The position numbers and the translations under genes were made by a program. A stretch of DNA of 64,000 nt. It comes from Taibaiella soli (GTDB lineage: Bacteria > Bacteroidota > Bacteroidia > Chitinophagales > Chitinophagaceae). Each line of letters starts with the position of its first letter. Position 1 is the stretch's first letter. Location of the stretch: the NCBI RefSeq assembly GCF_003236175.1, contig NZ_QKTW01000028.1:1-64000 (forward strand), written 5' to 3'. Below, one piece after another: positions 1 through 64,000 of the stretch. The notes below the pieces were generated by a model. The model was not told where the DNA came from, ran no database searches, and saw only the letters and a list, made by a program, of their open reading frames with translations.

Positions 1-84
1 TATCTCATCAACTAACTGCAGTTTGAAGGCTAAACTGTAATCTTTCTGAGTCCGCTTAGGTACTCTGAATTGTCCTTTGTTCAT
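1..84 (-). CDS. IS3-type transposase OrfA, N-terminal fragment (continues beyond window)
   Basis: Reading the minus strand from an ATG at 84 gives 28 open codons that run off the left edge, beginning MNKGQFRVPKRTQKDYSLAF. The pattern of a basic leader followed by 'KDYSLAFKLQLVDE' is typical of the start of IS3-family OrfA proteins, which carry an N-terminal helix-turn-helix that binds the element's inverted repeats. Only the extreme N-terminus is visible, so neither the helix-turn-helix, the frameshift site nor OrfB can be checked. It is the only transposase-like sequence seen in the window. The family assignment rests on memory of the motif, not on a search. Confidence 0.6.
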   Translation of the reverse strand, partial: MNKGQFRVPKRTQKDYSLAFKLQLVDEI

Positions 85-158
85 TATGGCTACACTGTTT
101 TTGTGTCAACCTTTTTTAGGACGAGGCAGTCCTAAATGTTTTGAAAGTGGGACTCACA
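1..158 (-). mobile_element. Right-hand (5') end of an IS3-like element, boundary approximate
   Basis: The transposase fragment is transcribed leftwards, so the element's 5' terminus lies to the right of position 84. Between the start codon and about 158 there is a hairpin, TTAGGAC (116-122) paired with GTCCTAA (129-135), a structure often found near IS ends. The sequence to about 158 contains TGAGTCCCAC on the minus strand, which could be the terminal inverted repeat because IS3 ends usually begin with TG. The other end is outside the window, so the terminus and any target duplication cannot be confirmed. Confidence 0.4.
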
Positions 159-246
159 TTGGATTGCCCTCTTTTTAATATGGTAGATTAGTTTTTTATT
201 AACCATGTTTTATATATGTGTAAATTCGTTTTCGAAAAACACAGCC

Positions 247-1164
247 ATGAAACAAAAAATCGTGCGGATACTATTTGTGCTGCTGGTCAGCTTTTCCAGC
301 CTCATCTCCAATGCACAGAAGCCAGCGTCACCACCTGCCAATTTCAAAAGCAAGATCGCTAACGTGAACGGCATAAAAATCCATTACGTGATCGGAGGAA
401 AAGGCGATGCACTGGTATTAATACATGGTTTCGGGCAGAACTGGTATATGTGGAACCGCTTGTTGCCTGAGCTTTCCAAACACTTTACTGTGATCGCACC
501 CGATCTGAGAGGTTTAGGTGAATCTGAAAAGACAGAAGGAGGTTATGATAAAAAAACAATGGCAACCGATATTCATGAGCTGGTAAAACAGCTTGGATAT
601 AGCAAAGCGAGTGTGGCGGGCCATGACATAGGTTTCATGGTGGCGTATGCATACGCGGCGCAATACCCGGGTGATGTAACGAAGTTAGCCTTAGTTGATG
701 CGCTGTTGCCTGGCATAGAGCCTGTATGGACGTCCTATGGACAGAAAGCATGGTGGTGGAATTTCTTTTCCTGGCCTGCTGCTGCCAATGTTGTCACAGG
801 AAGAGAAGAAACATTTATGACCAGTTTCTGGCCAGAGATGGAGTACAATAAAAATTCATTCACGAAAGAGGAAACTGCGGAATTTGTCCGGGCTTATTCT
901 GTACCAGGTTCTATAAAATGCAGCTTTAAATGGTTTGCAGCATTTCCGCAAGACGAAAAAGATAATCTGGAGTTGGCGAAAAATAAGTTGAATATGCCTG
1001 TACTCGCACTTGCAGGAGAATACCACACGGCTTCATTTCTTGAAGATCACGTAAAGCTCGTAGCAAATAATGTAAAGGAAGTGACGGTTACTAATGCCAA
1101 ACACTGGCTGGTACAGGAGCAGACCGAGCAAGTGAAAAAAGCGCTGCTTGATTTTTTTGAATAG
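247..1164 (+). CDS. Secreted alpha/beta hydrolase, epoxide hydrolase/dehalogenase type
   Basis: Predicted 305-aa alpha/beta-hydrolase-fold enzyme. I chose ATG 247 over an upstream in-frame ATG at 205 because it begins a clean signal peptide (MKQKIVRILFVLLVSFSS...NAQ). The oxyanion motif HGFGQNW sits near residue 60. The nucleophile elbow is GHDIG with Asp at about residue 127, and His at about 286 (NAKHW) completes the catalytic set. An Asp rather than Ser nucleophile is the signature of epoxide hydrolases and haloalkane/haloacetate dehalogenases, which work through an ester intermediate; the substrate cannot be read from the sequence. Export suggests a periplasmic role. It stands alone: a repeat tract follows its stop codon directly and the next gene starts 626 bp later. 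Confidence 0.88.
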   Translation: MKQKIVRILFVLLVSFSSLISNAQKPASPPANFKSKIANVNGIKIHYVIGGKGDALVLIHGFGQNWYMWNRLLPELSKHFTVIAPDLRGLGESEKTEGGYDKKTMATDIHELVKQLGYSKASVAGHDIGFMVAYAYAAQYPGDVTKLALVDALLPGIEPVWTSYGQKAWWWNFFSWPAAANVVTGREETFMTSFWPEMEYNKNSFTKEETAEFVRAYSVPGSIKCSFKWFAAFPQDEKDNLELAKNKLNMPVLALAGEYHTASFLEDHVKLVANNVKEVTVTNAKHWLVQEQTEQVKKALLDFFE

Positions 1165-1165
1165 A

Positions 1166-1278
1166 TCAATGGTCAATGGTCAATGGTCAATGGTCAATGG
1201 TCAATGGTCAAAAAAGTTTAAACTCCTTAAGTTAGGGACTTCGACGCTTTGTGTATTGATCGTTCACCATTGACCATT
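1166..1278. repeat. Heptamer tandem repeat (TCAATGG)6 with inverted partner
   Basis: Six perfect copies of TCAATGG plus three bases run from 1166 to 1210, starting two bases after the hydrolase stop codon. The reverse complement of about two units (TTCACCATTGACCATT) lies at 1263-1278, so a long stem-loop is possible. Read on the minus strand the tract is TTGACCA repeated, giving TTG every 7 bp. Related tracts occur at 25367-25410, 44617-44672 and 57092-57135. Confidence 0.85.
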
Positions 1279-1790
1279 ACAAAAAAAGACCGCACAGACG
1301 TACGGTCTCGCGGGAGATATCTTACATACCTCCGTTGGGAGAATAAACGAGGTTATCGGGTTTCCATCTAAATATTTTACTGCTGCTGTATTATTTATTG
1401 CGCCAAAGGAACGATCGAGCCTGACTTACGATATATTTCCCTTTAGCGGAAAAATCGTGCATCACTTAGATGCAAAACTTCTGCAACGCAAAGCTATGGC
1501 TTCAGAAAATAAAATTTTGTAGAACTATAGCACTAAACCGGAAGCTTTTGATCGCTGATTTCCTAATCCTGGATTTGCAGCGCATGTCTGGCGATCAATT
1601 AATGTTTGTACCCTTAAACTTCCCATGTTCGTCAATATATGCGCATCCCCGCATTTATTGCCTACCGATAATGATATATTAATATATAAGTAAATGCATT
1701 ATATTTATATTGTTATGTTGTTTTTTTCGACGAGCCTTAGCTGATAGCCTTTTTTGAAGTTGACATTTCTTCATTTTAAAGCATGCATGT
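1279..1790. other. Gap before the sulfatase gene, no convincing gene
   Basis: Apart from a hairpin with stem AGACCG (1287-1292) and CGGTCT (1303-1308), I see nothing I can name. The hairpin is preceded by a run of A on the plus strand, so on the minus strand it would resemble a terminator, but no minus-strand gene ends here. A 70-codon open frame at 1470-1682 has an atypical, cysteine-rich composition and no recognisable features, and I do not treat it as a gene. The 100 bp before the sulfatase are AT-rich and may hold its promoter. Confidence 0.5.
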
Positions 1791-3377
1791 ATGACTCAGT
1801 TATTTACCAGATGCGGGTTCGCGTTAATGATGCTGGCATTGAGCACCGCCGCTTTTGCCCAGAAAAAGAAGCCCAATATTCTTGTCATAATGGGCGATGA
1901 CATTGGTTGGTACAATCCTAGTTGTTATAACAGAGGAGATATGGGGTACCAGACGCCGAATATTGACCGGATCGCTAAAGAGGGCGCATTATTTACCTGC
2001 TGGTATGGCCAACAGAGCTGTACTGCAGGCCGTGCGGCTTTTGTGACGGGACAGTCGCCAATCCGTACCGGACTTACTAAAGTGGGTTTGCCAGGGTCGG
2101 ATATTGGTTTGAGTCCGCTGGATCCCAGTGTGGGTGATTTTATGAAAAGCCTCGGTTACATGACCGGCCAATTTGGAAAGAACCACCTTGGAGATCTCAA
2201 TAAATTTTTACCGACAGTACATGGCTTCGATGAATTTTTCGGGAATCTCTATCACTTGAATGCGGAAGAAGAACCGGAAAATGAAGACTATCCGAAAGAT
2301 CCTGCTTTTCGCAAAAAATTTGGTCCGCGTGGTGTGATGCATTGTTATGCCACTACTACCGACGACGCGACAGTAGATCCTGTATATGGCAGAGTAGGTA
2401 AGCAGCGGATAGAAAATACCGGTGCACTTGATACCAAGCGTATGGAAACGATTGATGACGAATTTACCAGTGCCGCCAAAGACTGGATGAAAAAGCAAGT
2501 GCAGGCAGGCAAGCCATTTTTCTGCTATTATAACTCGACCCGCATGCACGTATTTACCCACCTGAAAAAAGAAAGTCAGGGGAAAACAGGTCTGGGTATA
2601 GAAGCTGATGGTATGGTGGAACACGACGGGCACGTTGGCGAGCTTCTGCAATTACTGGATGAGCTGGGCATTGCCGATAACACAATTGTAGTGTATACTT
2701 CGGATAACGGTGCGGAAATGATGAGCTGGCCTGATGGTGGCAGCACACCTTATCGCGGCGAAAAAGCAACCAACTGGGAAGGTGGGTATAGAGTGCCTAC
2801 GTTGATCAAATGGCCAGGTGTGATTAAACCCGGAACTATTATCAATGATTTCTTTTCGCATGAAGACTTTATTCCAACATTTGCGGCTGCCGCAGGCGAT
2901 ACTAGTCTGGTAAGTGAAGTGGCCAAAGGCTACAAAGTGGGCGATAAGAATTTTAAAGTACACCTCGACGGATATAATCTGATACCGTATCTCAAAGGTG
3001 AGACTAAAACATCTCCGCGTCAGGAATTCCTTTACTGGAGCGACGATGGCGATCTTTTTGCGATCCGGGTGAAAAACTGGAAAGTCTCTTTTATTGAACA
3101 GTATGCCGAGGGATTGCATATATGGGATAATGATTACACAAGATTACGGGCACCCAATCTTTACAATTTACGCGCCGATCCTTTTGAACGTGCCACTTAT
3201 TCTTCCTGGTATCCCGATTGGAAAGCACATCGCATGTTTTTATTTGTGCCCGCGCAAGTCATTGTGGCCAAATGGCTGAGCAGCTTCAAAGAATTTCCAG
3301 TCCGTCAGAAACCTGCCAGCTTTAATCTGGATGACGTAATGCGTCAATTGACGGAAAACAGCAGCAGTCGTAATTAA
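1791..3377 (+). CDS. Secreted arylsulfatase (formylglycine-dependent sulfatase family)
   Basis: 528-aa sulfatase with an N-terminal signal peptide ending AAFAQ. The calcium-binding Asp pair is in ILVIMGDD (36-37). The modification site is C77-T-A-G-R, the variant of C-x-P-S-R in which Ala-Gly replaces Pro-Ser. In this family the Cys is converted to formylglycine by a separate enzyme, which is not encoded here. A second metal-site motif, TSDNG, lies near residue 305. The family hydrolyses sulfate esters; whether the substrate is aryl, carbohydrate or other cannot be read. The gene is followed on the same strand by a helical exported protein and a DUF1254 lipoprotein with short gaps, suggesting one transcription unit. 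Confidence 0.93.
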   Translation: MTQLFTRCGFALMMLALSTAAFAQKKKPNILVIMGDDIGWYNPSCYNRGDMGYQTPNIDRIAKEGALFTCWYGQQSCTAGRAAFVTGQSPIRTGLTKVGLPGSDIGLSPLDPSVGDFMKSLGYMTGQFGKNHLGDLNKFLPTVHGFDEFFGNLYHLNAEEEPENEDYPKDPAFRKKFGPRGVMHCYATTTDDATVDPVYGRVGKQRIENTGALDTKRMETIDDEFTSAAKDWMKKQVQAGKPFFCYYNSTRMHVFTHLKKESQGKTGLGIEADGMVEHDGHVGELLQLLDELGIADNTIVVYTSDNGAEMMSWPDGGSTPYRGEKATNWEGGYRVPTLIKWPGVIKPGTIINDFFSHEDFIPTFAAAAGDTSLVSEVAKGYKVGDKNFKVHLDGYNLIPYLKGETKTSPRQEFLYWSDDGDLFAIRVKNWKVSFIEQYAEGLHIWDNDYTRLRAPNLYNLRADPFERATYSSWYPDWKAHRMFLFVPAQVIVAKWLSSFKEFPVRQKPASFNLDDVMRQLTENSSSRN

Positions 3378-3453
3378 TAACGTTTAATTCGGCGGCCATA
3401 AAAATGAAATGGCTGTCTTTCTATCACTATTTCTTAATCCAAAATATAATCTT

Positions 3454-4104
3454 ATGATTCTGAAAAACATCAGACGAATTGCAGTGGTATTGCTGTGCTG
3501 CTTTGCATTACTGAGCGCGCCGCATGCAAAAGCGCAACAGGCAGTCAACGAATTGGCACAAGCGATGACCGACGATCTGGGGTATTTAAATCTTACTGCT
3601 GATCAAACAGCGAATGCGCTTGGTATGAATAAGATGGCTGCATCTTCGTTGGTTCAGCTAGGTGTCAAAGCCCAAAATGATACTACATTCCGTGGTCCCG
3701 CTTTGTTTAAGCAAATACTCTTTGTAATGAAAACACGGAACGATGCTTTGAAAAAAATGCTTACACCGGATCAACTGAAAAGCTGGCAGGAACACCGTAC
3801 CGAACAGCTTGCAGATCTGCAGACAGAAATGATGATCGCGCAACTGGATCTTACTAATGAACAAATACCAAAAGTGTATGACGTCAATCTGAAATTTGCC
3901 GGGGAACTTATGGGAAATGTGGACAAGATGCAGAGCTCCAAAAACAAAATGCAGAAATCCAAGGTCTCTAAAGAAATGAAATCTGATTCCAAAGCCAAAG
4001 ATGAGGCGATGAAACCGATTCTCAGCGCTGATCAGTATGATGTTTACATGGCCAATAGAGAGGCTATGAGACAGTATCTGAAGGAAACCATGAAAAAGAA
4101 ATAG
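3454..4104 (+). CDS. Exported helical protein of unknown function with LT-x-[DE]Q repeats
   Basis: 216-aa protein if translated from ATG 3454. The longer open frame from 3409 would put a non-signal-like peptide in front, while 3454 begins a good signal peptide (MILKNIRRIAVVLLCCFALL, cleavage near AKAQ). The mature part is charged and predicted helical. The motif L-[ST]-x-[DE]-Q recurs at about residues 47, 103, 133 and 190, each opening a helical segment, with a Lys/Met/Ser-rich linker around 155-185. The layout recalls small periplasmic helical proteins of the Spy/CpxP or DUF4890 kind, but I do not recognise it as a member. It lies between the sulfatase and a DUF1254 lipoprotein, 25 bp from the latter, so it is probably co-transcribed. 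Confidence 0.75.
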   Translation: MILKNIRRIAVVLLCCFALLSAPHAKAQQAVNELAQAMTDDLGYLNLTADQTANALGMNKMAASSLVQLGVKAQNDTTFRGPALFKQILFVMKTRNDALKKMLTPDQLKSWQEHRTEQLADLQTEMMIAQLDLTNEQIPKVYDVNLKFAGELMGNVDKMQSSKNKMQKSKVSKEMKSDSKAKDEAMKPILSADQYDVYMANREAMRQYLKETMKKK

Positions 4105-4129
4105 TCTACCCCCAAACACACAAACACCT

Positions 4130-5533
4130 ATGAAGAGAATCGTAAGCATTTTGATCGCTGCAAGCCTCTTGACTGCATGCGGACAAAACAATGGATCCAA
4201 GAACACAACCTCGGCCGAATCGCCAGCTACCAACGATAGTACCGTTTTAAAAACGGTGAGGGACGCCTATGTATTTGCGCTCCCGTTGGTACTGATGGAT
4301 ATCAGCCGCAGGCAACTGACGGATGGCGCGGGTAAGTTTAAGGTGCCTGAAAATAAGTTTTACCATATGTCGCAATTTCCGGATGCGAATTTCCGTGATG
4401 TAGTTCGTCCCAACGGTGATACTTATTACTCCTCGGCGTGGCTCAATCTCGCTAAGGAACCTTTGGTACTTACCGTCCCGAATACCAACGGGCGCTATTA
4501 TATGTTGCCGATGCTGGACGCTTATACCAACGTATTTGCTTCACCGGGTAAACGAACAACAGGAACCGATGCTGGTAATTTCCTCGTTACAGGACCCCTA
4601 TGGACGGGCACCGTTCCCGAAGGAATGAAACAGATCAAAGCACCTACAGATATGGTTTGGATCATTGGCAGAACGCAGGTGAACAGCAAAGAAGATGGCG
4701 AAAAAATAGTACAGCCAATTCAGAAACAGTTTCAGTTAACGCCGCTCAGTGCCTGGGGTAAACCATATACCGCGCCTGCGCCGGTGACGGATCCTGCCCT
4801 GCCAAAAGGCAGTCCGAATGAAGTGGCAGAACAAATGCCAGTTGATCAGATGCTTAATTATGCGAATGATCTGATGGTGACCAACCCGCCTGCGGAAGCG
4901 GATAAAGCAGCAATGGATCAGTTTGCAACAATTGGTTTCGGCCCGGGTAAAAAGTTTGATCTGGCGAAATTGCCTGCTGGCATTACAGATGCTGTGAAAG
5001 GAATTCCAGCTGCAACATTTAAAACAATTAATGACAAACTGGGTGACGCCAAAGCTGGTACTGGCTGGAGTCCGGTGATGAAAACCGGCATCTATGGTAC
5101 CGATTATATGCAACGCGCATTCATTGCAGTATTGGGGCTCGGCGCCAATTTGCCGCAGGATGCGATTTATCCTTCTTGCTCGTTTGATGCTGATGGCAAC
5201 AAGCTGGACGGCGCTAATAATTATGTAATCCATTTTGATAAAGGCAAAACGCCTCCGGCAAATGCATTCTGGTCATTGACAATGTACGATCCCGCAGGTT
5301 ACATGACTGCAAATCCGATCAATCGTTTTACGATCGGCGATCGCAGCGGCTTGAAACCAAATGCAGACGGTTCTGTTGATATTTACATTCAACACAGCAA
5401 TCCGGGTAAGGAAAAAGAGTCGAACTGGTTGCCGGCACCGGAAGGAAATTTCAATGTAATGATGCGTGTTTACTGGCCGAAGGATGAAATGATCAATGGG
5501 TCGTGGACGCCTCAGGCTGTGAAGAAAGCGTAA
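4130..5533 (+). CDS. DUF1254/DUF1214 domain lipoprotein
   Basis: 467-aa protein with a lipoprotein signal: MKRIVSILIAASLLTAC, where LTAC is the lipobox and Cys17 would be lipidated. The N-terminal half matches the DUF1254 layout (an AYVFALPLVLMD segment, then PNGDTYYSSAWLNL and the GRYYMLPMLDAYTNVFAS stretch). The C-terminal third matches DUF1214 (FWSLTMYDPAGYM, NRFTIGDRS, YIQHSNPG, and NFNVMMRVYWP near the end). The biochemical role of this family is not established. DUF1254 genes are often found beside sulfatases, and here one lies two genes upstream, so a shared role in processing a sulfated compound at the envelope is a reasonable but unproven inference. Confidence 0.9.
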   Translation: MKRIVSILIAASLLTACGQNNGSKNTTSAESPATNDSTVLKTVRDAYVFALPLVLMDISRRQLTDGAGKFKVPENKFYHMSQFPDANFRDVVRPNGDTYYSSAWLNLAKEPLVLTVPNTNGRYYMLPMLDAYTNVFASPGKRTTGTDAGNFLVTGPLWTGTVPEGMKQIKAPTDMVWIIGRTQVNSKEDGEKIVQPIQKQFQLTPLSAWGKPYTAPAPVTDPALPKGSPNEVAEQMPVDQMLNYANDLMVTNPPAEADKAAMDQFATIGFGPGKKFDLAKLPAGITDAVKGIPAATFKTINDKLGDAKAGTGWSPVMKTGIYGTDYMQRAFIAVLGLGANLPQDAIYPSCSFDADGNKLDGANNYVIHFDKGKTPPANAFWSLTMYDPAGYMTANPINRFTIGDRSGLKPNADGSVDIYIQHSNPGKEKESNWLPAPEGNFNVMMRVYWPKDEMINGSWTPQAVKKA

Positions 5534-5550
5534 ATAGTTGGAGGGTGTAG

Positions 5551-5639
5551 GTGGTAAGTTTTAAGTTGTAGGGTCTTCTAATGGCATTTATTACTTATAA
5601 CATAGTACTTACAACTCAGACGTACAACTTACCATTCAC
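5551..5639. repeat. Imperfect inverted repeat between convergent genes
   Basis: GGTAAGTTTTAAGTTGTA (from 5553) and TACAACTTACCATTCAC (5623-5639) are partly complementary and flank an AT-rich loop between two convergently transcribed genes. The GTAAGTTGTA wording looks like simple-sequence repeat material. It could act as a weak bidirectional terminator; there is no clean T-tract. Confidence 0.4.
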
Positions 5640-5643
5640 AAGC

Positions 5644-6702
5644 TTACTGCCGGATCGGCAAACACACCAAAACGGTTGTTCCTTTTTGTTCGGTGCTGCT
5701 GATATTCATACGGCCATCCATTTGATTTATGATATGGCGGGCAATCGAAAGCCCGCCTTTAAACGTTCCGGTGAGTGGTTGATTCAATAAATTCAGCTGT
5801 TCTGGCTCAATGCCGCAACCTTCGTCTGTTATCTGAAAGAACAGTTCCTTGCCTGAAACGAAACAGTGCAATGAGACGCTCTTCCCGGGCGGTGTATGTC
5901 TGATGGCGTTATCGAGGATATTGTGGAGCAGTCGTGTGAGTTTTTCCGGATCTGCCAGCATATATACGGGCACATCGTCACTGATTTGAGCGGTAAACAA
6001 AACTTTGCGTTGCTGTGCCAGTTGGTAGGTATAATCTGTGAGTGAATGGTACCAATCCGTAATCTGCAACGATTCTTCTTTCAGCAATTCGCGAATGCTT
6101 TCTCCCTGTGTGGTAGCCTCCAGCAAGCGCAGGGTGGTGGAGAGCAACTGCGTGCTTACATTTTTTAGTTGTGGTGTAACGTTTTGAAATCGTTCCGGGT
6201 CTTTTTCCAGCAGGTTCAGATAGCTGAATAATTGCTGCAACGGATGCTGCAAATCGTGTATATAACTATAAAATAAATTCCGGTCGGCTGTAATTACGTT
6301 GAGTTTTTCCGTTGCCAGTTCTGCAATTTCAGCCTGTTTTTCCGCATTCTGATTAACGTCTTTATTCGTGACGATAAAAATATAAGACACTGTTGCAATG
6401 ATCAGCAGCATGGGCATGATCATCATTATGATCCGGTGGGCGGCGGTATGCGCCAGCGCCACAGAAGCAACGATGGTAATATAATAGATCAGGATAATAA
6501 GCAGGATATAGCAGCAGATATGGAAAATGAACTTACGCTCACGGATATAAGTACGCGGAGACGTAATACGGAAAGACTTGGTACGGTGCGGCACAGTAGT
6601 AGTTTTCGGAAAACAGTTAGTGATTGCTATAGTTGCTGCGCCGCTACCTGCCCAACTATAGCCTGATCCCACAAAAATAGAACAGTTTTTTGTATCGCCC
6701 AA
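5644..6702 (-). CDS. Membrane sensor histidine kinase, orphan
   Basis: Up to 352 aa. Two hydrophobic segments (about 57-80 and 92-112) precede a HisKA region with phospho-acceptor H149 in YSYIHDLQHPLQQL, then an HATPase domain with N box HNILDNAIRHT, G1 DEGCGI and G2 GGLSIARHI. No long sensor domain separates the membrane segments, so it may sense within the membrane or through a partner. The open frame begins at a TTG (6700-6702) and its first 50 residues look unlike a normal N-terminus, so the true start is uncertain and may be further in. It ends 20 bp downstream of the AlkZ-like gene on the same strand. No response regulator is adjacent; the regulator at 9105 has its own kinase. Confidence 0.85.
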   Translation of the reverse strand: MGDTKNCSIFVGSGYSWAGSGAATIAITNCFPKTTTVPHRTKSFRITSPRTYIRERKFIFHICCYILLIILIYYITIVASVALAHTAAHRIIMMIMPMLLIIATVSYIFIVTNKDVNQNAEKQAEIAELATEKLNVITADRNLFYSYIHDLQHPLQQLFSYLNLLEKDPERFQNVTPQLKNVSTQLLSTTLRLLEATTQGESIRELLKEESLQITDWYHSLTDYTYQLAQQRKVLFTAQISDDVPVYMLADPEKLTRLLHNILDNAIRHTPPGKSVSLHCFVSGKELFFQITDEGCGIEPEQLNLLNQPLTGTFKGGLSIARHIINQMDGRMNISSTEQKGTTVLVCLPIRQ

Positions 6703-6721
6703 TAAGCGAATGTGTACGTTT

Positions 6722-7798
6722 TTAGTAGCTGACGTCTATCAACGGTTGTTCCATAAACTTTGCGAAGCTTTTTGCTTTTGTAGCAATGGCCCGTTTTTGC
6801 GTTTCTGTATAGGTATGGAAAGATTTGACGCTGACGTGCAGTCCGTCTTTCTCTAGGGAACGTCGCCAGACGCCGGTAATGAGTCCGTTGGTAATGATGG
6901 TTGGATTAAATAATCCGTTTTTGCCGATCGCATGTGGACTATGTTCTTTTTCCAGAATCAGATTTCGATCGGCATATGCAAGAAGGTATTCTTCGAAGCC
7001 TGCTAATAGAAAAGTTCCGCTGGCGCTTTTGGGCGAGACGAGGTTGCTGTGCATCCAGTAAGATTGTCCGTCAACGGTTATTTCTTCCAGCGTTGAAGCG
7101 ATCATGCCTATCGTCGTTTTTACCTGAGTAAGCGTTAATCCCGACCACCAGGCAAAATCCTGAGTAGTGGCTGGTCCGTGGCTGGTAAAATATTTCAGGG
7201 CTAATGAAGCCATTGCTTCTTCCTGTGTTTTTTCCGGAGTTGGTTTAATCCATTCATCCAGTAGTGTAAAGGTAAATTCTTTATTACGGCGTGCGCCAAA
7301 ACAGATAATGCCGTTGAGTGAAGCCCGCAGCAGAATAAAGGAAAGACGCATATCACCGGTCGCAATACCTTTCTTTTCCAATAAGTCTGCGATCTCTTTT
7401 CGTGTCAGTTGTTTTCCGCCTTCCATCGCTTTGGTAAGTAGCTTAATGCTCTTAGTCATCACGGTAGCATCCAATCCCAGCCGGTGATAATGGCTCGCAT
7501 AGAGGGAAGTCATCCGTGCAGAAGCCAGTTGCAAAATCCAGCGTACGTCTGCTGCCGAAGCAATATGCAAGGTGCCACGCAACGCCCAGGTGCGCACAAT
7601 AGAGCGATTGTTCAGCGCAGCTTCTATATCAGCATCTGTACTTCCTTCTAGTCTTGATCCGATCGCCCATTTAGCGGCGGCATAATCCTGTGCCTGTACC
7701 ACACCTAATTCAGAAACAATAGCAGCCGGCGTTTCGTGCACACGTTGTGATATATGCAGGTTGTGTAAACGGAATTTTATGAGGTCAGATGTTTTCAT
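6722..7798 (-). CDS. Winged-helix DNA-binding protein of the AlkZ/YcaQ-like family
   Basis: 358-aa protein matching the HTH_42 (winged helix DNA-binding domain) family, known from bacterial DNA glycosylases such as AlkZ and YcaQ that unhook bulky alkyl or crosslink lesions. The N-terminal segment contains LGVVQAQD, whose Q35-A-Q37 corresponds to the Q-phi-Q/D catalytic motif, followed by the conserved RTWALRGTLH block near residue 70 and SHGPATTQDFAWWSGL near 205. Length and order fit the family. Glycosylase activity is inferred by family; many members are untested. The ATG at 7798 is preceded on its coding strand by a T-rich TTTTGAATTTTGA-type repeat. The histidine kinase gene follows 20 bp downstream and may share its transcript. 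Confidence 0.85.
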   Translation of the reverse strand: MKTSDLIKFRLHNLHISQRVHETPAAIVSELGVVQAQDYAAAKWAIGSRLEGSTDADIEAALNNRSIVRTWALRGTLHIASAADVRWILQLASARMTSLYASHYHRLGLDATVMTKSIKLLTKAMEGGKQLTRKEIADLLEKKGIATGDMRLSFILLRASLNGIICFGARRNKEFTFTLLDEWIKPTPEKTQEEAMASLALKYFTSHGPATTQDFAWWSGLTLTQVKTTIGMIASTLEEITVDGQSYWMHSNLVSPKSASGTFLLAGFEEYLLAYADRNLILEKEHSPHAIGKNGLFNPTIITNGLITGVWRRSLEKDGLHVSVKSFHTYTETQKRAIATKAKSFAKFMEQPLIDVSY

Positions 7799-7800
7799 AG

Positions 7801-8020
7801 AAAATCAAAATTCAAAAATCAAAAGTCAAAAATGTTGAAGACTTCTTCGTGTTTGTCGACGGTAGGAGACATCCCGCGTAATGTGTATCCCACTCGCGTT
7901 TGTCATTCACTCATTCTCTTGCAGTTTGCTTCGTCCCTCGCAATGACGTAACGTGGGGTACTCACCACTGACCACTCACGAGTTACTTGTGTTTGTCATC
8001 CTGAGCGGAGTCGAAGGATT
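7801..8020. repeat. Mixed short interspersed repeats
   Basis: This gap is almost entirely repeat material. From 7801 to 7832 there is AATTCAAAAATCAAAAGTC-type simple sequence, whose T-rich strand is the coding strand of the gene starting at 7798. GTCGACGGTAGGAGACATCC (from 7855) belongs to a family also seen at 20506, 50699 and 51980. CTCGCGTTTGTCATT (near 7896) is the complement of a string at 52040-52060. GTCATCCTGAGCGGAGTCGA (from 7996) is a string I associate with dispersed repeats of Bacteroidota genomes. Confidence 0.7.
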
Positions 8021-8045
8021 AACACTTATGTTTTCCTCTTGGCAT

Positions 8046-8996
8046 TCATAACTGACACCTGATTGCGTCTGTGATCGCCCGCACTTTGTCCTTCAGCGCC
8101 TGCGGTTGTATAGGTATTGCAACATCCGCAAACATCATATACCAACGTGTAAAACCTTCCAGATACGGCGTCATAAAAGTCATTTCCACCCAGCCATTTT
8201 CCTCTGTCTGCGAAACAAAGCCGTTATTATATTTCTGCATTTCAATATGCGGCATCGCATCCTTGCGCACTTTAATGATGATCGTCTGCAGATCGTTCCG
8301 GTCTTTAAAATACTCTTTCAGGTAATCTTTCAGCGTCATGTGCTGTCTGGCGAATGATTCATCTGTAAGCATCAGCCGTGAAATACGATCCAGCCGGAAA
8401 TCGCGGTAATCGTTGCGCAGCTGGCAATAAGCGATCAAATGCCAGGCATTTTCAAAATAAACAACTCCTACTGGTTCTATATTTCTTTTGGAATGTTCCT
8501 GTTTGTAATTCGCAAAATAATGAATGGTGATCACGCGTTTTTCGCTCACGCTTTTCAATATCGCCTGCAATGCATTTTGCTCCGGTGGCTGTTGTTTTAA
8601 ATGCTTATTACGTTTGATGACCTCGATGTGGTTTTCAATATTTTCGAGGAAATCTTTTTCGGTTGAGCGAAGCACGGATTTGATCTTGTACATCGCCGAT
8701 TTGTAATTGTCCCCGTTTACAGGATCGGTTAGTTTCTCCACCAGTTTTTCCGCAGTGAGAAATGCCGTCGCCTCTTCTCGGGTAAACATTACCGGTGGCA
8801 GGCGGTAACCATCCATAATAGAATAGCCAATGCCCGTTTCGCCGATAATGGGAATGCCGGCTTCTTCCAGTGTTTTGATATCGCGGTAAACCGTACGCAG
8901 ACTGATTTCAAAGCGATCGGCAATATCCTGTGCCTTCACCACTTTTCGAGATTGTAACTGTATCAAAATAGCCGATATCCGGTCGATGCGATTCAT
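8046..8996 (-). CDS. YafY-type HTH/WYL-domain transcriptional regulator
   Basis: 316-aa regulator. An N-terminal DeoR-like helix-turn-helix (about 1-60, with VVKAQDIADRFEISLRTVYR and DIKTLEEAGIPI) is followed by the GYRLPPVMFT linker typical of YafY proteins. A WYL domain (about 150-230) contains NAWHLIAYCQLRNDYRDFRL, and a WCX-type C-terminus follows. WYL domains bind nucleic acid or nucleotide ligands and modulate DNA binding; the target here is unknown. The start ATG is followed by the expected MNRIDRISAIL. Upstream, on its coding strand, lies TTTTGAATTTTGACTTTTGA-type repeat DNA (9021-9050), a possible promoter component. It is probably monocistronic. Confidence 0.92.
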   Translation of the reverse strand: MNRIDRISAILIQLQSRKVVKAQDIADRFEISLRTVYRDIKTLEEAGIPIIGETGIGYSIMDGYRLPPVMFTREEATAFLTAEKLVEKLTDPVNGDNYKSAMYKIKSVLRSTEKDFLENIENHIEVIKRNKHLKQQPPEQNALQAILKSVSEKRVITIHYFANYKQEHSKRNIEPVGVVYFENAWHLIAYCQLRNDYRDFRLDRISRLMLTDESFARQHMTLKDYLKEYFKDRNDLQTIIIKVRKDAMPHIEMQKYNNGFVSQTEENGWVEMTFMTPYLEGFTRWYMMFADVAIPIQPQALKDKVRAITDAIRCQL

Positions 8997-9020
8997 CCTG
9001 CTAAATTACGGGAATGCAAA

Positions 9021-9050
9021 GTCAAAATTCAAAAGTCAAAATTCAAAAAA
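9021..9050 (-). repeat. (GTCAAAATTCAAAA)n simple repeat upstream of the WYL regulator
   Basis: Two near-perfect copies of a 15-bp unit (GTCAAAATTCAAAA plus flank) lie 25 bp upstream of the start codon at 8996. On the coding strand of that gene it reads TTTTGAATTTTGACTTTTGA, with a TTG every 7 or 8 bases. Confidence 0.8.
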
Positions 9051-9104
9051 GCCGCAAGACAATGGACAAGAGCAGTCTGCAACTGGAGGTTTTGACTATT
9101 TAAT

Positions 9105-9749
9105 TTATTCCGTCAATCCCATCTGCAGTGCAATTTTCACCAAAGCAACGGTATTCTTGGCGCCAAGTTTCTGGAGAATATTAAAACGGTGGTTTTCGAC
9201 GGTGCGTGGACTGAGAAAAAGCTTGTCGGCAATTTCCTGTGTGCTGCATTCGTCTACGATAAACTGAAGAATTTCTTTTTCGCGGCGCGTCAGTTTTTTG
9301 GGTGTATTACTTGTCGCTTTCTGATCGCGGATCATGAGATTAAGCACCTGATCTTTCACCGTCGGGTCGAGGAATAGTTTTCCGGAGGCGACTTCTTTTA
9401 CTGCTTCTACTAAGATCGGCTGACTGGTAGTACTTTTCAGCAGATAGCCCATACAGCCATGCTGCATCATTTCCCGGATTTGAAACGCAGAGCCTTCTCC
9501 CGAAAGAATCAGGATTCGTTGATCGGGGTATTGTTTGAGAATATTGAGGGCGAGATCACTGCCATTATTATCAGGCAGGTGGATGTCGAGCAGCAAAACA
9601 TCAGGTTGCTGATGTCTGAGTGCTTCAAGTAATTGTGCTCCGTTTGTATAGGTTCCGGTTACTTCAATGTCTTTATCCGCTTCCAGCGCTTCTTTTATAC
9701 CCTTGATGAGTAATAGATGGTCATCAGTAATGATTACCCTTATTGGCAT
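9105..9749 (-). CDS. NarL/FixJ-type response regulator
   Basis: 214-aa response regulator from ATG 9749 (MPIRVIITDDH). A further in-frame Met lies four codons upstream at 9761, but MPIRV is the usual start position. The receiver domain has the acidic pair DD at 8-9, the phospho-acceptor Asp at about 55 in VLLLDIHLP, and the switch Lys in YLLKSTTSQP. A LuxR-type helix-turn-helix at about 148-210 contains LTRREKEILQFIVDECSTQE and SPRTVENHR. Its first 26 bases overlap the 3' end of the histidine kinase gene, which indicates translational coupling and makes the two a cognate pair. Confidence 0.95.
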   Translation of the reverse strand: MPIRVIITDDHLLLIKGIKEALEADKDIEVTGTYTNGAQLLEALRHQQPDVLLLDIHLPDNNGSDLALNILKQYPDQRILILSGEGSAFQIREMMQHGCMGYLLKSTTSQPILVEAVKEVASGKLFLDPTVKDQVLNLMIRDQKATSNTPKKLTRREKEILQFIVDECSTQEIADKLFLSPRTVENHRFNILQKLGAKNTVALVKIALQMGLTE

Positions 9750-11757
9750 AATTTGTTCCACTTAACAATGAATGAATTTCAAACTCAAGATAAACAGTAG
9801 TTCCGTTATTGTTTGATATATCTATTTGTCCGGCGAGTGAACGGACTCTTGTACGAATACTTTCCAGCCCCAGGCCTTGCTGAACGGCAGTGCGGGAAAT
9901 CCCGATGCCGTTGTCTTCAACGGTAATGCCCAGCAGGCCATTCCAACAACTGATCTGCACCAGTATTTCCGTTGCCTCTGCATGTTTCACCACATTCTGC
10001 AGTAGTTCCTGCACCATCCGGTAAAGCGACAGGCTTACTTCTGGCGGCAACGAGGGGACGGTTCCTTCCTGCTGAAAATCAATATCGATTGCACAGCTTT
10101 TTCTGAGCTTATCACAGAAAATAGCCACCGCATTGTTGAGCCCGCTTTGTAAAACAGCATCAGGAATAAGGTTGTGGGCCATTTTTCGAACTTCGGTTGC
10201 AGTATCGTCGAGCTGCGTAAGTGTATCGTTAAGTTCGTCTGGCTGAATGCCTTTTTCGTTGCGATTGCGCAACATGTTGAGCCCAAGTTTTATGGTAAGC
10301 AATTGACTGACTACACCATCATGAAGTTCTTTTGCAAGACGGCTTCTTTCAGATTCTTCGCCTTTAATCTGTGCCCGTAACTGGCTTATTTCTTGAGTTT
10401 GCCGCAGGTTATTGATTAATGATTCCTGCAACAGACGAGCTCTTTTGAAATTCCGGTAGAAGCTGATCATCGCTGCAACAAGCAATCCCGATATAATGGT
10501 CACGGCCCATATCCAGATATTTCGCTGACGGATACCGTTTTCTTGTCGTTCCAGAACCAATTGTTGTTGTGCAAGCTGCTTATCTTTTTCAGAAGCTTTA
10601 TACTTGGAATCCAGCTCGTAACTCAGTTGTTTGTTGTCTGCGTTATCAAGACTATCGGCGAGCATATAGCTTCGGTCCATGTATTGGAATGTGGATACGG
10701 CATCGCCGGATTGCGCGGCAATTTTTCCCAGCAAATAATTAAGTACCTGCTGATGGCATGCATAACCCGTTGCCTGGGCCTGCTGTAAAGCATCCGTCAG
10801 GTAAGGTTTGGCAGCAGCATATTTTTTCAGATCAATCAGTGTCGCGCCGTAATAAAGATGGGCACTTATGGCAAGATAGCTTGGTAGCTGTTTGTCATTG
10901 GCTATCACATCACTTAAATAAGCGATGGCTTTTTCTGGTTGATGGTTGCGTTGGTAATAATTACCGATGTTGACCGCTGCTGTTTGCGTCTGGATTTTAT
11001 CGCCCAGTTTGCGCGCCAGTTGAAATGAACGATCGTAATAAGTCAGCGCTTTTGCAGAGTTGGGGTGAATAGACGAATAAAATCCGCCCCAGTTATTCAG
11101 AATCCGGATCAGCGAAATCGTATCATGATTTGCCAGCGCTTCTTTTTCTCCATGCTGTAAATAAAACAGCGCCTGATCTTCCTGCTTCATGGCAATCCAC
11201 AAACAGCTGATGTTTGTGTATAGCTGAGACTTGGCCTTCGGACTCATCATATTGCTGGTTTCAATTTCCTGCAATGCTTTGTAATAAAAATAGGCTGCCT
11301 GCGGATATTGACTTCTGAAATAATAATAACTGCCCAGTTCGTTGTATATTTTTCCTTTTAATCCCCGATCGTTGGAAAGTCTGATGGAATACAACAGTGA
11401 GCGTTCTGTATAATATAATGTGCTGTCGTAAATACCTTTCATCCGGTAGAAAGCCGCTATGCGAAGGAAGCTATAGGCAATGCCATAGTTGTAGGCACCC
11501 GCCTGACTGGCGATCAGTGCCTCGCGGTGAAAAAGCAATGCGCTGTCTGAAGCTTTGAATTCATACTTTTTCCCTTGCTCTATCAATTGTAAAATAGCGG
11601 TAGTATCCGGTGCAAACCGGTAACTCACACCTTCTTTAAGGGGCGTGCCGGACTGGCCGCGAACGAAAAAAGGAACCAGCAGAAACAAATAGAGTACTGC
11701 GGACAATCTCCGGAACGCTGCCGGAAAAAGGGGTCTTATGGATATTGGTCCCGTCAT
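9724..11757 (-). CDS. TPR-containing NarX-type sensor histidine kinase
   Basis: 677-aa kinase. A signal sequence (LSAVLYLFLLVPFFVRGQ, about 18-35) exports a long periplasmic region (about 40-400) of helical tetratricopeptide-like units such as AYSFLRIAAFYRMKGIYDST and GKIYNELGSYYYFRSQYPQA. One membrane helix follows (IWIWAVTIISGLLVAAMI). The cytoplasmic part has a HisKA_3 dimerisation domain with phospho-acceptor in ELHDGVVSQLL, then HATPase motifs QELLQNVVKHAEA, VEDNGIGI and GLGLESIR. TPR sensors of this kind are common in Bacteroidota and probably sense a protein or peptide partner. The gene overlaps its response regulator and is divergent from two large T9SS cargo genes, which could be its targets (inference only). 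Confidence 0.93.
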   Translation of the reverse strand: MTGPISIRPLFPAAFRRLSAVLYLFLLVPFFVRGQSGTPLKEGVSYRFAPDTTAILQLIEQGKKYEFKASDSALLFHREALIASQAGAYNYGIAYSFLRIAAFYRMKGIYDSTLYYTERSLLYSIRLSNDRGLKGKIYNELGSYYYFRSQYPQAAYFYYKALQEIETSNMMSPKAKSQLYTNISCLWIAMKQEDQALFYLQHGEKEALANHDTISLIRILNNWGGFYSSIHPNSAKALTYYDRSFQLARKLGDKIQTQTAAVNIGNYYQRNHQPEKAIAYLSDVIANDKQLPSYLAISAHLYYGATLIDLKKYAAAKPYLTDALQQAQATGYACHQQVLNYLLGKIAAQSGDAVSTFQYMDRSYMLADSLDNADNKQLSYELDSKYKASEKDKQLAQQQLVLERQENGIRQRNIWIWAVTIISGLLVAAMISFYRNFKRARLLQESLINNLRQTQEISQLRAQIKGEESERSRLAKELHDGVVSQLLTIKLGLNMLRNRNEKGIQPDELNDTLTQLDDTATEVRKMAHNLIPDAVLQSGLNNAVAIFCDKLRKSCAIDIDFQQEGTVPSLPPEVSLSLYRMVQELLQNVVKHAEATEILVQISCWNGLLGITVEDNGIGISRTAVQQGLGLESIRTRVRSLAGQIDISNNNGTTVYLEFEIHSLLSGTNYANKGNHY

Positions 11758-11945
11758 TAATTTTGGGGAGGTTCAGCTAAATATAAGTATTTATACCTAT
11801 AAACCTGCGCTTTTACTCATTTTCTAAATTGAGTAACGGCACGCTTACATAACAATAGGACAGCAGATAATTTTGATAAGGTTGGTAAATGGTGATAACA
11901 AACCGTTTAGCACCACTCTAAATGTACCTGCAAAGCTGTGTTCCG

Positions 11946-14015
11946 ATGAAAAAAATCCTCTTGTTGTTGCTGTGTTTTTGGTGCACATTGCCGGTCTTTG
12001 CCCAAAAGGAAAATAATAAATGGGCTTTTGGTTCCGGCGGTGGATTGGATTTTAATAATGGCGCGCCTGTTCCTTTCCAAAACAGCATGGTTGCCAATCA
12101 GGGTTGTGCATCTGTGGCTTCGCGTACAACCGGTCAGCTTTTGTTTTATACCAATGGGCTCAAAATCTGGAACCGGAATAATCTTTTGATGCCGCACGGC
12201 GCGGGTATCACCAATATCCCTTTTGTAGATTTTGCCGCGCAGAGTTCCATGATCGTGCCGGTGCTCGATGATTCAAATAAGTACTATGTTTTTTCGCTTG
12301 GTGGAAATGGCAATGCCGGTACACCTTGTATATTGACCTATTGTGTAGTGGACATGACGCTCAATAACGGTTTGGGCGATGTCGTGACAGCTCAGATGGA
12401 CATTCATCTGGCAGATAATCTGGAGGAAAAAATGACGGCAATAGCGGGAGATAATTGTGATGTATGGGTGCTGGTTTATTCCCGGGATTTTAAATTCAAA
12501 GCATTTCAGATAACCCGTACAGGTGGCGTTAATCCCACGCCGGTCGTGTCGCAGACGGGGTACCAGTATTCGCAGGCGGCTACGCAAATTTCTTTTGGCA
12601 TTATGAAGTCTTCGCCCGACCGGCATAAGATCGCTATGACAACCACGTTTGGTAACGTAGCGGGCTATGGTCCGGGTGCGGAAGTGTTTCAGTTTGATCC
12701 TGTAACAGGTAACGTTTCCAACCCGGTTTCACTCGACGGCGATGAATATTTCGGTGCTTGCTTTTCTCCTGATAACACAAAACTGTATCTCTCTGTCTTC
12801 GTTTTTGGTAGTGGTCGTTATGTGGTACAATATGATGTCAACACCTGGACTGCAACCGTGATTAATAGTTCGCAGAATGTAATTGATCCGCATACCGGTT
12901 CCGGCGAGGATTTGCAGTTGGGGCCTGATGGAAAAATTTATCTCGCCCGTTTACTAAAAGATTCACTGGGCATCATTCATAATCCAAATGCTGCCGGTAC
13001 AGCCTGTAATTATCAGCGCAGCGGTATGGCTATTATGCCAAATACAGTTGCACGGGGTGGTTTGCCTAACAGAGTTGTATATCCTTTGCCACCCGATACC
13101 GTTTTGGTTACCAGCGATACATTTCTTTGTTCCAATAAACAAGATACAATCACACTGCTGGCGCAAAGTGGCTACAGTAGCTATTGGTGGAATGACCAAA
13201 GTACCGACACGTTTAAAAAAGTTTTCGATGCAGGTCAATATACTTTGCTGAACTATAATTATTGCCATTCGCGCAAAGACAGTTTCACCATCAGAAAGAT
13301 CAACGTTGATTTCTCATTAGGTAAAGACACCGTATTCTGCAATGATAAACCGGTAACGCTGCAAGTTTCAGATGTAGATAAAAATGCTTCGTATTTATGG
13401 CAGAACGGTAGCACCGGCGGTCAATTGACCACCAATCAATCTGGGGAATATACAGTGACGGTAAAAGCAGAAACCTGTGTACAAACGGATAGCATCCATC
13501 TTGATTTTGTGAGCTTGCCCGAACAAACATTACATGATATAACAGAATGCGAAGGACAAATGGTAACGCTGGATGCCCAGACCGTTGCCGGTGCATCGGT
13601 GTACTGGAGTACGGGTGCAACATCCACATCGCTGCAAACCAAGGCTGCCGGCGTTTACACGGTAACGGTAGAGAAACTTGGTTGCACACAAATGGGTACG
13701 ATGACACTTGCTTATGATCCTTTTTGTGATTGTACCTACAATGTGCCTTCCGCGTTTTCTCCGAACAACGACGGTAAAAATGATCATTTCAGAATGAATA
13801 CCGTGGCCGGCTGTCCGGTGCATGGTTTTGCGCTGCAGGTTTTTGACCGATGGGGACAACTCGTATATGCCGGCACAGATGATAAGACCGGCTGGGATGG
13901 AACAATCGACGGCAGTCCTGCACCATTAGGCGTTTACATGTACACGATAAGATTTGAACTAGGTACAAGAAATAAACTAATAGAATTAAAAGGAGACATT
14001 ACCCTTATACGCTAG
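11946..14015 (+). CDS. T9SS type B sorting-domain protein with beta-propeller-like N-terminus
   Basis: 689 aa from ATG 11946, chosen because it starts the signal peptide MKKILLLLLCFWCTLPVFAQ; an in-frame ATG eight codons upstream adds a non-signal peptide. Residues about 22-370 resemble the propeller-like domain common to these cargos (NNKWAFGSGGGLDFNNGAPV, SSPDRHKIAM, FSPDNTKLYLS). Residues about 400-600 form Ig/PKD-like segments such as SYLWQNGSTGGQLTT. The last 90 residues are the gliding-motility-associated type B sorting domain: FSPNNDGKNDHF, VFDRWGQLVY, GWDGTIDG, and GVYMYTIRFEL through ELKGDITLIR at the end. It is predicted to be secreted through the T9SS and held at or released from the cell surface. 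The next cargo gene starts 49 bp downstream. Confidence 0.92.
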   Translation: MKKILLLLLCFWCTLPVFAQKENNKWAFGSGGGLDFNNGAPVPFQNSMVANQGCASVASRTTGQLLFYTNGLKIWNRNNLLMPHGAGITNIPFVDFAAQSSMIVPVLDDSNKYYVFSLGGNGNAGTPCILTYCVVDMTLNNGLGDVVTAQMDIHLADNLEEKMTAIAGDNCDVWVLVYSRDFKFKAFQITRTGGVNPTPVVSQTGYQYSQAATQISFGIMKSSPDRHKIAMTTTFGNVAGYGPGAEVFQFDPVTGNVSNPVSLDGDEYFGACFSPDNTKLYLSVFVFGSGRYVVQYDVNTWTATVINSSQNVIDPHTGSGEDLQLGPDGKIYLARLLKDSLGIIHNPNAAGTACNYQRSGMAIMPNTVARGGLPNRVVYPLPPDTVLVTSDTFLCSNKQDTITLLAQSGYSSYWWNDQSTDTFKKVFDAGQYTLLNYNYCHSRKDSFTIRKINVDFSLGKDTVFCNDKPVTLQVSDVDKNASYLWQNGSTGGQLTTNQSGEYTVTVKAETCVQTDSIHLDFVSLPEQTLHDITECEGQMVTLDAQTVAGASVYWSTGATSTSLQTKAAGVYTVTVEKLGCTQMGTMTLAYDPFCDCTYNVPSAFSPNNDGKNDHFRMNTVAGCPVHGFALQVFDRWGQLVYAGTDDKTGWDGTIDGSPAPLGVYMYTIRFELGTRNKLIELKGDITLIR

Positions 14016-14064
14016 AACCCTTCTGTTCATTTTTTTTCATTTAAACTACTTAAACAATCCGCTT

Positions 14065-17000
14065 ATGAATTATTGTACTCGAATAGCTGCGGTTGCGCTC
14101 CTGACGCTGGTGGGCAGTTCGCAGACGTACGCACAGTTGTCGGGCACTGTTACAGTACCGAGCACCACTTACCCCGACCTGTCTTCGGTTGTCACCGCCT
14201 TGAATACGCAGGGTGTTGGTACAGGAGGCGTGACCATCAATGTTACAGCCAGTAATACGCAAACTGCGCCTGCGGGCGGTTATGTATTAGGTAGCGCCAC
14301 GTTGAATGCTTCCGTTTCTTCCGCTAAAACCATCGTGATACATGGCAATGGCAATACCATCAACGCTTTCATGGGTACGGGTACTACCGACGGTTTTTTT
14401 AAAATCGCGGGTACCGATTACGTAGCAATCGATAATTTTTGGTTTGCAGAGAGTAGTGCCAATACTACTGCCACAACGCAGATGGAGTGGGGCGTTGCGT
14501 TGCTGAAGCTTAATAATACATTGCCCTATGACGGCTGCCAGAATGTGACGGTGACCAATTGTCATTTCGCAATGGGCACAGCAGCTGTTTCCTCGGCGAT
14601 TTATGCGGCCAACCATATTCCAACCGATGTTACGGTTCTGAGTCCTACCGGTGCATCCATTTCCGATGCGCAGATCAACAATACGTTTACAGCAAACATC
14701 ATCACATCAGCACAGCGTGGTATCTACAATATTGGTATGGCGAGTGCTACGTTGTATGACCGTAACACCGTTGTTGCTGGCAATACCATCAATTTTGGCG
14801 GTAATGCTACAGCCGCTGCCGGGGTAACATTTACGAACGATTCTATCATGGTCGTTGCGCAAAATACATTTACATCTCCGGCTGCTCAGTCAGCTACACA
14901 ATATGGTGTAAATGTTACCACAGGTTGTACGGGTAATCTGACCATTACCGGCAATACATTCTCTCAGAAGGGTTCTGGTGGATCCATGTATGCAGTAAGC
15001 ACCAGCGGTTCTGATGCTAATGCAAACTATGTGCTTGCTGGAAATGTGATCGCGGGCGATACCATGAGCGCGGCTTCATCAAGCACAGTTTTTGGTTTTT
15101 ATCCAGGTTCATCTTCCACTTATGCAACGGTGAATGTTTCGGGTAATACAATCCGTGATGTATATGCCAGCAATAACTTCTACGGATTTAATATTTATAC
15201 AGGTAATTCACCTAGCGTAACCATCGGCGGCAATGTGATCCACAATTTCTTTGGTGGTGGAACATTGGTGCCATTTTATATTTACGGTACTGGCACAGGA
15301 CAGATGAATATCCTGGATAATAAGGCCGTAAACTTAACCTCAAGCATTACTACAGCAACCTACGGAATGCAGGTAAGCTGCGGGCAACAGTATTTACTCT
15401 CTGTAAAAAATAATAAGATTGATTCAGTAACGCTGTCCGGCGCGGGTGCCTTTACCGGCTTTTTCATTTTTGGCGGTAATAGCGGCGTTGGCGGCGGTTT
15501 TAATAGCCAGGTTTCCAATGATACGATCAGCAACGTAACCGCATCTGGTAATGTTACGGGTATGACTTGTGCTTTGGCAACGCCGGATATTAACCATAAT
15601 ATCGCCGCCAATCTCAGCACCAATACCGGTATATTGATCGGCTATTCTTGTACAGATGGTACTATTCGTTTTCATGATAACATAGCTTCCGGTTTGAAAA
15701 TCGCCGGTACTTCTGGTAGTCTTACTGGTATGCAGGTGACTACCGGCCGCGACAGTGCCATGATCTATAATAATACCTTCGCTAATATCAGTGTCGGCAC
15801 TGGTTATAGTAATGGGACAGGTATCATCGGGCTTTCTCTGAATGTAGCGAACAATGGTGCTGCATTGGTTTATAAAGTGTACCACAACACCATCAATTTT
15901 TCCGCCGGTACCAGTGGGGCAAATTTTGGTGCACGGGGGCTGAGCTATGTCACAGGTATTACAGCGCTTGATCTTCGCAATAATATTATCAATGTAAATG
16001 TAGTACCGGCTGGTACGGGTTTTACTGCTGCAGTTTCCAAATCTGCAGGAACCGCCGGCGTTTCCCCAACTAATATTTTACCGGCAACTGGCGGCAATAT
16101 TTATTATGCGCCAATGGTTGCGAATTCTTATTTGTATGGAGAAGGAACAGCTAATCCATTGGTAAATGCATTCAGCCTTACAAATGATCCGACGTTTAAC
16201 AGCACTTGCAGTAACTATAAAAATTTCGTAGGCGGAGATCAGACTTCCTCTGCAGAAAATAACATGGTTGCAGGCAGTCTCCCTTATACATGGGTTCCTT
16301 CGGGTGCTTCACTGGCTAAGAAAGCAGGTGTCAATGCGCCGATCGCTGCCGATTATGCAGGTACTACACGTACGTTGCCGGCAGATGCCGGTGCATTGCA
16401 GTTCACGGGTACGGTAACCGATAACGAAGGTCCGGCAATTGCCTATACACCGATTCCGGCCACGCTTTATTGTACTACCGCTCCGTCGCTTACAGCCAAC
16501 ATTACAGATGCAAGTGGCGTTAATGCTGCAGCAGGTACTGCACCGCGCATGTACTACCGCAAGGCTTCTGAAAACAATGCATTTGGTACTTATCCTGCCA
16601 ATAACGTGAGTTCTTTCAGTGGCTGGAAATATGTAGCCGCTACAGGTACTGGTCCGAATTTTAGTTTTACTCCGAATTATGCTTTACTGACTGCACCGGT
16701 GGCCACAGGCGATTCCATTATTTATTTTATAGTGGCTCAGGATGCAGCAGCAACAGTAAATGTCGGTAACAACCGTATTGCGTTTAGTACTGGGTATTGC
16801 CCTTCAAGTGTAGATCTCTCCGGTGCGACAGCTATCGGCAATACACCAGTACCGAACAGTTATAAAGTAAATGCAGTTCCGGCATTCACAACAATCGCAT
16901 CTCCGGCAGTTATCTGCGGCGGTGATAATACAGTACTCACACTTTCTGCAGACCCGGCTGATCTTTCCGTGACCTGGCAGAAAGACGACAATACTGGTAC

Positions 17001-19755
17001 GTTTGCCAATATTGCAGGAGCAACCACAAGTACTTACACAACGCCAGCATTAACAGCTAATAATAATTACAAAGCATTACTGCAATGTGGCAGCACGACC
17101 ATGGCTACGGCCACAACTGCAGCTGTGACGGTTAATGCGCCACAAATTACAGGTACTACACCTAATCAGCACTGTGGTACCGGAACTGTAGTGCTTGCTG
17201 CTGCTGCTACAACGGGTGCCACAATCAACTGGTATACGGCTGCAACAGGTGGCATGCCAGTTGCCACAGGTACTTCTTATACAACGCCTATCATTGGTAC
17301 CACAATCACTTACTATGTTTCCGCAAGTAATGGTTCAACTGTCAAAAAAATAGGTAAGGCATTTTCTGGAGGCTATGATGGCAATTCTGTTTCAGCAGGT
17401 GGTCCGGTCTTCAATGCCCTGGTTCCATTTACGTTACAATCTGTAGCCGTTTATCCGGTTGGTACCGGCGCCGGTACCGTAACAATCGTGTTGCAAGATG
17501 CGACGGGTACTGCATTGCAGACCGCAACGGTAAATCTTACGGGTACCGCATCTCCTGGTATAAAAACAATTGTTCCGCTGAATTTTCCTGTAGCCGTAGG
17601 CAACGCATATCAATTGCGTTTTACTGCAAAAACGGGTAGTATAACAGGGCTCGTTCGTGATAACAGCGCGAGCAGTGCTATTACATTTCCTTACACAATA
17701 CCAGGCGTAGCATCCATTACCAATGGTTCTACTTCCGGCCAATACTGGTATTTCTATGACTGGGCCATCACTACAAATTGTGAAAGCGCGCGTACACCTG
17801 TTGTAGCCACAGTAAGTAACAGCGCTCCGGCCTTTTCTGTAAGTGCTGCGCAAACGGTATGTAACAATGGTGTTGCAACCATGTCTGTTTCCTCTCCGCT
17901 TACCAATTATGATACTTATGTATGGACGCCATCGACCAATTTGTTTACCGATGCGGCCGCAACAATACCGTATGTAAATGGTGCGTCAGCAGCTACAGTT
18001 TATGCTAAAACAGCTACGGCAGGTGCTACCATGTACACGGCAATGGCTACAAGCACTACGTCTGGCTGTACGGGTGCAGATAGCGGAAAAGTGTGGGTGC
18101 AGCCAGCAACTGCTTCTGTAACGGTATCTCCAGATACGATTTGTATCAATGGTATCGCACGTATGAAACTGAATCCTGGAGCAGGTTATGCACCGGGTAG
18201 CATTCAATGGGAAAGCTCAGCAAATAACACTACTTACGCCGCAATTACCGGTGCAACAGACACCGCGTATTTTACAGGCGTAACAGGTACTACGTTTTTC
18301 CATGCACGCATTAAGAACACAGCAAACGCTACCTGTCTGCAACCTTACGACAGTGTCATCGTTTCTAATCCACAGGTGGTGACCACAACTCCAGGTACTC
18401 ATTGTGGCCCGGGTGCTGCAATTTTGCAGGCAACGGGTACTGGTAATACAATTTTGAAATGGTATGATTCATTGACAGGTGGAGCGAATCTTGCTTCCGG
18501 TGCTTCGTTTACTACGCCAGTAATCACCGCGAATACTACTTATTACGTTTCTGCTGTAAGTGGCTCTGGTGAAGGTTATATCGGAAAGGTAAATACTAAT
18601 GGTACTACAGGATCCAACTCCGCATCTGGTCTTAAATTTGATGCGCTGGTACCATTCACGCTGGAGTCAGTAGCCATTTATCCGATTGGTAGTACGAATC
18701 TTTCATTCCCTGTTGTGTTGAAAAACGCTGCGGGAACGACTTTGCAGACCGTGAACGTAAACGTGACCGCAACTGCCGCTCCTGGTGTGAAAACGCGCAT
18801 TCCGCTCAACATTAACGTTCCTGCGGGAACAGGTTTGCAACTCTGTTTAGGTTCATCTCCGGCTATCAGCTTTAACTACGATAATAATTCCAGCACAACA
18901 GTAAGTTATCCGTATACGCTGCCTGGTATTGCATCAATAACAGGTACCAACGGGGGCGCGACTACTGTTTACTATTATTTCTATGACTGGATGGTTTCTG
19001 CTGCCTGCGAAAGTGCGCGTACACCAGTACTGGCAACGGTTACAACCTCACCTGCGGTAAATATTACTCCTGCTAATGCAACAATCTGCTTTGGGGATAC
19101 CGCGAGATTTACTGCTAGTTCCGCTAATGCCGGTTATTCTTATTACTGGAATCCGGTAGGACTCGCAGGAAGTACTATTGCGGTTTCTCCGATTTCCTCT
19201 ATGAATTATTATTTAGTAGCTACAGACAGCAGCACCGGGCCAAATCATGGTTGCTCTTATTTCGATACAACCAATGTAGTTGTAAATCCGGTGCCACAAC
19301 AGCCGACTGTAACGCTTAATAATTTTGTACTTGATGCTACTGGCCCTTATACAACCTACCAATGGTACCTCAACGGTCAGCTGATTCCAGGCGCTACAAC
19401 CTCCACCTGGACTGCTACCGCCAATGGTGCCTACACCGTGACTGTAGGCAACGCGAGCGGATGTACGGTCACATCTACACAAGTTCCCGTTTCGGGCGTG
19501 TATGTGAGCAACGTAAACGCTGTCTCAAAAACTGTCTCCATTTATCCTAACCCCGCAACTAATGCAATCTGGGTGCGCGCCAGCGAAAGAGTAAATATTG
19601 AATTGTATCATGTAGACGGCCGTATGTTGGCACGTGCTGCAGATGCTACAATGCTCGATATTACTCCGTTTGCCAATGGTGTATACATGGTTCGCATTAC
19701 GGATATGGAAGGACATTTACTTAAAAACGAAAGAGTGGTAAAGATGAATAAATAA
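14065..19755 (+). CDS. Giant T9SS type A protein with beta-helix and repeated beta-sandwich modules
   Basis: 1896 aa with a signal peptide (MNYCTRIAAVALLTLVGSSQ, cleavage near TYAQ). Residues about 30-700 are rich in N-[NT]-x-I/F turns (NVTVTNCHFAMG, TITGNTFSQKG, SVKNNKIDSV), the pattern of a right-handed parallel beta-helix. After about residue 790 come Ig-like segments. A module of about 200 residues occurs twice, around 1030-1240 and 1440-1650. Each copy carries an HCGxG segment, a WY strand, TYYVSA, then FxALVPFTLxSVAxYP and YYFYDW...CESARTPV. The end is a type A sorting domain (VSIYPNPATNAIWVRA, NGVYMVRI). It follows the type B cargo gene by 49 bp and is closed by a terminator. The likely role is a surface adhesin or matrix protein; no enzymatic motif is seen. 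Confidence 0.92.
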   Translation: MNYCTRIAAVALLTLVGSSQTYAQLSGTVTVPSTTYPDLSSVVTALNTQGVGTGGVTINVTASNTQTAPAGGYVLGSATLNASVSSAKTIVIHGNGNTINAFMGTGTTDGFFKIAGTDYVAIDNFWFAESSANTTATTQMEWGVALLKLNNTLPYDGCQNVTVTNCHFAMGTAAVSSAIYAANHIPTDVTVLSPTGASISDAQINNTFTANIITSAQRGIYNIGMASATLYDRNTVVAGNTINFGGNATAAAGVTFTNDSIMVVAQNTFTSPAAQSATQYGVNVTTGCTGNLTITGNTFSQKGSGGSMYAVSTSGSDANANYVLAGNVIAGDTMSAASSSTVFGFYPGSSSTYATVNVSGNTIRDVYASNNFYGFNIYTGNSPSVTIGGNVIHNFFGGGTLVPFYIYGTGTGQMNILDNKAVNLTSSITTATYGMQVSCGQQYLLSVKNNKIDSVTLSGAGAFTGFFIFGGNSGVGGGFNSQVSNDTISNVTASGNVTGMTCALATPDINHNIAANLSTNTGILIGYSCTDGTIRFHDNIASGLKIAGTSGSLTGMQVTTGRDSAMIYNNTFANISVGTGYSNGTGIIGLSLNVANNGAALVYKVYHNTINFSAGTSGANFGARGLSYVTGITALDLRNNIINVNVVPAGTGFTAAVSKSAGTAGVSPTNILPATGGNIYYAPMVANSYLYGEGTANPLVNAFSLTNDPTFNSTCSNYKNFVGGDQTSSAENNMVAGSLPYTWVPSGASLAKKAGVNAPIAADYAGTTRTLPADAGALQFTGTVTDNEGPAIAYTPIPATLYCTTAPSLTANITDASGVNAAAGTAPRMYYRKASENNAFGTYPANNVSSFSGWKYVAATGTGPNFSFTPNYALLTAPVATGDSIIYFIVAQDAAATVNVGNNRIAFSTGYCPSSVDLSGATAIGNTPVPNSYKVNAVPAFTTIASPAVICGGDNTVLTLSADPADLSVTWQKDDNTGTFANIAGATTSTYTTPALTANNNYKALLQCGSTTMATATTAAVTVNAPQITGTTPNQHCGTGTVVLAAAATTGATINWYTAATGGMPVATGTSYTTPIIGTTITYYVSASNGSTVKKIGKAFSGGYDGNSVSAGGPVFNALVPFTLQSVAVYPVGTGAGTVTIVLQDATGTALQTATVNLTGTASPGIKTIVPLNFPVAVGNAYQLRFTAKTGSITGLVRDNSASSAITFPYTIPGVASITNGSTSGQYWYFYDWAITTNCESARTPVVATVSNSAPAFSVSAAQTVCNNGVATMSVSSPLTNYDTYVWTPSTNLFTDAAATIPYVNGASAATVYAKTATAGATMYTAMATSTTSGCTGADSGKVWVQPATASVTVSPDTICINGIARMKLNPGAGYAPGSIQWESSANNTTYAAITGATDTAYFTGVTGTTFFHARIKNTANATCLQPYDSVIVSNPQVVTTTPGTHCGPGAAILQATGTGNTILKWYDSLTGGANLASGASFTTPVITANTTYYVSAVSGSGEGYIGKVNTNGTTGSNSASGLKFDALVPFTLESVAIYPIGSTNLSFPVVLKNAAGTTLQTVNVNVTATAAPGVKTRIPLNINVPAGTGLQLCLGSSPAISFNYDNNSSTTVSYPYTLPGIASITGTNGGATTVYYYFYDWMVSAACESARTPVLATVTTSPAVNITPANATICFGDTARFTASSANAGYSYYWNPVGLAGSTIAVSPISSMNYYLVATDSSTGPNHGCSYFDTTNVVVNPVPQQPTVTLNNFVLDATGPYTTYQWYLNGQLIPGATTSTWTATANGAYTVTVGNASGCTVTSTQVPVSGVYVSNVNAVSKTVSIYPNPATNAIWVRASERVNIELYHVDGRMLARAADATMLDITPFANGVYMVRITDMEGHLLKNERVVKMNK

Positions 19756-19791
19756 AATCGGTTTGGGGTTTTGAACAATTGAAACCTAACA

Positions 19792-19830
19792 GGCTGTTCC
19801 ATTCATGGAATGGCCTTTTTTCTTTTTCTT
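19792..19830 (+). terminator. Terminator of the giant cargo gene
   Basis: GGCTGTTCCAT (19792-19802) pairs with ATGGAATGGCC (19805-19815), allowing G-T pairs, and is followed by a T-rich run. It lies 37 bp after the stop codon. Its T-run would encode the first residues of a longer frame of the next gene, arguing for a later start there. Confidence 0.75.
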
Positions 19831-19854
19831 TGTGTAGAAATACACTTGCCGATC

Positions 19855-20460
19855 GTGAACCATCCAGCTTCGATACAAACGTTTATTCAGGCCATTTATC
19901 CTTTATCGGAAAATGCGCTGCAAATTATGATTGCACAATGGGAACTGGTGGAGCTCACAAAAGGAACCATACTTTTTTATGAAGGCAAAACCGCCAGTGA
20001 TATTTATCTGATAGCGCAGGGCATTGCGAGGGCATTTTGTTACAAAGAAGATAAGGAGCTAACTTTCTGGTTTGGCAAGGAAGGAGATTTCGTGCTTTCT
20101 TACAATAGCTACATTTACGACAAACCAGGTTACGAATCAATTGAGTTGCTGGAAGACTCGGTTTTGTACACAATCGGGCATGAAGAACTTCATGCATTGT
20201 ATCAGCAGAACAGTGAAATAGCAAACTGGGGAAGAAAGCTGGCTGAACAGGAACTGGTAAGAACAGAAGAACGATTCATTAGTCAATTGCTTCAGACGGC
20301 CACGGATAAATATAACGCGCTGTTGGAACACAGTCCTGAGCTTTTGCAACGTGTGCCGCTCGGTCATATAGCTTCTTTTCTCGGCGTTACACAAGTAACG
20401 CTCAGCCGCATCCGCAAAAAAATAACCCCAACACCTCCATCGTCTGAAGGGGTGTCTTAG
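19855..20460 (+). CDS. Crp/Fnr-family transcriptional regulator
   Basis: About 201 aa from GTG 19855. An in-frame ATG at 19810 lies inside the preceding terminator's T-run, and a TTG at 19846 is another option. The N-terminal cNMP-binding fold (about 15-120) includes LTKGTILFYEGKTASDIYLI and GIARAFCYKEDKELTFWFG. The phosphate-binding signature of true cAMP receptors is not evident, so the ligand is unknown. The C-terminal helix-turn-helix reads PLGHIASFLGVTQVTLSRIR. Regulators of this type in Bacteroidota often sit beside transporter genes, and the next gene on the same strand encodes an SMR transporter 246 bp away. Confidence 0.85.
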   Translation: MNHPASIQTFIQAIYPLSENALQIMIAQWELVELTKGTILFYEGKTASDIYLIAQGIARAFCYKEDKELTFWFGKEGDFVLSYNSYIYDKPGYESIELLEDSVLYTIGHEELHALYQQNSEIANWGRKLAEQELVRTEERFISQLLQTATDKYNALLEHSPELLQRVPLGHIASFLGVTQVTLSRIRKKITPTPPSSEGVS

Positions 20461-20505
20461 CGCGATTTTGCTTCTCTTACAACAAGAACTTGTTGTGTTT
20501 GTGAT

Positions 20506-20533
20506 GTCGACGATAGGAGATATTCCTGATAAT
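20506..20533. repeat. Member of the GTCGA-N-AGGAGA dispersed family
   Basis: GTCGACGATAGGAGATATTC and following bases match strings at 7855, 50699 and 51980. It lies in the 246-bp gap between the Crp/Fnr and SMR genes. I looked for a guanidine riboswitch in this gap and did not recognise one. Confidence 0.55.
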
Positions 20534-20706
20534 ATTGGTCGCTGACATACGCACTGCACCTTTGTCCCGCTGCAGAAAGCAAATAATGCAACTAAAAATC
20601 AGCGATCAGGAAATCAGGCATCGGCGATTGAAAGGCTTTTTAACATTTGTAAAATTATTTCCCGCCAAACTGCCACAACTTTGCATTTCAGAAAAATCTA
20701 AGAAAT

Positions 20707-21036
20707 ATGAACTGGCTCATACTCATCATTGCGGGATTATTTGAAGTAGGGTTTACCACTTGTCTGGGTAAAGCAAAAACAACCACCGGTAGTACATCAA
20801 CGCTTTGGTTGGTCGGGTTCTTCGTAAGTCTGACCATGAGTATGTATCTACTCTATAAAGCCACACAAACATTGCCAATGGGCACTGCATACGCCGTCTG
20901 GACAGGTGTAGGCGCTGTTGGTACCGTAATCATAGGTATGCTGTTTTTTAAAGAACCGGCGGATTTCTGGCGCTTGTTTTTTATTGCTACACTGATCGCG
21001 TCAATCGTTGGATTGAAATTCGTTTCCACAGAATAA
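20707..21036 (+). CDS. Small multidrug resistance (SMR) family transporter
   Basis: 109-aa protein with four hydrophobic helices, the normal size for the family. The essential proton and substrate glutamate is E13 in LILIIAGLFEVGFTT. The third and fourth helix region reads PMGTAYAVWTGVGAVGT and then IIGMLFFKEP, close to the guanidinium-exporter (SugE/Gdx) subgroup. The Trp that usually follows E13 by three residues in Gdx proteins is Phe here, so export of guanidinium versus quaternary ammonium compounds is undecided. SMR proteins work as antiparallel homodimers in the inner membrane. The gene appears monocistronic; the Crp/Fnr gene upstream is a plausible regulator. Confidence 0.92.
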   Translation: MNWLILIIAGLFEVGFTTCLGKAKTTTGSTSTLWLVGFFVSLTMSMYLLYKATQTLPMGTAYAVWTGVGAVGTVIIGMLFFKEPADFWRLFFIATLIASIVGLKFVSTE

Positions 21037-21193
21037 TCAGATCTCCGATAGGCTGTCAATTTTATTGTACAGGCATCTGCCTTTGGAGTGCTCTTTCTTT
21101 GGATGAGCTGAAGAAGGCCCCGCGGTCCGTTCAATGTCGTTGCCTAAGAATAATGTTCATTAAAACTGGATTATTTTTCAAGGTAATTAGCCC

Positions 21194-21299
21194 GGCAGTA
21201 CAGTAGTTACGTAGCCTAATCGGGCGATTGCCTAAGCCACGGAGTGATCTGGCTTAGGCTGCCCTTTTTTGCCTACTTTTTTTGCATAAAAAAGTAGGA
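21194..21299. repeat. Double-hairpin dispersed repeat, copy 1
   Basis: A block of about 105 bp that recurs in inverted orientation at 54879-54987. Bases 21231-21283 match the reverse complement of 54898-54950 perfectly over 53 bp. It contains two stem-loops: CCTAAGCC (21231-21238) with GGCTTAGG (21251-21258), and CCTACTTTTTT (from 21272) with AAAAAAGTAGG (ending 21298). The rest of the 411-bp gap between the SMR and reductase genes (21037-21193 and 21300-21447) shows nothing I can name. Confidence 0.88.
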
Positions 21300-21447
21300 G
21301 AACGGAGATGCTACAGCAAAAGAAAAAACAAGTAGTTAAATCGAGGCTATTTTTAGGGAACGACATTGATTGCACACGGAATATAAATCCGCGATCAACA
21401 AATCAGCCATCAGACATTTTTCGTAGTTTGTATGGTAAATCAGCCTT

Positions 21448-22020
21448 ATGCCGCATATCGCCATCATTTCAGCCAGCGTTAGAGTAGGACGCGTAAGCCA
21501 CAGAGTAGCGCTTTATTTCAAAAATTATATTGAAAGCCGCCAACTGGCAACTGTGGAGATTCTTGATCTGATGGAATATCAGTTTCCATTGTTTTCCGAG
21601 CGCTTGCAATTTCAGAAAGATCCCATTCCATCCGCACTGGAGTTTTCGGGAAAAGTTGGTAAAGCAGACGGCGTGTTGATTGTAACGCCTGAATACAACG
21701 GCGGTTATCCGGCGAGTTTAAAGAACGTTGTAGATCTGCTTTATCGCGAGTGGCAACGCAAGCCTATCGGCATTTCTATGGTGTCTAACGGCGTTTTCGG
21801 CGGCACACAAGTGATCACATCTTTATTGTTTAGCCTTTGGAAAATTCACGCAAATGTGATTCCTGCAATGTTTCCATGTCCGCAGGCGCAGAATATTTTC
21901 GAAGAAGATGGTACCATTAAAGACAAAGGTTTAGATGAAAGAGCTGCTCCGTTTTTGAAAGAATTATTTCGCGCAATAGAAGCCAACAAACGAATGGATG
22001 GTTGGGATATGAAAATTTAG
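21448..22020 (+). CDS. NADPH-dependent FMN reductase family flavoprotein
   Basis: 190-aa flavodoxin-fold oxidoreductase. The phosphate-binding loop ISASVRVGRVSHRVA (about 7-21) binds the FMN phosphate, and TPEYNGGYPASLKNVVDLL (about 80-100) forms the isoalloxazine-contacting loop that defines the family. GVFGGTQVITSL follows. Such enzymes reduce FMN, quinones or azo compounds with NAD(P)H; the physiological substrate is not readable. The start is ATG 21448 (MPHIAIISAS). It stands alone on the plus strand, and the yraN gene converges on it 32 bp downstream. Confidence 0.9.
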   Translation: MPHIAIISASVRVGRVSHRVALYFKNYIESRQLATVEILDLMEYQFPLFSERLQFQKDPIPSALEFSGKVGKADGVLIVTPEYNGGYPASLKNVVDLLYREWQRKPIGISMVSNGVFGGTQVITSLLFSLWKIHANVIPAMFPCPQAQNIFEEDGTIKDKGLDERAAPFLKELFRAIEANKRMDGWDMKI

Positions 22021-22052
22021 CAGTCGGATGCGGTCGAAAAATTGTTAAAATT

Positions 22053-22409
22053 TCAATAAAACGCATCCTCAAAATGAAGGATTTCTTTGATGTGATCGTT
22101 CGCTACAAGAACGCTCACTATATCAAAACGTATCTCAGAAAAATTGGGATTGGCGTCAAAATATGCGGCGGCAGCTTCCTTTAGAAATGCCTGCTTACGC
22201 GGGTTTACAGCTTCTTCCGGGAATCCGAAATCAAAACTGCTGCGGGTTTTTACTTCGACTAAAATTAACGTTTCACCGCAAGAAAAGATCAGATCCACCT
22301 CTTTTTTACCATGCCGCCAATTGCGCTCCAGCATCGTCATACCAAGATTTAGCAAAAAGTTTTCGGCAATTTGTTCACCTTTTATCCCAGTTTCATTATG
22401 TTTGGCCAT
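22053..22409 (-). CDS. yraN: YraN family protein (UPF0102), nuclease-like fold
   Basis: 118 aa, the typical length. Family motifs are GIKGEQIAENFLLNLG (8-23), RNWRHGKKEVDLI and LILVEVKTRSS; together E...D...E-x-K form the PD-(D/E)XK-like core. The proteins are predicted endonuclease-like and are widely conserved, but their role is not settled. The gene is divergent from the isomerase gene with only 14 bp between the two start codons, so at least one promoter must overlap coding sequence. Confidence 0.92.
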   Translation of the reverse strand: MAKHNETGIKGEQIAENFLLNLGMTMLERNWRHGKKEVDLIFSCGETLILVEVKTRSSFDFGFPEEAVNPRKQAFLKEAAAAYFDANPNFSEIRFDIVSVLVANDHIKEILHFEDAFY

Positions 22410-22423
22410 TGAAATACGTCTAA

Positions 22424-23407
22424 ATGAAGGAATTAATCGCAGATTTTCCAGTACAGTTGGAAGAAGCCCTGATCATCGGTCAAAACTATCACTTCCTTTC
22501 TGCACGCAAAACTTTTTCGAACATCGTACTTACAGGCCTTGGTGGTAGCGGTATTGGCGGCTCCATTATTCAAAATTTCCTGGGCGACAAAGCGGCGATA
22601 CCATTCATCGTAAATAAAGATTACACGCTTCCTGCATTCGTTGGCGAAAATACATTGGTGCTTGTTTCTTCTTATTCTGGTAATACGGAGGAAACAGTAG
22701 CTTGCCTGCAACAGGCACTTAAAGCAAAAGCAACTATAGTGTGCGTTACATCTGGCGGTAAAGTGGCTGAAGTTGCAAGAAAGAAAAAAGTAGATTGCAT
22801 TTTGCTTCCTGCAGGTATGCCACCACGTGCGTGTCTCGGCTATTCAATCGTGCAGGTGTTGTTTGCATTACAGTATCATAAATTACTGAAAGGAGATTTT
22901 GAAAAAGATATTCTTGCCAGTATAAAACTGCTCAAAAATGAAACCGGAGCGATTCAGAAATCTGCAAAAGCGATTGCGAAAAAGCTGAATGGCAAAATTC
23001 CCGTGATTTATACAGCTCCGAATTTTGAAGGCGTGGCGGTACGTTTTCGTCAACAAATCAACGAGAACGGCAAAATGCTTGCATGGCACAATGTGATTCC
23101 TGAAATGAACCACAATGAACTGGTTGGCTGGCGCGATAAGAACGACAACCTTGGTGTTGTAATGCTGCGTAATGAGAGCGATTACAGCCGTGTGCAAATG
23201 CGCATGGACAGCAATAAAAAAGTGATCAAAAAATATACGTCAACAATCATAGAAATATTCTCACAAGGTAAGAGCTATTGGGAGAAAATATTTTACTTCG
23301 TTCACCTCACAGATTGGGTTTCTGTTTATCTCGCAGATCTCCACGGTGTAGATGCTACAGAAGTGAAGGTGATTGATTCATTAAAAGGCGAACTGAATAA
23401 AGCATAA
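22424..23407 (+). CDS. Bifunctional phosphoglucose/phosphomannose isomerase (SIS domain)
   Basis: 327-aa protein of the two-SIS-domain family that interconverts glucose-6-P or mannose-6-P with fructose-6-P. The first SIS domain has GLGGSGIGGSIIQNF (about 39-53) and LVSSYSGNTEETVAC near 85-99, the phosphosugar loop. Catalytic-region motifs EMNHNELVGW (about 226-235) and LHGVDATEVKVIDSLKGEL at the end match the family. It feeds central carbon metabolism and mannose-containing polysaccharide precursors. It is closed by a strong terminator directly at the stop codon. Confidence 0.93.
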   Translation: MKELIADFPVQLEEALIIGQNYHFLSARKTFSNIVLTGLGGSGIGGSIIQNFLGDKAAIPFIVNKDYTLPAFVGENTLVLVSSYSGNTEETVACLQQALKAKATIVCVTSGGKVAEVARKKKVDCILLPAGMPPRACLGYSIVQVLFALQYHKLLKGDFEKDILASIKLLKNETGAIQKSAKAIAKKLNGKIPVIYTAPNFEGVAVRFRQQINENGKMLAWHNVIPEMNHNELVGWRDKNDNLGVVMLRNESDYSRVQMRMDSNKKVIKKYTSTIIEIFSQGKSYWEKIFYFVHLTDWVSVYLADLHGVDATEVKVIDSLKGELNKA

Positions 23408-23431
23408 AAAAGACCCGAAAGGGTCTTTTTT
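23406..23431 (+). terminator. Strong intrinsic terminator of the isomerase gene
   Basis: AAAAAAGACCC-GAAA-GGGTCTTTTTT: a perfect stem with a GAAA tetraloop and T-run, beginning within the TAA stop codon. The A-run makes it symmetrical. Confidence 0.95.
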
Positions 23432-23527
23432 ATTTATGATTGAAGATTTCAGCTTGAAGATTTCATGCTGCGTTTGTTATTCTGCGGCAACGAGGGAGCT
23501 CGCTTAATATAGATGTTTGCCCGCCCT

Positions 23528-23564
23528 AAAAACAAAAAGCAGGAACATCACGATGCGTTCCTGC
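23528..23564 (-). terminator. Terminator of the small membrane protein gene
   Basis: GCAGGAAC (23539-23546) pairs with GTTCCTGC (23557-23564). On the minus strand it is followed by TTTTTGTTTT. It lies 33 bp past the stop codon of the minus-strand gene at 23597-23827 and supports that gene being real. Confidence 0.85.
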
Positions 23565-23596
23565 CTTCTTGTCTATAAGTGTTTGTTGAAATTTCT

Positions 23597-23827
23597 TTAA
23601 TCGAAAAGCGCTCTGTAAACAACGCCGGTAATCACTGCTACTTTTTCAGGCACTTTAAACATAGAGTCCTTAGTGCTGTGTGCAACGATGCTCACTTTGC
23701 CACGACCTTTGTCAAAACTGTTTTTGATATCGTCGAAGTTAACAATGGCCATTATTACAAAGGCGGCCATTATGGAGCATAAGACAGTTCTTATGTACAG
23801 GCGGTATTTTAGATAAATAGCTTTCAT
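23597..23827 (-). CDS. Small single-pass membrane protein, unknown function
   Basis: 76-aa frame beginning MKAIYLKYRLYIRT. A hydrophobic helix at about 13-31 (TVLCSIMAAFVIMAIVNF) is followed by a soluble C-terminal part with FDKGRGKVSIVAHS and KVPEKVAVITGVVYRALF. I do not recognise a family. Support for its being a gene comes from the sensible membrane topology, basic residues before the helix, and a good intrinsic terminator 33 bp downstream on the same strand. It lies 91 bp downstream of the OprB-like porin gene and could be on the same transcript. Confidence 0.65.
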   Translation of the reverse strand: MKAIYLKYRLYIRTVLCSIMAAFVIMAIVNFDDIKNSFDKGRGKVSIVAHSTKDSMFKVPEKVAVITGVVYRALFD

Positions 23828-23918
23828 CGCCGGGCGATTTTCGATGTGAAGTTATGACAAATTTTAATGCGTGACAAAAAAGTCTTGCATTATATAGATC
23901 GTTTAACACGCCAGAATG

Positions 23919-25274
23919 TTACAGTTGAACATGCACTCGGAACGAGAAAATATTCGCCGGTCCGCGGTCTTTATTATATGCCGGGTTGATGCAAAGTTGA
24001 TAATCTCCTGAAAACCAGATTGGATAAGCCGTTGGTTTGAAATTGTAGTACATTTCCAGCACGCCTTCGGGAGCATAGTTTAATTTCGAGTCACCGATGA
24101 TAAAACCATAACCGCCGGCAGCTAAGTAATCACGGTGGTCTTTAGAGATGCCGTTTACAAGTAACGCAACACCCGCATAGTCATCCACACGATGCCACAT
24201 GTTGCCGTCCAGATTCAAACCGACACTTGCAGTCTGGTCAATTTCTGTAAATGCCCAGCTCTCGTTCTTGCCGTCGTTCCAGCCGAGTCGTGCAAAAAGC
24301 CCGAGGTTTTTATTCAATACCTGATCGAAGCTGATACCAAAACCTGTTTTGGTACGGCCGTTCTGGCGGGTTGCAGTAACATCTGGTGTATCTGTCAGAC
24401 TGCTGCTGGAAATCGCTTGTTTATAACTGCCCATGTCGGCATTGTTCAGATATCCTAAAACCCGGATATTACCGTCTTTGCCATGCCATTTATAAGCCTT
24501 GCCGATTTCGGCATTTAAACTGTATGCCTGACTTAAGTCTGTATTTAGTTCTGCACCATTGGCCACTTTTGGCAGCGTTGCGATAGCAGCCTTATAATTC
24601 CAGTTGCTTTTCTGCACCTCTGCTGCAAACGCATAAGTATAACCGCGAACGTTTGCAGCAAAATCCCAGGCACCGTTATTCATCAGCGCCCAGTTCATAA
24701 ATTGTGTACGTGGCGTATTGGCGTAAGCGTTATTATCGAAAAGATCGCCCATGGCGTATTTGCCGACAGTAAAACGCAGATAGTCTTTTGGTTCGTAACC
24801 GCCCAGCTGGTTGGCATCATCCTGTTGTACTTCGGTTTCTTTGCTCAGCGCGATGGTTTGCTCCAGATAGCCACGACCCAGATAAAGTGTTGGCGCCGGA
24901 TTGCCCACACGTGTTGTTTCGCCGTTTGATGAACCGGCCATACCCAATGCACCACTCAAACCGCTACCACCCGCAATTTCCGGATTCACAAAAACTTTTG
25001 CACCTTTCCACAGACGGATGCTGAGATACATGGTCGCAGTCAGTGAGTTTTCTTTTTCTTCTTTACCAATCAAACTGTTCGTGCTCTCATATGGCGACGT
25101 CATCTGAGGCTTATATTGGTAGATATAAGTGGTCTGAAAATGGAGATTAAACCGTTTTACGGTATCTTTTGATTCGTCTTTAAGGATATTAAAATGGTTT
25201 GCTTTCTCTACTTGCGCCAGAGAATGCACGCCGAAAGACGTAAGCAGGAGTGTTGCTGGTAAAAATTTTTTCAT
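23919..25274 (-). CDS. Carbohydrate-selective porin, OprB family
   Basis: 451 aa with a signal peptide (MKKFLPATLLLTSFGVHSLA). Family features are FNLHFQTTYIYQYKP near residue 43, the YEPKDYLRFTVGKYAMGDLF segment near 160 and TPRTQFMNWALMNNGAWDFA near 190. The alternating hydrophobic strands end in FSFRVHVQL, whose pattern and aromatic residue suit an outer-membrane beta-barrel C-terminus. OprB-type porins form outer-membrane channels favouring sugars; specificity here is unknown. The promoter region contains TTG-periodic repeat DNA (25367-25410). Confidence 0.92.
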   Translation of the reverse strand: MKKFLPATLLLTSFGVHSLAQVEKANHFNILKDESKDTVKRFNLHFQTTYIYQYKPQMTSPYESTNSLIGKEEKENSLTATMYLSIRLWKGAKVFVNPEIAGGSGLSGALGMAGSSNGETTRVGNPAPTLYLGRGYLEQTIALSKETEVQQDDANQLGGYEPKDYLRFTVGKYAMGDLFDNNAYANTPRTQFMNWALMNNGAWDFAANVRGYTYAFAAEVQKSNWNYKAAIATLPKVANGAELNTDLSQAYSLNAEIGKAYKWHGKDGNIRVLGYLNNADMGSYKQAISSSSLTDTPDVTATRQNGRTKTGFGISFDQVLNKNLGLFARLGWNDGKNESWAFTEIDQTASVGLNLDGNMWHRVDDYAGVALLVNGISKDHRDYLAAGGYGFIIGDSKLNYAPEGVLEMYYNFKPTAYPIWFSGDYQLCINPAYNKDRGPANIFSFRVHVQL

Positions 25275-25366
25275 CCGCGGATTAATAACTGAGATGGCTG
25301 ACCTTAATTGAATTCGGCCGCAAAGATGAAGGAATTTTCTTTATGAAAGCATTAAATATGGGCAAT

Positions 25367-25410
25367 GATGAATGGTCAATGGTGAATGGTCAAACGTGAA
25401 AAGTCAAATA
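25367..25410 (-). repeat. TTG-periodic simple repeat upstream of the porin gene
   Basis: ATGAATGGTCAATGGTGAAT and then GGTCAAACGTGAAAAGTC: degenerate 7- to 8-bp units. On the porin's coding strand it reads TTTGACTTTTCACGTTTGAC and then CATTCACCATTGACC, about 95 bp upstream of the start codon. Confidence 0.75.
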
Positions 25411-25443
25411 ACGAACGCGAGTGAGTTTGCTATGGAAATCGTT

Positions 25444-25793
25444 TATACCAATTGACCATCAAAAAAAGCACGGTTAATTGTGTAAAGATGGATTTACGGA
25501 ACACGACCGGCCTAAGGAAACGTAGGCGTTAAAAAATGAAATGCATACAGCGTCCGCAATTATGATGGTGAACAGAAGCAACACAGATCAATTATAGAAT
25601 GGCCAGGAAGGGGTATAAAGCCGCATAGTAAGCTTTAATAATTGCAGCGAAATGCCTTTTCATTTTAGCCGTAGTTTCCTTAAGCCTTGAACTTTTGGTT
25701 ACTTTTGCTTCAAGGCAAAAGTGACAGAAAACACTTCTGTAAAATTGATTTAGCGGAAAATTTTAATCTCGTTTTTGAAGTTCAATTGGTATA
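25444..25793. mobile_element. MITE-like element with perfect 12-bp terminal inverted repeats
   Basis: TATACCAATTGA at 25444-25455 and its exact complement TCAATTGGTATA at 25782-25793 bound a 350-bp non-coding block. Inside, 25508-25563 and 25632-25690 are imperfect inverted arms (for example CCTAAGGAAACGTAGG against the complement of CCGTAGTTTCCTTAAG). The hairpin ACTTTTGC/GCAAAAGT (around 25700-25722) also occurs. An 87-bp version with the same ends lies at 57166-57252. The outermost TA could be a target-site duplication. Confidence 0.8.
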
Positions 25794-25810
25794 ATAAGGA
25801 TTTGCGCCTT

Positions 25811-25853
25811 AGTGCCGCCGCGAGACAAAGCTTTGCGTCTTTGCGGGAAAAGC
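25811..25853. repeat. CGCAAAGACGCAAAG-type repeat
   Basis: AGTGCCGCCGCGAGACAAAG followed by CTTTGCGTCTTTGCGGGAAA. The same words occur at 44720-44960 and, degraded, at 33235-33280. Confidence 0.7.
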
Positions 25854-25865
25854 TAATAGTGACGG

Positions 25866-25897
25866 CAAAAAAATCCCCCGCAATATTGCGAGGGATT
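25866..25897 (-). terminator. Intrinsic terminator downstream of recQ
   Basis: AATCCC-CGCAA-TA-TTGCG-AGGGATT (25872-25897, one bulged C) followed on the minus strand by seven T. It lies about 77 bp beyond the recQ stop codon. Confidence 0.8.
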
Positions 25898-25939
25898 CGA
25901 ATTATTTAATTGTCTAAGCTAGTAATCGCTTCGGAAATT

Positions 25940-25956
25940 CCCCTCCGAAGGAGGGG
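25940..25956. repeat. CCCCTCCGAAGGAGGGG hairpin
   Basis: A perfect 7-bp stem with a GAA loop between recQ and its terminator. Strings of this kind are common in Bacteroidota intergenic DNA. Confidence 0.6.
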
Positions 25957-25973
25957 GCAGGCTAGGCCGAGGC

Positions 25974-28190
25974 CTAGTTTCCAAATTCACTCAGGAACTT
26001 GATGCGCATCATTTGCAGTTGTTCGATGCTTACATCGCGGTCTTTGAACTCCTCGTAAGCGCTGTCCAGGTTGTCGTCGTGGCTGGCGCGGAAATAATCG
26101 AAGATATCCTCCTGCTCGTATTCGTCGAGTTCCTGTTCGATACAGTAATCAAGATTCAGCTTTGTACCGCTGGCAACAATCGTTTCCATTTCGGTAAGCA
26201 GATCCTGCAAATTCAGTCCTTTGTTTTTCGCAATGGTTTCCAGCGGAATTTTCTTGTCGATGTTTTGAATAATAAACACCTTCATACCACTTTTGTTCAC
26301 CACACTTTTCATGACGAAGTCGTCTGGTTTCACAATTTCATTCTCTTCCACATAGCCAGCGATCAGGTCTACAAACTTCCGGCCATAGCGTAATGCCTTG
26401 CCCTTGCTCACTCCCTGGATTTTTTCCAGTTCTTCGAGCGTAGTAGGATAGTTGGTGGCCATATCTTCCAGCGAGTTTTCGAGGAAGATCACAAACGGAG
26501 GCAGGCCTTTTTCTTTTGCTACTTGTTTACGCAGATCTTTCAGCATGTCAAATAGCCTTGTATCCAGCGTTGCAGCAGCACCCAGGGCCACTTCTTCCTC
26601 TTCCTGAACAGCGGCCACTTCTTCGTAGTTATGATTCAGCGCCACCATAATCGAATATGGTTTCTTAAGGAATTTATGACCTTTTTCAGTCATTTTCAGC
26701 AGGCCGTACTCTTCAATATCCTTACGGATCATGCCTTCCAGCATCATCTGGCGTATAAGAGATTGCCAGAAATTTGCATCCATTTTCATGATCAGACCGG
26801 CGCCGAAAGACTTAAGCTTATCGTGGCGGAATGTTTGAATTTGCGGATTGGACTTGCCGAGAATGATATTTACAACGTAGTCAATGTTGAAACGTTCGTC
26901 CAGTTCATTAACCGTGTCGAGTACAATTTTAGTGCTGTCGCGAACTTCCAGTTTTTCTTTTGGATTCAGACAGTTGTCACATTTACCGCAGTTTTCACTT
27001 TTATATTCCTCCCCGAAATAATGCAGTAAAAGCCTGCGACGACAAACGCCACTTTCGGCGTAAGCCAATGTTTCAGAAATCAGTTGAGCTCCCATTTCGC
27101 GCTCGCTCAGCGGCTTGTCGCGCATGAGGTGTTCTAATTTCTGTACATCTTTATAAGAATAGTATAACAGACAGTTGCCTTCCAGTCCGTCACGGCCGGC
27201 ACGGCCTGTTTCCTGGTAGTAGTTTTCCAGCGACTTCGGAATGTTGTAGTGCATTACGAAACGCACGTCCGGCTTGTCGATACCCATACCGAAGGCAATC
27301 GTCGCAACGATTACATCCACTTCTTCCATCAGGAACGTATCCTGGCGTTGGGCGCGGGTAGTGGCGTCCAGACCGGCATGATAAGCTACGGCGCTGATGC
27401 CGTTTGCCTGCAATGTAGATGCCAGTTCTTCCGTCGTTTTACGGTTGAGCGTGTAAATAATACCGCTTTTACCTTTCATGGAGTGAATGTATTTGACCAT
27501 GTGCTTGAGCACCTGTTCTTTCTTGCCCTTTGGAACAATCTCGTAATAAAGGTTCGGACGGTTAAAGGAGGAAACAAATACGTTCGGTTCGCGGAGCGAC
27601 AGGTTTTTTACGATGTCGTCCTGCACTTTTGGTGTAGCAGTAGCCGTGAGTGCGATAATCGGAAGATTTGGATTGATCTCTTCGATCATATCGCGCAACT
27701 TGCGGTATTCCGGACGGAAATCATGCCCCCATTCCGAAATACAGTGTGCTTCATCGACAGCTACAAAAGAAATATTGATATCTGAAAAGAAGGAGATATT
27801 TTCCTGCTTAGTAAGCGTTTCCGGTGCGACATACAGCATTTTGGTATGTCCTTCGAGAATGTCGGATTTTACCTTTTTCTGCTGTGTTTTGCTCAATGTA
27901 GAGTTCAAAAAATGGGCAATATGATCACTGCTGCTGTAACCGCGAATCAGGTCTACCTGATTTTTCATGAGGGCGATTAGTGGTGATACGATAATTGCGA
28001 TTCCGTCGCTCAAAAGGGCCGGCAGCTGATAGCAAAGCGATTTCCCGCCGCCGGTAGGCATGATCACAAATGTGTCTTGCCCCGATAAAATGCTTTTGAT
28101 AATTTTTTCCTGATCACCCTTAAAGCCTTCAAAGCCAAAGTGTTCATGGAGTGATTTTTTTAAATTGATTTTAGATTTAGCAGTTGCCAT
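25974..28190 (-). CDS. recQ: ATP-dependent DNA helicase RecQ
   Basis: 738 aa from ATG 28190 (MATAKSKINLKK); a Met six codons upstream is also in frame. The helicase core has motif I TGGGKSLCYQLPALL, motif II DEAHCISEWGHDFRPEY, SALTATAT-like motif III (ALTATATPKV), and motif VI QETGRAGRDG. A zinc site CRRRLLLHYFGE...CGKCDNC marks the RecQ C-terminal (RQC) region. A winged helix follows, then an HRDC-like domain (about 530-620, KEKGLPPFVIF), and an acidic tail unusual in its length. RecQ unwinds recombination and replication intermediates 3' to 5'. The gene has its own terminator and appears monocistronic. Confidence 0.96.
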   Translation of the reverse strand: MATAKSKINLKKSLHEHFGFEGFKGDQEKIIKSILSGQDTFVIMPTGGGKSLCYQLPALLSDGIAIIVSPLIALMKNQVDLIRGYSSSDHIAHFLNSTLSKTQQKKVKSDILEGHTKMLYVAPETLTKQENISFFSDINISFVAVDEAHCISEWGHDFRPEYRKLRDMIEEINPNLPIIALTATATPKVQDDIVKNLSLREPNVFVSSFNRPNLYYEIVPKGKKEQVLKHMVKYIHSMKGKSGIIYTLNRKTTEELASTLQANGISAVAYHAGLDATTRAQRQDTFLMEEVDVIVATIAFGMGIDKPDVRFVMHYNIPKSLENYYQETGRAGRDGLEGNCLLYYSYKDVQKLEHLMRDKPLSEREMGAQLISETLAYAESGVCRRRLLLHYFGEEYKSENCGKCDNCLNPKEKLEVRDSTKIVLDTVNELDERFNIDYVVNIILGKSNPQIQTFRHDKLKSFGAGLIMKMDANFWQSLIRQMMLEGMIRKDIEEYGLLKMTEKGHKFLKKPYSIMVALNHNYEEVAAVQEEEEVALGAAATLDTRLFDMLKDLRKQVAKEKGLPPFVIFLENSLEDMATNYPTTLEELEKIQGVSKGKALRYGRKFVDLIAGYVEENEIVKPDDFVMKSVVNKSGMKVFIIQNIDKKIPLETIAKNKGLNLQDLLTEMETIVASGTKLNLDYCIEQELDEYEQEDIFDYFRASHDDNLDSAYEEFKDRDVSIEQLQMMRIKFLSEFGN

Positions 28191-28401
28191 ACCAGCTTCC
28201 ATACACAAATTATTTTACCAGAGGTAATTATTCAATCATCCGCAAAGAATATATAAGTCTCCCGAGTAGCGTTAAAAAGGATTGCGAATTTACAACAGTC
28301 AAGTTAAAAAAAGTAAAAGAAATATACAAACTTATATTAAACTGTTGTTAATGTTATGCATATCAGATTTTTATATACTGGCTGGTTGTGATTTTTCATG
28401 A

Positions 28402-29034
28402 TTATTCGATTGCAAGGTAATGTGATTTAAAGTCGTAATTTTTATCAAGAAAGGTGGTAAGCTGTGCAAATTGATCAGGATTGCGCAGGAAATCCACTTT
28501 TGAAATATCGATAATCAGTGTCTTTGAAATATCTTGTTTCAGATATGTTTGATATACGTTTTGCACCTTCTCAAGGTATTCATCCGGAATTTGCTGTTCA
28601 TAGTCGCGGCCACGGTTGTGAATATTGCGTTGCAGGCTGCTTATGGGCGCATGCAGATAAATCAGTAAATCAGGTGCTGCAAGGTTTGGGTCAATGATAT
28701 TGAACAAGTTCTGAAACAGTTCGTATTCCTCATCTTTTAAATTGATGCGGGCGAAGAGTTTGCTTTTAATAAATATATAATCAGCAATTATTTTTTCCTG
28801 GAAAAGATCCGGGGTGGTGATCATCTCCTTCAATTGTTTGTAGCGGTCGGCAAGAAAAGATAATTCAAGCGGAAATGCGTAACGTTCTGGTTCCTGGTAA
28901 AATTTTGGCAGGAAAGTATTATCCGCAAATTCTTCCAGCACAATGCGGGCATTGTAATGTTCGGCCAGCATTTTGGCCAGCGTTGTTTTACCTGCGCCAA
29001 TATTTCCTTCTACTGCAATGTAACGGTAATCCAT
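28402..29034 (-). CDS. Deoxynucleoside kinase
   Basis: 210 aa from ATG 29034 (MDYRYIAVEGNIGAGKTTLA). A longer frame from 29106 would place 24 extra residues before the P-loop, which does not fit the family. The Walker A motif is GNIGAGKTT (8-16). The substrate-binding Glu is in VLEEFADN, and the DRY motif (FLADRYKQL) gives the catalytic-region Asp-Arg. The LID arginines are in IHNRGRDYEQQIP. The enzyme phosphorylates deoxynucleosides for salvage; whether it favours dA, dG, dC or T is not readable. folK lies 137 bp upstream on the same strand and is probably co-transcribed. Confidence 0.9.
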   Translation of the reverse strand: MDYRYIAVEGNIGAGKTTLAKMLAEHYNARIVLEEFADNTFLPKFYQEPERYAFPLELSFLADRYKQLKEMITTPDLFQEKIIADYIFIKSKLFARINLKDEEYELFQNLFNIIDPNLAAPDLLIYLHAPISSLQRNIHNRGRDYEQQIPDEYLEKVQNVYQTYLKQDISKTLIIDISKVDFLRNPDQFAQLTTFLDKNYDFKSHYLAIE

Positions 29035-29171
29035 AAGAGAAAATCCCCAGGTGCTGAATTGGTTTGCAAAATTCCGAATAATCTGCCTGATTTTGAACAG
29101 TTTCATTAAAAATCATGAAATCCCCCTACCAACGGTAGTTCCAGGGAACATCCGGCTGTTATATTGCATCG

Positions 29172-29672
29172 CTAATCCAGTTGGTTTCCTGTTTGAAACA
29201 GGCGAACCGGCAAAGGATCCTGGCAGTTTTTCAATAGTTCTTTCATCGATTGGTGTAACAGTGGGTGTATTTTATCAGGGGCAATTTCCGCCAGCGGAAC
29301 CATTACAAACCGGCGATCCTGCAAAAAAGGATGCGGTATCATAAGGTTTGGCTGCTGCACAACGGCTTCGTTGTACAACAGGATGTCAATATCTATGGTG
29401 CGCTGTCCCCATTTTATATGGCGTTGGCGACCAAGCGTAAGTTCGGCTTGCTGTGTTTTTTGGAGCAGTGATTCCGGACTGAATTGAGTATTAATGCAGA
29501 TAACCTGGTTCAGAAAGTCTGGCTGATCTTCCAGGCCCCAGGCTGCGGTTTCGTATAAAGATGATTTTCGGATAACCGGTCCACAGGTTTCGGCGATAAT
29601 CGAAACAGCCTTGCCGAGCTTTTCTTCGCGATTACCTTCGTTACTGCCTAATAAAATGTATACTTCATTCAT
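29172..29672 (-). CDS. folK: 2-amino-4-hydroxy-6-hydroxymethyldihydropteridine diphosphokinase
   Basis: 166-aa HPPK of folate biosynthesis, which transfers pyrophosphate from ATP to the pterin alcohol. Signature motifs are YILLGSNEGNREE (5-17), SSLYETAAWG (about 37-46), QPDFLNQV, the catalytic loop LGRQRHIKWGQRTIDIDILL (about 80-99, with the magnesium-binding D-x-D) and IPHPFLQDRRFVMVPLAEI. It is full length. It is divergent from sppA with a 69-bp spacer. Confidence 0.96.
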   Translation of the reverse strand: MNEVYILLGSNEGNREEKLGKAVSIIAETCGPVIRKSSLYETAAWGLEDQPDFLNQVICINTQFSPESLLQKTQQAELTLGRQRHIKWGQRTIDIDILLYNEAVVQQPNLMIPHPFLQDRRFVMVPLAEIAPDKIHPLLHQSMKELLKNCQDPLPVRLFQTGNQLD

Positions 29673-29705
29673 TTGGAGATGTAAAGATAGTTGAGAATGA
29701 TAACT

Positions 29706-29713
29706 TAGATTTG
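29706..29713 (+). promoter_or_regulatory. Possible -7 element of sppA
   Basis: TAGATTTG matches the Bacteroidota -7 consensus TAnnTTTG and lies 28 bp before the sppA start codon. The nearest upstream TTG is only 12 bp away, so a properly spaced -33 box is not evident. Confidence 0.4.
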
Positions 29714-29741
29714 TAAACAGTAATATTTAAAACAACACTAG

Positions 29742-31526
29742 ATGAAACAATTCTTTAAGATGTTTTTTGCCTCGCTGCTGGCCATGATTGTGGCGGGAGT
29801 AGTGATGGTGGTTATTTTTATAGCCATTATCGCCGGCCTGGTATCAAAAACGGTATCGTCAGAAAAAGAGAAAAAAGTAATGACTGCTTCTGTTCTGAAA
29901 ATAGAACTGGACAGGACGATGCACGAACAGGGAGAAACAAATTCGTTCTCCATGTTTAGCAATGATGAACCATACAATGCAGGTTTGTACGATGTTGTGA
30001 AATCGATTAAGAAAGCCGCAACGGATGACAATATCAAAGGCATTTTTATTAAGCTGGATGGCACTGCCAATGGTTGGGCTACATTGCAGCAGCTGCGGCA
30101 GGCGCTGACTGAGTTTAAATCCAGCAAAAAATTCATCTATGCCTACGGCGAAAATATTCCGCAGAAAGCTTATTACGTAGCGAGTGTGGCTGATAGCGTG
30201 TATCTGAATCCGGTGGGCAGTATGGAAGTGAAGGGTTTGGTTTCTCAGCTGACTTTCTTTAAAAATGCGCTGAGCAAGCTGGAAGTACAACCTGAAATTT
30301 ACTATGCGGGTAAATTCAAAAGTGCTACGGAACCATTCCGTGCCGATAAAATCAGCGATGCTAACCGCGTGCAGATCACAGCGCTGCAAAACGGCATCTG
30401 GGCCGAATTTTTGAATGCAGCCGCGCAGCATGCAGGTACAGATACGGCATCTATTCATGCTTTGGCAACTAATGGTTCTATTCAATTTCCGGCTGATGCG
30501 TTGAAAAGCAAACTTGTAGACGGTTTGCTGTATTGGGACGAAGTGGAGGATCGTATGCGCTCCAAAATGGGCCTGAAAGCTGATGAAAAGATCAATTATG
30601 TTTCGCTCGATGAATACAATGACAAGTCTGTAGTTGATGGTAAATCAGAGGATGGCAGAATCGCTGTGTTATTTGCGGAAGGTGATATTGTAGATGGTAG
30701 TAAGGAAGATGATTATCAGATTGCATCGGAAGATTTTGTGAAAACAATCCGTTCGCTCCGCAAAAACGATAAAGTAAAAGCTGTAGTAATGCGCGTAAAC
30801 TCTCCGGGTGGCAGTGCGCTGGCTTCAGAAGTGATGCTGCGCGAATTGCAATTGCTCCGTCAGAAAAAGCCATTAATCGTTTCGATGGGTGATGTTGCAG
30901 CTTCAGGTGGTTATTATATTTCTTGTCAGGCGGATAGCATTTTTGCGATGCCTAATACGATTACAGGTAGCATCGGTGTATTCAGCATGTTGTTTAGCAT
31001 AGAAGGATTGATGAAGAACAAACTGGGTGTGAATTTCGACGAGGTAAAAAATGCGCCTTATGCCGATTTCCCGACCATGTCACGCAATTTGACTGCTAAC
31101 GAAGCACAGCGCATGCAGAATGGTGTGGATACTATTTATCATATTTTCAAAAGTCGCGTTGCTGCTGGTCGCCATATTTCGGAAGCTGATGTGGATAGCA
31201 TTGCGCAGGGCCGTGTGTGGACAGGTAAAGATGCTTTGGCCATTCACCTCATCGATGCTTACGGTAATCTGGACCGTGCTATTCAGAGTGCGGCAGCAAA
31301 GGCAAAATTGAGTAGTTATAAAGTGGTGACTTACCCAGAACCGGTTGATAAACTGGAAAAACTGTTTCGTCGTGTGAGTCGCGCCAATGCTTCAACGGCG
31401 CTGACTAAACAGATGATTGAAAATGAACTGGGCGAAGATTATCAATGGTATAAAGAATTTAAATCATTGAGAAAGATGAATGGTAAAACGATGATGGCGA
31501 TGCCAACGAAGTTGTCTTTCGAATAA
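29742..31526 (+). CDS. sppA: Signal peptide peptidase SppA, 67K type
   Basis: 594 aa, the long (two-domain) form. An N-terminal membrane anchor (about 5-32, FFASLLAMIVAGVVMVVIFI) is followed by two S49 repeats. The first carries the catalytic Lys region YAGKFKSATEPFR (about 185-197). The second carries the nucleophile Ser in GDVAASGGYYISCQADSI (about 385-402), then TGSIGVF. In this family the Ser-Lys dyad is shared between domains. The protein degrades cleaved signal peptides at the inner membrane, fitting the many exported proteins nearby. It ends in a terminator. Confidence 0.95.
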   Translation: MKQFFKMFFASLLAMIVAGVVMVVIFIAIIAGLVSKTVSSEKEKKVMTASVLKIELDRTMHEQGETNSFSMFSNDEPYNAGLYDVVKSIKKAATDDNIKGIFIKLDGTANGWATLQQLRQALTEFKSSKKFIYAYGENIPQKAYYVASVADSVYLNPVGSMEVKGLVSQLTFFKNALSKLEVQPEIYYAGKFKSATEPFRADKISDANRVQITALQNGIWAEFLNAAAQHAGTDTASIHALATNGSIQFPADALKSKLVDGLLYWDEVEDRMRSKMGLKADEKINYVSLDEYNDKSVVDGKSEDGRIAVLFAEGDIVDGSKEDDYQIASEDFVKTIRSLRKNDKVKAVVMRVNSPGGSALASEVMLRELQLLRQKKPLIVSMGDVAASGGYYISCQADSIFAMPNTITGSIGVFSMLFSIEGLMKNKLGVNFDEVKNAPYADFPTMSRNLTANEAQRMQNGVDTIYHIFKSRVAAGRHISEADVDSIAQGRVWTGKDALAIHLIDAYGNLDRAIQSAAAKAKLSSYKVVTYPEPVDKLEKLFRRVSRANASTALTKQMIENELGEDYQWYKEFKSLRKMNGKTMMAMPTKLSFE

Positions 31527-31544
31527 AAAGCTTTTAGCAAGTGC

Positions 31545-31579
31545 AAAGGCTGTCTCAATTGAGGCAGCCTTTTGTTTTT
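31545..31579 (+). terminator. Intrinsic terminator of sppA
   Basis: AAAGGCTGTCTC (31545-31556), AATT loop, GAGGCAGCCTTT (31561-31572) with one G-T pair, then a T-rich run. Confidence 0.88.
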
Positions 31580-31592
31580 AGGGAATCTGTGA

Positions 31593-31625
31593 AACTGTCA
31601 GACGACTTTGAGTCGTCCGACAGTT
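31593..31625. repeat. Second hairpin after sppA
   Basis: AACTGTC-A-GACGACT, loop TTG, AGTCGTC-C-GACAGTT: a 15-bp stem with one A/C mismatch, 14 bp after the terminator and without a T-run. It may be a dispersed-repeat relic or a processing site. Confidence 0.7.
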
Positions 31626-31752
31626 TTCCGCTGTTGCGGCACTGTTAAATTCCCTGCTATGATCCCTTCGCGTTTTAACCTGGTTATATATATTCCCGTC
31701 TTCATAGTATCTTTAGGGTGAAAATCATTCTCCCTTTATATTTTTAGTTTCT

Positions 31753-33180
31753 GTGAAAAAAGAATCCATCTCGGTATTCGATATATTTAAGATTGGCGTC
31801 GGGCCAAGCAGTTCTCATACGCTGGGTCCATGGCGGGCTGCATTACGTTTTCTGGATGGCATTGCCGCTACAGAAGATCTTCAGAACATCGCATCGGTTA
31901 AGGTTTTACTCTATGGTTCATTGGCCAAAACAGGTCATGGGCATGGTACGGATGTTGCGGTGATCCTTGGTCTTTGTGGCGAAGATCCGGTGACGTTTGA
32001 TGTAAACGAAATTACGCCACGTATGCGCCAGATTTCCGAGCAGAAAAAAATGAAAGTCGGCAAGGCAAAAGAAATTGCTTTTGACCCGGCGGTAGACGTA
32101 GAGTTTCTGATGAACGAAAGTCTGCCGTTTCACCCGAATGCATTGACTTTTCTTTGCAGTTTCGAGGATGGGCGTGATGTTGCGGAAACATTTTATTCCA
32201 TCGGCGGCGGATTTGTAGTAAAAGAAAACGAACAAGGTGGCGGTGCAAATGACGTGGAACTTCCTTTCCCGATTGAGAAAAATGCAGATCTTTTACACTG
32301 GTGTATGAAAACCGGTCTCAGCATCAGCGAAGTGGTAATGGAAAATGAATCTGCATGGCGTAGCGAAACCGCAACCAAAGCGGGTGTGCTGAAAATATGG
32401 GAAGTAATGCGTGATTGTATTTATCGCGGGTGTCATATCTCGGGAGAATTACCTGGTGGGCTGCATGTAACACGCCGGGCAGCGGCACTCAATAAAAGAT
32501 TGCTTAAAGACAAAACATATAATAATCACCAGGAGTGGGTGGCGGCAATTCGCGAAGGCGGACAGCAGTTTAAATACACGCTTGACTGGGTAAGTTGTTT
32601 TGCGCTGGCTGTAAACGAGGAAAATGCTTCTTTCAGCCGAGTGGTAACAGCTCCTACAAATGGCGCTGCGGGTGTAGTTCCTGCGGTATTACAATATTAT
32701 ATCGCGTTCTGCGATGGTTTTGACGAAGATAAAATTATCCAGTTCCTGTTGGTGGCTTCGGAGATTGGTAGCATTTTCAAGAAAGGTGCAACGCTTTCTG
32801 CTGCAATGGGTGGCTGTCAGGCAGAGATCGGTGTATCATCAGCGATGGCTGCAGCAGCGCTTACCGAATGTCTCGGAGGTAGCGTTCGCCAGGCTATGAT
32901 GGCGGCGGAAATTGCAATGGAACACCATCTGGGTCTTACTTGCGATCCGGTTGCCGGACTGGTGCAGGTGCCATGTATTGAACGTAACACAATGGGCGCT
33001 ATCAAAGCAATCACAGCCTCACAACTGGCATTGCAAAGTAATCCGGATAATGCACGTGTATCGCTGGATGCAGTGGTGAACACGATGTGGGAAACCGCAC
33101 TGGATATGAATCATAAGTACAAGGAAACCGCCGAAGGCGGACTCGCGACCAATATTCCGATCAGTTTAAGTGAATGTTAG
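31753..33180 (+). CDS. sdaA: L-serine ammonia-lyase (L-serine dehydratase), iron-sulfur type
   Basis: 475-aa single-chain enzyme that converts L-serine to pyruvate and ammonia using a [4Fe-4S] cluster. It starts at GTG 31753 (GTGAAAAAAGAATCC), just before the invariant [17 protein letters not shown]. The N-terminal beta domain is followed by the alpha domain with [19 protein letters not shown], then [18 protein letters not shown] and [20 protein letters not shown], which supply the cluster cysteines. Length equals the fused alpha-beta form. A terminator follows 25 bp after the stop codon, so it is probably a single-gene unit. Confidence 0.96.
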
Positions 33181-33202
33181 TTTTCGATGAATTTTTATAG
33201 GA

Positions 33203-33229
33203 AGGGTAGCGGTGACGCTACCTTTTTTT
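33203..33229 (+). terminator. Intrinsic terminator of sdaA
   Basis: GGTAGC (33205-33210), loop GGTGAC, GCTACC (33217-33222), followed by seven T. Confidence 0.92.
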
Positions 33230-33498
33230 GTTGATGGAGAGCGGGTTTCTCGCAAAGTAGTTGCGTTTTCTTTCTCGCGGCGGCACGAAGGTTCCGGGAT
33301 GTTTTCCTTTACTTAATTTTAAATCCACACTGGCGTAGGTGTTCTGAAGGGCACTAGAGTCCATAAATTCTGCCGGTTTCCTAAATGGCATCGTCGAATG
33401 TCGACTGGAATTAATCATTGATTTCTGTCATTTGAAAAATTAATTGAATTATTTAATTTGGCGGCAGCCTCCCAATTCGATCATTAATAAAGTGAAAT
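33230..33498. other. Gap between sdaA terminator and DUF3857 cluster
   Basis: The first part (33235-33280) contains degraded TCTCGCAAAG and TCTCGCGGCGGCAC words of the CGCAAAG repeat family. A 66-codon minus-strand frame at 33218-33418 has no gene-like features. The AT-rich 80 bp before 33499 presumably hold the promoter of the cluster, but no clear TAnnTTTG was found. Confidence 0.5.
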
Positions 33499-35508
33499 AT
33501 GTTTTTACGGAACTCTATCGTTGCAATGCTTTTGCTTTGTCTTGGTTTTTTTAGTGTCAGCGCTGCCGAGAAAAACAGATTTCTAAAAGATGATCCGGAA
33601 TCCATTAAACAGTATGTATTGCAGACCCAATGGGACATTGCGCCTAAGGCCAATGCAATCGTTTTGTTTGAGCGCGCTGTTTATTCCATTTCTAAAGATG
33701 CCGGTGGATTTTATGTAACCCGCACGGTGCACAGTGTTGTTAAAATCCTCAATAAAGACGGCGTTGATCAGGCTGATGTAGTGGTGCCGGTAGGGTTTTC
33801 GCGAACGCATGCGGTAGAATTTAAAAAAGTAAAAGGCACAACTTATAATGTCGAAGATGGCAAACTGGTGAGTCAGTCATTGTCTCCGGATCAGATCAAA
33901 AAAGATGTGGTGCGGAACGGCGTCATGTCTGAAAGATTTTCACTGCCTTCGGTAAAAGAAGGTTCAGTGATTGATTATAGCTACCAGATCGAAGAAGACA
34001 TGTCGTCATTTTTCAGCTGGGATTTTCAGGAAGATATTCCAAAGGTATACAGCGAAGTAGTGGTGATGTATCCGCGGATTTTAAACGTTGGCGGTATTGC
34101 GCAGAGCATTTACGCTTTTGAGAAATTTGACGATACGAAAAAGAATGTGGACGATGCATCCGTTCCGCTGGCGTATAGCGGATCAGTCGAGGCGCTGGAA
34201 CGCGATGATGTGGGAATGCATTGGGTGCGGAGAAATATTCCGGCTTACGAAAAAGAACCTTATGTGTACAATGTGTATAACTATACGGAGAAAATAGACA
34301 TTCAGGTTTCGGGAATTTACAATGGAATGGGGAACGGTAACCGCTGGGGCACCTGGGATAAAGCGACGGAATACCTTTATAAAAATGAAGCGTGTTTCCA
34401 ATCGTTGTCGAAGCGGGAAGGTTTTCTCCGCGATGATGTAGAACGGCTTACTAAAGGTCAGCCCGATGATCTGAGTAAAGTGAAAGCTATATATGGTTTT
34501 GTGCGTGACAGTTTTGAATGCACGGGTCATAACGGAATCTGGCATGCGAATTTATTGGATAAAGTTTACAGCAAACGCAGCGGCAGTGTTACAGAACTGA
34601 ATGTGCTACTGGTGAAAATGTTGCGTATGGCGGATTTGGATGGCAATGCAGTGCTGCTCAGTACCAGAAAACATCTCCGACTGGTAGAAGAATATCCCTT
34701 GTTGATGCGTTTGAATTATTGTGTCTGTCAGGTGAAACTTGGCGACAGTACCTACTATCTGGATGCCTCTTCTAAAAACATACCATTTGGCGTGTTACCG
34801 ATGGATTGTTACAACGGCTATTCAAGTGTGATCGACAGGGATAACAGCGAAGCCGTAAATCTTGACCCCGCGATGCTGGTTGAAAAAACGATTGTAGCAG
34901 TGCACACAACCAATGATGAGCTCAGTAATTATCAGATAAACGGAACCTGGAGCTTTGGCTGGAGCGGATCAATCCGGTACCGTTCGCAATGGAAAAAGGA
35001 CAGCATGGAGATTAAAAAATACGTGTTGCAGGAGGTGAAGAAAATGCCAATAGACGCATCATTGATCGATTATTCAGTGAAAAATCTGGATGAATCAGAC
35101 AAGCCGCTGGTGCTTTCAATTAATATGAAACTGAAATTTTCGCAGGCAGATCATTTAATGATTTCCCCTTGTATGGTACGTAGTTTCAGTGAAAATCCAT
35201 TTAAGGCAGACAAGCGGTATTATCCTATAGAAATGCCTTCTGCGGCGGTTATGTCATTTATTCTCTACTTGAAAATACCGAAAGAATATAAAATCGGGTC
35301 TTGTCCGGAATCGGTGGTTTATCGTATCGATGACCGCAATCAATACCGCTACGTGATCGATAAAAACACAGAACAAAATACCATCCAGCTGCGTACCGAC
35401 TTTACCATGAAAGATGCACGGTTTGATGAAAGTAAATATAGCCAGCTCAAATCATTTTTTAACAGCATGATCGAATGCCAGCAGCAAATGCTGGTACTTC
35501 AGAAATAA
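33499..35508 (+). CDS. DUF3857 protein with degenerate transglutaminase-like domain (paralogue 1)
   Basis: 669 aa with a signal peptide (MFLRNSIVAMLLLCLGFFSV). The DUF3857 domain covers about 50-230 (VTRTVHSVVKILNKDGVDQA, FSLPSVKEGSVIDYSYQIEE, WDFQEDIPKVYSEV). A transglutaminase-like core follows. At its expected Cys the sequence reads RSGSVTELNVL (near residue 363), and at the expected His it reads RLNYCVC (near 405); only the Asp motif YLDASS (near 420) remains. The catalytic triad is therefore lost and the domain is probably non-enzymatic, perhaps a binding module. It heads a run of three paralogues, and the next gene begins 11 bp after its stop codon. Confidence 0.9.
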   Translation: MFLRNSIVAMLLLCLGFFSVSAAEKNRFLKDDPESIKQYVLQTQWDIAPKANAIVLFERAVYSISKDAGGFYVTRTVHSVVKILNKDGVDQADVVVPVGFSRTHAVEFKKVKGTTYNVEDGKLVSQSLSPDQIKKDVVRNGVMSERFSLPSVKEGSVIDYSYQIEEDMSSFFSWDFQEDIPKVYSEVVVMYPRILNVGGIAQSIYAFEKFDDTKKNVDDASVPLAYSGSVEALERDDVGMHWVRRNIPAYEKEPYVYNVYNYTEKIDIQVSGIYNGMGNGNRWGTWDKATEYLYKNEACFQSLSKREGFLRDDVERLTKGQPDDLSKVKAIYGFVRDSFECTGHNGIWHANLLDKVYSKRSGSVTELNVLLVKMLRMADLDGNAVLLSTRKHLRLVEEYPLLMRLNYCVCQVKLGDSTYYLDASSKNIPFGVLPMDCYNGYSSVIDRDNSEAVNLDPAMLVEKTIVAVHTTNDELSNYQINGTWSFGWSGSIRYRSQWKKDSMEIKKYVLQEVKKMPIDASLIDYSVKNLDESDKPLVLSINMKLKFSQADHLMISPCMVRSFSENPFKADKRYYPIEMPSAAVMSFILYLKIPKEYKIGSCPESVVYRIDDRNQYRYVIDKNTEQNTIQLRTDFTMKDARFDESKYSQLKSFFNSMIECQQQMLVLQK

Positions 35509-35519
35509 ATCCTGATCAG

Positions 35520-37445
35520 ATGAATAAACCATTACACTATTTTTTCGGCGCTGTATTTTTTACGATGCCATTTTTATCGCAGGCAAAATCCGGTAATGAG
35601 CCTTCCTACGCAGTAAACAATATTAATAAGGCGCTGTTGACAAATGCCAGTGCAGTAGTACGGCATTACGATCAGGACGTCGAAATAGTTGCTACGAATG
35701 AGGTCACGAACCGCACGCATATCGTATTGACTATTCTCAATGAAAAAGGTCAGCATTACGCATCTGCGATAGATTTTTTCTCGTCGCTGTCAAAGATAAA
35801 AAAGATGACAGCCGCAGCTTATGATGCCAATGGTGACCTGCTCTATAAAGTGAAAGAATCTGATTACATCACTAGAACTGTTTCGCCGCAGCCGGGGCAT
35901 TATGATGATAATAAAATACGTTATTATGATTTTCCGAAAGGAAGATTCCCTTATACGATAGATGTTTATATAGAAAAAGAAGAACAACAAACCTTCTTTC
36001 TGCCTAGCTGGACACCACAGGAAAGCGGCGATATTGCAGTGGAAAACGCAACATTCACAGTAGTTACAGCGCCGGATTATCAATTGCGGTACAAAGGTTT
36101 TCATGTAGCGGATGCGCCGGTCATTGCAGGAACAGAGCAACGGAGGTATAGTTGGAAAATCGCTGATATTGCCGCCAGCCCTGAGGAGCCACTGACGCCC
36201 GAAAGCCGGCTGTCCCGGCCGTGTGTACTGTTGGCGCCTACCAAATTTGAAATAGACGATCATAGTGGCACCATGACTAGCTGGAGCGACTTTGGCAAGT
36301 TCATCTACGAATTAAATGCACAGCGCGATATCTTGCCGGAGGCAGAGAAAAAGAAGATTCATGCTTTGGCAGATAAATTACCGGATAACCATGAAAAAAT
36401 CCGCGTGTTGTATAAATATATGCAGGATAATTTTCGGTACGTAGCGATAGAATACGGTATCGGCGGTATTCAGACGCTTAGTGCGGATTTTCTTTGCAAC
36501 AACCGTTACGGCGATTGCAAGGCGCTCAGTAATTATATGATGGCGATGCTGAAGGAAGTTTCCATTCCTGCAAACGTGGTGGTGATTTCTGCTGGTGAAA
36601 CGCCGCGTATGAAAATGCAGACAGATTTTGTGTCCAGCCAGTTTAACCATGCTATTTTATGTGTGCCGATGGCAAAAGACACTGTCTGGCTGGAATGTAC
36701 GAGCACCGATCTGCCGTATAATTATCTGAGCGATTTTACCCAAGACCGAAATGCGCTGATGGTGACTCCGAATGGTGGCGTGGTGGTACATACGCCGGTG
36801 TATGGTGTAGCAGTCAATAAGGTAGTCCATCGTGCGACTGCAAGAATAAATGATGACGGTAGTCTGGATGTAACGATGAACAACCACTATACCGGAACGC
36901 CTGCTGTAAAAGTGTTTCACGCAACTACCCATGTTTCGCAGCATGAGCTGGATCAGTATGTGAGTAATAAATTTAAACTGCCTGGTTACCAGGTGATCAA
37001 GTCAGAATATAAACATGCCGAGGACGCAGCTATAATGACCATGGATGAAACGATGGACATCAGCGCCGCCAATATGGTGAGCCGCAGCGACAGCCGTTTG
37101 TTTGTAGATGCAGATCTGGTTCCGGTAGGCATTGGTGTGCCGGTTGCAACCGAAACTAGGCAGAATCCTTTTTTCTTTCCGAGTTCGTTTGCTGTTGAAG
37201 ACCATTTTGAAATAGATCTGCCGGCAAATGAAACTATTGAATTTTTGCCCGAGCCGGTAACTGCCAGTTATACTTTCGGTAGTTATTCCTGTGCTGTAAA
37301 GCAATCCGGAAATAAGTTGGTCGTTACCCGTACGCTGCAGCAAAATAGCGGTGTTTACGAGGCTTCAGTCTATGCAGATTTCGAAGCATTTGTTGATAAA
37401 GTAAATTCCGGTAATCAGATAAAAGTGGTGTTGAAGCACCAATAA
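35520..37445 (+). CDS. DUF3857/transglutaminase-like protein with intact Cys-His (paralogue 2)
   Basis: 641 aa from ATG 35520 (MNKPLHYFFGAVFFTMPFLS, signal peptide). An in-frame ATG at 35475 lies inside the upstream gene and would spoil the signal. The DUF3857 domain is about 40-240, with the transglutaminase-like core at about 290-400. Cys331 lies in NRYGDCKALSNYMM, His near 375 in FNHAIL, and the acidic position in WLECTSTDLPYNYL. Thus this member keeps the residues its neighbours have lost. The family acts on the periplasmic side, presumably on peptide bonds or crosslinks, but no substrate is known. It sits between two inactive-looking paralogues with gaps of 11 and 37 bp. Confidence 0.9.
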   Translation: MNKPLHYFFGAVFFTMPFLSQAKSGNEPSYAVNNINKALLTNASAVVRHYDQDVEIVATNEVTNRTHIVLTILNEKGQHYASAIDFFSSLSKIKKMTAAAYDANGDLLYKVKESDYITRTVSPQPGHYDDNKIRYYDFPKGRFPYTIDVYIEKEEQQTFFLPSWTPQESGDIAVENATFTVVTAPDYQLRYKGFHVADAPVIAGTEQRRYSWKIADIAASPEEPLTPESRLSRPCVLLAPTKFEIDDHSGTMTSWSDFGKFIYELNAQRDILPEAEKKKIHALADKLPDNHEKIRVLYKYMQDNFRYVAIEYGIGGIQTLSADFLCNNRYGDCKALSNYMMAMLKEVSIPANVVVISAGETPRMKMQTDFVSSQFNHAILCVPMAKDTVWLECTSTDLPYNYLSDFTQDRNALMVTPNGGVVVHTPVYGVAVNKVVHRATARINDDGSLDVTMNNHYTGTPAVKVFHATTHVSQHELDQYVSNKFKLPGYQVIKSEYKHAEDAAIMTMDETMDISAANMVSRSDSRLFVDADLVPVGIGVPVATETRQNPFFFPSSFAVEDHFEIDLPANETIEFLPEPVTASYTFGSYSCAVKQSGNKLVVTRTLQQNSGVYEASVYADFEAFVDKVNSGNQIKVVLKHQ

Positions 37446-37482
37446 ATCAAACAAACCACACATCATTCAAAATAATTAAGAC

Positions 37483-39483
37483 ATGAATTTTTACCCTAAA
37501 AACCTTCGCGGTATTGTTACTGCTTTTTTATTTAGTATCTGCATTTGCCAGCAAGCCACAGCAAAGGAAAATTTTAATGATGAATATTTTCTTCGGAATC
37601 TGAAGCAGAATAATTTTTCTATAGACCCGTCTGCAGTGGCCGTTGTACTGTATGAAAAATCGACGGTAGATATTTCACCTGATAACGGATGGGTTGTTTC
37701 GCAGAAAGTACACCGGATTATTAAAGTCATCAGGAAAGAAGGGCTGGACCAGGCAGATGTATTGGTGGCGACTTTCCATGTAAATGGTTCTTTTGCCGAG
37801 ATAAAGAAAATAGCTGGTACTACATATAATCTGGAGAATGGCCAGATGCAGCAGCAGCAGCTGAACACAGATCTTGTAACCGCTGAAAAAGATTACATGT
37901 TTCTGACCAGAAAATTTAGCATGCCGTCTGTGAAAGAAGGATCGATCATCGATTACACCTATACAATCCGGCACGATTTTGGACTGATGTATACCGACTG
38001 GACTTTTCAGGACGGTATTCCCTGTCTTTACAGTGAACTGGAAACCACTATTCCGGTAATATTTGATACGCGTTCCATGACTCAGGGAAATCTTCAGTTT
38101 GTGGAGCTTCCGAATGGGCCGCGCAAAATTGCAGACTCATTGTTGCCGGAGTCCTTTCGATATTCGGAAATAGTTAATGGCAACGAATTTAAAAACAGTC
38201 ACTGGGTACGCAGAAATATTCCCGCACTCGAAGAAGAGCCGTTTGTGGCGAGTGTAAATAACTACAAAGAGAAGATCAAATTACAGATCACAGGCACAAC
38301 CAAAAATAGTTTCTCCGTCAATTTTCTGAATACCTGGCCAAAACTCAACAAAGCATTGTACGAGAGTTTTAGCTTCTACCGACCGCTGGTACTGCGTCAT
38401 GAGGACATCGGCCGCGTTGCGAAAGAGCTTACAGCGTCCTTAAACGATGAAACAGAAAAAGCCAAAGCCATTTACAATTACGTTCGCAAAAATATTTCCG
38501 CAAAAGAAAACTCCGGAATATGGTCGACCAGAGATCTTAATGATGTATTTGTAAAACATACGGGTACACCGGCTGAGATTAATCTTGTGATGATCGCGAT
38601 GATGAAAGCTGCAGGCCTGAATTGCGATCCCGTGATTTTGAGCACGCGTGAGAATGGTAAAATATACGATGCATTTCCGGCGCTGACTGGATTTAATCAT
38701 ACAATCGGAATGCTGGTAGTGGGCAGTGAAACCTATTATCTGGATGCATCCGAGAAATATAATCCATTTGGAACCTTGCCGGAACAATGCTACAACGGCT
38801 ATGCGCGTCTCGTTAATCAAAATGGAGGCAGCGTTAATTTGCTGCCGGAAATGAATAAGAACAAAGGAATGGTGGTGGTAACAACCGAGAACGCCGATCC
38901 GCAGCATTATACGCTCAACTTCAAGCAATATTTTACCAAGGCAGAAGCAGCGGGATTAAGGGCTGAATGGTCTGCCGATACTACAGAAATCCGCAAGCAC
39001 CTTATCAAAAGTCTGAAGGTATTGTCGCTCAATGCAGCATTGAAGACTTATGAAATTCAGAACCTTGATAATCCTGAATCCGCACTGACGCTCAATTATA
39101 CAGTTTCCTTAAGCTGGCCTTCCGGCAAAAGTGTTTATTTCACGCCAGTGTTTATGAACCGTTATTCCAGCAATCCGTTTAAAGCTAATGAGCGCATTTA
39201 TCCGGTGGAGATGGATGGGGTTACGGATTATTCTTATTCATTACAGCTAAAGATACCGGATGGTTTCACCCTGGAAGAAATGCCAAAATCGAGCATCACT
39301 ACGATTGACGAGAAAGATGAATACAAGTTTATGACGCAATATGATAAGGAGACGAATACATTGCGGCTGAACGCTCGTTTGCAAATGCTCCGTACAGATT
39401 TTCAAACAGAGGAATATCCGGTTGTGCGGGCGTTTTTCGATAAAATACTTGCCGCTAATCAGCAGAAAATAATACTGAAATAA
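37483..39483 (+). CDS. DUF3857 protein lacking the transglutaminase cysteine (paralogue 3)
   Basis: 666 aa with a signal peptide (LRGIVTAFLFSICICQQATA). It is clearly closer to paralogue 1 than to paralogue 2: compare FSMPSVKEGSIIDYTY, HWVRRNIPALEEEPFV and NPFGTLPEQCYNGYARLV here with FSLPSVKEGSVIDYSY, HWVRRNIPAYEKEPYV and IPFGVLPMDCYNGYSSVI there. The Cys position reads HTGTPAEINLVM (near 360). His is retained (FNHTIGML, near 403), as is Asp (YLDASEKY, near 419). It is the last gene of the three-gene run; the next gene starts 172 bp later. Confidence 0.9.
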   Translation: MNFYPKNLRGIVTAFLFSICICQQATAKENFNDEYFLRNLKQNNFSIDPSAVAVVLYEKSTVDISPDNGWVVSQKVHRIIKVIRKEGLDQADVLVATFHVNGSFAEIKKIAGTTYNLENGQMQQQQLNTDLVTAEKDYMFLTRKFSMPSVKEGSIIDYTYTIRHDFGLMYTDWTFQDGIPCLYSELETTIPVIFDTRSMTQGNLQFVELPNGPRKIADSLLPESFRYSEIVNGNEFKNSHWVRRNIPALEEEPFVASVNNYKEKIKLQITGTTKNSFSVNFLNTWPKLNKALYESFSFYRPLVLRHEDIGRVAKELTASLNDETEKAKAIYNYVRKNISAKENSGIWSTRDLNDVFVKHTGTPAEINLVMIAMMKAAGLNCDPVILSTRENGKIYDAFPALTGFNHTIGMLVVGSETYYLDASEKYNPFGTLPEQCYNGYARLVNQNGGSVNLLPEMNKNKGMVVVTTENADPQHYTLNFKQYFTKAEAAGLRAEWSADTTEIRKHLIKSLKVLSLNAALKTYEIQNLDNPESALTLNYTVSLSWPSGKSVYFTPVFMNRYSSNPFKANERIYPVEMDGVTDYSYSLQLKIPDGFTLEEMPKSSITTIDEKDEYKFMTQYDKETNTLRLNARLQMLRTDFQTEEYPVVRAFFDKILAANQQKIILK

Positions 39484-39654
39484 TGCTATTGCAGCTTCCG
39501 TATAAACCCTTTATTTTTCACGGTGGACGCGGGATTTGGGAGGTTTATGTTATTAGTTTCCTATTAAGCCTTAAAACAATTTTGTTTAGAACTGATTTTA
39601 TTATTTTCGTTTCTTCTAGAACATTTAAAAGAACATAGCGAACATACGTTGCCT

Positions 39655-40302
39655 ATGAAAAAAAAGAAATATAAGCTACCCTACAAAGTCAACATAATGG
39701 ACATCCTGCCGTTTGAGGAAATCTACAGCTGGCAGCGCGATAAGTTTTTTATTGATATTCCCCGTGTAGCAGACGGAGAAATGTATTTTGAGGTTGGAAC
39801 GGATAAGCAGAAAGTCGAATATTCAGCACTGGATATAACTGATGTTTTGGGTGACTTGATGGATGCTTTGAATAAGATCATTCGTCCGTCCGGTAATAAT
39901 GACGGAACAGGTTACCGTGCGTCTGATTACATCGCGCAGGTGATTCATGACACCGAAAACGGTATTTTTCTGTGGACATTTGTCTATTCGGAAAACCTGC
40001 TGCAGATCGCGATCTGGAAAACATGGAATGTTGATTTTCTGGAAGAGATTGCTGACTATCATTTTGATGCGGCAAAATATGAAGCAGCGAAGCAAAAACC
40101 GGTAAAGGACATTACACAAGGACTTAAATTTTCCGTAGCGATGCGCCCGGATTATTTTATACTGCCGTTGCTGAATGCCGCCAACCGACTGAAACAATCA
40201 CACACACCGCGCGATTATGAAAATCATTGCGCATTCCCTTTCCCTGAAGACCAGTATGCCGACCTCAAGCATTGGCTTGATACAGAATGGCAAGCTGAAT
40301 AA
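39655..40302 (+). CDS. Hypothetical cytosolic protein
   Basis: 215 aa from ATG 39655 (MKKKKYKLPYKVNIMDILPF); another ATG lies two codons upstream. It has no signal peptide or membrane segment and a mixed alpha/beta composition with many aromatic residues (YRASDYIAQVIHDTENGIFLWTF). I do not recognise a family. It precedes kdsA by 36 bp on the same strand, although a -7-like box in that spacer may give kdsA its own start. Confidence 0.75.
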   Translation: MKKKKYKLPYKVNIMDILPFEEIYSWQRDKFFIDIPRVADGEMYFEVGTDKQKVEYSALDITDVLGDLMDALNKIIRPSGNNDGTGYRASDYIAQVIHDTENGIFLWTFVYSENLLQIAIWKTWNVDFLEEIADYHFDAAKYEAAKQKPVKDITQGLKFSVAMRPDYFILPLLNAANRLKQSHTPRDYENHCAFPFPEDQYADLKHWLDTEWQAE

Positions 40303-40326
40303 TTTCGCCCGTATGGCAGAGACCCT

Positions 40327-40334
40327 TAACTTTG
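40327..40334 (+). promoter_or_regulatory. Possible -7 element of kdsA
   Basis: TAACTTTG fits TAnnTTTG and ends five bases before the kdsA ATG, so a transcript from it would be nearly leaderless. No TTG is found at -33 spacing. Confidence 0.35.
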
Positions 40335-40338
40335 CCGC

Positions 40339-41166
40339 ATGCAAGCGTTTTTACAAGCCGTTTTTAACGGACAACACATAAATGAAAAGAATTTTTTCCT
40401 CATGGCAGGTCCATGCGTAGTGGAAGGGGAAGAAGTCGTAATGAAAACTGCCGAGCAGGTCGTGAAGATCTGTGAAAAACTTAAGATCCCTTACATCTTC
40501 AAATCCTCTTACCGAAAAGCCAATCGTACGCGCCTGGACAGTTTTACAGGTATCGGCGATGAAAATGCGTTGAAATTACTGGCAAAAGTAAAAGCTACTT
40601 TTAATGTGCCGGTGGTAACGGATATTCATGCGGCTAATGAAGCGGCTATGGCTGCCGAATATGTAGATGTATTGCAGATCCCTGCATTTCTCTGCCGTCA
40701 AACAGATATTCTCATCGCAGCTGCTGAAACTGGTAAAATAGTAAACGTGAAGAAAGGCCAGTTTTTGTCGCCGGAAGCAATGCAATTTGCAGTAGATAAG
40801 CTCCGCCAGAGCGGTAATGAGCAGATCATCCTGACGGATCGCGGTGCTACATTCGGTTATCATGATCTGATTGTTGATTACCGTGCTATCCCGACGATGC
40901 AGCAAATGGATGTACCAGTGGTGCTGGATTGTACGCATTCTTTGCAGCAGCCGAATCAGACAAGCGGCGTTACAGGCGGTAATCCCGCAATGATAGAAAC
41001 CATTGCCCGTGCTGGTATTGCAGTCGGTGCTGATGGTTTGTTTATCGAAACGCATCCAAATCCTGCACAGGCTAAATCAGATGGAGCTAATATGCTTCGC
41101 CTCGATCTGCTGGAAGGTTTGCTGGACAAACTGGTAAGATTGAAAGAAGTAGTGAATACATTATAA
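40339..41166 (+). CDS. kdsA: 3-deoxy-8-phosphooctulonate (KDO-8-P) synthase
   Basis: 275 aa. It condenses phosphoenolpyruvate with arabinose-5-phosphate to make KDO-8-P for the lipopolysaccharide inner core. Motifs are FFLMAGPCVVEGEE (19-32), FKSSYRKANRTR (about 54-65), VVTDIHAANEA, LQIPAFLCRQTDIL, NVKKGQFLSPE, and the C-terminal IETHPNPAQAKSDGAN. Cys26 in AGPC, with the later His, Glu and Asp ligands, places it in the metal-dependent class, unlike the E. coli enzyme, which has Asn there. It is full length and followed by a terminator. Confidence 0.96.
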   Translation: MQAFLQAVFNGQHINEKNFFLMAGPCVVEGEEVVMKTAEQVVKICEKLKIPYIFKSSYRKANRTRLDSFTGIGDENALKLLAKVKATFNVPVVTDIHAANEAAMAAEYVDVLQIPAFLCRQTDILIAAAETGKIVNVKKGQFLSPEAMQFAVDKLRQSGNEQIILTDRGATFGYHDLIVDYRAIPTMQQMDVPVVLDCTHSLQQPNQTSGVTGGNPAMIETIARAGIAVGADGLFIETHPNPAQAKSDGANMLRLDLLEGLLDKLVRLKEVVNTL

Positions 41167-41186
41167 AACCCCGGCCCTAAAGGGAG
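41167..41186. repeat. AACCCCGGCCCTAAAGGGAG repeat
   Basis: It directly follows the kdsA stop codon. Related strings occur at 45515-45542 and 63787-63810. The core CCCTAAAGGG is palindromic. Confidence 0.65.
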
Positions 41187-41208
41187 TTACATAATTTAGA
41201 TTAATCTT

Positions 41209-41239
41209 CGTGGAGGCTTTGAGTCTCCACGATTTTTTT
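41209..41239 (+). terminator. Intrinsic terminator of kdsA
   Basis: CGTGGAG (41209-41215) pairs with CTCCACG (41225-41231), extended by inner pairs around a TTG loop, followed by ATTTTTTT. Confidence 0.9.
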
Positions 41240-41307
41240 GTCCTAGCCCCTGAAAGGAAATTCCTTGCCGCACATTATCCAGATTAAACACATTCTTCAC
41301 ATTGCCA

Positions 41308-42366
41308 TTATCGCATTAATTGAAATCCAATTCTTCTGTATTCAGATGGCGCATAGAGCATCCGATTGTGTACGTCCACCGTTTCGCCGTGAAACAATAA
41401 GCGATAATGTGCATAGGCTGCTTCTTTGATCGGCTTGCGCGAATAGAGATTCAGAAAGTTGCTGTGCTCGGTGCCGCACAGCGGTTCAAAGTTGATATAG
41501 ATAGCCTGCTGGCTGAGCGGCTTCTTCATGTGCTCACCCATAATCTGCCGAAAACCTGCAATGCGTGCCCATTTTAAAGTGCCATCCTCCGGGTTGTAAT
41601 GAACATAGATGTGTTCCCCGAAATGTATTTTATCTACCCATTTTGCATGTTTTTTCCGTGGTACACAAGGCGCATTCAGGATAATATTATCCACCCATAC
41701 CGATTGATTATAGCGGATTACAGCATCATGTTTCGCGATTTCCCGAATCATATTGTTGCCCATGCTATGAAAGAACAGCGACAGATGTCCGGTACCCATT
41801 TTATGTTGATCACGCAGCATTTTTACGGTATCGAGCACAGGCATAAAATCCTTATAGCAAATACAGGCGTTGCGGAGCGCAAACTTGTAATTCTTCAACG
41901 GCTTGTATGTTGTACGAATACTGGGGTAGTCGAGCAACAGTACATTTACGCCATATTGGCCGCTCATTTGCATGCCACGATCTGCATCCGAAGTGAAGAT
42001 TTTACCCATGCCTTCTGTATAAGTCACCCAATCTCGATTGATGTCCGGCACTGCGCGTATAGCATTTACAATAGAAGCATATGGGTGAATATACCATTTG
42101 CCGGCACGGGCATACATCAGATAATAACGCAGCGTTTTTCCATCACGTAATTCACCGACAAACCGGACATCTCCCGGTTGTATATTCCGGCTGCTGGCGA
42201 TCACAATCACTGTATCTGAGGCTGCAAGCGCCGGCAACGGCTGCTCGGAGCTTTCCATGATCATGTTTTTCCAGAAGTCTTCGTTGTTGAAATATTCGTA
42301 AGGGGATTGGGCGTTGGTATTAGTTAAAAATGCTATTAGCAAAATGAGTGAGAGCAGGTAGCGCAT
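41308..42366 (-). CDS. Exported alpha/beta-hydrolase-like protein
   Basis: 352 aa with a signal peptide (MRYLLSLILLIAFLTNTNAQ). A central VNVLLLDYPSI strand and a nucleophile-elbow-like LSLFFHSMGNNMI (about 195-207, H-S-M-G-N) suggest a serine hydrolase of the DUF900-like esterase type. The later HYNPEDGTLKWAR and CGTEHSNFLNL could supply the Asp and His. These catalytic assignments are inferred. It is divergent from the S9 peptidase gene across a 119-bp region. The 67 bp between its stop codon and the kdsA terminator contain TTAAACACATTCTTCACATT-type repeat words. Confidence 0.75.
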   Translation of the reverse strand: MRYLLSLILLIAFLTNTNAQSPYEYFNNEDFWKNMIMESSEQPLPALAASDTVIVIASSRNIQPGDVRFVGELRDGKTLRYYLMYARAGKWYIHPYASIVNAIRAVPDINRDWVTYTEGMGKIFTSDADRGMQMSGQYGVNVLLLDYPSIRTTYKPLKNYKFALRNACICYKDFMPVLDTVKMLRDQHKMGTGHLSLFFHSMGNNMIREIAKHDAVIRYNQSVWVDNIILNAPCVPRKKHAKWVDKIHFGEHIYVHYNPEDGTLKWARIAGFRQIMGEHMKKPLSQQAIYINFEPLCGTEHSNFLNLYSRKPIKEAAYAHYRLLFHGETVDVHNRMLYAPSEYRRIGFQLMR

Positions 42367-42454
42367 GGAGAAAATTGAAATAATGTCAATAAAGTTAAAG
42401 GAAAACCTTTCTTTTTTGGTCCAAACGGGGGATGAAAAAACCAGTCTGAACCAT

Positions 42455-42462
42455 TAAGTTTG
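42455..42462 (+). promoter_or_regulatory. Possible -7 element of the S9 peptidase gene
   Basis: TAAGTTTG fits TAnnTTTG and lies 24 bp before the ATG. No TTG occurs at 17-23 bp upstream of it, so the assignment is tentative. Confidence 0.4.
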
Positions 42463-42485
42463 CTTCCGTTTTACAATTCACATTC

Positions 42486-44615
42486 ATGAAGCTGAATAAA
42501 TATGTATTGCTCGCCGCAGCCGGAGTATTGGCCTTGCAGCCAGCGATAGCGCAAAAGAAGAATTTTACGATTGCTGAAGCTACCAATGGCATGACTACTA
42601 CATTGGCACCGAAAGCGATTAAACAGGGCAGCTGGCAGCCGGGAACCAATAATTTTTTCCAGGTAGCAAATAATGCATGGGTAAGAACTGCTTATCCATC
42701 CATGAAAACGGATACGGTATTGTCTGCTGATTTTCTGAAAACCGACAGCATGAAAGCTTTCCCGACAATGAACTGGGCCGGTAATAATGTGTATTTCCAG
42801 AATGGTGATCATTTGTTTGTTGGCAAGATGAGCGATGGTAAAATCAATTGGAACAAAAAGGCTTTGCCAGAAAACGCGGAGAATGTATTTGTTGATAAAA
42901 CTACAGGCGCTGTAGCATTCACGAAAGACAATAATCTTTATTTGCTGTCGAACGACCAGCCCGTGCAGATTTCTCACGACGCGGATCCTGCGATTGTGAA
43001 TGGTAAATCCGTACACCGCGATGAATTCGGTATCGACCACGGTATTTTCTTTTCTCCGAAAGGTACGTTGCTAGCGTATTACAGAATGGACCAGCGTAAC
43101 GTGAAAGATTATCCGGTAATTGACTGGAGTGAAGTTCCTGCCAAGAACAACAACATCAAATACCCGATGGCAGGTGGTCCTTCTCATGAAGTGACCCTGA
43201 ATGTTTTTAACCCTGCTACTAACAATACGGTGACACTCAAAACCGGTGAACCTAAAGATCAATATCTGACTGGTGTAACCTGGAGTCCGGACGAAAAATA
43301 TATTTTCATTTCGGTGCTTAACCGCGACCAGAATCATCTTTGGTTAAATCAATATGATGTTGCAACAGGTGAAAAGGTAAAAACGCTTTTTGAAGAAACG
43401 GATTCGAAATACGTGCATCCTGAACATGGTATTAGCTTTCTGCCGGGCAGCAACGACCAGTTTATTTTCTGGAGCAATAAAGATGGTTTCAAACATCTGT
43501 ACCTCTATAACACAGACGGAAAGTTGGTTCGCCAGATCACAAAAGGTAGCTGGGAAGTCAATGAGATCGTTGGTTTCAATAAAGACAAAAGCCTGGTGTT
43601 GATTACGGCTGCAAAAGAATCTCCGTTGGAGAAACATAGCTATGCTGTAAACTGGAAAAGCGGCAATATGACACGCCTGGATAAGGAAGCGGGTATGCAT
43701 ACTGTGAGCGCAAGCGAAGATGGTAAATACATTTTTGATGTATTTAACGGTGCGGGTATTCCGAAGAAAAGTATGCTGCGCAGCGTGGATGGCAAGAAGG
43801 AAACGGTGTTGATTGATGCGCCCAATACATTGGCTGATTTTGATCGTCCGGAAATAAAAAATATTACGCTGAAAGCTGATGATGGTACGCCGTTGTACGG
43901 CAAACTGATTCTGCCTACGCATTTTGACAGCACGAAGAAATATCCGGTGATTGTTTATCTCTACAATGGTCCGAATGTGCAGATCGTACACAACCAATTC
44001 CCGGAAAGCGGCAATCTCTGGTATGAATATATGGCGCAGAAAGGGTATGTAGTATTCACGATGGATGGCCGTGGCAGCAGTAATCGTGGTATGGCATTTG
44101 AACAGGCTACGTTCCGTAAATTGGGTACTGTAGAACTGAATGATCAGCTGAAAGGTGTGGATTATCTGAAATCATTGAAGTATGTGGACGCAGCGCGTAT
44201 GGGTATTCATGGCTGGAGCTTCGGTGGCTTTATGACTACGAGCATGATGCTGCGCAATCCTGATGTATTTAAATGTGCAGTAGCCGGTGGTCCGGTAATA
44301 GATTGGAAAATGTATGAAGTGATGTACACGGAACGTTACATGGATACGCCGCAGGACAATGCGCAGGGTTATGAAGATGCGAATCTGCTGAGCAAGGTGA
44401 AAAACCTGAAAGGTAAGCTGATGCTGATTCACGGAACTAATGATGATGTGGTGGTTTGGCAGAACAGTATTAAATTCCTGAAGAAATGTGTAGATGAAAA
44501 TGTGCAGGTAGATTATTTCGTTTATCCGGGTCATCCGCATAACGTACGCGGCAAAGACAGAGTGCATCTGATGCAGAAGATTTCTGATTATTTTGATTTA
44601 TACCTGAAACCGTAG
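42486..44615 (+). CDS. S9 family peptidase (dipeptidyl peptidase IV type)
   Basis: 709 aa with a signal peptide (YVLLAAAGVLALQPAIAQ). Residues about 60-440 form the eight-bladed propeller (TGVTWSPDEKYIFISVLNRD, LPGSNDQFIFWSNKDGFKHL). The alpha/beta-hydrolase domain holds VYNGP-like PVIVYLYNGPN, nucleophile Ser in GIHGWSFGGFMTTSMM (near 578), Asp in HGTNDDVV (near 655) and His in YPGHPHNV (near 687). Such enzymes remove dipeptides from peptide N-termini in the periplasm or at the surface. Conserved Glu residues of the DPP IV substrate pocket were not checked in detail. A symmetric terminator follows. Confidence 0.94.
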   Translation: MKLNKYVLLAAAGVLALQPAIAQKKNFTIAEATNGMTTTLAPKAIKQGSWQPGTNNFFQVANNAWVRTAYPSMKTDTVLSADFLKTDSMKAFPTMNWAGNNVYFQNGDHLFVGKMSDGKINWNKKALPENAENVFVDKTTGAVAFTKDNNLYLLSNDQPVQISHDADPAIVNGKSVHRDEFGIDHGIFFSPKGTLLAYYRMDQRNVKDYPVIDWSEVPAKNNNIKYPMAGGPSHEVTLNVFNPATNNTVTLKTGEPKDQYLTGVTWSPDEKYIFISVLNRDQNHLWLNQYDVATGEKVKTLFEETDSKYVHPEHGISFLPGSNDQFIFWSNKDGFKHLYLYNTDGKLVRQITKGSWEVNEIVGFNKDKSLVLITAAKESPLEKHSYAVNWKSGNMTRLDKEAGMHTVSASEDGKYIFDVFNGAGIPKKSMLRSVDGKKETVLIDAPNTLADFDRPEIKNITLKADDGTPLYGKLILPTHFDSTKKYPVIVYLYNGPNVQIVHNQFPESGNLWYEYMAQKGYVVFTMDGRGSSNRGMAFEQATFRKLGTVELNDQLKGVDYLKSLKYVDAARMGIHGWSFGGFMTTSMMLRNPDVFKCAVAGGPVIDWKMYEVMYTERYMDTPQDNAQGYEDANLLSKVKNLKGKLMLIHGTNDDVVVWQNSIKFLKKCVDENVQVDYFVYPGHPHNVRGKDRVHLMQKISDYFDLYLKP

Positions 44616-44616
44616 A

Positions 44617-44672
44617 CGGTGAATAGTCAATGGCGAATGGTCAATGTTTGTGAAACGTCAAACGTCAAAAGT
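44617..44672. repeat. TTG-periodic simple repeat between convergent genes
   Basis: GTGAATAGTCAATGGCGAAT, then GGTCAATG and CGTCAAACGTCAAAAGTC: the same word family as 1166, 25367 and 57092, directly after the S9 peptidase stop codon. Confidence 0.75.
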
Positions 44673-44673
44673 C

Positions 44674-44709
44674 AAAAAATCCCGGTCACATTGTGGCTGG
44701 GATTTTTTT
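44674..44709. terminator. Bidirectional intrinsic terminator
   Basis: AAAAAATCCC and GGGATTTTTTT form a long outer stem, with an inner CAC-ATT-GTG. It serves the S9 peptidase gene on the plus strand; the A-run makes it usable from the other side. Confidence 0.88.
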
Positions 44710-44765
44710 GTTGAAATTTTCTCGCAGCGGCACTACGATACCGCGTAAAGTTATTTAACGGAATA

Positions 44766-44953
44766 TTGCGTCTTTGTGTCCGCTGTGAGAGAAAAAACTT
44801 TTGCGTCTTTGCTCCTTACGCATCTTTGCGGGAAAGCCTTATCTTATTGCTAATGCTCTCGCCATTGTTAGATAATAAGCGCTTTGCGTCTTTGTGTCCG
44901 CTGTGAGAGAAAAAACTTTTGCTTCTTTGCTCCTTACGCGTCTTTGCGGGAAA
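44766..44953. repeat. Direct repeat of 70 bp, CGCAAAG family
   Basis: Bases 44766-44835 and 44884-44953 are identical apart from two positions, 118 bp apart. Each contains TTGCGTCTTTGTGTCCGCTG and ends CTTTGCGGGAAA. A further word, TAACGGAATATTGCG, flanks the pair at 44756 and 44963. With the simple repeat and terminator this fills the 427-bp gap; no gene is seen. Confidence 0.88.
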
Positions 44954-45042
44954 ATTGACATTTTAACGGAATATTGCGCCGTTGTCCCTTCGTGAGAAAC
45001 CTTCGTAATTGCGTTGGGAGTTCAGAGGAGCTAGAGGAGGCT

Positions 45043-45498
45043 TTATTTAAACAGCTCAAAGCTATATCGCGCGTTGCTCCAGAACTCATCCAGTGCAATG
45101 ATGCGTGGTTTGAAAAAGGAAATTAATTCCGGCCAGTCTTCCTGACGGAATACGCTCACGCCTTCAATGCAGGTTGAAATGCGGCTCACTGTTCTGTTTT
45201 GTTCATCACGTGCATCCGGCTCCCATTCCCATTCTTCATCCAGCGTTGCGTGTAATACGCTTTTCAGTTCTTCAAACTGTTCATACATGAGTTCGCGCAT
45301 ATTCGGGTCCGACATTTCAATCATGATGCAAGCTGTTTTGTTTTCAGCCGTCATTTTGAAATATAGATTTTTGATCCCCGTTTTATAGTTGACCCAGTTG
45401 ATGCGCATGCCGTCGGCAGAGGGTTGCATGGCGATGTATTGCCCGAAGGTTTTCCAGAATGTCTGTCTGATCGCCGATGCCTGTTCTTTTGAATACAA
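45043..45498 (-). CDS. DUF4268-type protein with TTG start
   Basis: 151 aa if started at TTG 45498, giving (M)YSKEQASAIRQTFWKTFG, the usual beginning of this family. The open frame extends nine codons further, but that stretch is CCCCTAAAG-type repeat DNA and contains no better start. Motifs such as RQTFWKTFGQYIA, INWVNYKTGIKNLYFKM and EWEWEPD fit small DUF4268 proteins, related to the C-terminal parts of some nuclease-associated proteins. Function is unknown. It is followed by repeats downstream and by two paralogous membrane protein genes upstream on the same strand. Confidence 0.82.
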   Translation of the reverse strand: MYSKEQASAIRQTFWKTFGQYIAMQPSADGMRINWVNYKTGIKNLYFKMTAENKTACIMIEMSDPNMRELMYEQFEELKSVLHATLDEEWEWEPDARDEQNRTVSRISTCIEGVSVFRQEDWPELISFFKPRIIALDEFWSNARYSFELFK

Positions 45499-45514
45499 GC
45501 AGCGAAGATAAACT

Positions 45515-45542
45515 TTAACCCCCAACCCCTAAAGAGGAGTTT
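45515..45542. repeat. AACCCCCAACCCCTAAAGAGGAG repeat
   Basis: Same family as 41167 and 63787. It lies at the 5' end of the DUF4268 gene, between it and the upstream membrane protein gene, and sets the limit for the real start codon. Confidence 0.6.
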
Positions 45543-45554
45543 TTGTGCCTTTTG

Positions 45555-46040
45555 TTAGTGCTGCACCGGAATATTGCTAAAGATCAGACTGTCCTCTTCC
45601 GCTGGCAGGGCTTTTAATTGTTGCTTTAATCCGGCGATTACGATCCAGTATGCAATCCAGAAACCAAAAGAGGCAATACCGATCAAGCCGGTAAGTAGCA
45701 ACGGAATATTCGCAGAGAAATATCTGTTTAAGACTGTAAGCAAAAAATTCAATGTAAAAGTTGCAGCGTAAACATACCCGATCCAAGTGGCGGTAGCAAT
45801 GGGAGATGGGAGACCTCTGCGTTTATACTCAGTATCTATGGATTCGGAAACGCCTGCTACCGTGCGGAACAGCCAGTAATAGTTGAATATCGGCACAAAC
45901 AGTAACCAAACCTGGTCGGGATGTATTTTACGGTTTTCAAAACGGACCAGTTTCAGTGTTTTGGCCAATGTATTCATAAACAAGGCGCCGACAACAAGGA
46001 AGATGATAAAGAAAATGAATTGAATGATTGCTAAAAACAT
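45555..46040 (-). CDS. Four-helix membrane protein, paralogue A
   Basis: 161 aa. Hydrophobic segments lie at about 3-25, 45-62, 86-110 and 115-140. Characteristic strings are NTLAKTLKLVRFENRKIHPD, QVWLLFVPIFNYYW near 45-58, and a conserved C-terminal tail SLIFSNIPVQH. It is a clear paralogue of the next gene upstream (46097-46579), which carries LTLSKTLQLVDIRNRTLEPN, QVWLILIPIFNFYW and SLIFKNIPVQH. The family resembles DUF4328-like membrane proteins, but I am not sure of the name. The pair is on one strand with a 56-bp spacer and is probably co-transcribed. Confidence 0.82.
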   Translation of the reverse strand: MFLAIIQFIFFIIFLVVGALFMNTLAKTLKLVRFENRKIHPDQVWLLFVPIFNYYWLFRTVAGVSESIDTEYKRRGLPSPIATATWIGYVYAATFTLNFLLTVLNRYFSANIPLLLTGLIGIASFGFWIAYWIVIAGLKQQLKALPAEEDSLIFSNIPVQH

Positions 46041-46096
46041 TATTCGAAGATTATAGTTTATTGATAATATCGTTTTGTTGAAAGTTGTTCTTTATG

Positions 46097-46579
46097 CTAA
46101 TGTTGTACGGGAATGTTTTTGAAAATAAGGCTTTCTTCGTTTTCCTTGGGAGGTAATTGACTTAGTTTTTTCTTGTAGTCTGCAACATTGGCCCAGTAAG
46201 CAATCCAGACGACAAAGCTGGCCAGAAGCAGGAATGAATTAAACGGACTGTCGCGGGTAGTCCAGCTCATAATACTACAAACAATATCAAGTACCGATGT
46301 GGCAATACCAAGTGCATACGTTGGCCTAGGTGCAATTACAATTGCCCGGCTGCGAAACTCGTTGCTGATTGATGCTGATATTTTTTTAGCTAAAACGAAA
46401 GACCAATAGAAATTGAAAATCGGTATCAGTATCAGCCACACCTGATTGGGCTCCAGGGTGCGATTGCGGATATCAACCAACTGCAGCGTTTTCGACAAAG
46501 TCAGGATAAATAGTACCGTGACGGTCAGAAGGCCGCCAAGAACTATCAAACCAAGAATTAATGCGCCGATAGGGTCCAT
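46097..46579 (-). CDS. Four-helix membrane protein, paralogue B
   Basis: 160 aa, starting MDPIGALILGLIVLGGLLTV. It shares with paralogue A the first-helix boundary, the N-R-x-[IL]-x-P-[DN]-QVWL loop, a charged loop with SASISNEFRSRAI (SESIDTEYKRRGL in A), FGFWIAYWIV-type last helix (ASFVVWIAYWANVADYKKKL) and the NIPVQH tail. Identity is modest in the middle, so the duplication is not recent. No catalytic motif is visible. Confidence 0.82.
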   Translation of the reverse strand: MDPIGALILGLIVLGGLLTVTVLFILTLSKTLQLVDIRNRTLEPNQVWLILIPIFNFYWSFVLAKKISASISNEFRSRAIVIAPRPTYALGIATSVLDIVCSIMSWTTRDSPFNSFLLLASFVVWIAYWANVADYKKKLSQLPPKENEESLIFKNIPVQH

Positions 46580-46603
46580 GTGAGTTATTTTTAATATTAA
46601 ATC

Positions 46604-46718
46604 CCTTCAAACATACGATTTCGTTTATAAAATCAAAAAGCGTTCCAGACTAATCGTGTGGAACGCTTTGTTTGTGTGATGTTTTATTGTGAATTTATTT
46701 TCCTTCAAACATACGATT
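46604..46718. repeat. 17-bp direct repeat of the dapB 3' end
   Basis: CCTTCAAACATACGATT occurs at 46702-46718, where it encodes the NRMFEG end of dapB on the minus strand, and again at 46604-46620 just outside the membrane protein gene. The two copies bracket the dapB terminator. Confidence 0.75.
46633..46669 (-). terminator. Intrinsic terminator of the DUF1573-UbiA-dapB operon
   Basis: AAAGCGTTCCA (46637-46647) pairs with TGGAACGCTTT (46659-46669). On the minus strand it is followed by TTGATTTT. It is 26 bp past the dapB stop codon. Confidence 0.85.
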
Positions 46719-47432
46719 CAATCCCAGTACGTCTTTCATTGTAAAAACGCCTTGTTTGCCCGCTACAAATTCAGCGGCCAGTACAGCACCTTTGGCAAAA
46801 CCTTCGCGGTTGTGCGCTGTATGCGTGATTTCGATATCGTCGATGTCTGAAGTATATTTTACAACGTGAGTACCCGGTATATTTTCAATACGGTGTGCCA
46901 CGATCGCAATGTCTTCCGGTTTTTCCTCTGTTTCTTTTGTCCAGCGGGTTTTACGTTCCAGATGATCCAGAATGCCTTCAGCAATTGTGATTGCCGTGCC
47001 GCTTGGTGCATCTTTTTTCTGTGTATGGTGCGTTTCCTCCACGTTTACATTGTATTCGCCGTGGTCGTTCATCAGACGCGCCAGTTGCTTGTTCAGCTCA
47101 AAGAAAAGATTGACACCCACGCTGAAGTTAGACGCCCAGAGAAACGCTGTTTTATTTTCTACTGCTGTGTATTCTGCATGCGATAAACCTTCATTCCAGC
47201 CGGTGCTGCCACAAACGACGGGTACGCCTGCTTTCAGGCAGATTTCTACATTTTCTTTCGCTACTTCAGGGTTGGTAAATTCAATCACCACATCTGCGCG
47301 CTGCAGATTTTCAGCGGTAAACTCATGACGGTTGGCCGTCGCAATTTTTAAAACGATGTCGTGGCCGCGTTCCTGGGCGATTCTTTCAATCGCTTTGCCC
47401 ATTTTGCCATAGCCTACCAATGCAATATTCAT
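46695..47432 (-). CDS. dapB: 4-hydroxy-tetrahydrodipicolinate reductase
   Basis: 245 aa from ATG 47432 (MNIALVGYGKMGKAIERIAQ). The longer frame overlaps the upstream gene. The nucleotide-binding motif is VGYGKMGK (6-13), and ADVVIEFTNPE near 66 is the conserved EFT-type segment. The catalytic motif VEETHHTQKKDAPSGTA (about 140-156) supplies His and Lys. It makes tetrahydrodipicolinate in lysine and diaminopimelate synthesis, thus for peptidoglycan. It starts 4 bp after the UbiA stop codon, so it is translated in the same operon. Confidence 0.95.
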   Translation of the reverse strand: MNIALVGYGKMGKAIERIAQERGHDIVLKIATANRHEFTAENLQRADVVIEFTNPEVAKENVEICLKAGVPVVCGSTGWNEGLSHAEYTAVENKTAFLWASNFSVGVNLFFELNKQLARLMNDHGEYNVNVEETHHTQKKDAPSGTAITIAEGILDHLERKTRWTKETEEKPEDIAIVAHRIENIPGTHVVKYTSDIDDIEITHTAHNREGFAKGAVLAAEFVAGKQGVFTMKDVLGLNRMFEGK

Positions 47433-47436
47433 GTGG

Positions 47437-48321
47437 TTATTGTAAGAGGAGTGAAAGAATAGTAAATACAGCAAAAGAGATACTGGCAATGCCGTTCATG
47501 TTGGCAAACGCCATGTTCACTTTGCTGAGATCATTTGGTTTTACGAGTGTATGCTGATAAAACAAAAGGCCTACATAAATAGCCGTGCCAATCCAGTACA
47601 GCCAGCCGAGCTGACCATAAACGCCTGCGCCAATCACAAACAGTGCTGCAAAAACATGCAGAATGTTTGACACCATCAATGCATTTTTCTTGCCCAATGC
47701 AGCGGGAATGGAATGCAGTTTCTGACTTTTATCAAACTCTTCGTCTTGCAAGGCATAGATAATATCAAAACCTGCTGTCCAGGTAAATACTGCGAAAGAG
47801 AAGAATACAGGCAGAATATCGAAGAAGTCGGTAACTGCGAGAAATGCGCCTATGGGTGCCAATGCTAATCCTGCACCCAGCACCAGATGGCAGAGGGCGG
47901 TGATTCTTTTCGTATAACTATAAAACAGAATGACGAACAGTGCGATTGGCGATAAGATCAGACATGATTTATTAATCAGCGCTGTTGTTGCTACAAACAA
48001 TACACTATTGATAACCGTGAAAATAAGTGCATGCTGTGGCTTGATGATACCTGCGGGAATTTCTCGTTGTGCCGTACGCGGATTCATTGCATCATAGCGA
48101 CGATCGAGCCAGCGATTGAACGCCATAGCCGCGCTGCGTGCAAAGACCATGCACAACAGCATTTTGATAAACAGATCCCAACGGAACGTCTGGTGAAAAT
48201 AAGTAACCGCCATTGTAAAACCAATCAACGCGAATGGCAATGCAAAAACGGTATGGCTGAATTTTACCAGCGAGAGGTATTGTTTTACCCTTGTCGGGAA
48301 AGAAACGGTTGTTGTTGTCAT
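47437..48321 (-). CDS. UbiA-like polyprenyltransferase
   Basis: 294-aa integral membrane protein with about eight or nine hydrophobic segments. The first Asp-rich motif is NRWLDRRYDAMNPRT (about 74-88, N-x3-D-x3-D) and the second is YALQDEEFDKSQKLHSIP (about 190-207); together they bind magnesium and the prenyl diphosphate. It attaches a polyprenyl chain to an aromatic ring in quinone synthesis. In Bacteroidota, which make menaquinone, this subtype is most likely the futalosine-pathway enzyme MqnP or a related one, but the substrate is inferred. Its start overlaps the DUF1573 stop by 4 bp (ATGA type). Confidence 0.92.
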   Translation of the reverse strand: MTTTTVSFPTRVKQYLSLVKFSHTVFALPFALIGFTMAVTYFHQTFRWDLFIKMLLCMVFARSAAMAFNRWLDRRYDAMNPRTAQREIPAGIIKPQHALIFTVINSVLFVATTALINKSCLILSPIALFVILFYSYTKRITALCHLVLGAGLALAPIGAFLAVTDFFDILPVFFSFAVFTWTAGFDIIYALQDEEFDKSQKLHSIPAALGKKNALMVSNILHVFAALFVIGAGVYGQLGWLYWIGTAIYVGLLFYQHTLVKPNDLSKVNMAFANMNGIASISFAVFTILSLLLQ

Positions 48322-48839
48322 TTTGCTTTTACTTCTGCTTCAAAACCAATAGAAATAGATTCAGCCTGCGCGTTGGAATGGATCATTACATTTTTCTGCT
48401 GATGCCCTTCTTTATGTGCGCTGTTAAACTGTACCAGAATCTCGCCGTCGCCACCCGGAGCAATTGGCTCTTTCGGGTAGGATGGAGTAGTGCAGCCGCA
48501 GGAAACATCTGTTTTTGCAATCAGCAACGGTTGTGTACCTGTGTTGCGGAAATGGTACGCGTATTTTACCACGTCGCCTTCGGTAATCGTACCAAAGTTG
48601 TGCGATGTTTCCTCAAACGTGATGGTGGTTTTTGGCATGTCTTTCGCCTGATCCATACGCTTGTCGTTTTCCGTTTTCGGTAGTTTGAAATTTGCGCCCA
48701 TAGCCTCGCCGCCGGCACCACCGATATGGTATTTGTTGAAAATAGCCGTACTACTTACACCGCTCAGTTCCACCAATGCAATGGCAAAACAAGAAAGCGT
48801 GAGTACGGTCATTAAGACTGTTTTTATTTGAGGATTCAA
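48318..48839 (-). CDS. DUF1573 domain protein, membrane-anchored or exported
   Basis: 173 aa. An N-terminal hydrophobic segment (TVLMTVLTLSCFAIALVEL, about 7-25) is followed by a linker and one DUF1573 domain (about 75-170). It contains ITFEETSHNFGTITEGDVVK, the Cys motif DVSCGCTTPSYPKEPIAPG and GEILVQFNSAHKEG. DUF1573 is an Ig-like fold common in exported proteins of Bacteroidota with unknown role. It is the first gene of a tight three-gene unit with UbiA-like and dapB genes. Confidence 0.92.
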   Translation of the reverse strand: MNPQIKTVLMTVLTLSCFAIALVELSGVSSTAIFNKYHIGGAGGEAMGANFKLPKTENDKRMDQAKDMPKTTITFEETSHNFGTITEGDVVKYAYHFRNTGTQPLLIAKTDVSCGCTTPSYPKEPIAPGGDGEILVQFNSAHKEGHQQKNVMIHSNAQAESISIGFEAEVKAK

Positions 48840-48841
48840 AC

Positions 48842-49057
48842 TATTTGAGATTTAATATTTGTGATTGAAGATTGATCGCCGATGTGGAAACACCTTTTTT
48901 ATTTGAGATTTAATATTTGTGATTGAAAATTGACTGCTAATGTGGAAACACATTTATCACATTAAAACGCATTCACCACATCATCATTACCGCATTGTCG
49001 CATTATCGGATTGTCGTATTAAAACACATTCATCACATTAAACACATTCACACATTC
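48842..49057. repeat. 58-bp tandem duplication followed by CACATT repeats
   Basis: TATTTGAGATTTAATATTTG begins at 48842 and again at 48900, so a 58-bp unit is duplicated. From about 48949 to 49057 follow CACATTAAACACATTCACAC-type words and CGCATTATCGGATTGTCG. On the other strand these match AATGTGTGAATGTGTTTAAT words downstream of 50430. The repeats fill the gap between the DUF1573 and pepT genes. Confidence 0.82.
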
Positions 49058-49084
49058 GTTATCGCGTTACTGGATTAGAAAAAG

Positions 49085-50338
49085 CTACGCTTTTTCTTCC
49101 CAGATCTGCGCCAGATGCACGATTGTCTCTACTGCTTTTTCCATATCCTGTACACTCACATATTCTTGCTTAGAGTGAATGCCCATTTCGCCGGTGAAGA
49201 TATTCGGACAAGGTAAACCCATGAATGAAAGACGTGCGCCATCGGTACCACCACGGATGCTGATGCGTTTGGCCTGCATGTCAGCGCGACTGTACGCTTC
49301 TGCGGCGTAATCCATTACGCGCGGATGATGATCAAGCACTTCTTTCATATTGCGGTATTGTTCCTTGATGGTAAATTCTGCGTGAATACCCGGGAACATC
49401 GCAACGGTTTTATCAACCAGGCCTTTCAGACGTTGCTCGTGTGTGGCCAGTTTTGCAGTATCAAAGTCACGGATGATAAACTGAACAGTTGCTTTTTCCA
49501 GCATGCCTTCCATATGTACCGGATGTACAAAACCTTCCATGCCTTCGGTAAATTCAGGACCCCATTCGCCATGTGGCAGCATACTTACGAATGTACCGGC
49601 AGCTTTAATGGCATTCACCATTTTGCCTTTTGCATAACCAGGATGCGCGCTGATACCATTGAAGGTAACCATTACGGCATCCGCACTAAAATTTTCACCT
49701 TCGAGGTGACCGCGCTCTCCGCCATCCAGCGTGTAGCCGAAGTCAGCGCCCAGTTTTTTCATGTCTACTTTATTCACACCACGACCTACTTCTTCGTCTG
49801 GTGTAAACAGAATACGGATTTTGCCGTGTTTTACTTCCGGATGCTGGATGAGGTAATTAGCCAGATCCATGATGATTGCCACGCCCGCTTTATCGTCAGC
49901 GCCTAGCAGGGTTGTGCCGGATGCTGTGATGATATCGTCGCCGATGCGTTCCAGCAAGTATGGATGTTCGTTTGTATTAATTACCACCAACGGATCGTCT
50001 GGTAAAACAATCGGCTGACCGTTCCATTTTTCATGAAGGATTGGTTTTACACCAAAACCACTACAATCCGGTGCGGTATCTACGTGTGAGCAGAAGCATA
50101 AAACCGGTACATTTTCTTTTCCTGAAGTAGCCGGAATGGTGCCATACACATAACCATACTCGTCCAGTTCGGCATCAGAAACGCCAATTACTTTCAGTTC
50201 CTCCACCAGAATACGGCTCAGATCTTTCTGTTTTTCGGTAGAAGGCTGAGTCGGAGACGCCGGATCGCTTTGAGTATCAATCTGTACATAACGCATAAAG
50301 CGTTCAGTTACTGTATGTTTATAATTTGCTATCGACAT
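49085..50338 (-). CDS. pepT: Peptidase T (tripeptide aminopeptidase, M20B)
   Basis: 417 aa, normal length. Metal ligands lie in FCSHVDTAPD (H85 and D87), LLGADDKAGVAIIMDL (about 143-158, bridging Asp) and the catalytic-base motif LFTPDEEVGRGVNKVD (about 180-195). ISAHPGYAKGKMVNAIKA marks the dimerisation lid, and IRGGTDGARLSFMGLPCPNI with the final His region IHSKQEYV completes the zinc set. It removes the N-terminal residue from tripeptides in the cytoplasm. It is flanked on both sides by CACATT-type repeats and appears to be a single-gene unit. Confidence 0.96.
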   Translation of the reverse strand: MSIANYKHTVTERFMRYVQIDTQSDPASPTQPSTEKQKDLSRILVEELKVIGVSDAELDEYGYVYGTIPATSGKENVPVLCFCSHVDTAPDCSGFGVKPILHEKWNGQPIVLPDDPLVVINTNEHPYLLERIGDDIITASGTTLLGADDKAGVAIIMDLANYLIQHPEVKHGKIRILFTPDEEVGRGVNKVDMKKLGADFGYTLDGGERGHLEGENFSADAVMVTFNGISAHPGYAKGKMVNAIKAAGTFVSMLPHGEWGPEFTEGMEGFVHPVHMEGMLEKATVQFIIRDFDTAKLATHEQRLKGLVDKTVAMFPGIHAEFTIKEQYRNMKEVLDHHPRVMDYAAEAYSRADMQAKRISIRGGTDGARLSFMGLPCPNIFTGEMGIHSKQEYVSVQDMEKAVETIVHLAQIWEEKA

Positions 50339-50369
50339 GAAGAGAAATTTGCGCGTAAAAATAACCTTT

Positions 50370-50730
50370 AAATGGTTAACTGGGTAAATGGTTAATTGGG
50401 TAAATGGTTAAAGGGTTAATTCGTTGATGCGTGAAATGTGTGAAATGTGGTTTAATGTGTGAGATGTGTTTGCCCTAAGTCAGTAATAACATGTCACGTG
50501 GGAATGTGTGAATGTGGTTTAATGTGTGAAATGTGTTTGCTCCAAGTACGTAATAACATGTCACGTGGGGAATGTGTGAAATGTGGTTTAATGTGTGAGA
50601 TGTGTTTTACCCTGAGTACGTAATAGCATGCCACGTAGGGAATGTGTGAATGTGGTTTTAATGTGTGAAATGTGTTTGCTCCAAGTACGTAATAACATGT
50701 CGAGGGAAGGAGACGTCCCCGCGTAATAGG
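50370..50730. repeat. Tandem repeat array, 17-bp and 67-70-bp units
   Basis: TAAATGGTTAA-type 17-bp units run at 50370-50418. Then about four units of 67-70 bp follow, with TTTAATGTG anchors at 50451, 50518, 50587 and 50657. Each unit ends with a word like GTACGTAATAACATGTCACG; the CACGTG and ACATGT palindromes recur. The array ends in GTCGAGGGAAGGAGACGTCC (50699). The gap before 50860 holds no gene; a 66-codon minus-strand frame here is repeat translation. Confidence 0.9.
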
Positions 50731-50859
50731 GGCCTAATGATTCAGAGAGGTATTGTGGGGAAGGTTCGGGATTGATGCTGGAAACCAAACATGAGCATTT
50801 TATGTTTTATGTTTTCTTTTGCTTTTGAATTTTTATTTTCAAATTAAACTTAAACGCCT

Positions 50860-51954
50860 ATGAAATCCTCAGCCTTCCTTAAAACCTTATGCTCACTTTG
50901 TCTGTTGCATAGCAGCAGTGCATTTGCCAACTATGCAAGGTATTATCAGCTTGTAAATAAAGCAGAAGAAACCTTTGTAACGACGAAAGACAAGAGCTGT
51001 TACAGATACTATGATTCAGCTTTTAAAGAATACAAGTTGCCTTATCTGAAAGACGCCTATATCGCGGCGGAGATTGCGTTTTATCTGAAAGACACTACTA
51101 AATTCCTGCATTATCTGGGTATCAGCTTTCGCAATGGTCTGCCATTGTCTTCAGTAAGAAGTGCGCCTATGCTGCGGCATATCAACCAGGATCCTGTTTA
51201 TTCAAAAATAACAGCCTTGTACGAAAGCAATAAATCTGCTTTTAAAGTCGATGCGCAGGCCCGAAATGCAATCTGGCTTTTGTGCCATGAATCTGACAGT
51301 CTCAAATGCGAAACAGGAAAGAAGAAGAGTAACGTTCCCGCTTCCGAAAGGCGTCAAAAGTTCTTAGCTTATGAGAGTGGATTTCGTGAATACATTTACA
51401 CGAACTATCTGAGTAAAGATATTTTTCCGAATGAAAGAATTATCGGGGTAGCTACCGATTCTTTGAATCTGGCGCTGCTCAAGGCAAATAATAAAGTGGA
51501 TGTATGGGCTCTTGCTGGTATTCCAACGGAATCTTCAGACGAGGACAATAACAAAATTGATTATGAATTGCTGGCGAAATACTCCTTGTCGGTAATGATT
51601 CATTCTAAATGCTCTTTCTGGAAATACAGGGAGCATTTATGGAATGCAGTGCTGAATGGCTATATGCAACCTAAAGAATACGCGATACTGCATGTGACGA
51701 GTACAATATGGAATCAAACCAATGATAATCCCTGGGACGATTGTACGATTGAACGGCAGGGTCATTACTATTATGTCATGCCGGAAGAAACGCGCGTAGC
51801 GCCGGATTTTTCGGCTGAAACAATGGCACAGATCGAAAAGAACCGCGCGGCTGTTTATCTGCAGAAATATTCAGTAGACGAGCAGAAAAAGCAAATGCAG
51901 CAAGAAACGGGTATCTGGTTTTTTTACGATTTCCAGGACAGACAATCCGGCTGA
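50860..51954 (+). CDS. Exported protein of unknown function, possibly DUF6624-related
   Basis: 364 aa with a signal peptide (MKSSAFLKTLCSLCLLHSSS, cleavage near AFA). The N-terminal half is helical and Tyr-rich (YYQLVNKAEETFVTTKD, YRYYDSAFKEYKLPYLKDAY), like a short TPR region. The C-terminal half has LSVMIHSKCSFWKYREHLW, followed by NGYMQPKEYAILH, which faintly recalls DUF6624. I would not assign it without a profile search. No adhesion or T9SS sorting domain is visible. It is a single gene between repeat-rich gaps. Confidence 0.8.
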   Translation: MKSSAFLKTLCSLCLLHSSSAFANYARYYQLVNKAEETFVTTKDKSCYRYYDSAFKEYKLPYLKDAYIAAEIAFYLKDTTKFLHYLGISFRNGLPLSSVRSAPMLRHINQDPVYSKITALYESNKSAFKVDAQARNAIWLLCHESDSLKCETGKKKSNVPASERRQKFLAYESGFREYIYTNYLSKDIFPNERIIGVATDSLNLALLKANNKVDVWALAGIPTESSDEDNNKIDYELLAKYSLSVMIHSKCSFWKYREHLWNAVLNGYMQPKEYAILHVTSTIWNQTNDNPWDDCTIERQGHYYYVMPEETRVAPDFSAETMAQIEKNRAAVYLQKYSVDEQKKQMQQETGIWFFYDFQDRQSG

Positions 51955-51979
51955 TGTCTGATTTGTAACCGCATGTCAG

Positions 51980-52060
51980 GTCGAGGGAAGGAGATGTCCC
52001 GCGTTATTTGGATCTGTGTTTTCGCGGGATTTCTCATTTTTCGGAATGACAAACACGAGC
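51980..52060. repeat. GTCGAGGGAAGGAGATGTCC-type dispersed repeat
   Basis: TCGAGGGAAGGAGATGTCCC begins about 51981 and matches 50699-50730. GGAATGACAAACACGAG (about 52041-52057) is the complement of a word near 7896. Confidence 0.65.
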
Positions 52061-52104
52061 CTGATTTAATGTCGTCCTGAATAGCCCTTTACGCGCTTTG
52101 GGTT

Positions 52105-52132
52105 TTGACTTTTGAATTTTGACTTACTTTTG
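52105..52132 (+). promoter_or_regulatory. Bacteroidota-type promoter of marC inside a TTTTGAATTTTGAC repeat
   Basis: TTG at 52105-52107, then 17 bp, then TACTTTTG at 52125-52132 fits the consensus TTG-N17-23-TAnnTTTG. The whole stretch TTTTGACTTTTGAATTTTGA is also a copy of the simple repeat found at 7801 and 9021. Start codon of marC is 40 bp downstream. Confidence 0.6.
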
Positions 52133-52172
52133 TAATGTTCCCGCATTTCTCACCCACTTACATTTTACGAAC

Positions 52173-52754
52173 ATGGCATCATTACAAGGCATTACATTAT
52201 CGCAGATCATTACCGTCACATTTACGCTTTTTGCCGTGATTGATATGCTGGGTTCTATCCCTGTGCTGATTAGTCTGAAGGCCAAGATGGGTAAGATTGA
52301 TTCTGTGCAGGCGACGTTGGTCTCCGGTGGATTGATGTTGCTGTTCTTTTTCCTCGGCGATCAGTTGCTCAATATGATGGGTGTGGACGTTAATTCCTTT
52401 GCCATAGCGGGTTCTATCGTGATCTTTATCCTTGGATTGGAAATGATTTTAGGTCATGAATTATTTAAAGGCGACAGTGATACCAAATCAGGAAACGTTG
52501 TTCCGATTGCTTTTCCGCTGATTGCGGGTTCGGGTACACTTACCACGATCATGTCGCTGAAAGCCGCGTACAATCAATACACCATTCTCATCGGCATACT
52601 CATTAATCTGGTGATCGTTTTCTTCTGTCTGCGTTCCATCAATGCCATTGAAAAATTGCTCGGTCCTTCCGGTATAGCAATGGTGCGCAAGTTTTTCGGC
52701 GTGATTCTGCTGGCGATTTCTATTAAAATATTCCGGAATAACGTGGGTTTTTAA
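52173..52754 (+). CDS. MarC family integral membrane protein
   Basis: 193 aa from ATG 52173 (MASLQGITLSQIITVTFTLF); an ATG 18 codons earlier overlaps the promoter-like repeat. There are six hydrophobic segments. Family strings are FAVIDMLGSIPVLISLKAKM, FAIAGSIVIFILGLEMILG and PIAFPLIAGSGTLTTIMSL (about 107-125), the last being the most conserved. The function of MarC proteins is not established, and early links to antibiotic resistance were not confirmed. Its stop overlaps by 4 bp the stop of the convergent DUF2007 gene. Confidence 0.93.
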   Translation: MASLQGITLSQIITVTFTLFAVIDMLGSIPVLISLKAKMGKIDSVQATLVSGGLMLLFFFLGDQLLNMMGVDVNSFAIAGSIVIFILGLEMILGHELFKGDSDTKSGNVVPIAFPLIAGSGTLTTIMSLKAAYNQYTILIGILINLVIVFFCLRSINAIEKLLGPSGIAMVRKFFGVILLAISIKIFRNNVGF

Positions 52755-53458
52755 CGGCCGGAAAAAAGCAATACGATTGGTACAATAAACGTCAGTAAAA
52801 CGGTGATGATTCCTCCGAGGAAAATAATATTGCCATGTTTTCTGGACGGAGTATCATAAGCGAAAATTCTGTTTCCATCGGGGAGTGTTTTCCTGGTACG
52901 GGAAACGGCCCAGCCCCAGACGGCACAATAAACAGGCACCATCCAGAAAATGCCTATCCATACAAAGGATAGAAGAAAAGTCTTTATTAAACAAAGGACA
53001 ACCAATGCGTAGGTAAGCATCACCCAGAACGAATCAATTGTTTTTGGCTCAGCCATTTGCTGAATGCGTTCTTCGCGCAGCGTTTCAATGTTTTTATTAT
53101 CGACGCTTACGTTTCGTTGCTGTAGAATGGCCTTCGCCAGATTATAATTGTAAGCGCCCCATTCGTCGGGTTTCGCAAGCACTTCTTCCAATTCTTCATT
53201 CGACAGCGAGAACAGCATATAGTCTTTATCTACAGTTGAAATATCAACCGGTGTGTGATCAATCAATAGCTGTCGGGCCCGATTAAAATCTTCCTGTGGA
53301 ATTTTCAGGAATACATTATTGCCATATTCCTTGCCAATAAAATTACTGTCGAGAATGCCGTGTACATTTTCAATTTCTACCGGAATACCTTCTGTTTGCA
53401 GCAGTTTGCTAGCACCTTCGGCTTCTTCCAGTGTTTCAAATCTTTGGAATGTGAGCAT
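52751..53458 (-). CDS. DUF2007-domain membrane protein
   Basis: 235 aa. An N-terminal DUF2007 (PII-like fold) domain covers about 1-68 (FQRFETLEEAEGASKLLQTE, YGNNVFLKIPQEDFNRARQL). A middle helical region contains LSNEELEEVLAKPDEWGAYN. The C-terminal third has three hydrophobic segments (MLTYALVVLCLIKTFLLSFV; IGIFWMVPVYCAVWGWAV; IIFLGGIITVLLTFIVPIVL). The soluble domain presumably senses or binds a small ligand, with the tail anchoring it in the inner membrane; this is inference. Confidence 0.85.
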   Translation of the reverse strand: MLTFQRFETLEEAEGASKLLQTEGIPVEIENVHGILDSNFIGKEYGNNVFLKIPQEDFNRARQLLIDHTPVDISTVDKDYMLFSLSNEELEEVLAKPDEWGAYNYNLAKAILQQRNVSVDNKNIETLREERIQQMAEPKTIDSFWVMLTYALVVLCLIKTFLLSFVWIGIFWMVPVYCAVWGWAVSRTRKTLPDGNRIFAYDTPSRKHGNIIFLGGIITVLLTFIVPIVLLFSGR

Positions 53459-53554
53459 ATGAATAAGATTTTAGGATGATACAAAGATGTGGATAATTTT
53501 TTAATGTGAACTATACTGCCAACGTTATTCAGTACCGTTCCGTCTTAAGAAAGC

Positions 53555-54808
53555 ATGAAAAGAACGCCCGTTTATATTCTGTTATGTCTTTTGCTGTTTG
53601 CCGGCAGCGCATTTGCAACCAAGCGAAAGGTTTTGTTTATCGGCAACAGCTACATGTATACAAATGACCTGCCCGGTGTATTGCAGCAGCTTGCAGCGAG
53701 TATGGGCGACACTTTGGAGTACGATCAAAACACCGTTGGCGGACAAACGCTGGAAGGACATAGTACGGACAATACAACCATCAGCAAGATATTTTCGCAA
53801 CCATGGGATATCGTTGTGTTGCAGGAACAAAGCCAGCGCCCGGCATTTCCGCCAGCGCAGGTAGCCAGCGATACTTATCCGTTTGCGCATAAACTGGATA
53901 GTATGGTGAAGGCAAATAATGCTTGTTCGGAAACGTTCTTTTTTATGACCTGGGGTTATCAGAATGGTGATGCGTCTAACTGTAATTTTTATCCGGTAAT
54001 ATGCACTTACGCAGGGATGCAGCAGCGTTTGCGCGAAAGTTATATGCAGATGGCGCAGGATAATAATGCCAGCGTATTTCCAGTGGGCGTAGCATGGAAA
54101 AAAGTTCGTGATAGTTTCCCTGCTATTAATCTCTATAATCCAGACCAGTCGCACCCTTCGCTGGAAGGAACTTATCTTGCGGCCTGTGTGTATTATGCAT
54201 CCATCTATCATAAATCGCCGCTCAATAGTACTTACACTGCAGGACTGAATGCGGCAACAACACAGAATCTGCAACGCATTGGCGGAAACACTGTGTTGGA
54301 TAGCATGGAGCAGTGGCAGCAACATGGCAATTATCCGCTGGCGCGATTTACACAACAACAACAGGGTAGTACGGTTAATTTTACCAATCAAAGTTTGCGC
54401 GCAACTACCTGGCTGTGGTCATTTGGGGATAATGCAACGAGTATGCTGCAAAACCCAACACATACTTATGCGAGTAATGGTACTTTTGAGGTGGCGCTTA
54501 ACGCCAATAATGGCTGTGTGAGCGAATCATACAAAACAACGATCACTACCGGCAGTACATCGGTAGCGGAATTGAACAAAGACAAAAACATTATTGTTTC
54601 GTCTTATAACCATTATCTCCGCGTCTCCAATCCGCAGCAGCAAAAAGCAACATTGGTTTTATTTAACGCTGCCGGACAAATAGCTGGTCGTTATGAAATT
54701 AATGCCAGTACGCATTCCTGGCCGCTTTCAACAGCTGTAGGTATTTATTATTATCGTGTGATCGGGAACGATGGAACTCCGTTGGCCGCTGGGAGTTTAG
54801 TCAATTGA
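53555..54808 (+). CDS. Exported SGNH-hydrolase-like protein with PKD domain and type A-like C-terminus
   Basis: 417 aa with a signal peptide (VYILLCLLLFAGSAFA). Residues about 24-230 look like an SGNH/GDSL hydrolase: FIGNSYMYTNDLP gives the catalytic Ser and the family's first block, and YNPDQSHPSLEGTYLA (about 195-210) gives the Asp-x-x-His pair. A PKD domain follows (about 268-330, TTWLWSFGDNATSMLQNPTH). The last 75 residues resemble a T9SS type A sorting domain (NPQQQKATLVLFNAAGQIAG, GIYYYRVIG), though the usual YPNP motif is missing. Such hydrolases remove acyl groups from carbohydrates or lipids; the substrate is unknown. It is a single gene. Confidence 0.85.
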   Translation: MKRTPVYILLCLLLFAGSAFATKRKVLFIGNSYMYTNDLPGVLQQLAASMGDTLEYDQNTVGGQTLEGHSTDNTTISKIFSQPWDIVVLQEQSQRPAFPPAQVASDTYPFAHKLDSMVKANNACSETFFFMTWGYQNGDASNCNFYPVICTYAGMQQRLRESYMQMAQDNNASVFPVGVAWKKVRDSFPAINLYNPDQSHPSLEGTYLAACVYYASIYHKSPLNSTYTAGLNAATTQNLQRIGGNTVLDSMEQWQQHGNYPLARFTQQQQGSTVNFTNQSLRATTWLWSFGDNATSMLQNPTHTYASNGTFEVALNANNGCVSESYKTTITTGSTSVAELNKDKNIIVSSYNHYLRVSNPQQQKATLVLFNAAGQIAGRYEINASTHSWPLSTAVGIYYYRVIGNDGTPLAAGSLVN

Positions 54809-54878
54809 TAGGTGATATTTAATACGCAAACACCTTGATTTGCCTTAGTGCTTCAAAAATTGGCTTTGAATCATATTT

Positions 54879-54987
54879 CTCCTACTTTTTTTATGCCAAA
54901 AAAAGTAGGCAAAAAAGGGCAGCCTAAGCCAGATCACTCCGTGGCTTAGGCGGTCGCTCGATGAAGCTACATTACTACTGTGCTGCC
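54879..54987. repeat. Double-hairpin dispersed repeat, copy 2 (inverted)
   Basis: Reverse complement of 21194-21299. The 53 bp at 54898-54950 match perfectly. CCTAAGCC (54923-54930) pairs with GGCTTAGG (54943-54950), and the CCTACTTTTTTT/AAAAAAAGTAGG hairpin precedes it. It lies between a plus-strand gene end and a minus-strand gene end, a position suited to transcription termination from both sides. Confidence 0.88.
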
Positions 54988-55085
54988 AAGCAGAGGGTCT
55001 TAAACTTGAACTCATGTTCAAAATGTGTCAAAGGCAAAAGCCGGATGTTTCGTTTTGGACTTGATAAAATGGGTTAGTTTTCGGC

Positions 55086-57038
55086 TTATCTCATTACCGA
55101 TAATTTCACACTTTCTTTTCCTGTAGCGGTTTGTAGCGTTACAATATATAAACCGTTACTGAGATTGGAAACAGGGATAGATAAATCATGTTTGCCGCTG
55201 GTGGAATAAACAGGTTGTGTTTGATATAGCAGCTTGCCAGACAAATCCGTTACAGAAATCACCACGTTTTCCGTTTGTTTGAGATCATAGCGAAGCATGG
55301 TGTAAGCCGTTGCAGGGTTAGGATACAGAGATATCGTATTTACGGGTGCAGCAATATTGGCGACTGCTAAAGGCGGTACAACAGAATGGTTGCCATTTAG
55401 AATAGTACTGTCGCTATAACGTACCAGCATCGCCACGATTTTTAATTTAGTCGGATCCCAGGCGTTATTGATATCTATCGTCGTTGTGACCGGATAATCA
55501 TAACCGGCGTACATCATGACGGGCAACAATCCGGCAGTGCCGTCGGGCGCTGGTGTGGCGCTGCGTGCTACAAAATTATAAGTCATATCACTTGCGGGAA
55601 CCGGATCTGGCTTGTTTTCATAACCACCCATCGGGCCTAGTCCACCGCCCGCATATGCATTGCGCTGATCATAATCAGGCGAAGGTCCGTGCACACCATC
55701 TTCTGTGACCACAATCGCAATCCGGTAATCGCCCTGTAGATCGACCGCGGGTTTGACCGTTGTTGTTACATCATAATAGTGTGTGCCAACTGGTGTGAAA
55801 TCTATTTTGATATCCGCAAATCCGAAGTAATTGCGTTCTTTTAGAAACGTGTTATAAAAGCTGTCTGGGGTAATATTTTCGCGACGATCGAAAAGAAAGT
55901 AGGGTACATAATAATAACGAAGATCAAACAGGAATGTCTGGTAATCCGCCACCCGCATCGGGTCATTGTTGTCGTGTACTGAGATCTGGCAGATATCGCC
56001 ATCCAGCGAAATAACGTTTGCGGCCAGTGTATTCATTAATACAGCGTCCCGTGGTCCCCATTTGTTCCAGGTACCTGTTCCTTGTTCGATGACTAATTTT
56101 TTAAACGGCTTAAAGGACATACCGCGTAAATCGGAATTGACGGTGTCGTTGCTATGAAAATTATCGCCGTTGGTTTCAATCCACATTTTTAAAGGGTACA
56201 CGCCAACGCCAGGTGCATATTCCGGCGTATTAAAAGCAAAATTGTAATCCGTGAATGGGAGTATGTTGATACCAGAATAAGTTTGACTAACAGTTGCGCC
56301 ATTGTTGAGCTGGTATCTTGCCGTGAAATTATGAATGGTATCAATGCTGTAATTAAATACGCGCCCACCAAGGGTTATAGCGTCATTTGCATCCGTGTAC
56401 CGGAGCATTGAATCGGTTGGTGTTACCTCCAGCAAGGCCATGTCGCTTGGTTTCGGAACAAATACTTTGATGTTATCCACCATCCATCCGCGCATAACCT
56501 GTCCACTATCGCTGTAGCGAAAACCAAGGCGTATTGATGATGCCCCTGCATAGGCGGAAAGATCTACATAGGCGGTCTTAAAGCCGTAAGTATATGGGGT
56601 TGAATAATGGACGATATTCCAGGTAGCAGCGTTGTCTGTCGAAACCTCCACGCGTCCTACTTCTGTTTTGCCATTGGCGGTATCCTCCAGAAAATAAGAA
56701 TCATATTGCATCCATAAATGCGGCGCTCCATTTAGCGTAATCGGTGCGGAATACATGAGCACATCGCGCTCGGGATTAATGTAAACACAACTTTGGTCGA
56801 TAATGCAGGCCACTTTATCATAAGGGTCGTTATGTCCTGCAGGTGTAAAACATGCACCACCTACTAAGTAAGGCAGCCCGCATTGCCAGGGGAATGCGTT
56901 GGTGTTCATGACCGAGGGCCAGGTGGGGATATTATAGGTAGGTATTTCGTCAAATTTCTCGGAGAAAAGTACCTGTTGTGCATTTGCTACATTGGTAAAG
57001 AAAGTAGCCAGGGCAAAAAGTAAATTTTTCAGTCTCAT
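55086..57038 (-). CDS. T9SS type A protein with Omp28-like domain
   Basis: 650 aa with a signal peptide (MRLKNLLFALATFFTNVANA). Residues about 20-200 resemble a carbohydrate- or cleaved-adhesin-type sandwich (AAYLS-like VDLSAYAGASSIRLGFRYSD, GWMVDNIKVF). An Ig-like part follows, then an Omp28-like domain from about 310 (KKLVIEQGTGTWNKWGPRDA). In that motif both cysteines of the usual thioredoxin-like C-x-x-C are replaced (N and G), so redox function is unlikely. The C-terminus is a type A sorting domain (SLYPNPATAYTMLRYDL, SNGLYIVTLQTA). It is a surface protein of unknown role and the downstream neighbour of the giant Ig-repeat gene. Confidence 0.9.
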   Translation of the reverse strand: MRLKNLLFALATFFTNVANAQQVLFSEKFDEIPTYNIPTWPSVMNTNAFPWQCGLPYLVGGACFTPAGHNDPYDKVACIIDQSCVYINPERDVLMYSAPITLNGAPHLWMQYDSYFLEDTANGKTEVGRVEVSTDNAATWNIVHYSTPYTYGFKTAYVDLSAYAGASSIRLGFRYSDSGQVMRGWMVDNIKVFVPKPSDMALLEVTPTDSMLRYTDANDAITLGGRVFNYSIDTIHNFTARYQLNNGATVSQTYSGINILPFTDYNFAFNTPEYAPGVGVYPLKMWIETNGDNFHSNDTVNSDLRGMSFKPFKKLVIEQGTGTWNKWGPRDAVLMNTLAANVISLDGDICQISVHDNNDPMRVADYQTFLFDLRYYYVPYFLFDRRENITPDSFYNTFLKERNYFGFADIKIDFTPVGTHYYDVTTTVKPAVDLQGDYRIAIVVTEDGVHGPSPDYDQRNAYAGGGLGPMGGYENKPDPVPASDMTYNFVARSATPAPDGTAGLLPVMMYAGYDYPVTTTIDINNAWDPTKLKIVAMLVRYSDSTILNGNHSVVPPLAVANIAAPVNTISLYPNPATAYTMLRYDLKQTENVVISVTDLSGKLLYQTQPVYSTSGKHDLSIPVSNLSNGLYIVTLQTATGKESVKLSVMR

Positions 57039-57091
57039 AGGCTATGTTTTTATGAGGAAAAATAATAATGCGAAGCTAGGCTAATTTGAGT

Positions 57092-57135
57092 GAACCGTCA
57101 ATGGGGAATGGTCAAGCTAAAGTCAAAATTAGGCT
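57092..57135 (-). repeat. TTG-periodic simple repeat upstream of the Omp28-like gene
   Basis: CCGTCAATGGGGAATGGTC and AAAGTCAAAATTAGG. On the coding strand of the gene starting at 57038 it reads TTTTGACTTTAGCTTGACC, about 55 bp upstream of the ATG. Confidence 0.65.
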
Positions 57136-57165
57136 GAATGCTTAAGGCGTAAAGCTGAAAGCTTT

Positions 57166-57252
57166 TATACCAATTAAAAGATGGATTTACGGAACACCAC
57201 CGGCCTAAGGAAACGTAGGCGTTAGGAAAATTTTTGAGGTTCAATTGGTATT
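57166..57252. mobile_element. 87-bp internally deleted copy of the MITE-like element
   Basis: TATACCAATT (57166-57175) and TCAATTGGTAT (57241-57251) are the same ends as the 350-bp element at 25444. The inner block 57178-57224 matches 25485-25531 with one difference. The right-arm half and the middle are missing. From 57295 to about 57345 the gap continues with CACATTAGTCACATTCACC-type repeats. Confidence 0.82.
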
Positions 57253-57382
57253 ATTGTTTCCCGTGCAAAAGCAAAAGTGTGGGAAAGCGCTGAATGCACA
57301 TTTCCCACATTAGTCACATTCACCACATTAATCACCAAATTTATAAACCCGCGCTGTGACGCGCCTCAGGGAGGCGGGGCAA

Positions 57383-60300
57383 CTATCGCACCAGCGTTAC
57401 GTCTCCTTTCTTAAAGTAAGTTTCATCAGACCCTTTCACCGTGTACTCGATCATCCAGTAGTAAGTATCCAGTTCACAAGCTTTGCCGTTGAAAGTTCCA
57501 TCCCATCCGTCGTTATTGAGATTGCTGACAAATACCCGTTGTCCCCAGCGGTTAAATACCGAAAGACTGATGACCCGAATATTAGGGTTGTCAGTGATGA
57601 TATGGAACACATCGTTACGGCCGTCGCCATTTGGTGAAAAGACATCGGGCAACCAGAGATCATGCGGAATATCTATTACGCTGATATGGTAAGTACAGCT
57701 GTCTTCACAATCGCCGTTACTCACCACGCAATGGTAAGTGACATTGCTGTTTTTCGCTTCATCAATTTTAAGCACCGGACAATTTGCGCAGATCAGTTGC
57801 CCGTCTTTGTACCAGTCCACTTTTTGTGCGGCGGCACATGGCGGCAACGCGATATTTGTATTGTAAGGAATCGAAAGTGTACTGTCCTTAAATGAGCTTA
57901 CTGGTTTACTGTTGACCGTCACCTGCATCGCCATGGAATCGCTGCCAGTGGCGTTAGATACGACCAGTTTTACAGGATAAGTACCCGCATTTGCATAGCA
58001 GATGGTGCCGGGTATCGGTGTGTTTGCGCTGGAAGGATTTCCGCCAGGGAAATACCAATGATAGTCCTGCGGGAATTGGCTTGCCTGCGCAGTTGGTTCT
58101 ATACAGTCGCCAGCGCAAATGATTTGCTGTGGCAGGTTCATATAGTCTACTACGGGTCTGCAGAATGAAACTTTGGTGGTGTCATAAATGGTGCCGCAAG
58201 GTGTTTCTACCTTCACCCAATATGTACCTGCCTGCGTTATAGTTATCGACGATGATGTAGCGCCGGTGCTCCATTCGACATTGCTGTACAAAGAACCAAC
58301 ACTAAGCGATATTTCACCATTTTGATTACATACAACGGTGTCTGCAGGAAGATGCAGCAGGTAATCGGCAAGCGTGTGGATGGTCATGCTGTTGGTGAAA
58401 GTGCCACAGGCATTTGTAGCACTTACCCAATACGTGTTAGGTGCTGTTACCGTAATCTGCTGTGTAGTAGCTCCGGTAGACCAAGTGTAACTGGAAAATC
58501 CAGGGCCTGCAGAAAGTGTAATAGCAAATGGGTTTTGATTGCAGATCAGTGTGTCATTTGGCAGATGTACCGCATTTGGTAACAACGTCACGGTAACGGG
58601 TCCGGCGCTTGCCGAAGGGCAATAAGCGGAACTCACAGTAACGGTATATGAACCGGTGTCATTAGCGAGGTATGTGCTGGCATTACTGTTGGGAATTGCT
58701 GTGCCATTGTGCTGCCATACATAGGTGTAGCCTGCTACAGCCGGAGTGCCGAGTGTTACTGATCCACCGGGACAAATGCTTTGCGGGGTCGATGGACTTA
58801 TATTCGCCGTAGGTAATGGATGCACCGTTAATAAATAAGAATTGGATGTTATGGTACATCCGTTGTTAGCAACATCGGCGGTATAGGTACCGCTTTGATT
58901 GGCTTCAATTGTAGATTGCGTTGCACCGCTAATTACTACGCCGTCGCGTTTCCAGACATAAGTATAAGCAGGATCCGCATTGGTTTGTAACAGCACAGAA
59001 TCATTCGCGCAGATATCATGTGTTGCGCCCGTAATCGTTGCTGTTGGCGGCGGTACAATTGTCAGTGCGACGGATACAGACGTTGTATCCGGGCAATAGC
59101 TACCATTTCCGACCGTCACTTTATAAGTACCTGCGGTAGTTGCTACATAAATATTTGCGGTAGCTGCCGGAATTACAGTTCCATTTTGCAGCCAGATATA
59201 AGTGCAGGAATTGCAAGCTGGCGTGCTGAAGTTTACGGAGTTGCCAGTACAGATAGTTTGTGCCGTTGCCGGGCTGATATTTGCTATTGGCGCAGCGTGT
59301 GCCGTTAGTGTAAATACTGCTGATGTAATGCTGCATGCTCCGTTGGAAGCGGTTACGGTATAACTGCCTGTTGCATTGACACTGTAAGATGATTGCGTAG
59401 CACCCGGAATAGTCACGTTGTTGTTTTTCCAGACATAGCTGTAAGTCGCGCTGGTATCTGTTTGTAGCAATACCGAAGCATTGGTGCAGATATCATGTGT
59501 GGTGCCGGTAATAGTTGCCGTAGGCACCGGGAGTACATTTATCGGCACCGGTACCGATGCCACATCAGGGCAAATAGCGCCATTGCCAACGACTACACTA
59601 TAGGTGCCGGTTGTATCTGCGGTAAAAGTATTTGCGGTAGCTCCGGGAATTGCCGTGCCATTTTGCAGCCAGGTATAAGTGCACGAATTACATACTGGTG
59701 TGCTGAAATTTACGGAGTTGCCAGTACAAATAGTTTGCGCTGTTGCAGGACTGATATTTACTGTAGGTCCGGTATGTGTTGTAATTACAAATGCGGCAGA
59801 TGTAGTGTTACAAGCTCCGTTTGAGATTGTGACTGTATAACTGCCTGTTGCATTGACACTGTAAGATGATTGCGTAGCACCTGGAATAGCTACGTTGTTG
59901 TTTTTCCAGACATAGCTGTAAGTCGCGCTGGTATCTGTTTGCAGCAATACCGAAGCATTGGTGCAGATATCATGCGTGGTGCCGGTAATAATTGCCGTAG
60001 GCACCGGGAGTACATTTATTGGCACCGGTACTGATGTCACATCAGGGCAAATAGCGCCATTGCCAACGACTACACTGTAGATGCCGGTTGTGTCAGCGAT
60101 AAAAGTATTTGCGGTTGCTCCGGGAATTGCCGTGCCATTTTGCAGCCAGGTATAGGTGCACGAATTGCACACCGGCGTGCTAAAGTTTATGGAGTTGCCA
60201 GTACAGATAGTTTGTGCTGTTGCAGGACTGATATTTACTGTAGGTCCGGTATGTGTTGTAATTACAAATGCGGCAGATGTAGTGCTACAAGCCCCGTTTG

Positions 60301-63300
60301 AGATTGTGACTGTATAGCTGCCATTTGTGTTTGCATTGTAAGATGATTGCGTAGCACCCGGAATAGCTACGTTGTTGTTTTTCCAGACATAGCTGTAAGT
60401 CATGCTGGTATCGGTTTGCAGCAATACTGAAGCATTGGTGCAGATATCATGTGTAGCTCCTGTGATGGTTGCTGTTGGTGCTGGTAATACGTTGAGATTT
60501 ACTGATGGTGCCGTTACACTCGGACATGGTGCACTGTTTACGGTTACCGTATAGCTGCCGGTGGTTCCAGCTGTATAAGTATTGTTTGCCGCGTTCGTTA
60601 TTGCAGTATTGTTCAGTTGCCAGGTATATGTACAGCCGGTACAAGCAGGCGTGTTAAAATACACGCTGTCTCCTGCGCATTTAGTTTGGGTGGATGATGG
60701 CGTTAATGCTACTGTTGGGTTAGTATGAACGGTAACTGGATAGGGTGCAGAGACCGCGGCGCAACCAGCGTTTGTTACTGTAACCTGGTAGATTCCTGTC
60801 TGGGTTGCGGTAAATGTATTGCCATTAACGCCAGGCGCGGTAGTTCCGTTTTGTATCCAGGTATAGACATAACCGGAGCCTGTATCGGTTTGCAATAGCA
60901 CCGATGTGCCGGTGCAGACATCATTTGCACTGCCGATAAGATTAGCGGACGGCGGTGTTATATTGGAAACAGTCACTTCGGAAGAAGTCGATTGGCAAAT
61001 GCTTGTAGGCGCTGTTACCTTATAAACGCCAGGTGTATTGGCAATAAATATGGCGGTAGTAGCTCCGGGAATAAGTATACCGTCCTTATACCATTGGTAG
61101 GAGGGGAGCGTAATCGGCATTGCAAACAATGTGGTACTGTCGCCAATGCATATTTTCAAACGGGATGAGAGTATTCTTACCGAGTCGGCAAACGAGTAAT
61201 AGAATGAATCAAGTCCAGGTGTTTTACAGCCTGTTAAAGAATCAATAGCTACGGGACGATAAGTTCCGTCGGGAATTTGTGGATGTATGGAGTTTAAACT
61301 ATCGGATGGCCATGTTACATAATAGGAAATCGTGCCGTATTTGTAATACCAGCTATACTGACAGGCTGGAGCAGGGTTTGATACACTGAGTACTAAGGGA
61401 GGTCCGCAGTTTACGGTGAGCTGAGGCGCAGGAGGCACCGCATTTAAAACAAGGATTGTACTATCCGTTAGCGACTGTCCGCAAGACGGCGTGGTGATAG
61501 TGACATAGTACACGCCTGTATTTTGTACTCCTGCATTCTGAATGACTGGTTGTTGCAGATTGGAGGTAAAACCATTTGGTCCCGTCCAGGAGTAAGTGGC
61601 GCCAGGGAGATAGATGGCGCTCAGTTGAACAGTGCCGGCTTGACAGGCTACGTATTGGCTGGCCGAAGCAAGTCTTGCAATAGAAAGGTCGAGTATCTTG
61701 ATTTGCTGTACAGCCGAAGCGCCGCAGGAGTCAACTATTTTAAGATCGTACACATCATTTGCATTCCCGCCGAAATTGGTAAATACCCCGGTTGTATTGC
61801 TAGTGATATAAGGACCGGTCAAACCATTTCCTGCGTGTGCCAGGTAATATTGATACTGATTGCCTGCATAGGGCAGGCCGTTTTTACCCTGTATATATAT
61901 TTTACCCTGTCCGGTGGCGGCGTTGCAGGCAAAACCTTGCGTGAAGTTCATGTCAACCTGCACCGGATTTACTGAGTATGTAAATGTATAAGAATTCACA
62001 TAAGCATTGGGGCCAGGCCAAAAATTAGAATTGTAGTTGCTCGATTGTGAACTGTAGGGCACAATAGTGTATTGGCCAGGTATCGTCAGCAATAGCGAAT
62101 CGCCGGGAACAAGTTCCGTGGCAATGCCCAGGCTGCTGCCCCGATATACCGCAAATTTCAAAGGTGCGGTCGTTCCATTAGTCGTAGCGGTTCCTTTAGG
62201 CCAGATCCAAAGACCCTGACAGGTTTGTTTTTGATGATCAATGCCGGCGGTGTACTGGTAAAGATCTTGTGGACCTACCGTTATTGGCAAAAAATAGGTG
62301 CCACAGACATCGGTGATTTTCCAAACATAGTTACCCGCCGGAAAGAGGTCGGTTCCAGGAAGTGCAGGGGTTGCGTTGCTCGACAATATCTCAGAGGGAT
62401 AATTGTACCAGGGATAATTATAATAATATCCGGGTGGACCGCTAAATAACTGAATGTTCCTTCCCTGTACATTTACAGACGCCGTGAATTTGAAATAGTT
62501 AATGTAATTATTGAATCCTACCGCACCATTATTGATACTTACACTGTAGGGGCTTGCTGGAATGGTGGTACTGCTGAATGAGCTTGTGGCGGTTGCACCA
62601 TCTGCTGAGGTGCAGGTAACCGTATATGCTCCCGCAGGTAAATTGGAGATGTGCGCGCTGATTCCGCCCATCGGGAACGGTCCGAATGTGGTGCCGGCGG
62701 CGTTGGTGTACGTATAGGTAATCGGGAGGCAAAGCATTCCTGCACCCAGATCAACGTCAAACGTGCTGCATGCCTGGGTAATGTAATAACCGACATAAGG
62801 ATATGGGAGGCTTGTTATTTTTTGCCAGTCGGGGCCGCAAGGCGCATGAAAAGTGCAGATGATGGTAGCACCGTAGCAATCCTTCACAGAGAAACCTGGA
62901 TTCAGTGCGATATATTTTGAGCCTGTGTTGATGCCATAGTAAGGAGTGGGATTAAATGCGTTGTTTGAAATAGATAGCGACACTTTAATAGATGTATCGC
63001 TGACATATCCACTCCAAAAACTATTGTTATCATTAGTAGATGGGAGATCAAAACGGATTGCATCGCAGGATGCGACAGTGGGATTAAGCGCGTAAAGCGG
63101 CATTGACGATGGGGCAAACGACGTTACGGTATAAGTGTTGGGTGCTGTACTGCTGCCACAGGCGTCAGTACAAAAATAAGTATAGCTGCCACCGGGCACA
63201 TTACTAAATGTAGTCGTTGGTGCAGTCGTCGTAACTGTAGTCTGTCCGGTATATCCGATCGGCCAGCTGGTCAAATGAAAAGTATATGGACCGAAACCTT

Positions 63301-63736
63301 TTTGCACCGAAATCTGAAGTGTTCCGGTCGGCATACAGTCAAAAGATGGCCTAGAAGCTACACCCGTTGCAACAGGCGGCTGGTAATTGCCCGGCACTAT
63401 AGTAGTTGTATTTTTACCAACTTGGGTGCCGCCGCAAGTTGCAACTGCACTGACTGTATAAGTACCGGGTGGGATACCGCCGAAATTCGGCGAATTATTC
63501 AATGCGACTGAATAGCCATTCGTTAGTGGAATACCATATTGGATATTAGTAAGATTCGCAGAATCCGGACCTGAGACGGTCAGGGAAAAAGTGGCATTAG
63601 AAGCGCAGGTCGCTGCTGTAACTAATTGTGTTGATATCGACCAGTTATTACACTGCGCCTTTCCTTTAAAGCTGATGACTGCAGCAAAAAGAAATAGCAA
63701 AACGGATTTGATCCGGATGGGTATAGAACGTAACAT
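57383..63736 (-). CDS. Giant T9SS type B protein with tandem Ig-like repeats
   Basis: 2117 aa from ATG 63736, which begins a signal peptide (MLRSIPIRIKSVLLFLFAAV); the frame extends 16 codons upstream into simple-repeat DNA. The N-terminal 800 residues are Gly/Tyr/Pro-rich segments recurring as SxxxPAGxYTV or VPGGSYTYFCTDACG units. From about 800 to 1850 come Ig-like domains of 75-85 residues with a C-x-x-x-S/T start and Y-x-W core (SYVWKNNNVAIPGATQSSY). A pair of domains repeats with an exact 477-bp period between about 59009 and 60440. A PKD domain (YHWYFPGGNPSSANT) and a type B sorting domain follow (FSPNGDGRNDVFH, VFNRWGQRVFV, DGWDGTFNGK, and GDVTLVR at the end). It is probably a surface adhesin. 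Confidence 0.93.
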   Translation of the reverse strand: MLRSIPIRIKSVLLFLFAAVISFKGKAQCNNWSISTQLVTAATCASNATFSLTVSGPDSANLTNIQYGIPLTNGYSVALNNSPNFGGIPPGTYTVSAVATCGGTQVGKNTTTIVPGNYQPPVATGVASRPSFDCMPTGTLQISVQKGFGPYTFHLTSWPIGYTGQTTVTTTAPTTTFSNVPGGSYTYFCTDACGSSTAPNTYTVTSFAPSSMPLYALNPTVASCDAIRFDLPSTNDNNSFWSGYVSDTSIKVSLSISNNAFNPTPYYGINTGSKYIALNPGFSVKDCYGATIICTFHAPCGPDWQKITSLPYPYVGYYITQACSTFDVDLGAGMLCLPITYTYTNAAGTTFGPFPMGGISAHISNLPAGAYTVTCTSADGATATSSFSSTTIPASPYSVSINNGAVGFNNYINYFKFTASVNVQGRNIQLFSGPPGYYYNYPWYNYPSEILSSNATPALPGTDLFPAGNYVWKITDVCGTYFLPITVGPQDLYQYTAGIDHQKQTCQGLWIWPKGTATTNGTTAPLKFAVYRGSSLGIATELVPGDSLLLTIPGQYTIVPYSSQSSNYNSNFWPGPNAYVNSYTFTYSVNPVQVDMNFTQGFACNAATGQGKIYIQGKNGLPYAGNQYQYYLAHAGNGLTGPYITSNTTGVFTNFGGNANDVYDLKIVDSCGASAVQQIKILDLSIARLASASQYVACQAGTVQLSAIYLPGATYSWTGPNGFTSNLQQPVIQNAGVQNTGVYYVTITTPSCGQSLTDSTILVLNAVPPAPQLTVNCGPPLVLSVSNPAPACQYSWYYKYGTISYYVTWPSDSLNSIHPQIPDGTYRPVAIDSLTGCKTPGLDSFYYSFADSVRILSSRLKICIGDSTTLFAMPITLPSYQWYKDGILIPGATTAIFIANTPGVYKVTAPTSICQSTSSEVTVSNITPPSANLIGSANDVCTGTSVLLQTDTGSGYVYTWIQNGTTAPGVNGNTFTATQTGIYQVTVTNAGCAAVSAPYPVTVHTNPTVALTPSSTQTKCAGDSVYFNTPACTGCTYTWQLNNTAITNAANNTYTAGTTGSYTVTVNSAPCPSVTAPSVNLNVLPAPTATITGATHDICTNASVLLQTDTSMTYSYVWKNNNVAIPGATQSSYNANTNGSYTVTISNGACSTTSAAFVITTHTGPTVNISPATAQTICTGNSINFSTPVCNSCTYTWLQNGTAIPGATANTFIADTTGIYSVVVGNGAICPDVTSVPVPINVLPVPTAIITGTTHDICTNASVLLQTDTSATYSYVWKNNNVAIPGATQSSYSVNATGSYTVTISNGACNTTSAAFVITTHTGPTVNISPATAQTICTGNSVNFSTPVCNSCTYTWLQNGTAIPGATANTFTADTTGTYSVVVGNGAICPDVASVPVPINVLPVPTATITGTTHDICTNASVLLQTDTSATYSYVWKNNNVTIPGATQSSYSVNATGSYTVTASNGACSITSAVFTLTAHAAPIANISPATAQTICTGNSVNFSTPACNSCTYIWLQNGTVIPAATANIYVATTAGTYKVTVGNGSYCPDTTSVSVALTIVPPPTATITGATHDICANDSVLLQTNADPAYTYVWKRDGVVISGATQSTIEANQSGTYTADVANNGCTITSNSYLLTVHPLPTANISPSTPQSICPGGSVTLGTPAVAGYTYVWQHNGTAIPNSNASTYLANDTGSYTVTVSSAYCPSASAGPVTVTLLPNAVHLPNDTLICNQNPFAITLSAGPGFSSYTWSTGATTQQITVTAPNTYWVSATNACGTFTNSMTIHTLADYLLHLPADTVVCNQNGEISLSVGSLYSNVEWSTGATSSSITITQAGTYWVKVETPCGTIYDTTKVSFCRPVVDYMNLPQQIICAGDCIEPTAQASQFPQDYHWYFPGGNPSSANTPIPGTICYANAGTYPVKLVVSNATGSDSMAMQVTVNSKPVSSFKDSTLSIPYNTNIALPPCAAAQKVDWYKDGQLICANCPVLKIDEAKNSNVTYHCVVSNGDCEDSCTYHISVIDIPHDLWLPDVFSPNGDGRNDVFHIITDNPNIRVISLSVFNRWGQRVFVSNLNNDGWDGTFNGKACELDTYYWMIEYTVKGSDETYFKKGDVTLVR
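59009..60680 (-). repeat. 477-bp tandem repeats within the giant Ig gene
   Basis: The anchor GCAGATATCATG occurs at 59009, 59486, 59963 and 60440, and TTGCCAGTACA at 59241, 59718 and 60195: exactly 477 bp (159 codons, two Ig domains) apart. The unit 59486-59962 and the next one are almost identical, while the outer ones have diverged. Confidence 0.93.
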
Positions 63737-63763
63737 AGGTGTTTGATTAGGTAATAAGCGCTG

Positions 63764-63840
63764 CAAATTTAATTCAAAATTCAAAATTTACCCCAGCCCT
63801 AAAGGGCGTTTTACTCGCGTCGTGACTCCCCTTCAGGGAT
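63764..63840. repeat. TTTTGAATTTTGAA repeat with -7-like box, and CCCTAAAGGGCG repeat
   Basis: On the minus strand TTTTGAATTTTGAATTAAAT precedes the giant Ig gene and includes TAAATTTG (63764-63771), a -7-like box 28 bp from the ATG. Next to it, ACCCCAGCCCTAAAGGGCG (63790-63808) belongs to the family at 41167 and 45515. CTCCCCTTCAGGGATGAGGG follows, downstream of the last gene. Confidence 0.6.
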
Positions 63841-63847
63841 GAGGGAA

Positions 63848-64000
63848 CTATCGAATTAATTCCACATCGCCTTTTAAAAAGTAAACTTCTTTCGTGCCCA
63901 AAATTTTATACTCGATCATCCAGTAATAAGTGCCCAGTTCACAAGCTTTGCCATTGAAGGTTCCATCCCAGCCATCATTATTGAGGTTACTTACAAATAC
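63848..64000 (-). CDS. C-terminus of another T9SS type B protein (cut by window edge)
   Basis: The minus strand from 64000 to the TAG at 63848-63850 encodes 50 residues, VFVSNLNNDGWDGTFNGKAC through to YFLKGDVELIR. This is the end of a gliding-motility-associated type B sorting domain, close to the end of the neighbouring giant protein (VFVSNLNNDGWDGTFNGKAC there too). The 5' part is outside the window, so length and other domains are unknown. It is followed by a CTCCC...GAGGG hairpin-like stretch resembling the one after the giant gene. Confidence 0.9.
   Translation of the reverse strand, partial: VFVSNLNNDGWDGTFNGKACELGTYYWMIEYKILGTKEVYFLKGDVELIR

Follow-up and report, generated by a model that had tools for sequence, protein, structure and literature searches.

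Cyanobacteria carry short tandemly repeated heptamers (STRR), and the REP/REPIN elements that occur with RAYT consist of an inverted pair of fixed polarity around a spacer. The repeats that we describe here, which are found in the gaps between the genes of a Bacteroidota bacterium and its relatives, can be likened to the former by description, not by sequence, as both are short tandem heptamers. They are like the latter in having a polar inverted pair and a spacer, but differ in that their arms are not hairpins by eye, most of their words are without GTAG and no link to Y1 transposases is visible.

Rehm (2015; PMC4692102) described intergenic arrays, of 2–26 units, of the G-rich heptamers GGGAATC in Xanthomonas and GGGGA(C/T)T in Nostoc. 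In the sections of that paper drawn on here, the G-rich strand is found directly after stop codons and, as the non-coding strand, directly before starts, with some repeats overlapping the stop; inverted pairs, whose members lie on opposite strands, number 70 and 75 in two Xanthomonas and are few in Nostoc; the heptamers are under-represented between divergent genes, and a function was not found. The same sections mention heptanucleotides of Calothrix. MacGregor (2015; PMC4679880) described direct repeats of the heptamer TAACTGA, which occur in Beggiatoaceae, in Cyanobacteria and in five Bacteroidetes.

Our analysis began with the window, a stretch of DNA of 64 kb, and was extended to the genome that contains it (the window genome), which judging by kinship belongs to the Chitinophagaceae, and to related genomes. 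As far as the sections cited allow the comparison, the arrays found here resemble those of Rehm in being intergenic, in having a 7-nt unit and in obeying the same placement rule; the inverted pairs are matched in Pinibacter and are weak in the window genome. They differ in that their words are AT-rich and without G-tracts, with several families to a genome, and we set against the Rehm repeats two features seen here, namely the inversion or replacement of spacers between species and array endings at -7 boxes. With the TAACTGA repeats they share heptamer arrays beside genes, a sporadic spread over the same phyla and some overlap with stop codons. However, in the part of that account used here TAACTGA lies mostly forward before start codons and is inverted in one case, whereas the present arrays are symmetric about the gap and favour stops. 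No earlier description of AT-rich inverted heptamers in Bacteroidota was found in the open-licence literature searched.

Heptamer arrays in the window and its genome

The tracts are far beyond chance: 1.66 Mb of the window genome contains 102 intergenic arrays of period 7, compared with none in one dinucleotide shuffle and 4 in coding sequence. Multiples of 7 aside, no other period exceeds 18 arrays (reached at periods 8 and 22), so that the 7-nt unit is dominant in intergenic DNA. Genome-wide, TTTTGAATTTTGA has 98 exact matches, which partly overlap, versus 6 for the reversed control. The words are several, among them TTTTGAC, CATTCAC, AACTTAT, AGCTTTA and CTTGATA, and some are without TTG. 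By eye, the main words (TTTTGAC, CATTCAC, AATTAGG and TTGAAAA) are AT-rich and have no GGG runs, which rules out G-quadruplexes as a general cause. Their occurrence is sporadic, the exact TTTTGAC pair being present in 2 of 395 genomes of the phylum.

Within the window (Table 1), an earlier note had placed TTG-periodic tracts directly upstream of six genes, with the T-rich strand as the coding strand in every case. The strand holds for all six. Five of the tracts, those at 7801, 9018, 25358, 52103 and 63771, are borne out, though the one assigned to 25274 is more than 80 bp from that start and not directly upstream; of the TTG-type tract at 57038 no more than a degenerate stretch is present, and the clear array of that gap is a 9-mer at 57297–57335. 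The two counter-cases downstream of genes, at 1166–1211 and 44618–44677, are present as described. A search of the window genome for partners of the arrays at 7801–7833, 25358–25408 and 44618–44677 found none. The start that had been given as 63736 is uncertain, as the open reading frame opens at 63784 and gene calling chose 63700; the tract at 63771–63788 straddles 63784.

Table 1. Repeat arrays and associated features in the 64-kb window.
Feature	Position	Strand	Context
Heptamer array, TCAATGG on +, 6.6 copies	1166..1211	-	Left (A/G) arm; 1 base past stop of gene ending 1164
CACCATTGACCATT, short inverted partner of 1166–1211	1265..1278	+	Spacer 53 bp; above shuffle threshold
AAAATCA/AAAGTCA array (words on +)	7801..7833	-	Left arm; 2 bases before start of gene 6722–7798(-)
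ACTCACC/ACTGACC array, right-type word	7960..7979	+	Shares gap with 7801–7833, word differs
Array AAAGTCAAAATTCA on +	9018..9048	-	Left arm; start 8996 is 21 bases away
TTTTGACTATTTAAT, short inverted partner of 9018–9048	9090..9104	+	Abuts stop of gene 9105–9761(-); just 2 points above shuffle threshold
Array of TGAATGGTCAAACG type on +	25358..25408	-	Left arm; start 25274 is 83 bases away
GGTCAAT then AAACGTC arrays on +	44618..44677	-	Directly past stop of gene 42486–44615(+), convergent gap
TTTTGACTTTTGAATTTTGAC, right arm	52103..52125	+	About 47 bases before start 52173
TACTTTTG, possible -7 box	52125..52132	+	3' end of the array
Degenerate GTCAATGG/AAGTCAAA stretch	57097..57129	-	Upstream of 57038(-)
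CACATTAAC 9-mer array, right-type	57297..57335	+	Same gap as 57097–57129
AATTCAAAATTCAAAATT, 2.6 copies	63771..63788	-	Close to 5' end of ORF 57383–63784(-)

Orientation of the arrays within intergenic gaps

The fixed orientation relative to neighbouring genes that the earlier note had proposed does not extend to the 1.66 Mb. Among the 96 of the 102 arrays that could be oriented (the other six were dropped), the T-rich strand is the coding strand of the nearest gene in 56, which is no bias (p = 0.13) and is the outcome that the note itself had named as refuting its reading. The bias follows the edges of the gap instead: in 73 of the 96 arrays the T-rich strand is directed towards the closest gene boundary, whether that is a start or a stop (p = 3e-7). 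Thus it is the coding strand in 43 of the 53 arrays nearest a start and the non-coding strand in 30 of the 43 nearest a stop, and since stop-side arrays carry the opposite strand the counter-cases at 1166 and 44618 belong to the rule.

Expressed as polarity, 84 of 100 arrays in the window genome have the purine word on the left and the pyrimidine word on the right, compared with 53% in control windows (p = 1e-10), and in Pinibacter the figures are 224/278 and 58%. In neither is there a shortage of arrays between convergent genes: their density per kb is 0.35 in convergent against 0.24 in divergent gaps of the window genome and 2.95 against 0.99 in Pinibacter. The arrays, then, fill intergenic DNA and are turned outward to the nearest gene end, be it a start or a stop.

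Inverted pairs and their change between species

The pairing of arrays is clearest in Pinibacter, where the larger set holds 121 inverted and 5 direct pairs and the smaller 98 and 8. (The relatives compared include Chitinophagaceae bacterium 26-R-25, G009; Pinibacter soli, G060; and G059, which we take to be P. aurantiacus.) The left arm is purine-rich in 112 of the 121 inverted pairs and not so in 9; two T-first pairs at one cyanobacterial locus are further exceptions to the polarity. The arrangement TCAAAAGTCAAAA-N-TTTTGACTTTTGA is matched 36 times, at 34 places spread over six genomes, and the reverse arrangement has no match. The 102 arrays of the window genome divide into 25 with an inverted partner, 24 with a direct partner and 53 that are unpaired, and a stricter count gives 6 inverted and 12 direct pairs; the arrays of the window are probably, for the most part, unpaired or decayed members. 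A pair pattern also led to 19 cyanobacterial loci (the examination covered 34 loci from a list of 80), which beyond that pair hold 10 inverted and 13 direct pairs, and so do not demonstrate a predominance of inverted ones.

The pairs sit close to stop codons. In Pinibacter, pair edges fall within 10 bp of the gene end at 102 of 134 stop flanks versus 14 of 108 start flanks, and in 67 of 197 cases the period runs on across the stop codon.

Between species the arrays change by whole units, which supports the earlier suggestion of an expanding repeat: among indels of at least 7 nt, 21 of 35 in Pinibacter arrays are whole units, compared with 177 of 884 outside arrays. The spacers are kept, flipped or replaced, with 3 of 69 comparisons inverted (in the joined G009 stretch, at 226987, 245668 and 320692) and 29 replaced; a fourth inverted spacer lies at 173571 in the numbering of the first spacer comparison. 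Inversion is not specific to heptamer arms, since 5 of 105 control comparisons also scored as inverted, every one of them in a gap that has inverted repeats built of another word (two of the five share one locus and two are marginal). In an earlier, unpaired comparison of 40 spacers, 7 were kept and 2 inverted, the other 31 being replaced or ambiguous.

The proximity to stops could mean that the pairs are selected elements of the gene's 3' end, the paired arms forming a hairpin after the stop that stabilises the mRNA or aids termination from both sides. The enrichment in convergent gaps of Pinibacter is in keeping with this, as is the fact that where the word has changed between species, at 173571, 180888 and 136571, the arms remain largely complementary; the order of A-arm and T-arm in the TTTTGAC words also resembles a bidirectional terminator. 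However, the spacers are long and not specially structured (z below -2 in 20/86 versus 16/86 controls, for the 86 of 98 pairs within the length limit), a result on which a terminator hairpin within the spacers was itself rejected. Furthermore, half of the window genome's arrays are unpaired, the occurrence of the pairs is sporadic, and GTAGCCG, GTTGTTA and like words are not U-tracts. We regard such a function as possible but doubtful.

Exact 28-mers are common to the arms at 28 of 62 loci and 18-mers are common to the spacers at only 4 of 62, and this sharing of arms without spacers looks like dispersal. It raises the question of mobile DNA of REPIN or MITE type, with a transposase copying arm pairs into new gaps. 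REPINs show a comparable fixed polarity. A replacement of one word by another at the same site, as at 135917, would fit too, but the differing spacers would not, and among six large insertions none is a clean insertion of a whole arm pair, two of them being array growth. The arms are tandem words, not hairpins, and 29 of 39 related genomes have the Y1 transposase domain with no visible relation to array number, so that a link to RAYT/Y1 transposases found no support. We consider a mobile origin unlikely.

Three narrower candidates fared no better. In the 8-mer family, spread of the word by copying of the whole element was rejected, as the arms align and most spacers beyond the orthologue do not; nor do the spacers have a core in common, and their most frequent 10-mers (CACAGAAAGC type) are found in 4 of 98 only. 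Loss of the hairpin nuclease SbcD as a permissive cause does not discriminate. Matches over the cut-off occur in 8 of 39 genomes and in none of the array-rich G000, G003, G009 and G016 (G003 has a sub-threshold match), but 17 of 20 array-poor members of the family have no match over the cut-off either.

The -7 motif and the origin of the arrays

The promoter consensus of Bacteroidota comprises a -33 element (TTG) and a -7 element (TAnnTTTG). The earlier note had read the tracts as promoter-like, a repeat offering several -33 boxes whose number is tuned by slippage, and had observed that a copy at marC is perfectly spaced from TACTTTTG. That copy is real and is one of several: the -7 motif stands at the 3' end of 10 of the 61 start-facing T-rich arrays of the window genome, where a position-matched control expects 2.0, and of 17 of 170 in Pinibacter, where it expects 3.1, with 0 of 200 control draws as high. 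Several of the 17 Pinibacter cases are orthologues. Taken over whole upstream regions there is no excess, TAnnTTTG being found in 24 of 79 with arrays and 216 of 873 without (p = 0.28).

It is the supply of TTG boxes that is not supported. Of the Pinibacter arrays at a -7 motif, 14 of 17 hold no TTG and none of the 17 has one 21–24 nt before the motif; in the window genome an array TTG is so spaced in 5 of 10, about what chance gives for a period of 7 bases. The coding-strand preference next to starts is what a promoter would require, but the opposite strand beside stops, the lack of an overall gene-strand bias, convergent gaps that are as rich or richer and the preference for stop flanks all argue against it. 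We therefore judge slippage-tuned promoters to be decidedly unlikely, though the adjacency to a -7 motif could mean that arrays act as promoter DNA upstream of it. A regulator has been proposed to bind the TAACTGA heptamers of Beggiatoaceae, which in the part of PMC4679880 used here also lie in arrays beside genes with a similar spread to Cyanobacteria and Bacteroidetes. Such a binding role is most improbable for the present arrays given the many words of the same anatomy in one genome, their presence at both gene ends and the change of word at orthologous sites.

The repeats look like growing, gap-filling repeats and not like a spare set of promoters. The account that we prefer, and to which we would give an even chance, is that the heptamer arrays grow by slippage of units and that template switching between the arms flips the spacer. 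On either strand, the 5' arm is made of a word that bears purines or G, and the 3' arm of the reverse complement of that word; in the related genomes the arms form inverted pairs that enclose a locus-specific spacer. The pairs usually start at or inside the stop codon, and on the start side they end in part at a -7 box. Replication slippage would lengthen the arrays in 7-nt steps until growth halts at sequence under selection, such as the stop codon or the -7 box, and a DNA polymerase switching template between the two arms would invert the spacer. In yeast, the inversion of spacers of inverted repeats by template switching is documented (PMC8604942, in the portion cited). The likeness to this quasipalindrome mutagenesis lies in the inversion of a spacer between inverted arms; the differences, as far as that portion goes, are that homogenisation of the arms was not detected here and that the arms are tandem heptamers.

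Slippage and template switching leave some things not explained. With 29 of the spacers replaced and few inverted, switching within a locus does not account for replacement, and neither the spread of words between loci nor the setting of polarity falls within the account. Homogenisation of the arms, which is the other signature of template switching, was not detected: arms within a locus are no closer than arms of the same word elsewhere (23.1 versus 23.3 in G009, and likewise in G059 and G060). More speculatively, and we see only a slim chance of it, a word-independent process in several phyla, Bacteroidota and Cyanobacteria among them, might write heptamers at both intergenic ends, with fixed polarity, beginning inside the stop codon and reaching up to the -7 box that follows, and leave a segment that may flip or swap. 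The T/C word is 3' in each strand, as if templated 3' addition by an unknown polymerase had built both ends; the known G-rich heptamers would then be one dialect of this process.

The heptamers of Xanthomonas and Nostoc were discussed as formers of G-quadruplexes. That AT-rich words show this placement and polarity too, and also pair in inverted fashion, sets the anatomy apart from G-quadruplex formation and points to a cause that is mutational or tied to gene ends. Where arrays extend from a stop codon as far as the following -7 box, they mark the intergenic bases that are dispensable. With spacers that are flipped or swapped from one sister species to another, these gaps are a bacterial hotspot in which template switching can be put to the test. 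The arrays are also a warning that not every T-rich tract before a Bacteroidota gene is a promoter.

Heptamer arrays and their polarity in the T. soli genome

The TTG-bearing tracts singled out in the earlier note were confirmed within the window, with Tandem Repeats Finder and in the raw letters, and have a unit of 7 bases. That such units recur holds across the genome, where TTTTGAATTTTGA has 98 matches (overlaps counted) in 5.38 Mb, against 6 for the reversed pattern. The scan covered 1068 intergenic regions, 291,768 bases in all, from 1.6 Mb of the T. soli genome, taken in stretches, and the window, with genes called by a simple hexamer model that leaves start positions approximate. Intergenic arrays at period 7 number 102; coding sequence has 4 and a single dinucleotide shuffle none. 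The signal is echoed at periods 14 and 21, and the remaining periods give at most 18 arrays each. The words form several families, with TTG present in some and absent from others.

Orientation was scored on 96 arrays, the 6 non-orientable ones being left out. The six cases in which the T-rich strand had been said to be the coding strand of the downstream gene are right as to strand, but are half of a symmetric rule covering both gene ends: the T-rich strand is aimed at the nearest gene boundary in 73/96 arrays (p=3e-7), be it a start (43/53) or a stop (30/43), and orientation shows no bias with respect to which strand the nearest gene is on (56/96, p=0.13). Scored by composition only, 84/100 arrays lie in the left half of the gap and are purine-rich, or in the right half and are pyrimidine-rich, against 53% of windows at matching positions in array-free gaps. 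A stricter score of G versus C weakens the result in T. soli, to 44/69 arrays in codirectional (p=0.03), 11/16 in divergent and 11/17 in convergent gaps. The polarity of the arrays is strong. The paired state is weak in this genome: 25 arrays have an inverted partner, 24 a direct one and 53 none, and two inverted pairs are identifiable in the window (see table).

Repeat features of the window and a Pinibacter 8-mer family
Feature	Position	Remarks
Inverted pair	1166-1211 with 1265-1278	
Inverted pair	9018-9048 with 9090-9104	
MITE-like element	57167-57251 and 25445-25792	Inverted ends ATACCAATT/AATTGGTAT; 42-bp core common to both copies (57183-57224, 25490-25531), 10 genome copies at <=3 mismatches
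477-bp tandem repeat, 2.7 copies	59152-60454	Within 2133-codon ORF 57383-63784(-)
Repeats: 58-bp x2, 70-bp x3.9, 8/9-mer (CACATT / AATGTGTGA)	48842-49057 and 50369-50701	Bracket gene 49085-50338(-)
CTGAGCGGAGTCGAAGGAT, dispersed palindromic type	8001-8019	Variants in other gaps of the T. soli genome and in Pinibacter
8-mer AATAACTG family	L116 9515-9608 and other Pinibacter loci	

Inverted pairs in related genomes

Among 59 genomes compared, TTTTGACTTTTGA has 224 matches in G000, 135 in G003, 155 in G009 (a Pinibacter species) and 73 in G016, and is nearly absent (0-6 matches) from the remaining 55. A run of N at G000 C10 74196-74303, within a heptamer array region, is possibly an assembly gap. 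With G059 and G060, two further species in the genus of G009, matching arrays of one gap proved almost always inverted, enclosing a locus-specific spacer: the 394 arrays found in 0.8 Mb give 98 inverted and 8 direct pairs, and 1.14 Mb under a 400-bp limit gives 121 and 5, the left arm being purine-rich in 112 of the 121. In six genomes the exact pair TCAAAAGTCAAAA-N8-38-TTTTGACTTTTGA is matched 36 times, at 34 places that are partly orthologous among the three Pinibacter species, and the reverse order has no match; across the phylum the pair is found in 2/395 genomes and the reverse order in 0/395. Among the matches listed in a collection scan, the pair occurs in Chitinophagaceae, other Bacteroidota and many cyanobacteria, as well as Ignavibacteria, Herpetosiphon, a Spirochaetales bacterium and others. 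The 8-mer family AATAACTG, which behaves much as the heptamers do, has inverted arms at dozens of places in G059 and G060.

In Pinibacter, a pair has its outer edge within 10 bp of the stop at 102/134 stop flanks and of the start at 14/108 start flanks. The period continues through the stop codon in 67/197 Pinibacter arrays near a stop, so that the word supplies the stop (TTGA, TTAG, GTAA, ACTGA). The corresponding figures in T. soli are 28/103 and 11/101 flanks, and 7/53 arrays.

Rehm et al. (PMC4692102) describe G-rich heptamers in Xanthomonas and Nostoc that lie on the coding strand near stops and on the non-coding strand near starts, are scarce between divergent genes and, in Xanthomonas, form inverted pairs. 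The arrays studied here follow this placement rule but lack the G-tracts; since they have the same anatomy without them, G-quadruplexes cannot be what generally causes it. MacGregor's TAACTGA repeats (PMC4679880) resemble the present arrays in unit length and sporadic spread but, unlike them, mostly face start codons.

Relation of the arrays to promoter elements

The earlier note proposed that the repeats supply alternative -33 boxes. Promoter elements should favour divergent gaps, and such a role is questioned by array densities per kb of 0.39 in codirectional, 0.24 in divergent and 0.35 in convergent gaps in T. soli, and of 1.51, 0.99 and 2.95, respectively, in Pinibacter. The -7 motif, of consensus TAnnTTTG, is no commoner in whole upstream regions with arrays (24/79) than in those without (216/873, p=0.28) in T. 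soli; within the array or up to 12 nt past it, it occurs in 15/79 against 7.4 expected (1/200 draws as high). When its first base is required to lie between -5 and +12 relative to the 3' end of an array that is T-rich and faces a start, it is found in 10/61 arrays in T. soli (2.0 expected) and 17/170 in Pinibacter (3.1 expected; several cases orthologous to one another), with 0/200 draws as high in either. The excess extends to +4 to +12, outside the array (5 versus 1.1 in T. soli, 13 versus 1.5 in Pinibacter), and is absent at 13-30 nt (1 versus 1.5 and 3 versus 2.3); A-rich arrays show no clear effect at the edge (2/29 versus 0.7 and 0/116 versus 2.5). The supply of TTG was not borne out: TTG lies 21-24 nt before the motif in 0/17 Pinibacter cases, 14 of which lack any TTG, and in 5/10 in T. 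soli, near the 4-in-7 chance expected because TTG recurs every 7 bases. In our reading the array is bounded by the -7 box, just as it is by the stop codon on the other side; it is possible that the arrays act as upstream promoter DNA.

Turnover between Pinibacter species

Median flank identities between the Pinibacter species are 87.8-90.8%. Of the 69 comparisons in which both species have a pair, the spacer was retained in 36, inverted in 3 and ambiguous in 1, and showed no similarity in 29. Among 105 array-free controls, 96 were retained and 5 inverted, and 4 showed no similarity; each of the five inverted controls is a gap that has inverted repeats of other words, two of them sharing a locus and two being marginal. 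One more inverted spacer, the fourth, lies at 173571 (numbering of an earlier spacer comparison), where the word of both arms also changes (TTGAAAA versus TTGAGAG), as at 135917 (TTGAAAA versus the 8-mer AATAACTG). Indels of at least 7 nt are in whole units in 21/35 cases inside arrays versus 177/884 outside. Exact 28-mers are common to arms of different loci at 28/62 loci, and spacers share an 18-mer between loci at 4/62. Gaps G9a 86418 and 109446 differ wholly in content between sister species; for example, two species carry a AATAACTG pair where the third has an inverted repeat of CACAGATGACACGGATT type.

With inverted arms, template switching would invert the spacer that they enclose, as documented in yeast (PMC8604942), and slippage would produce whole-unit changes; as inversion and whole-unit changes are the expected products, we propose the two processes as the account. 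Arm homogenisation, the other expected sign of template switching, was not seen: the arms of a single locus resemble each other no more closely than do arms with the same word at separate loci. To account for the replaced spacers and the dispersal of words, more would be needed, either mobility or ectopic exchange between arms that have the same word. Spacer inversion is also seen in control gaps 213636 and 115338 (joined G009 stretch), at the inverted repeats GAACGCAGATTTTCATGATTG and GCTCCTACGGAGC, which points to flipping as a wider habit of Pinibacter genomes.
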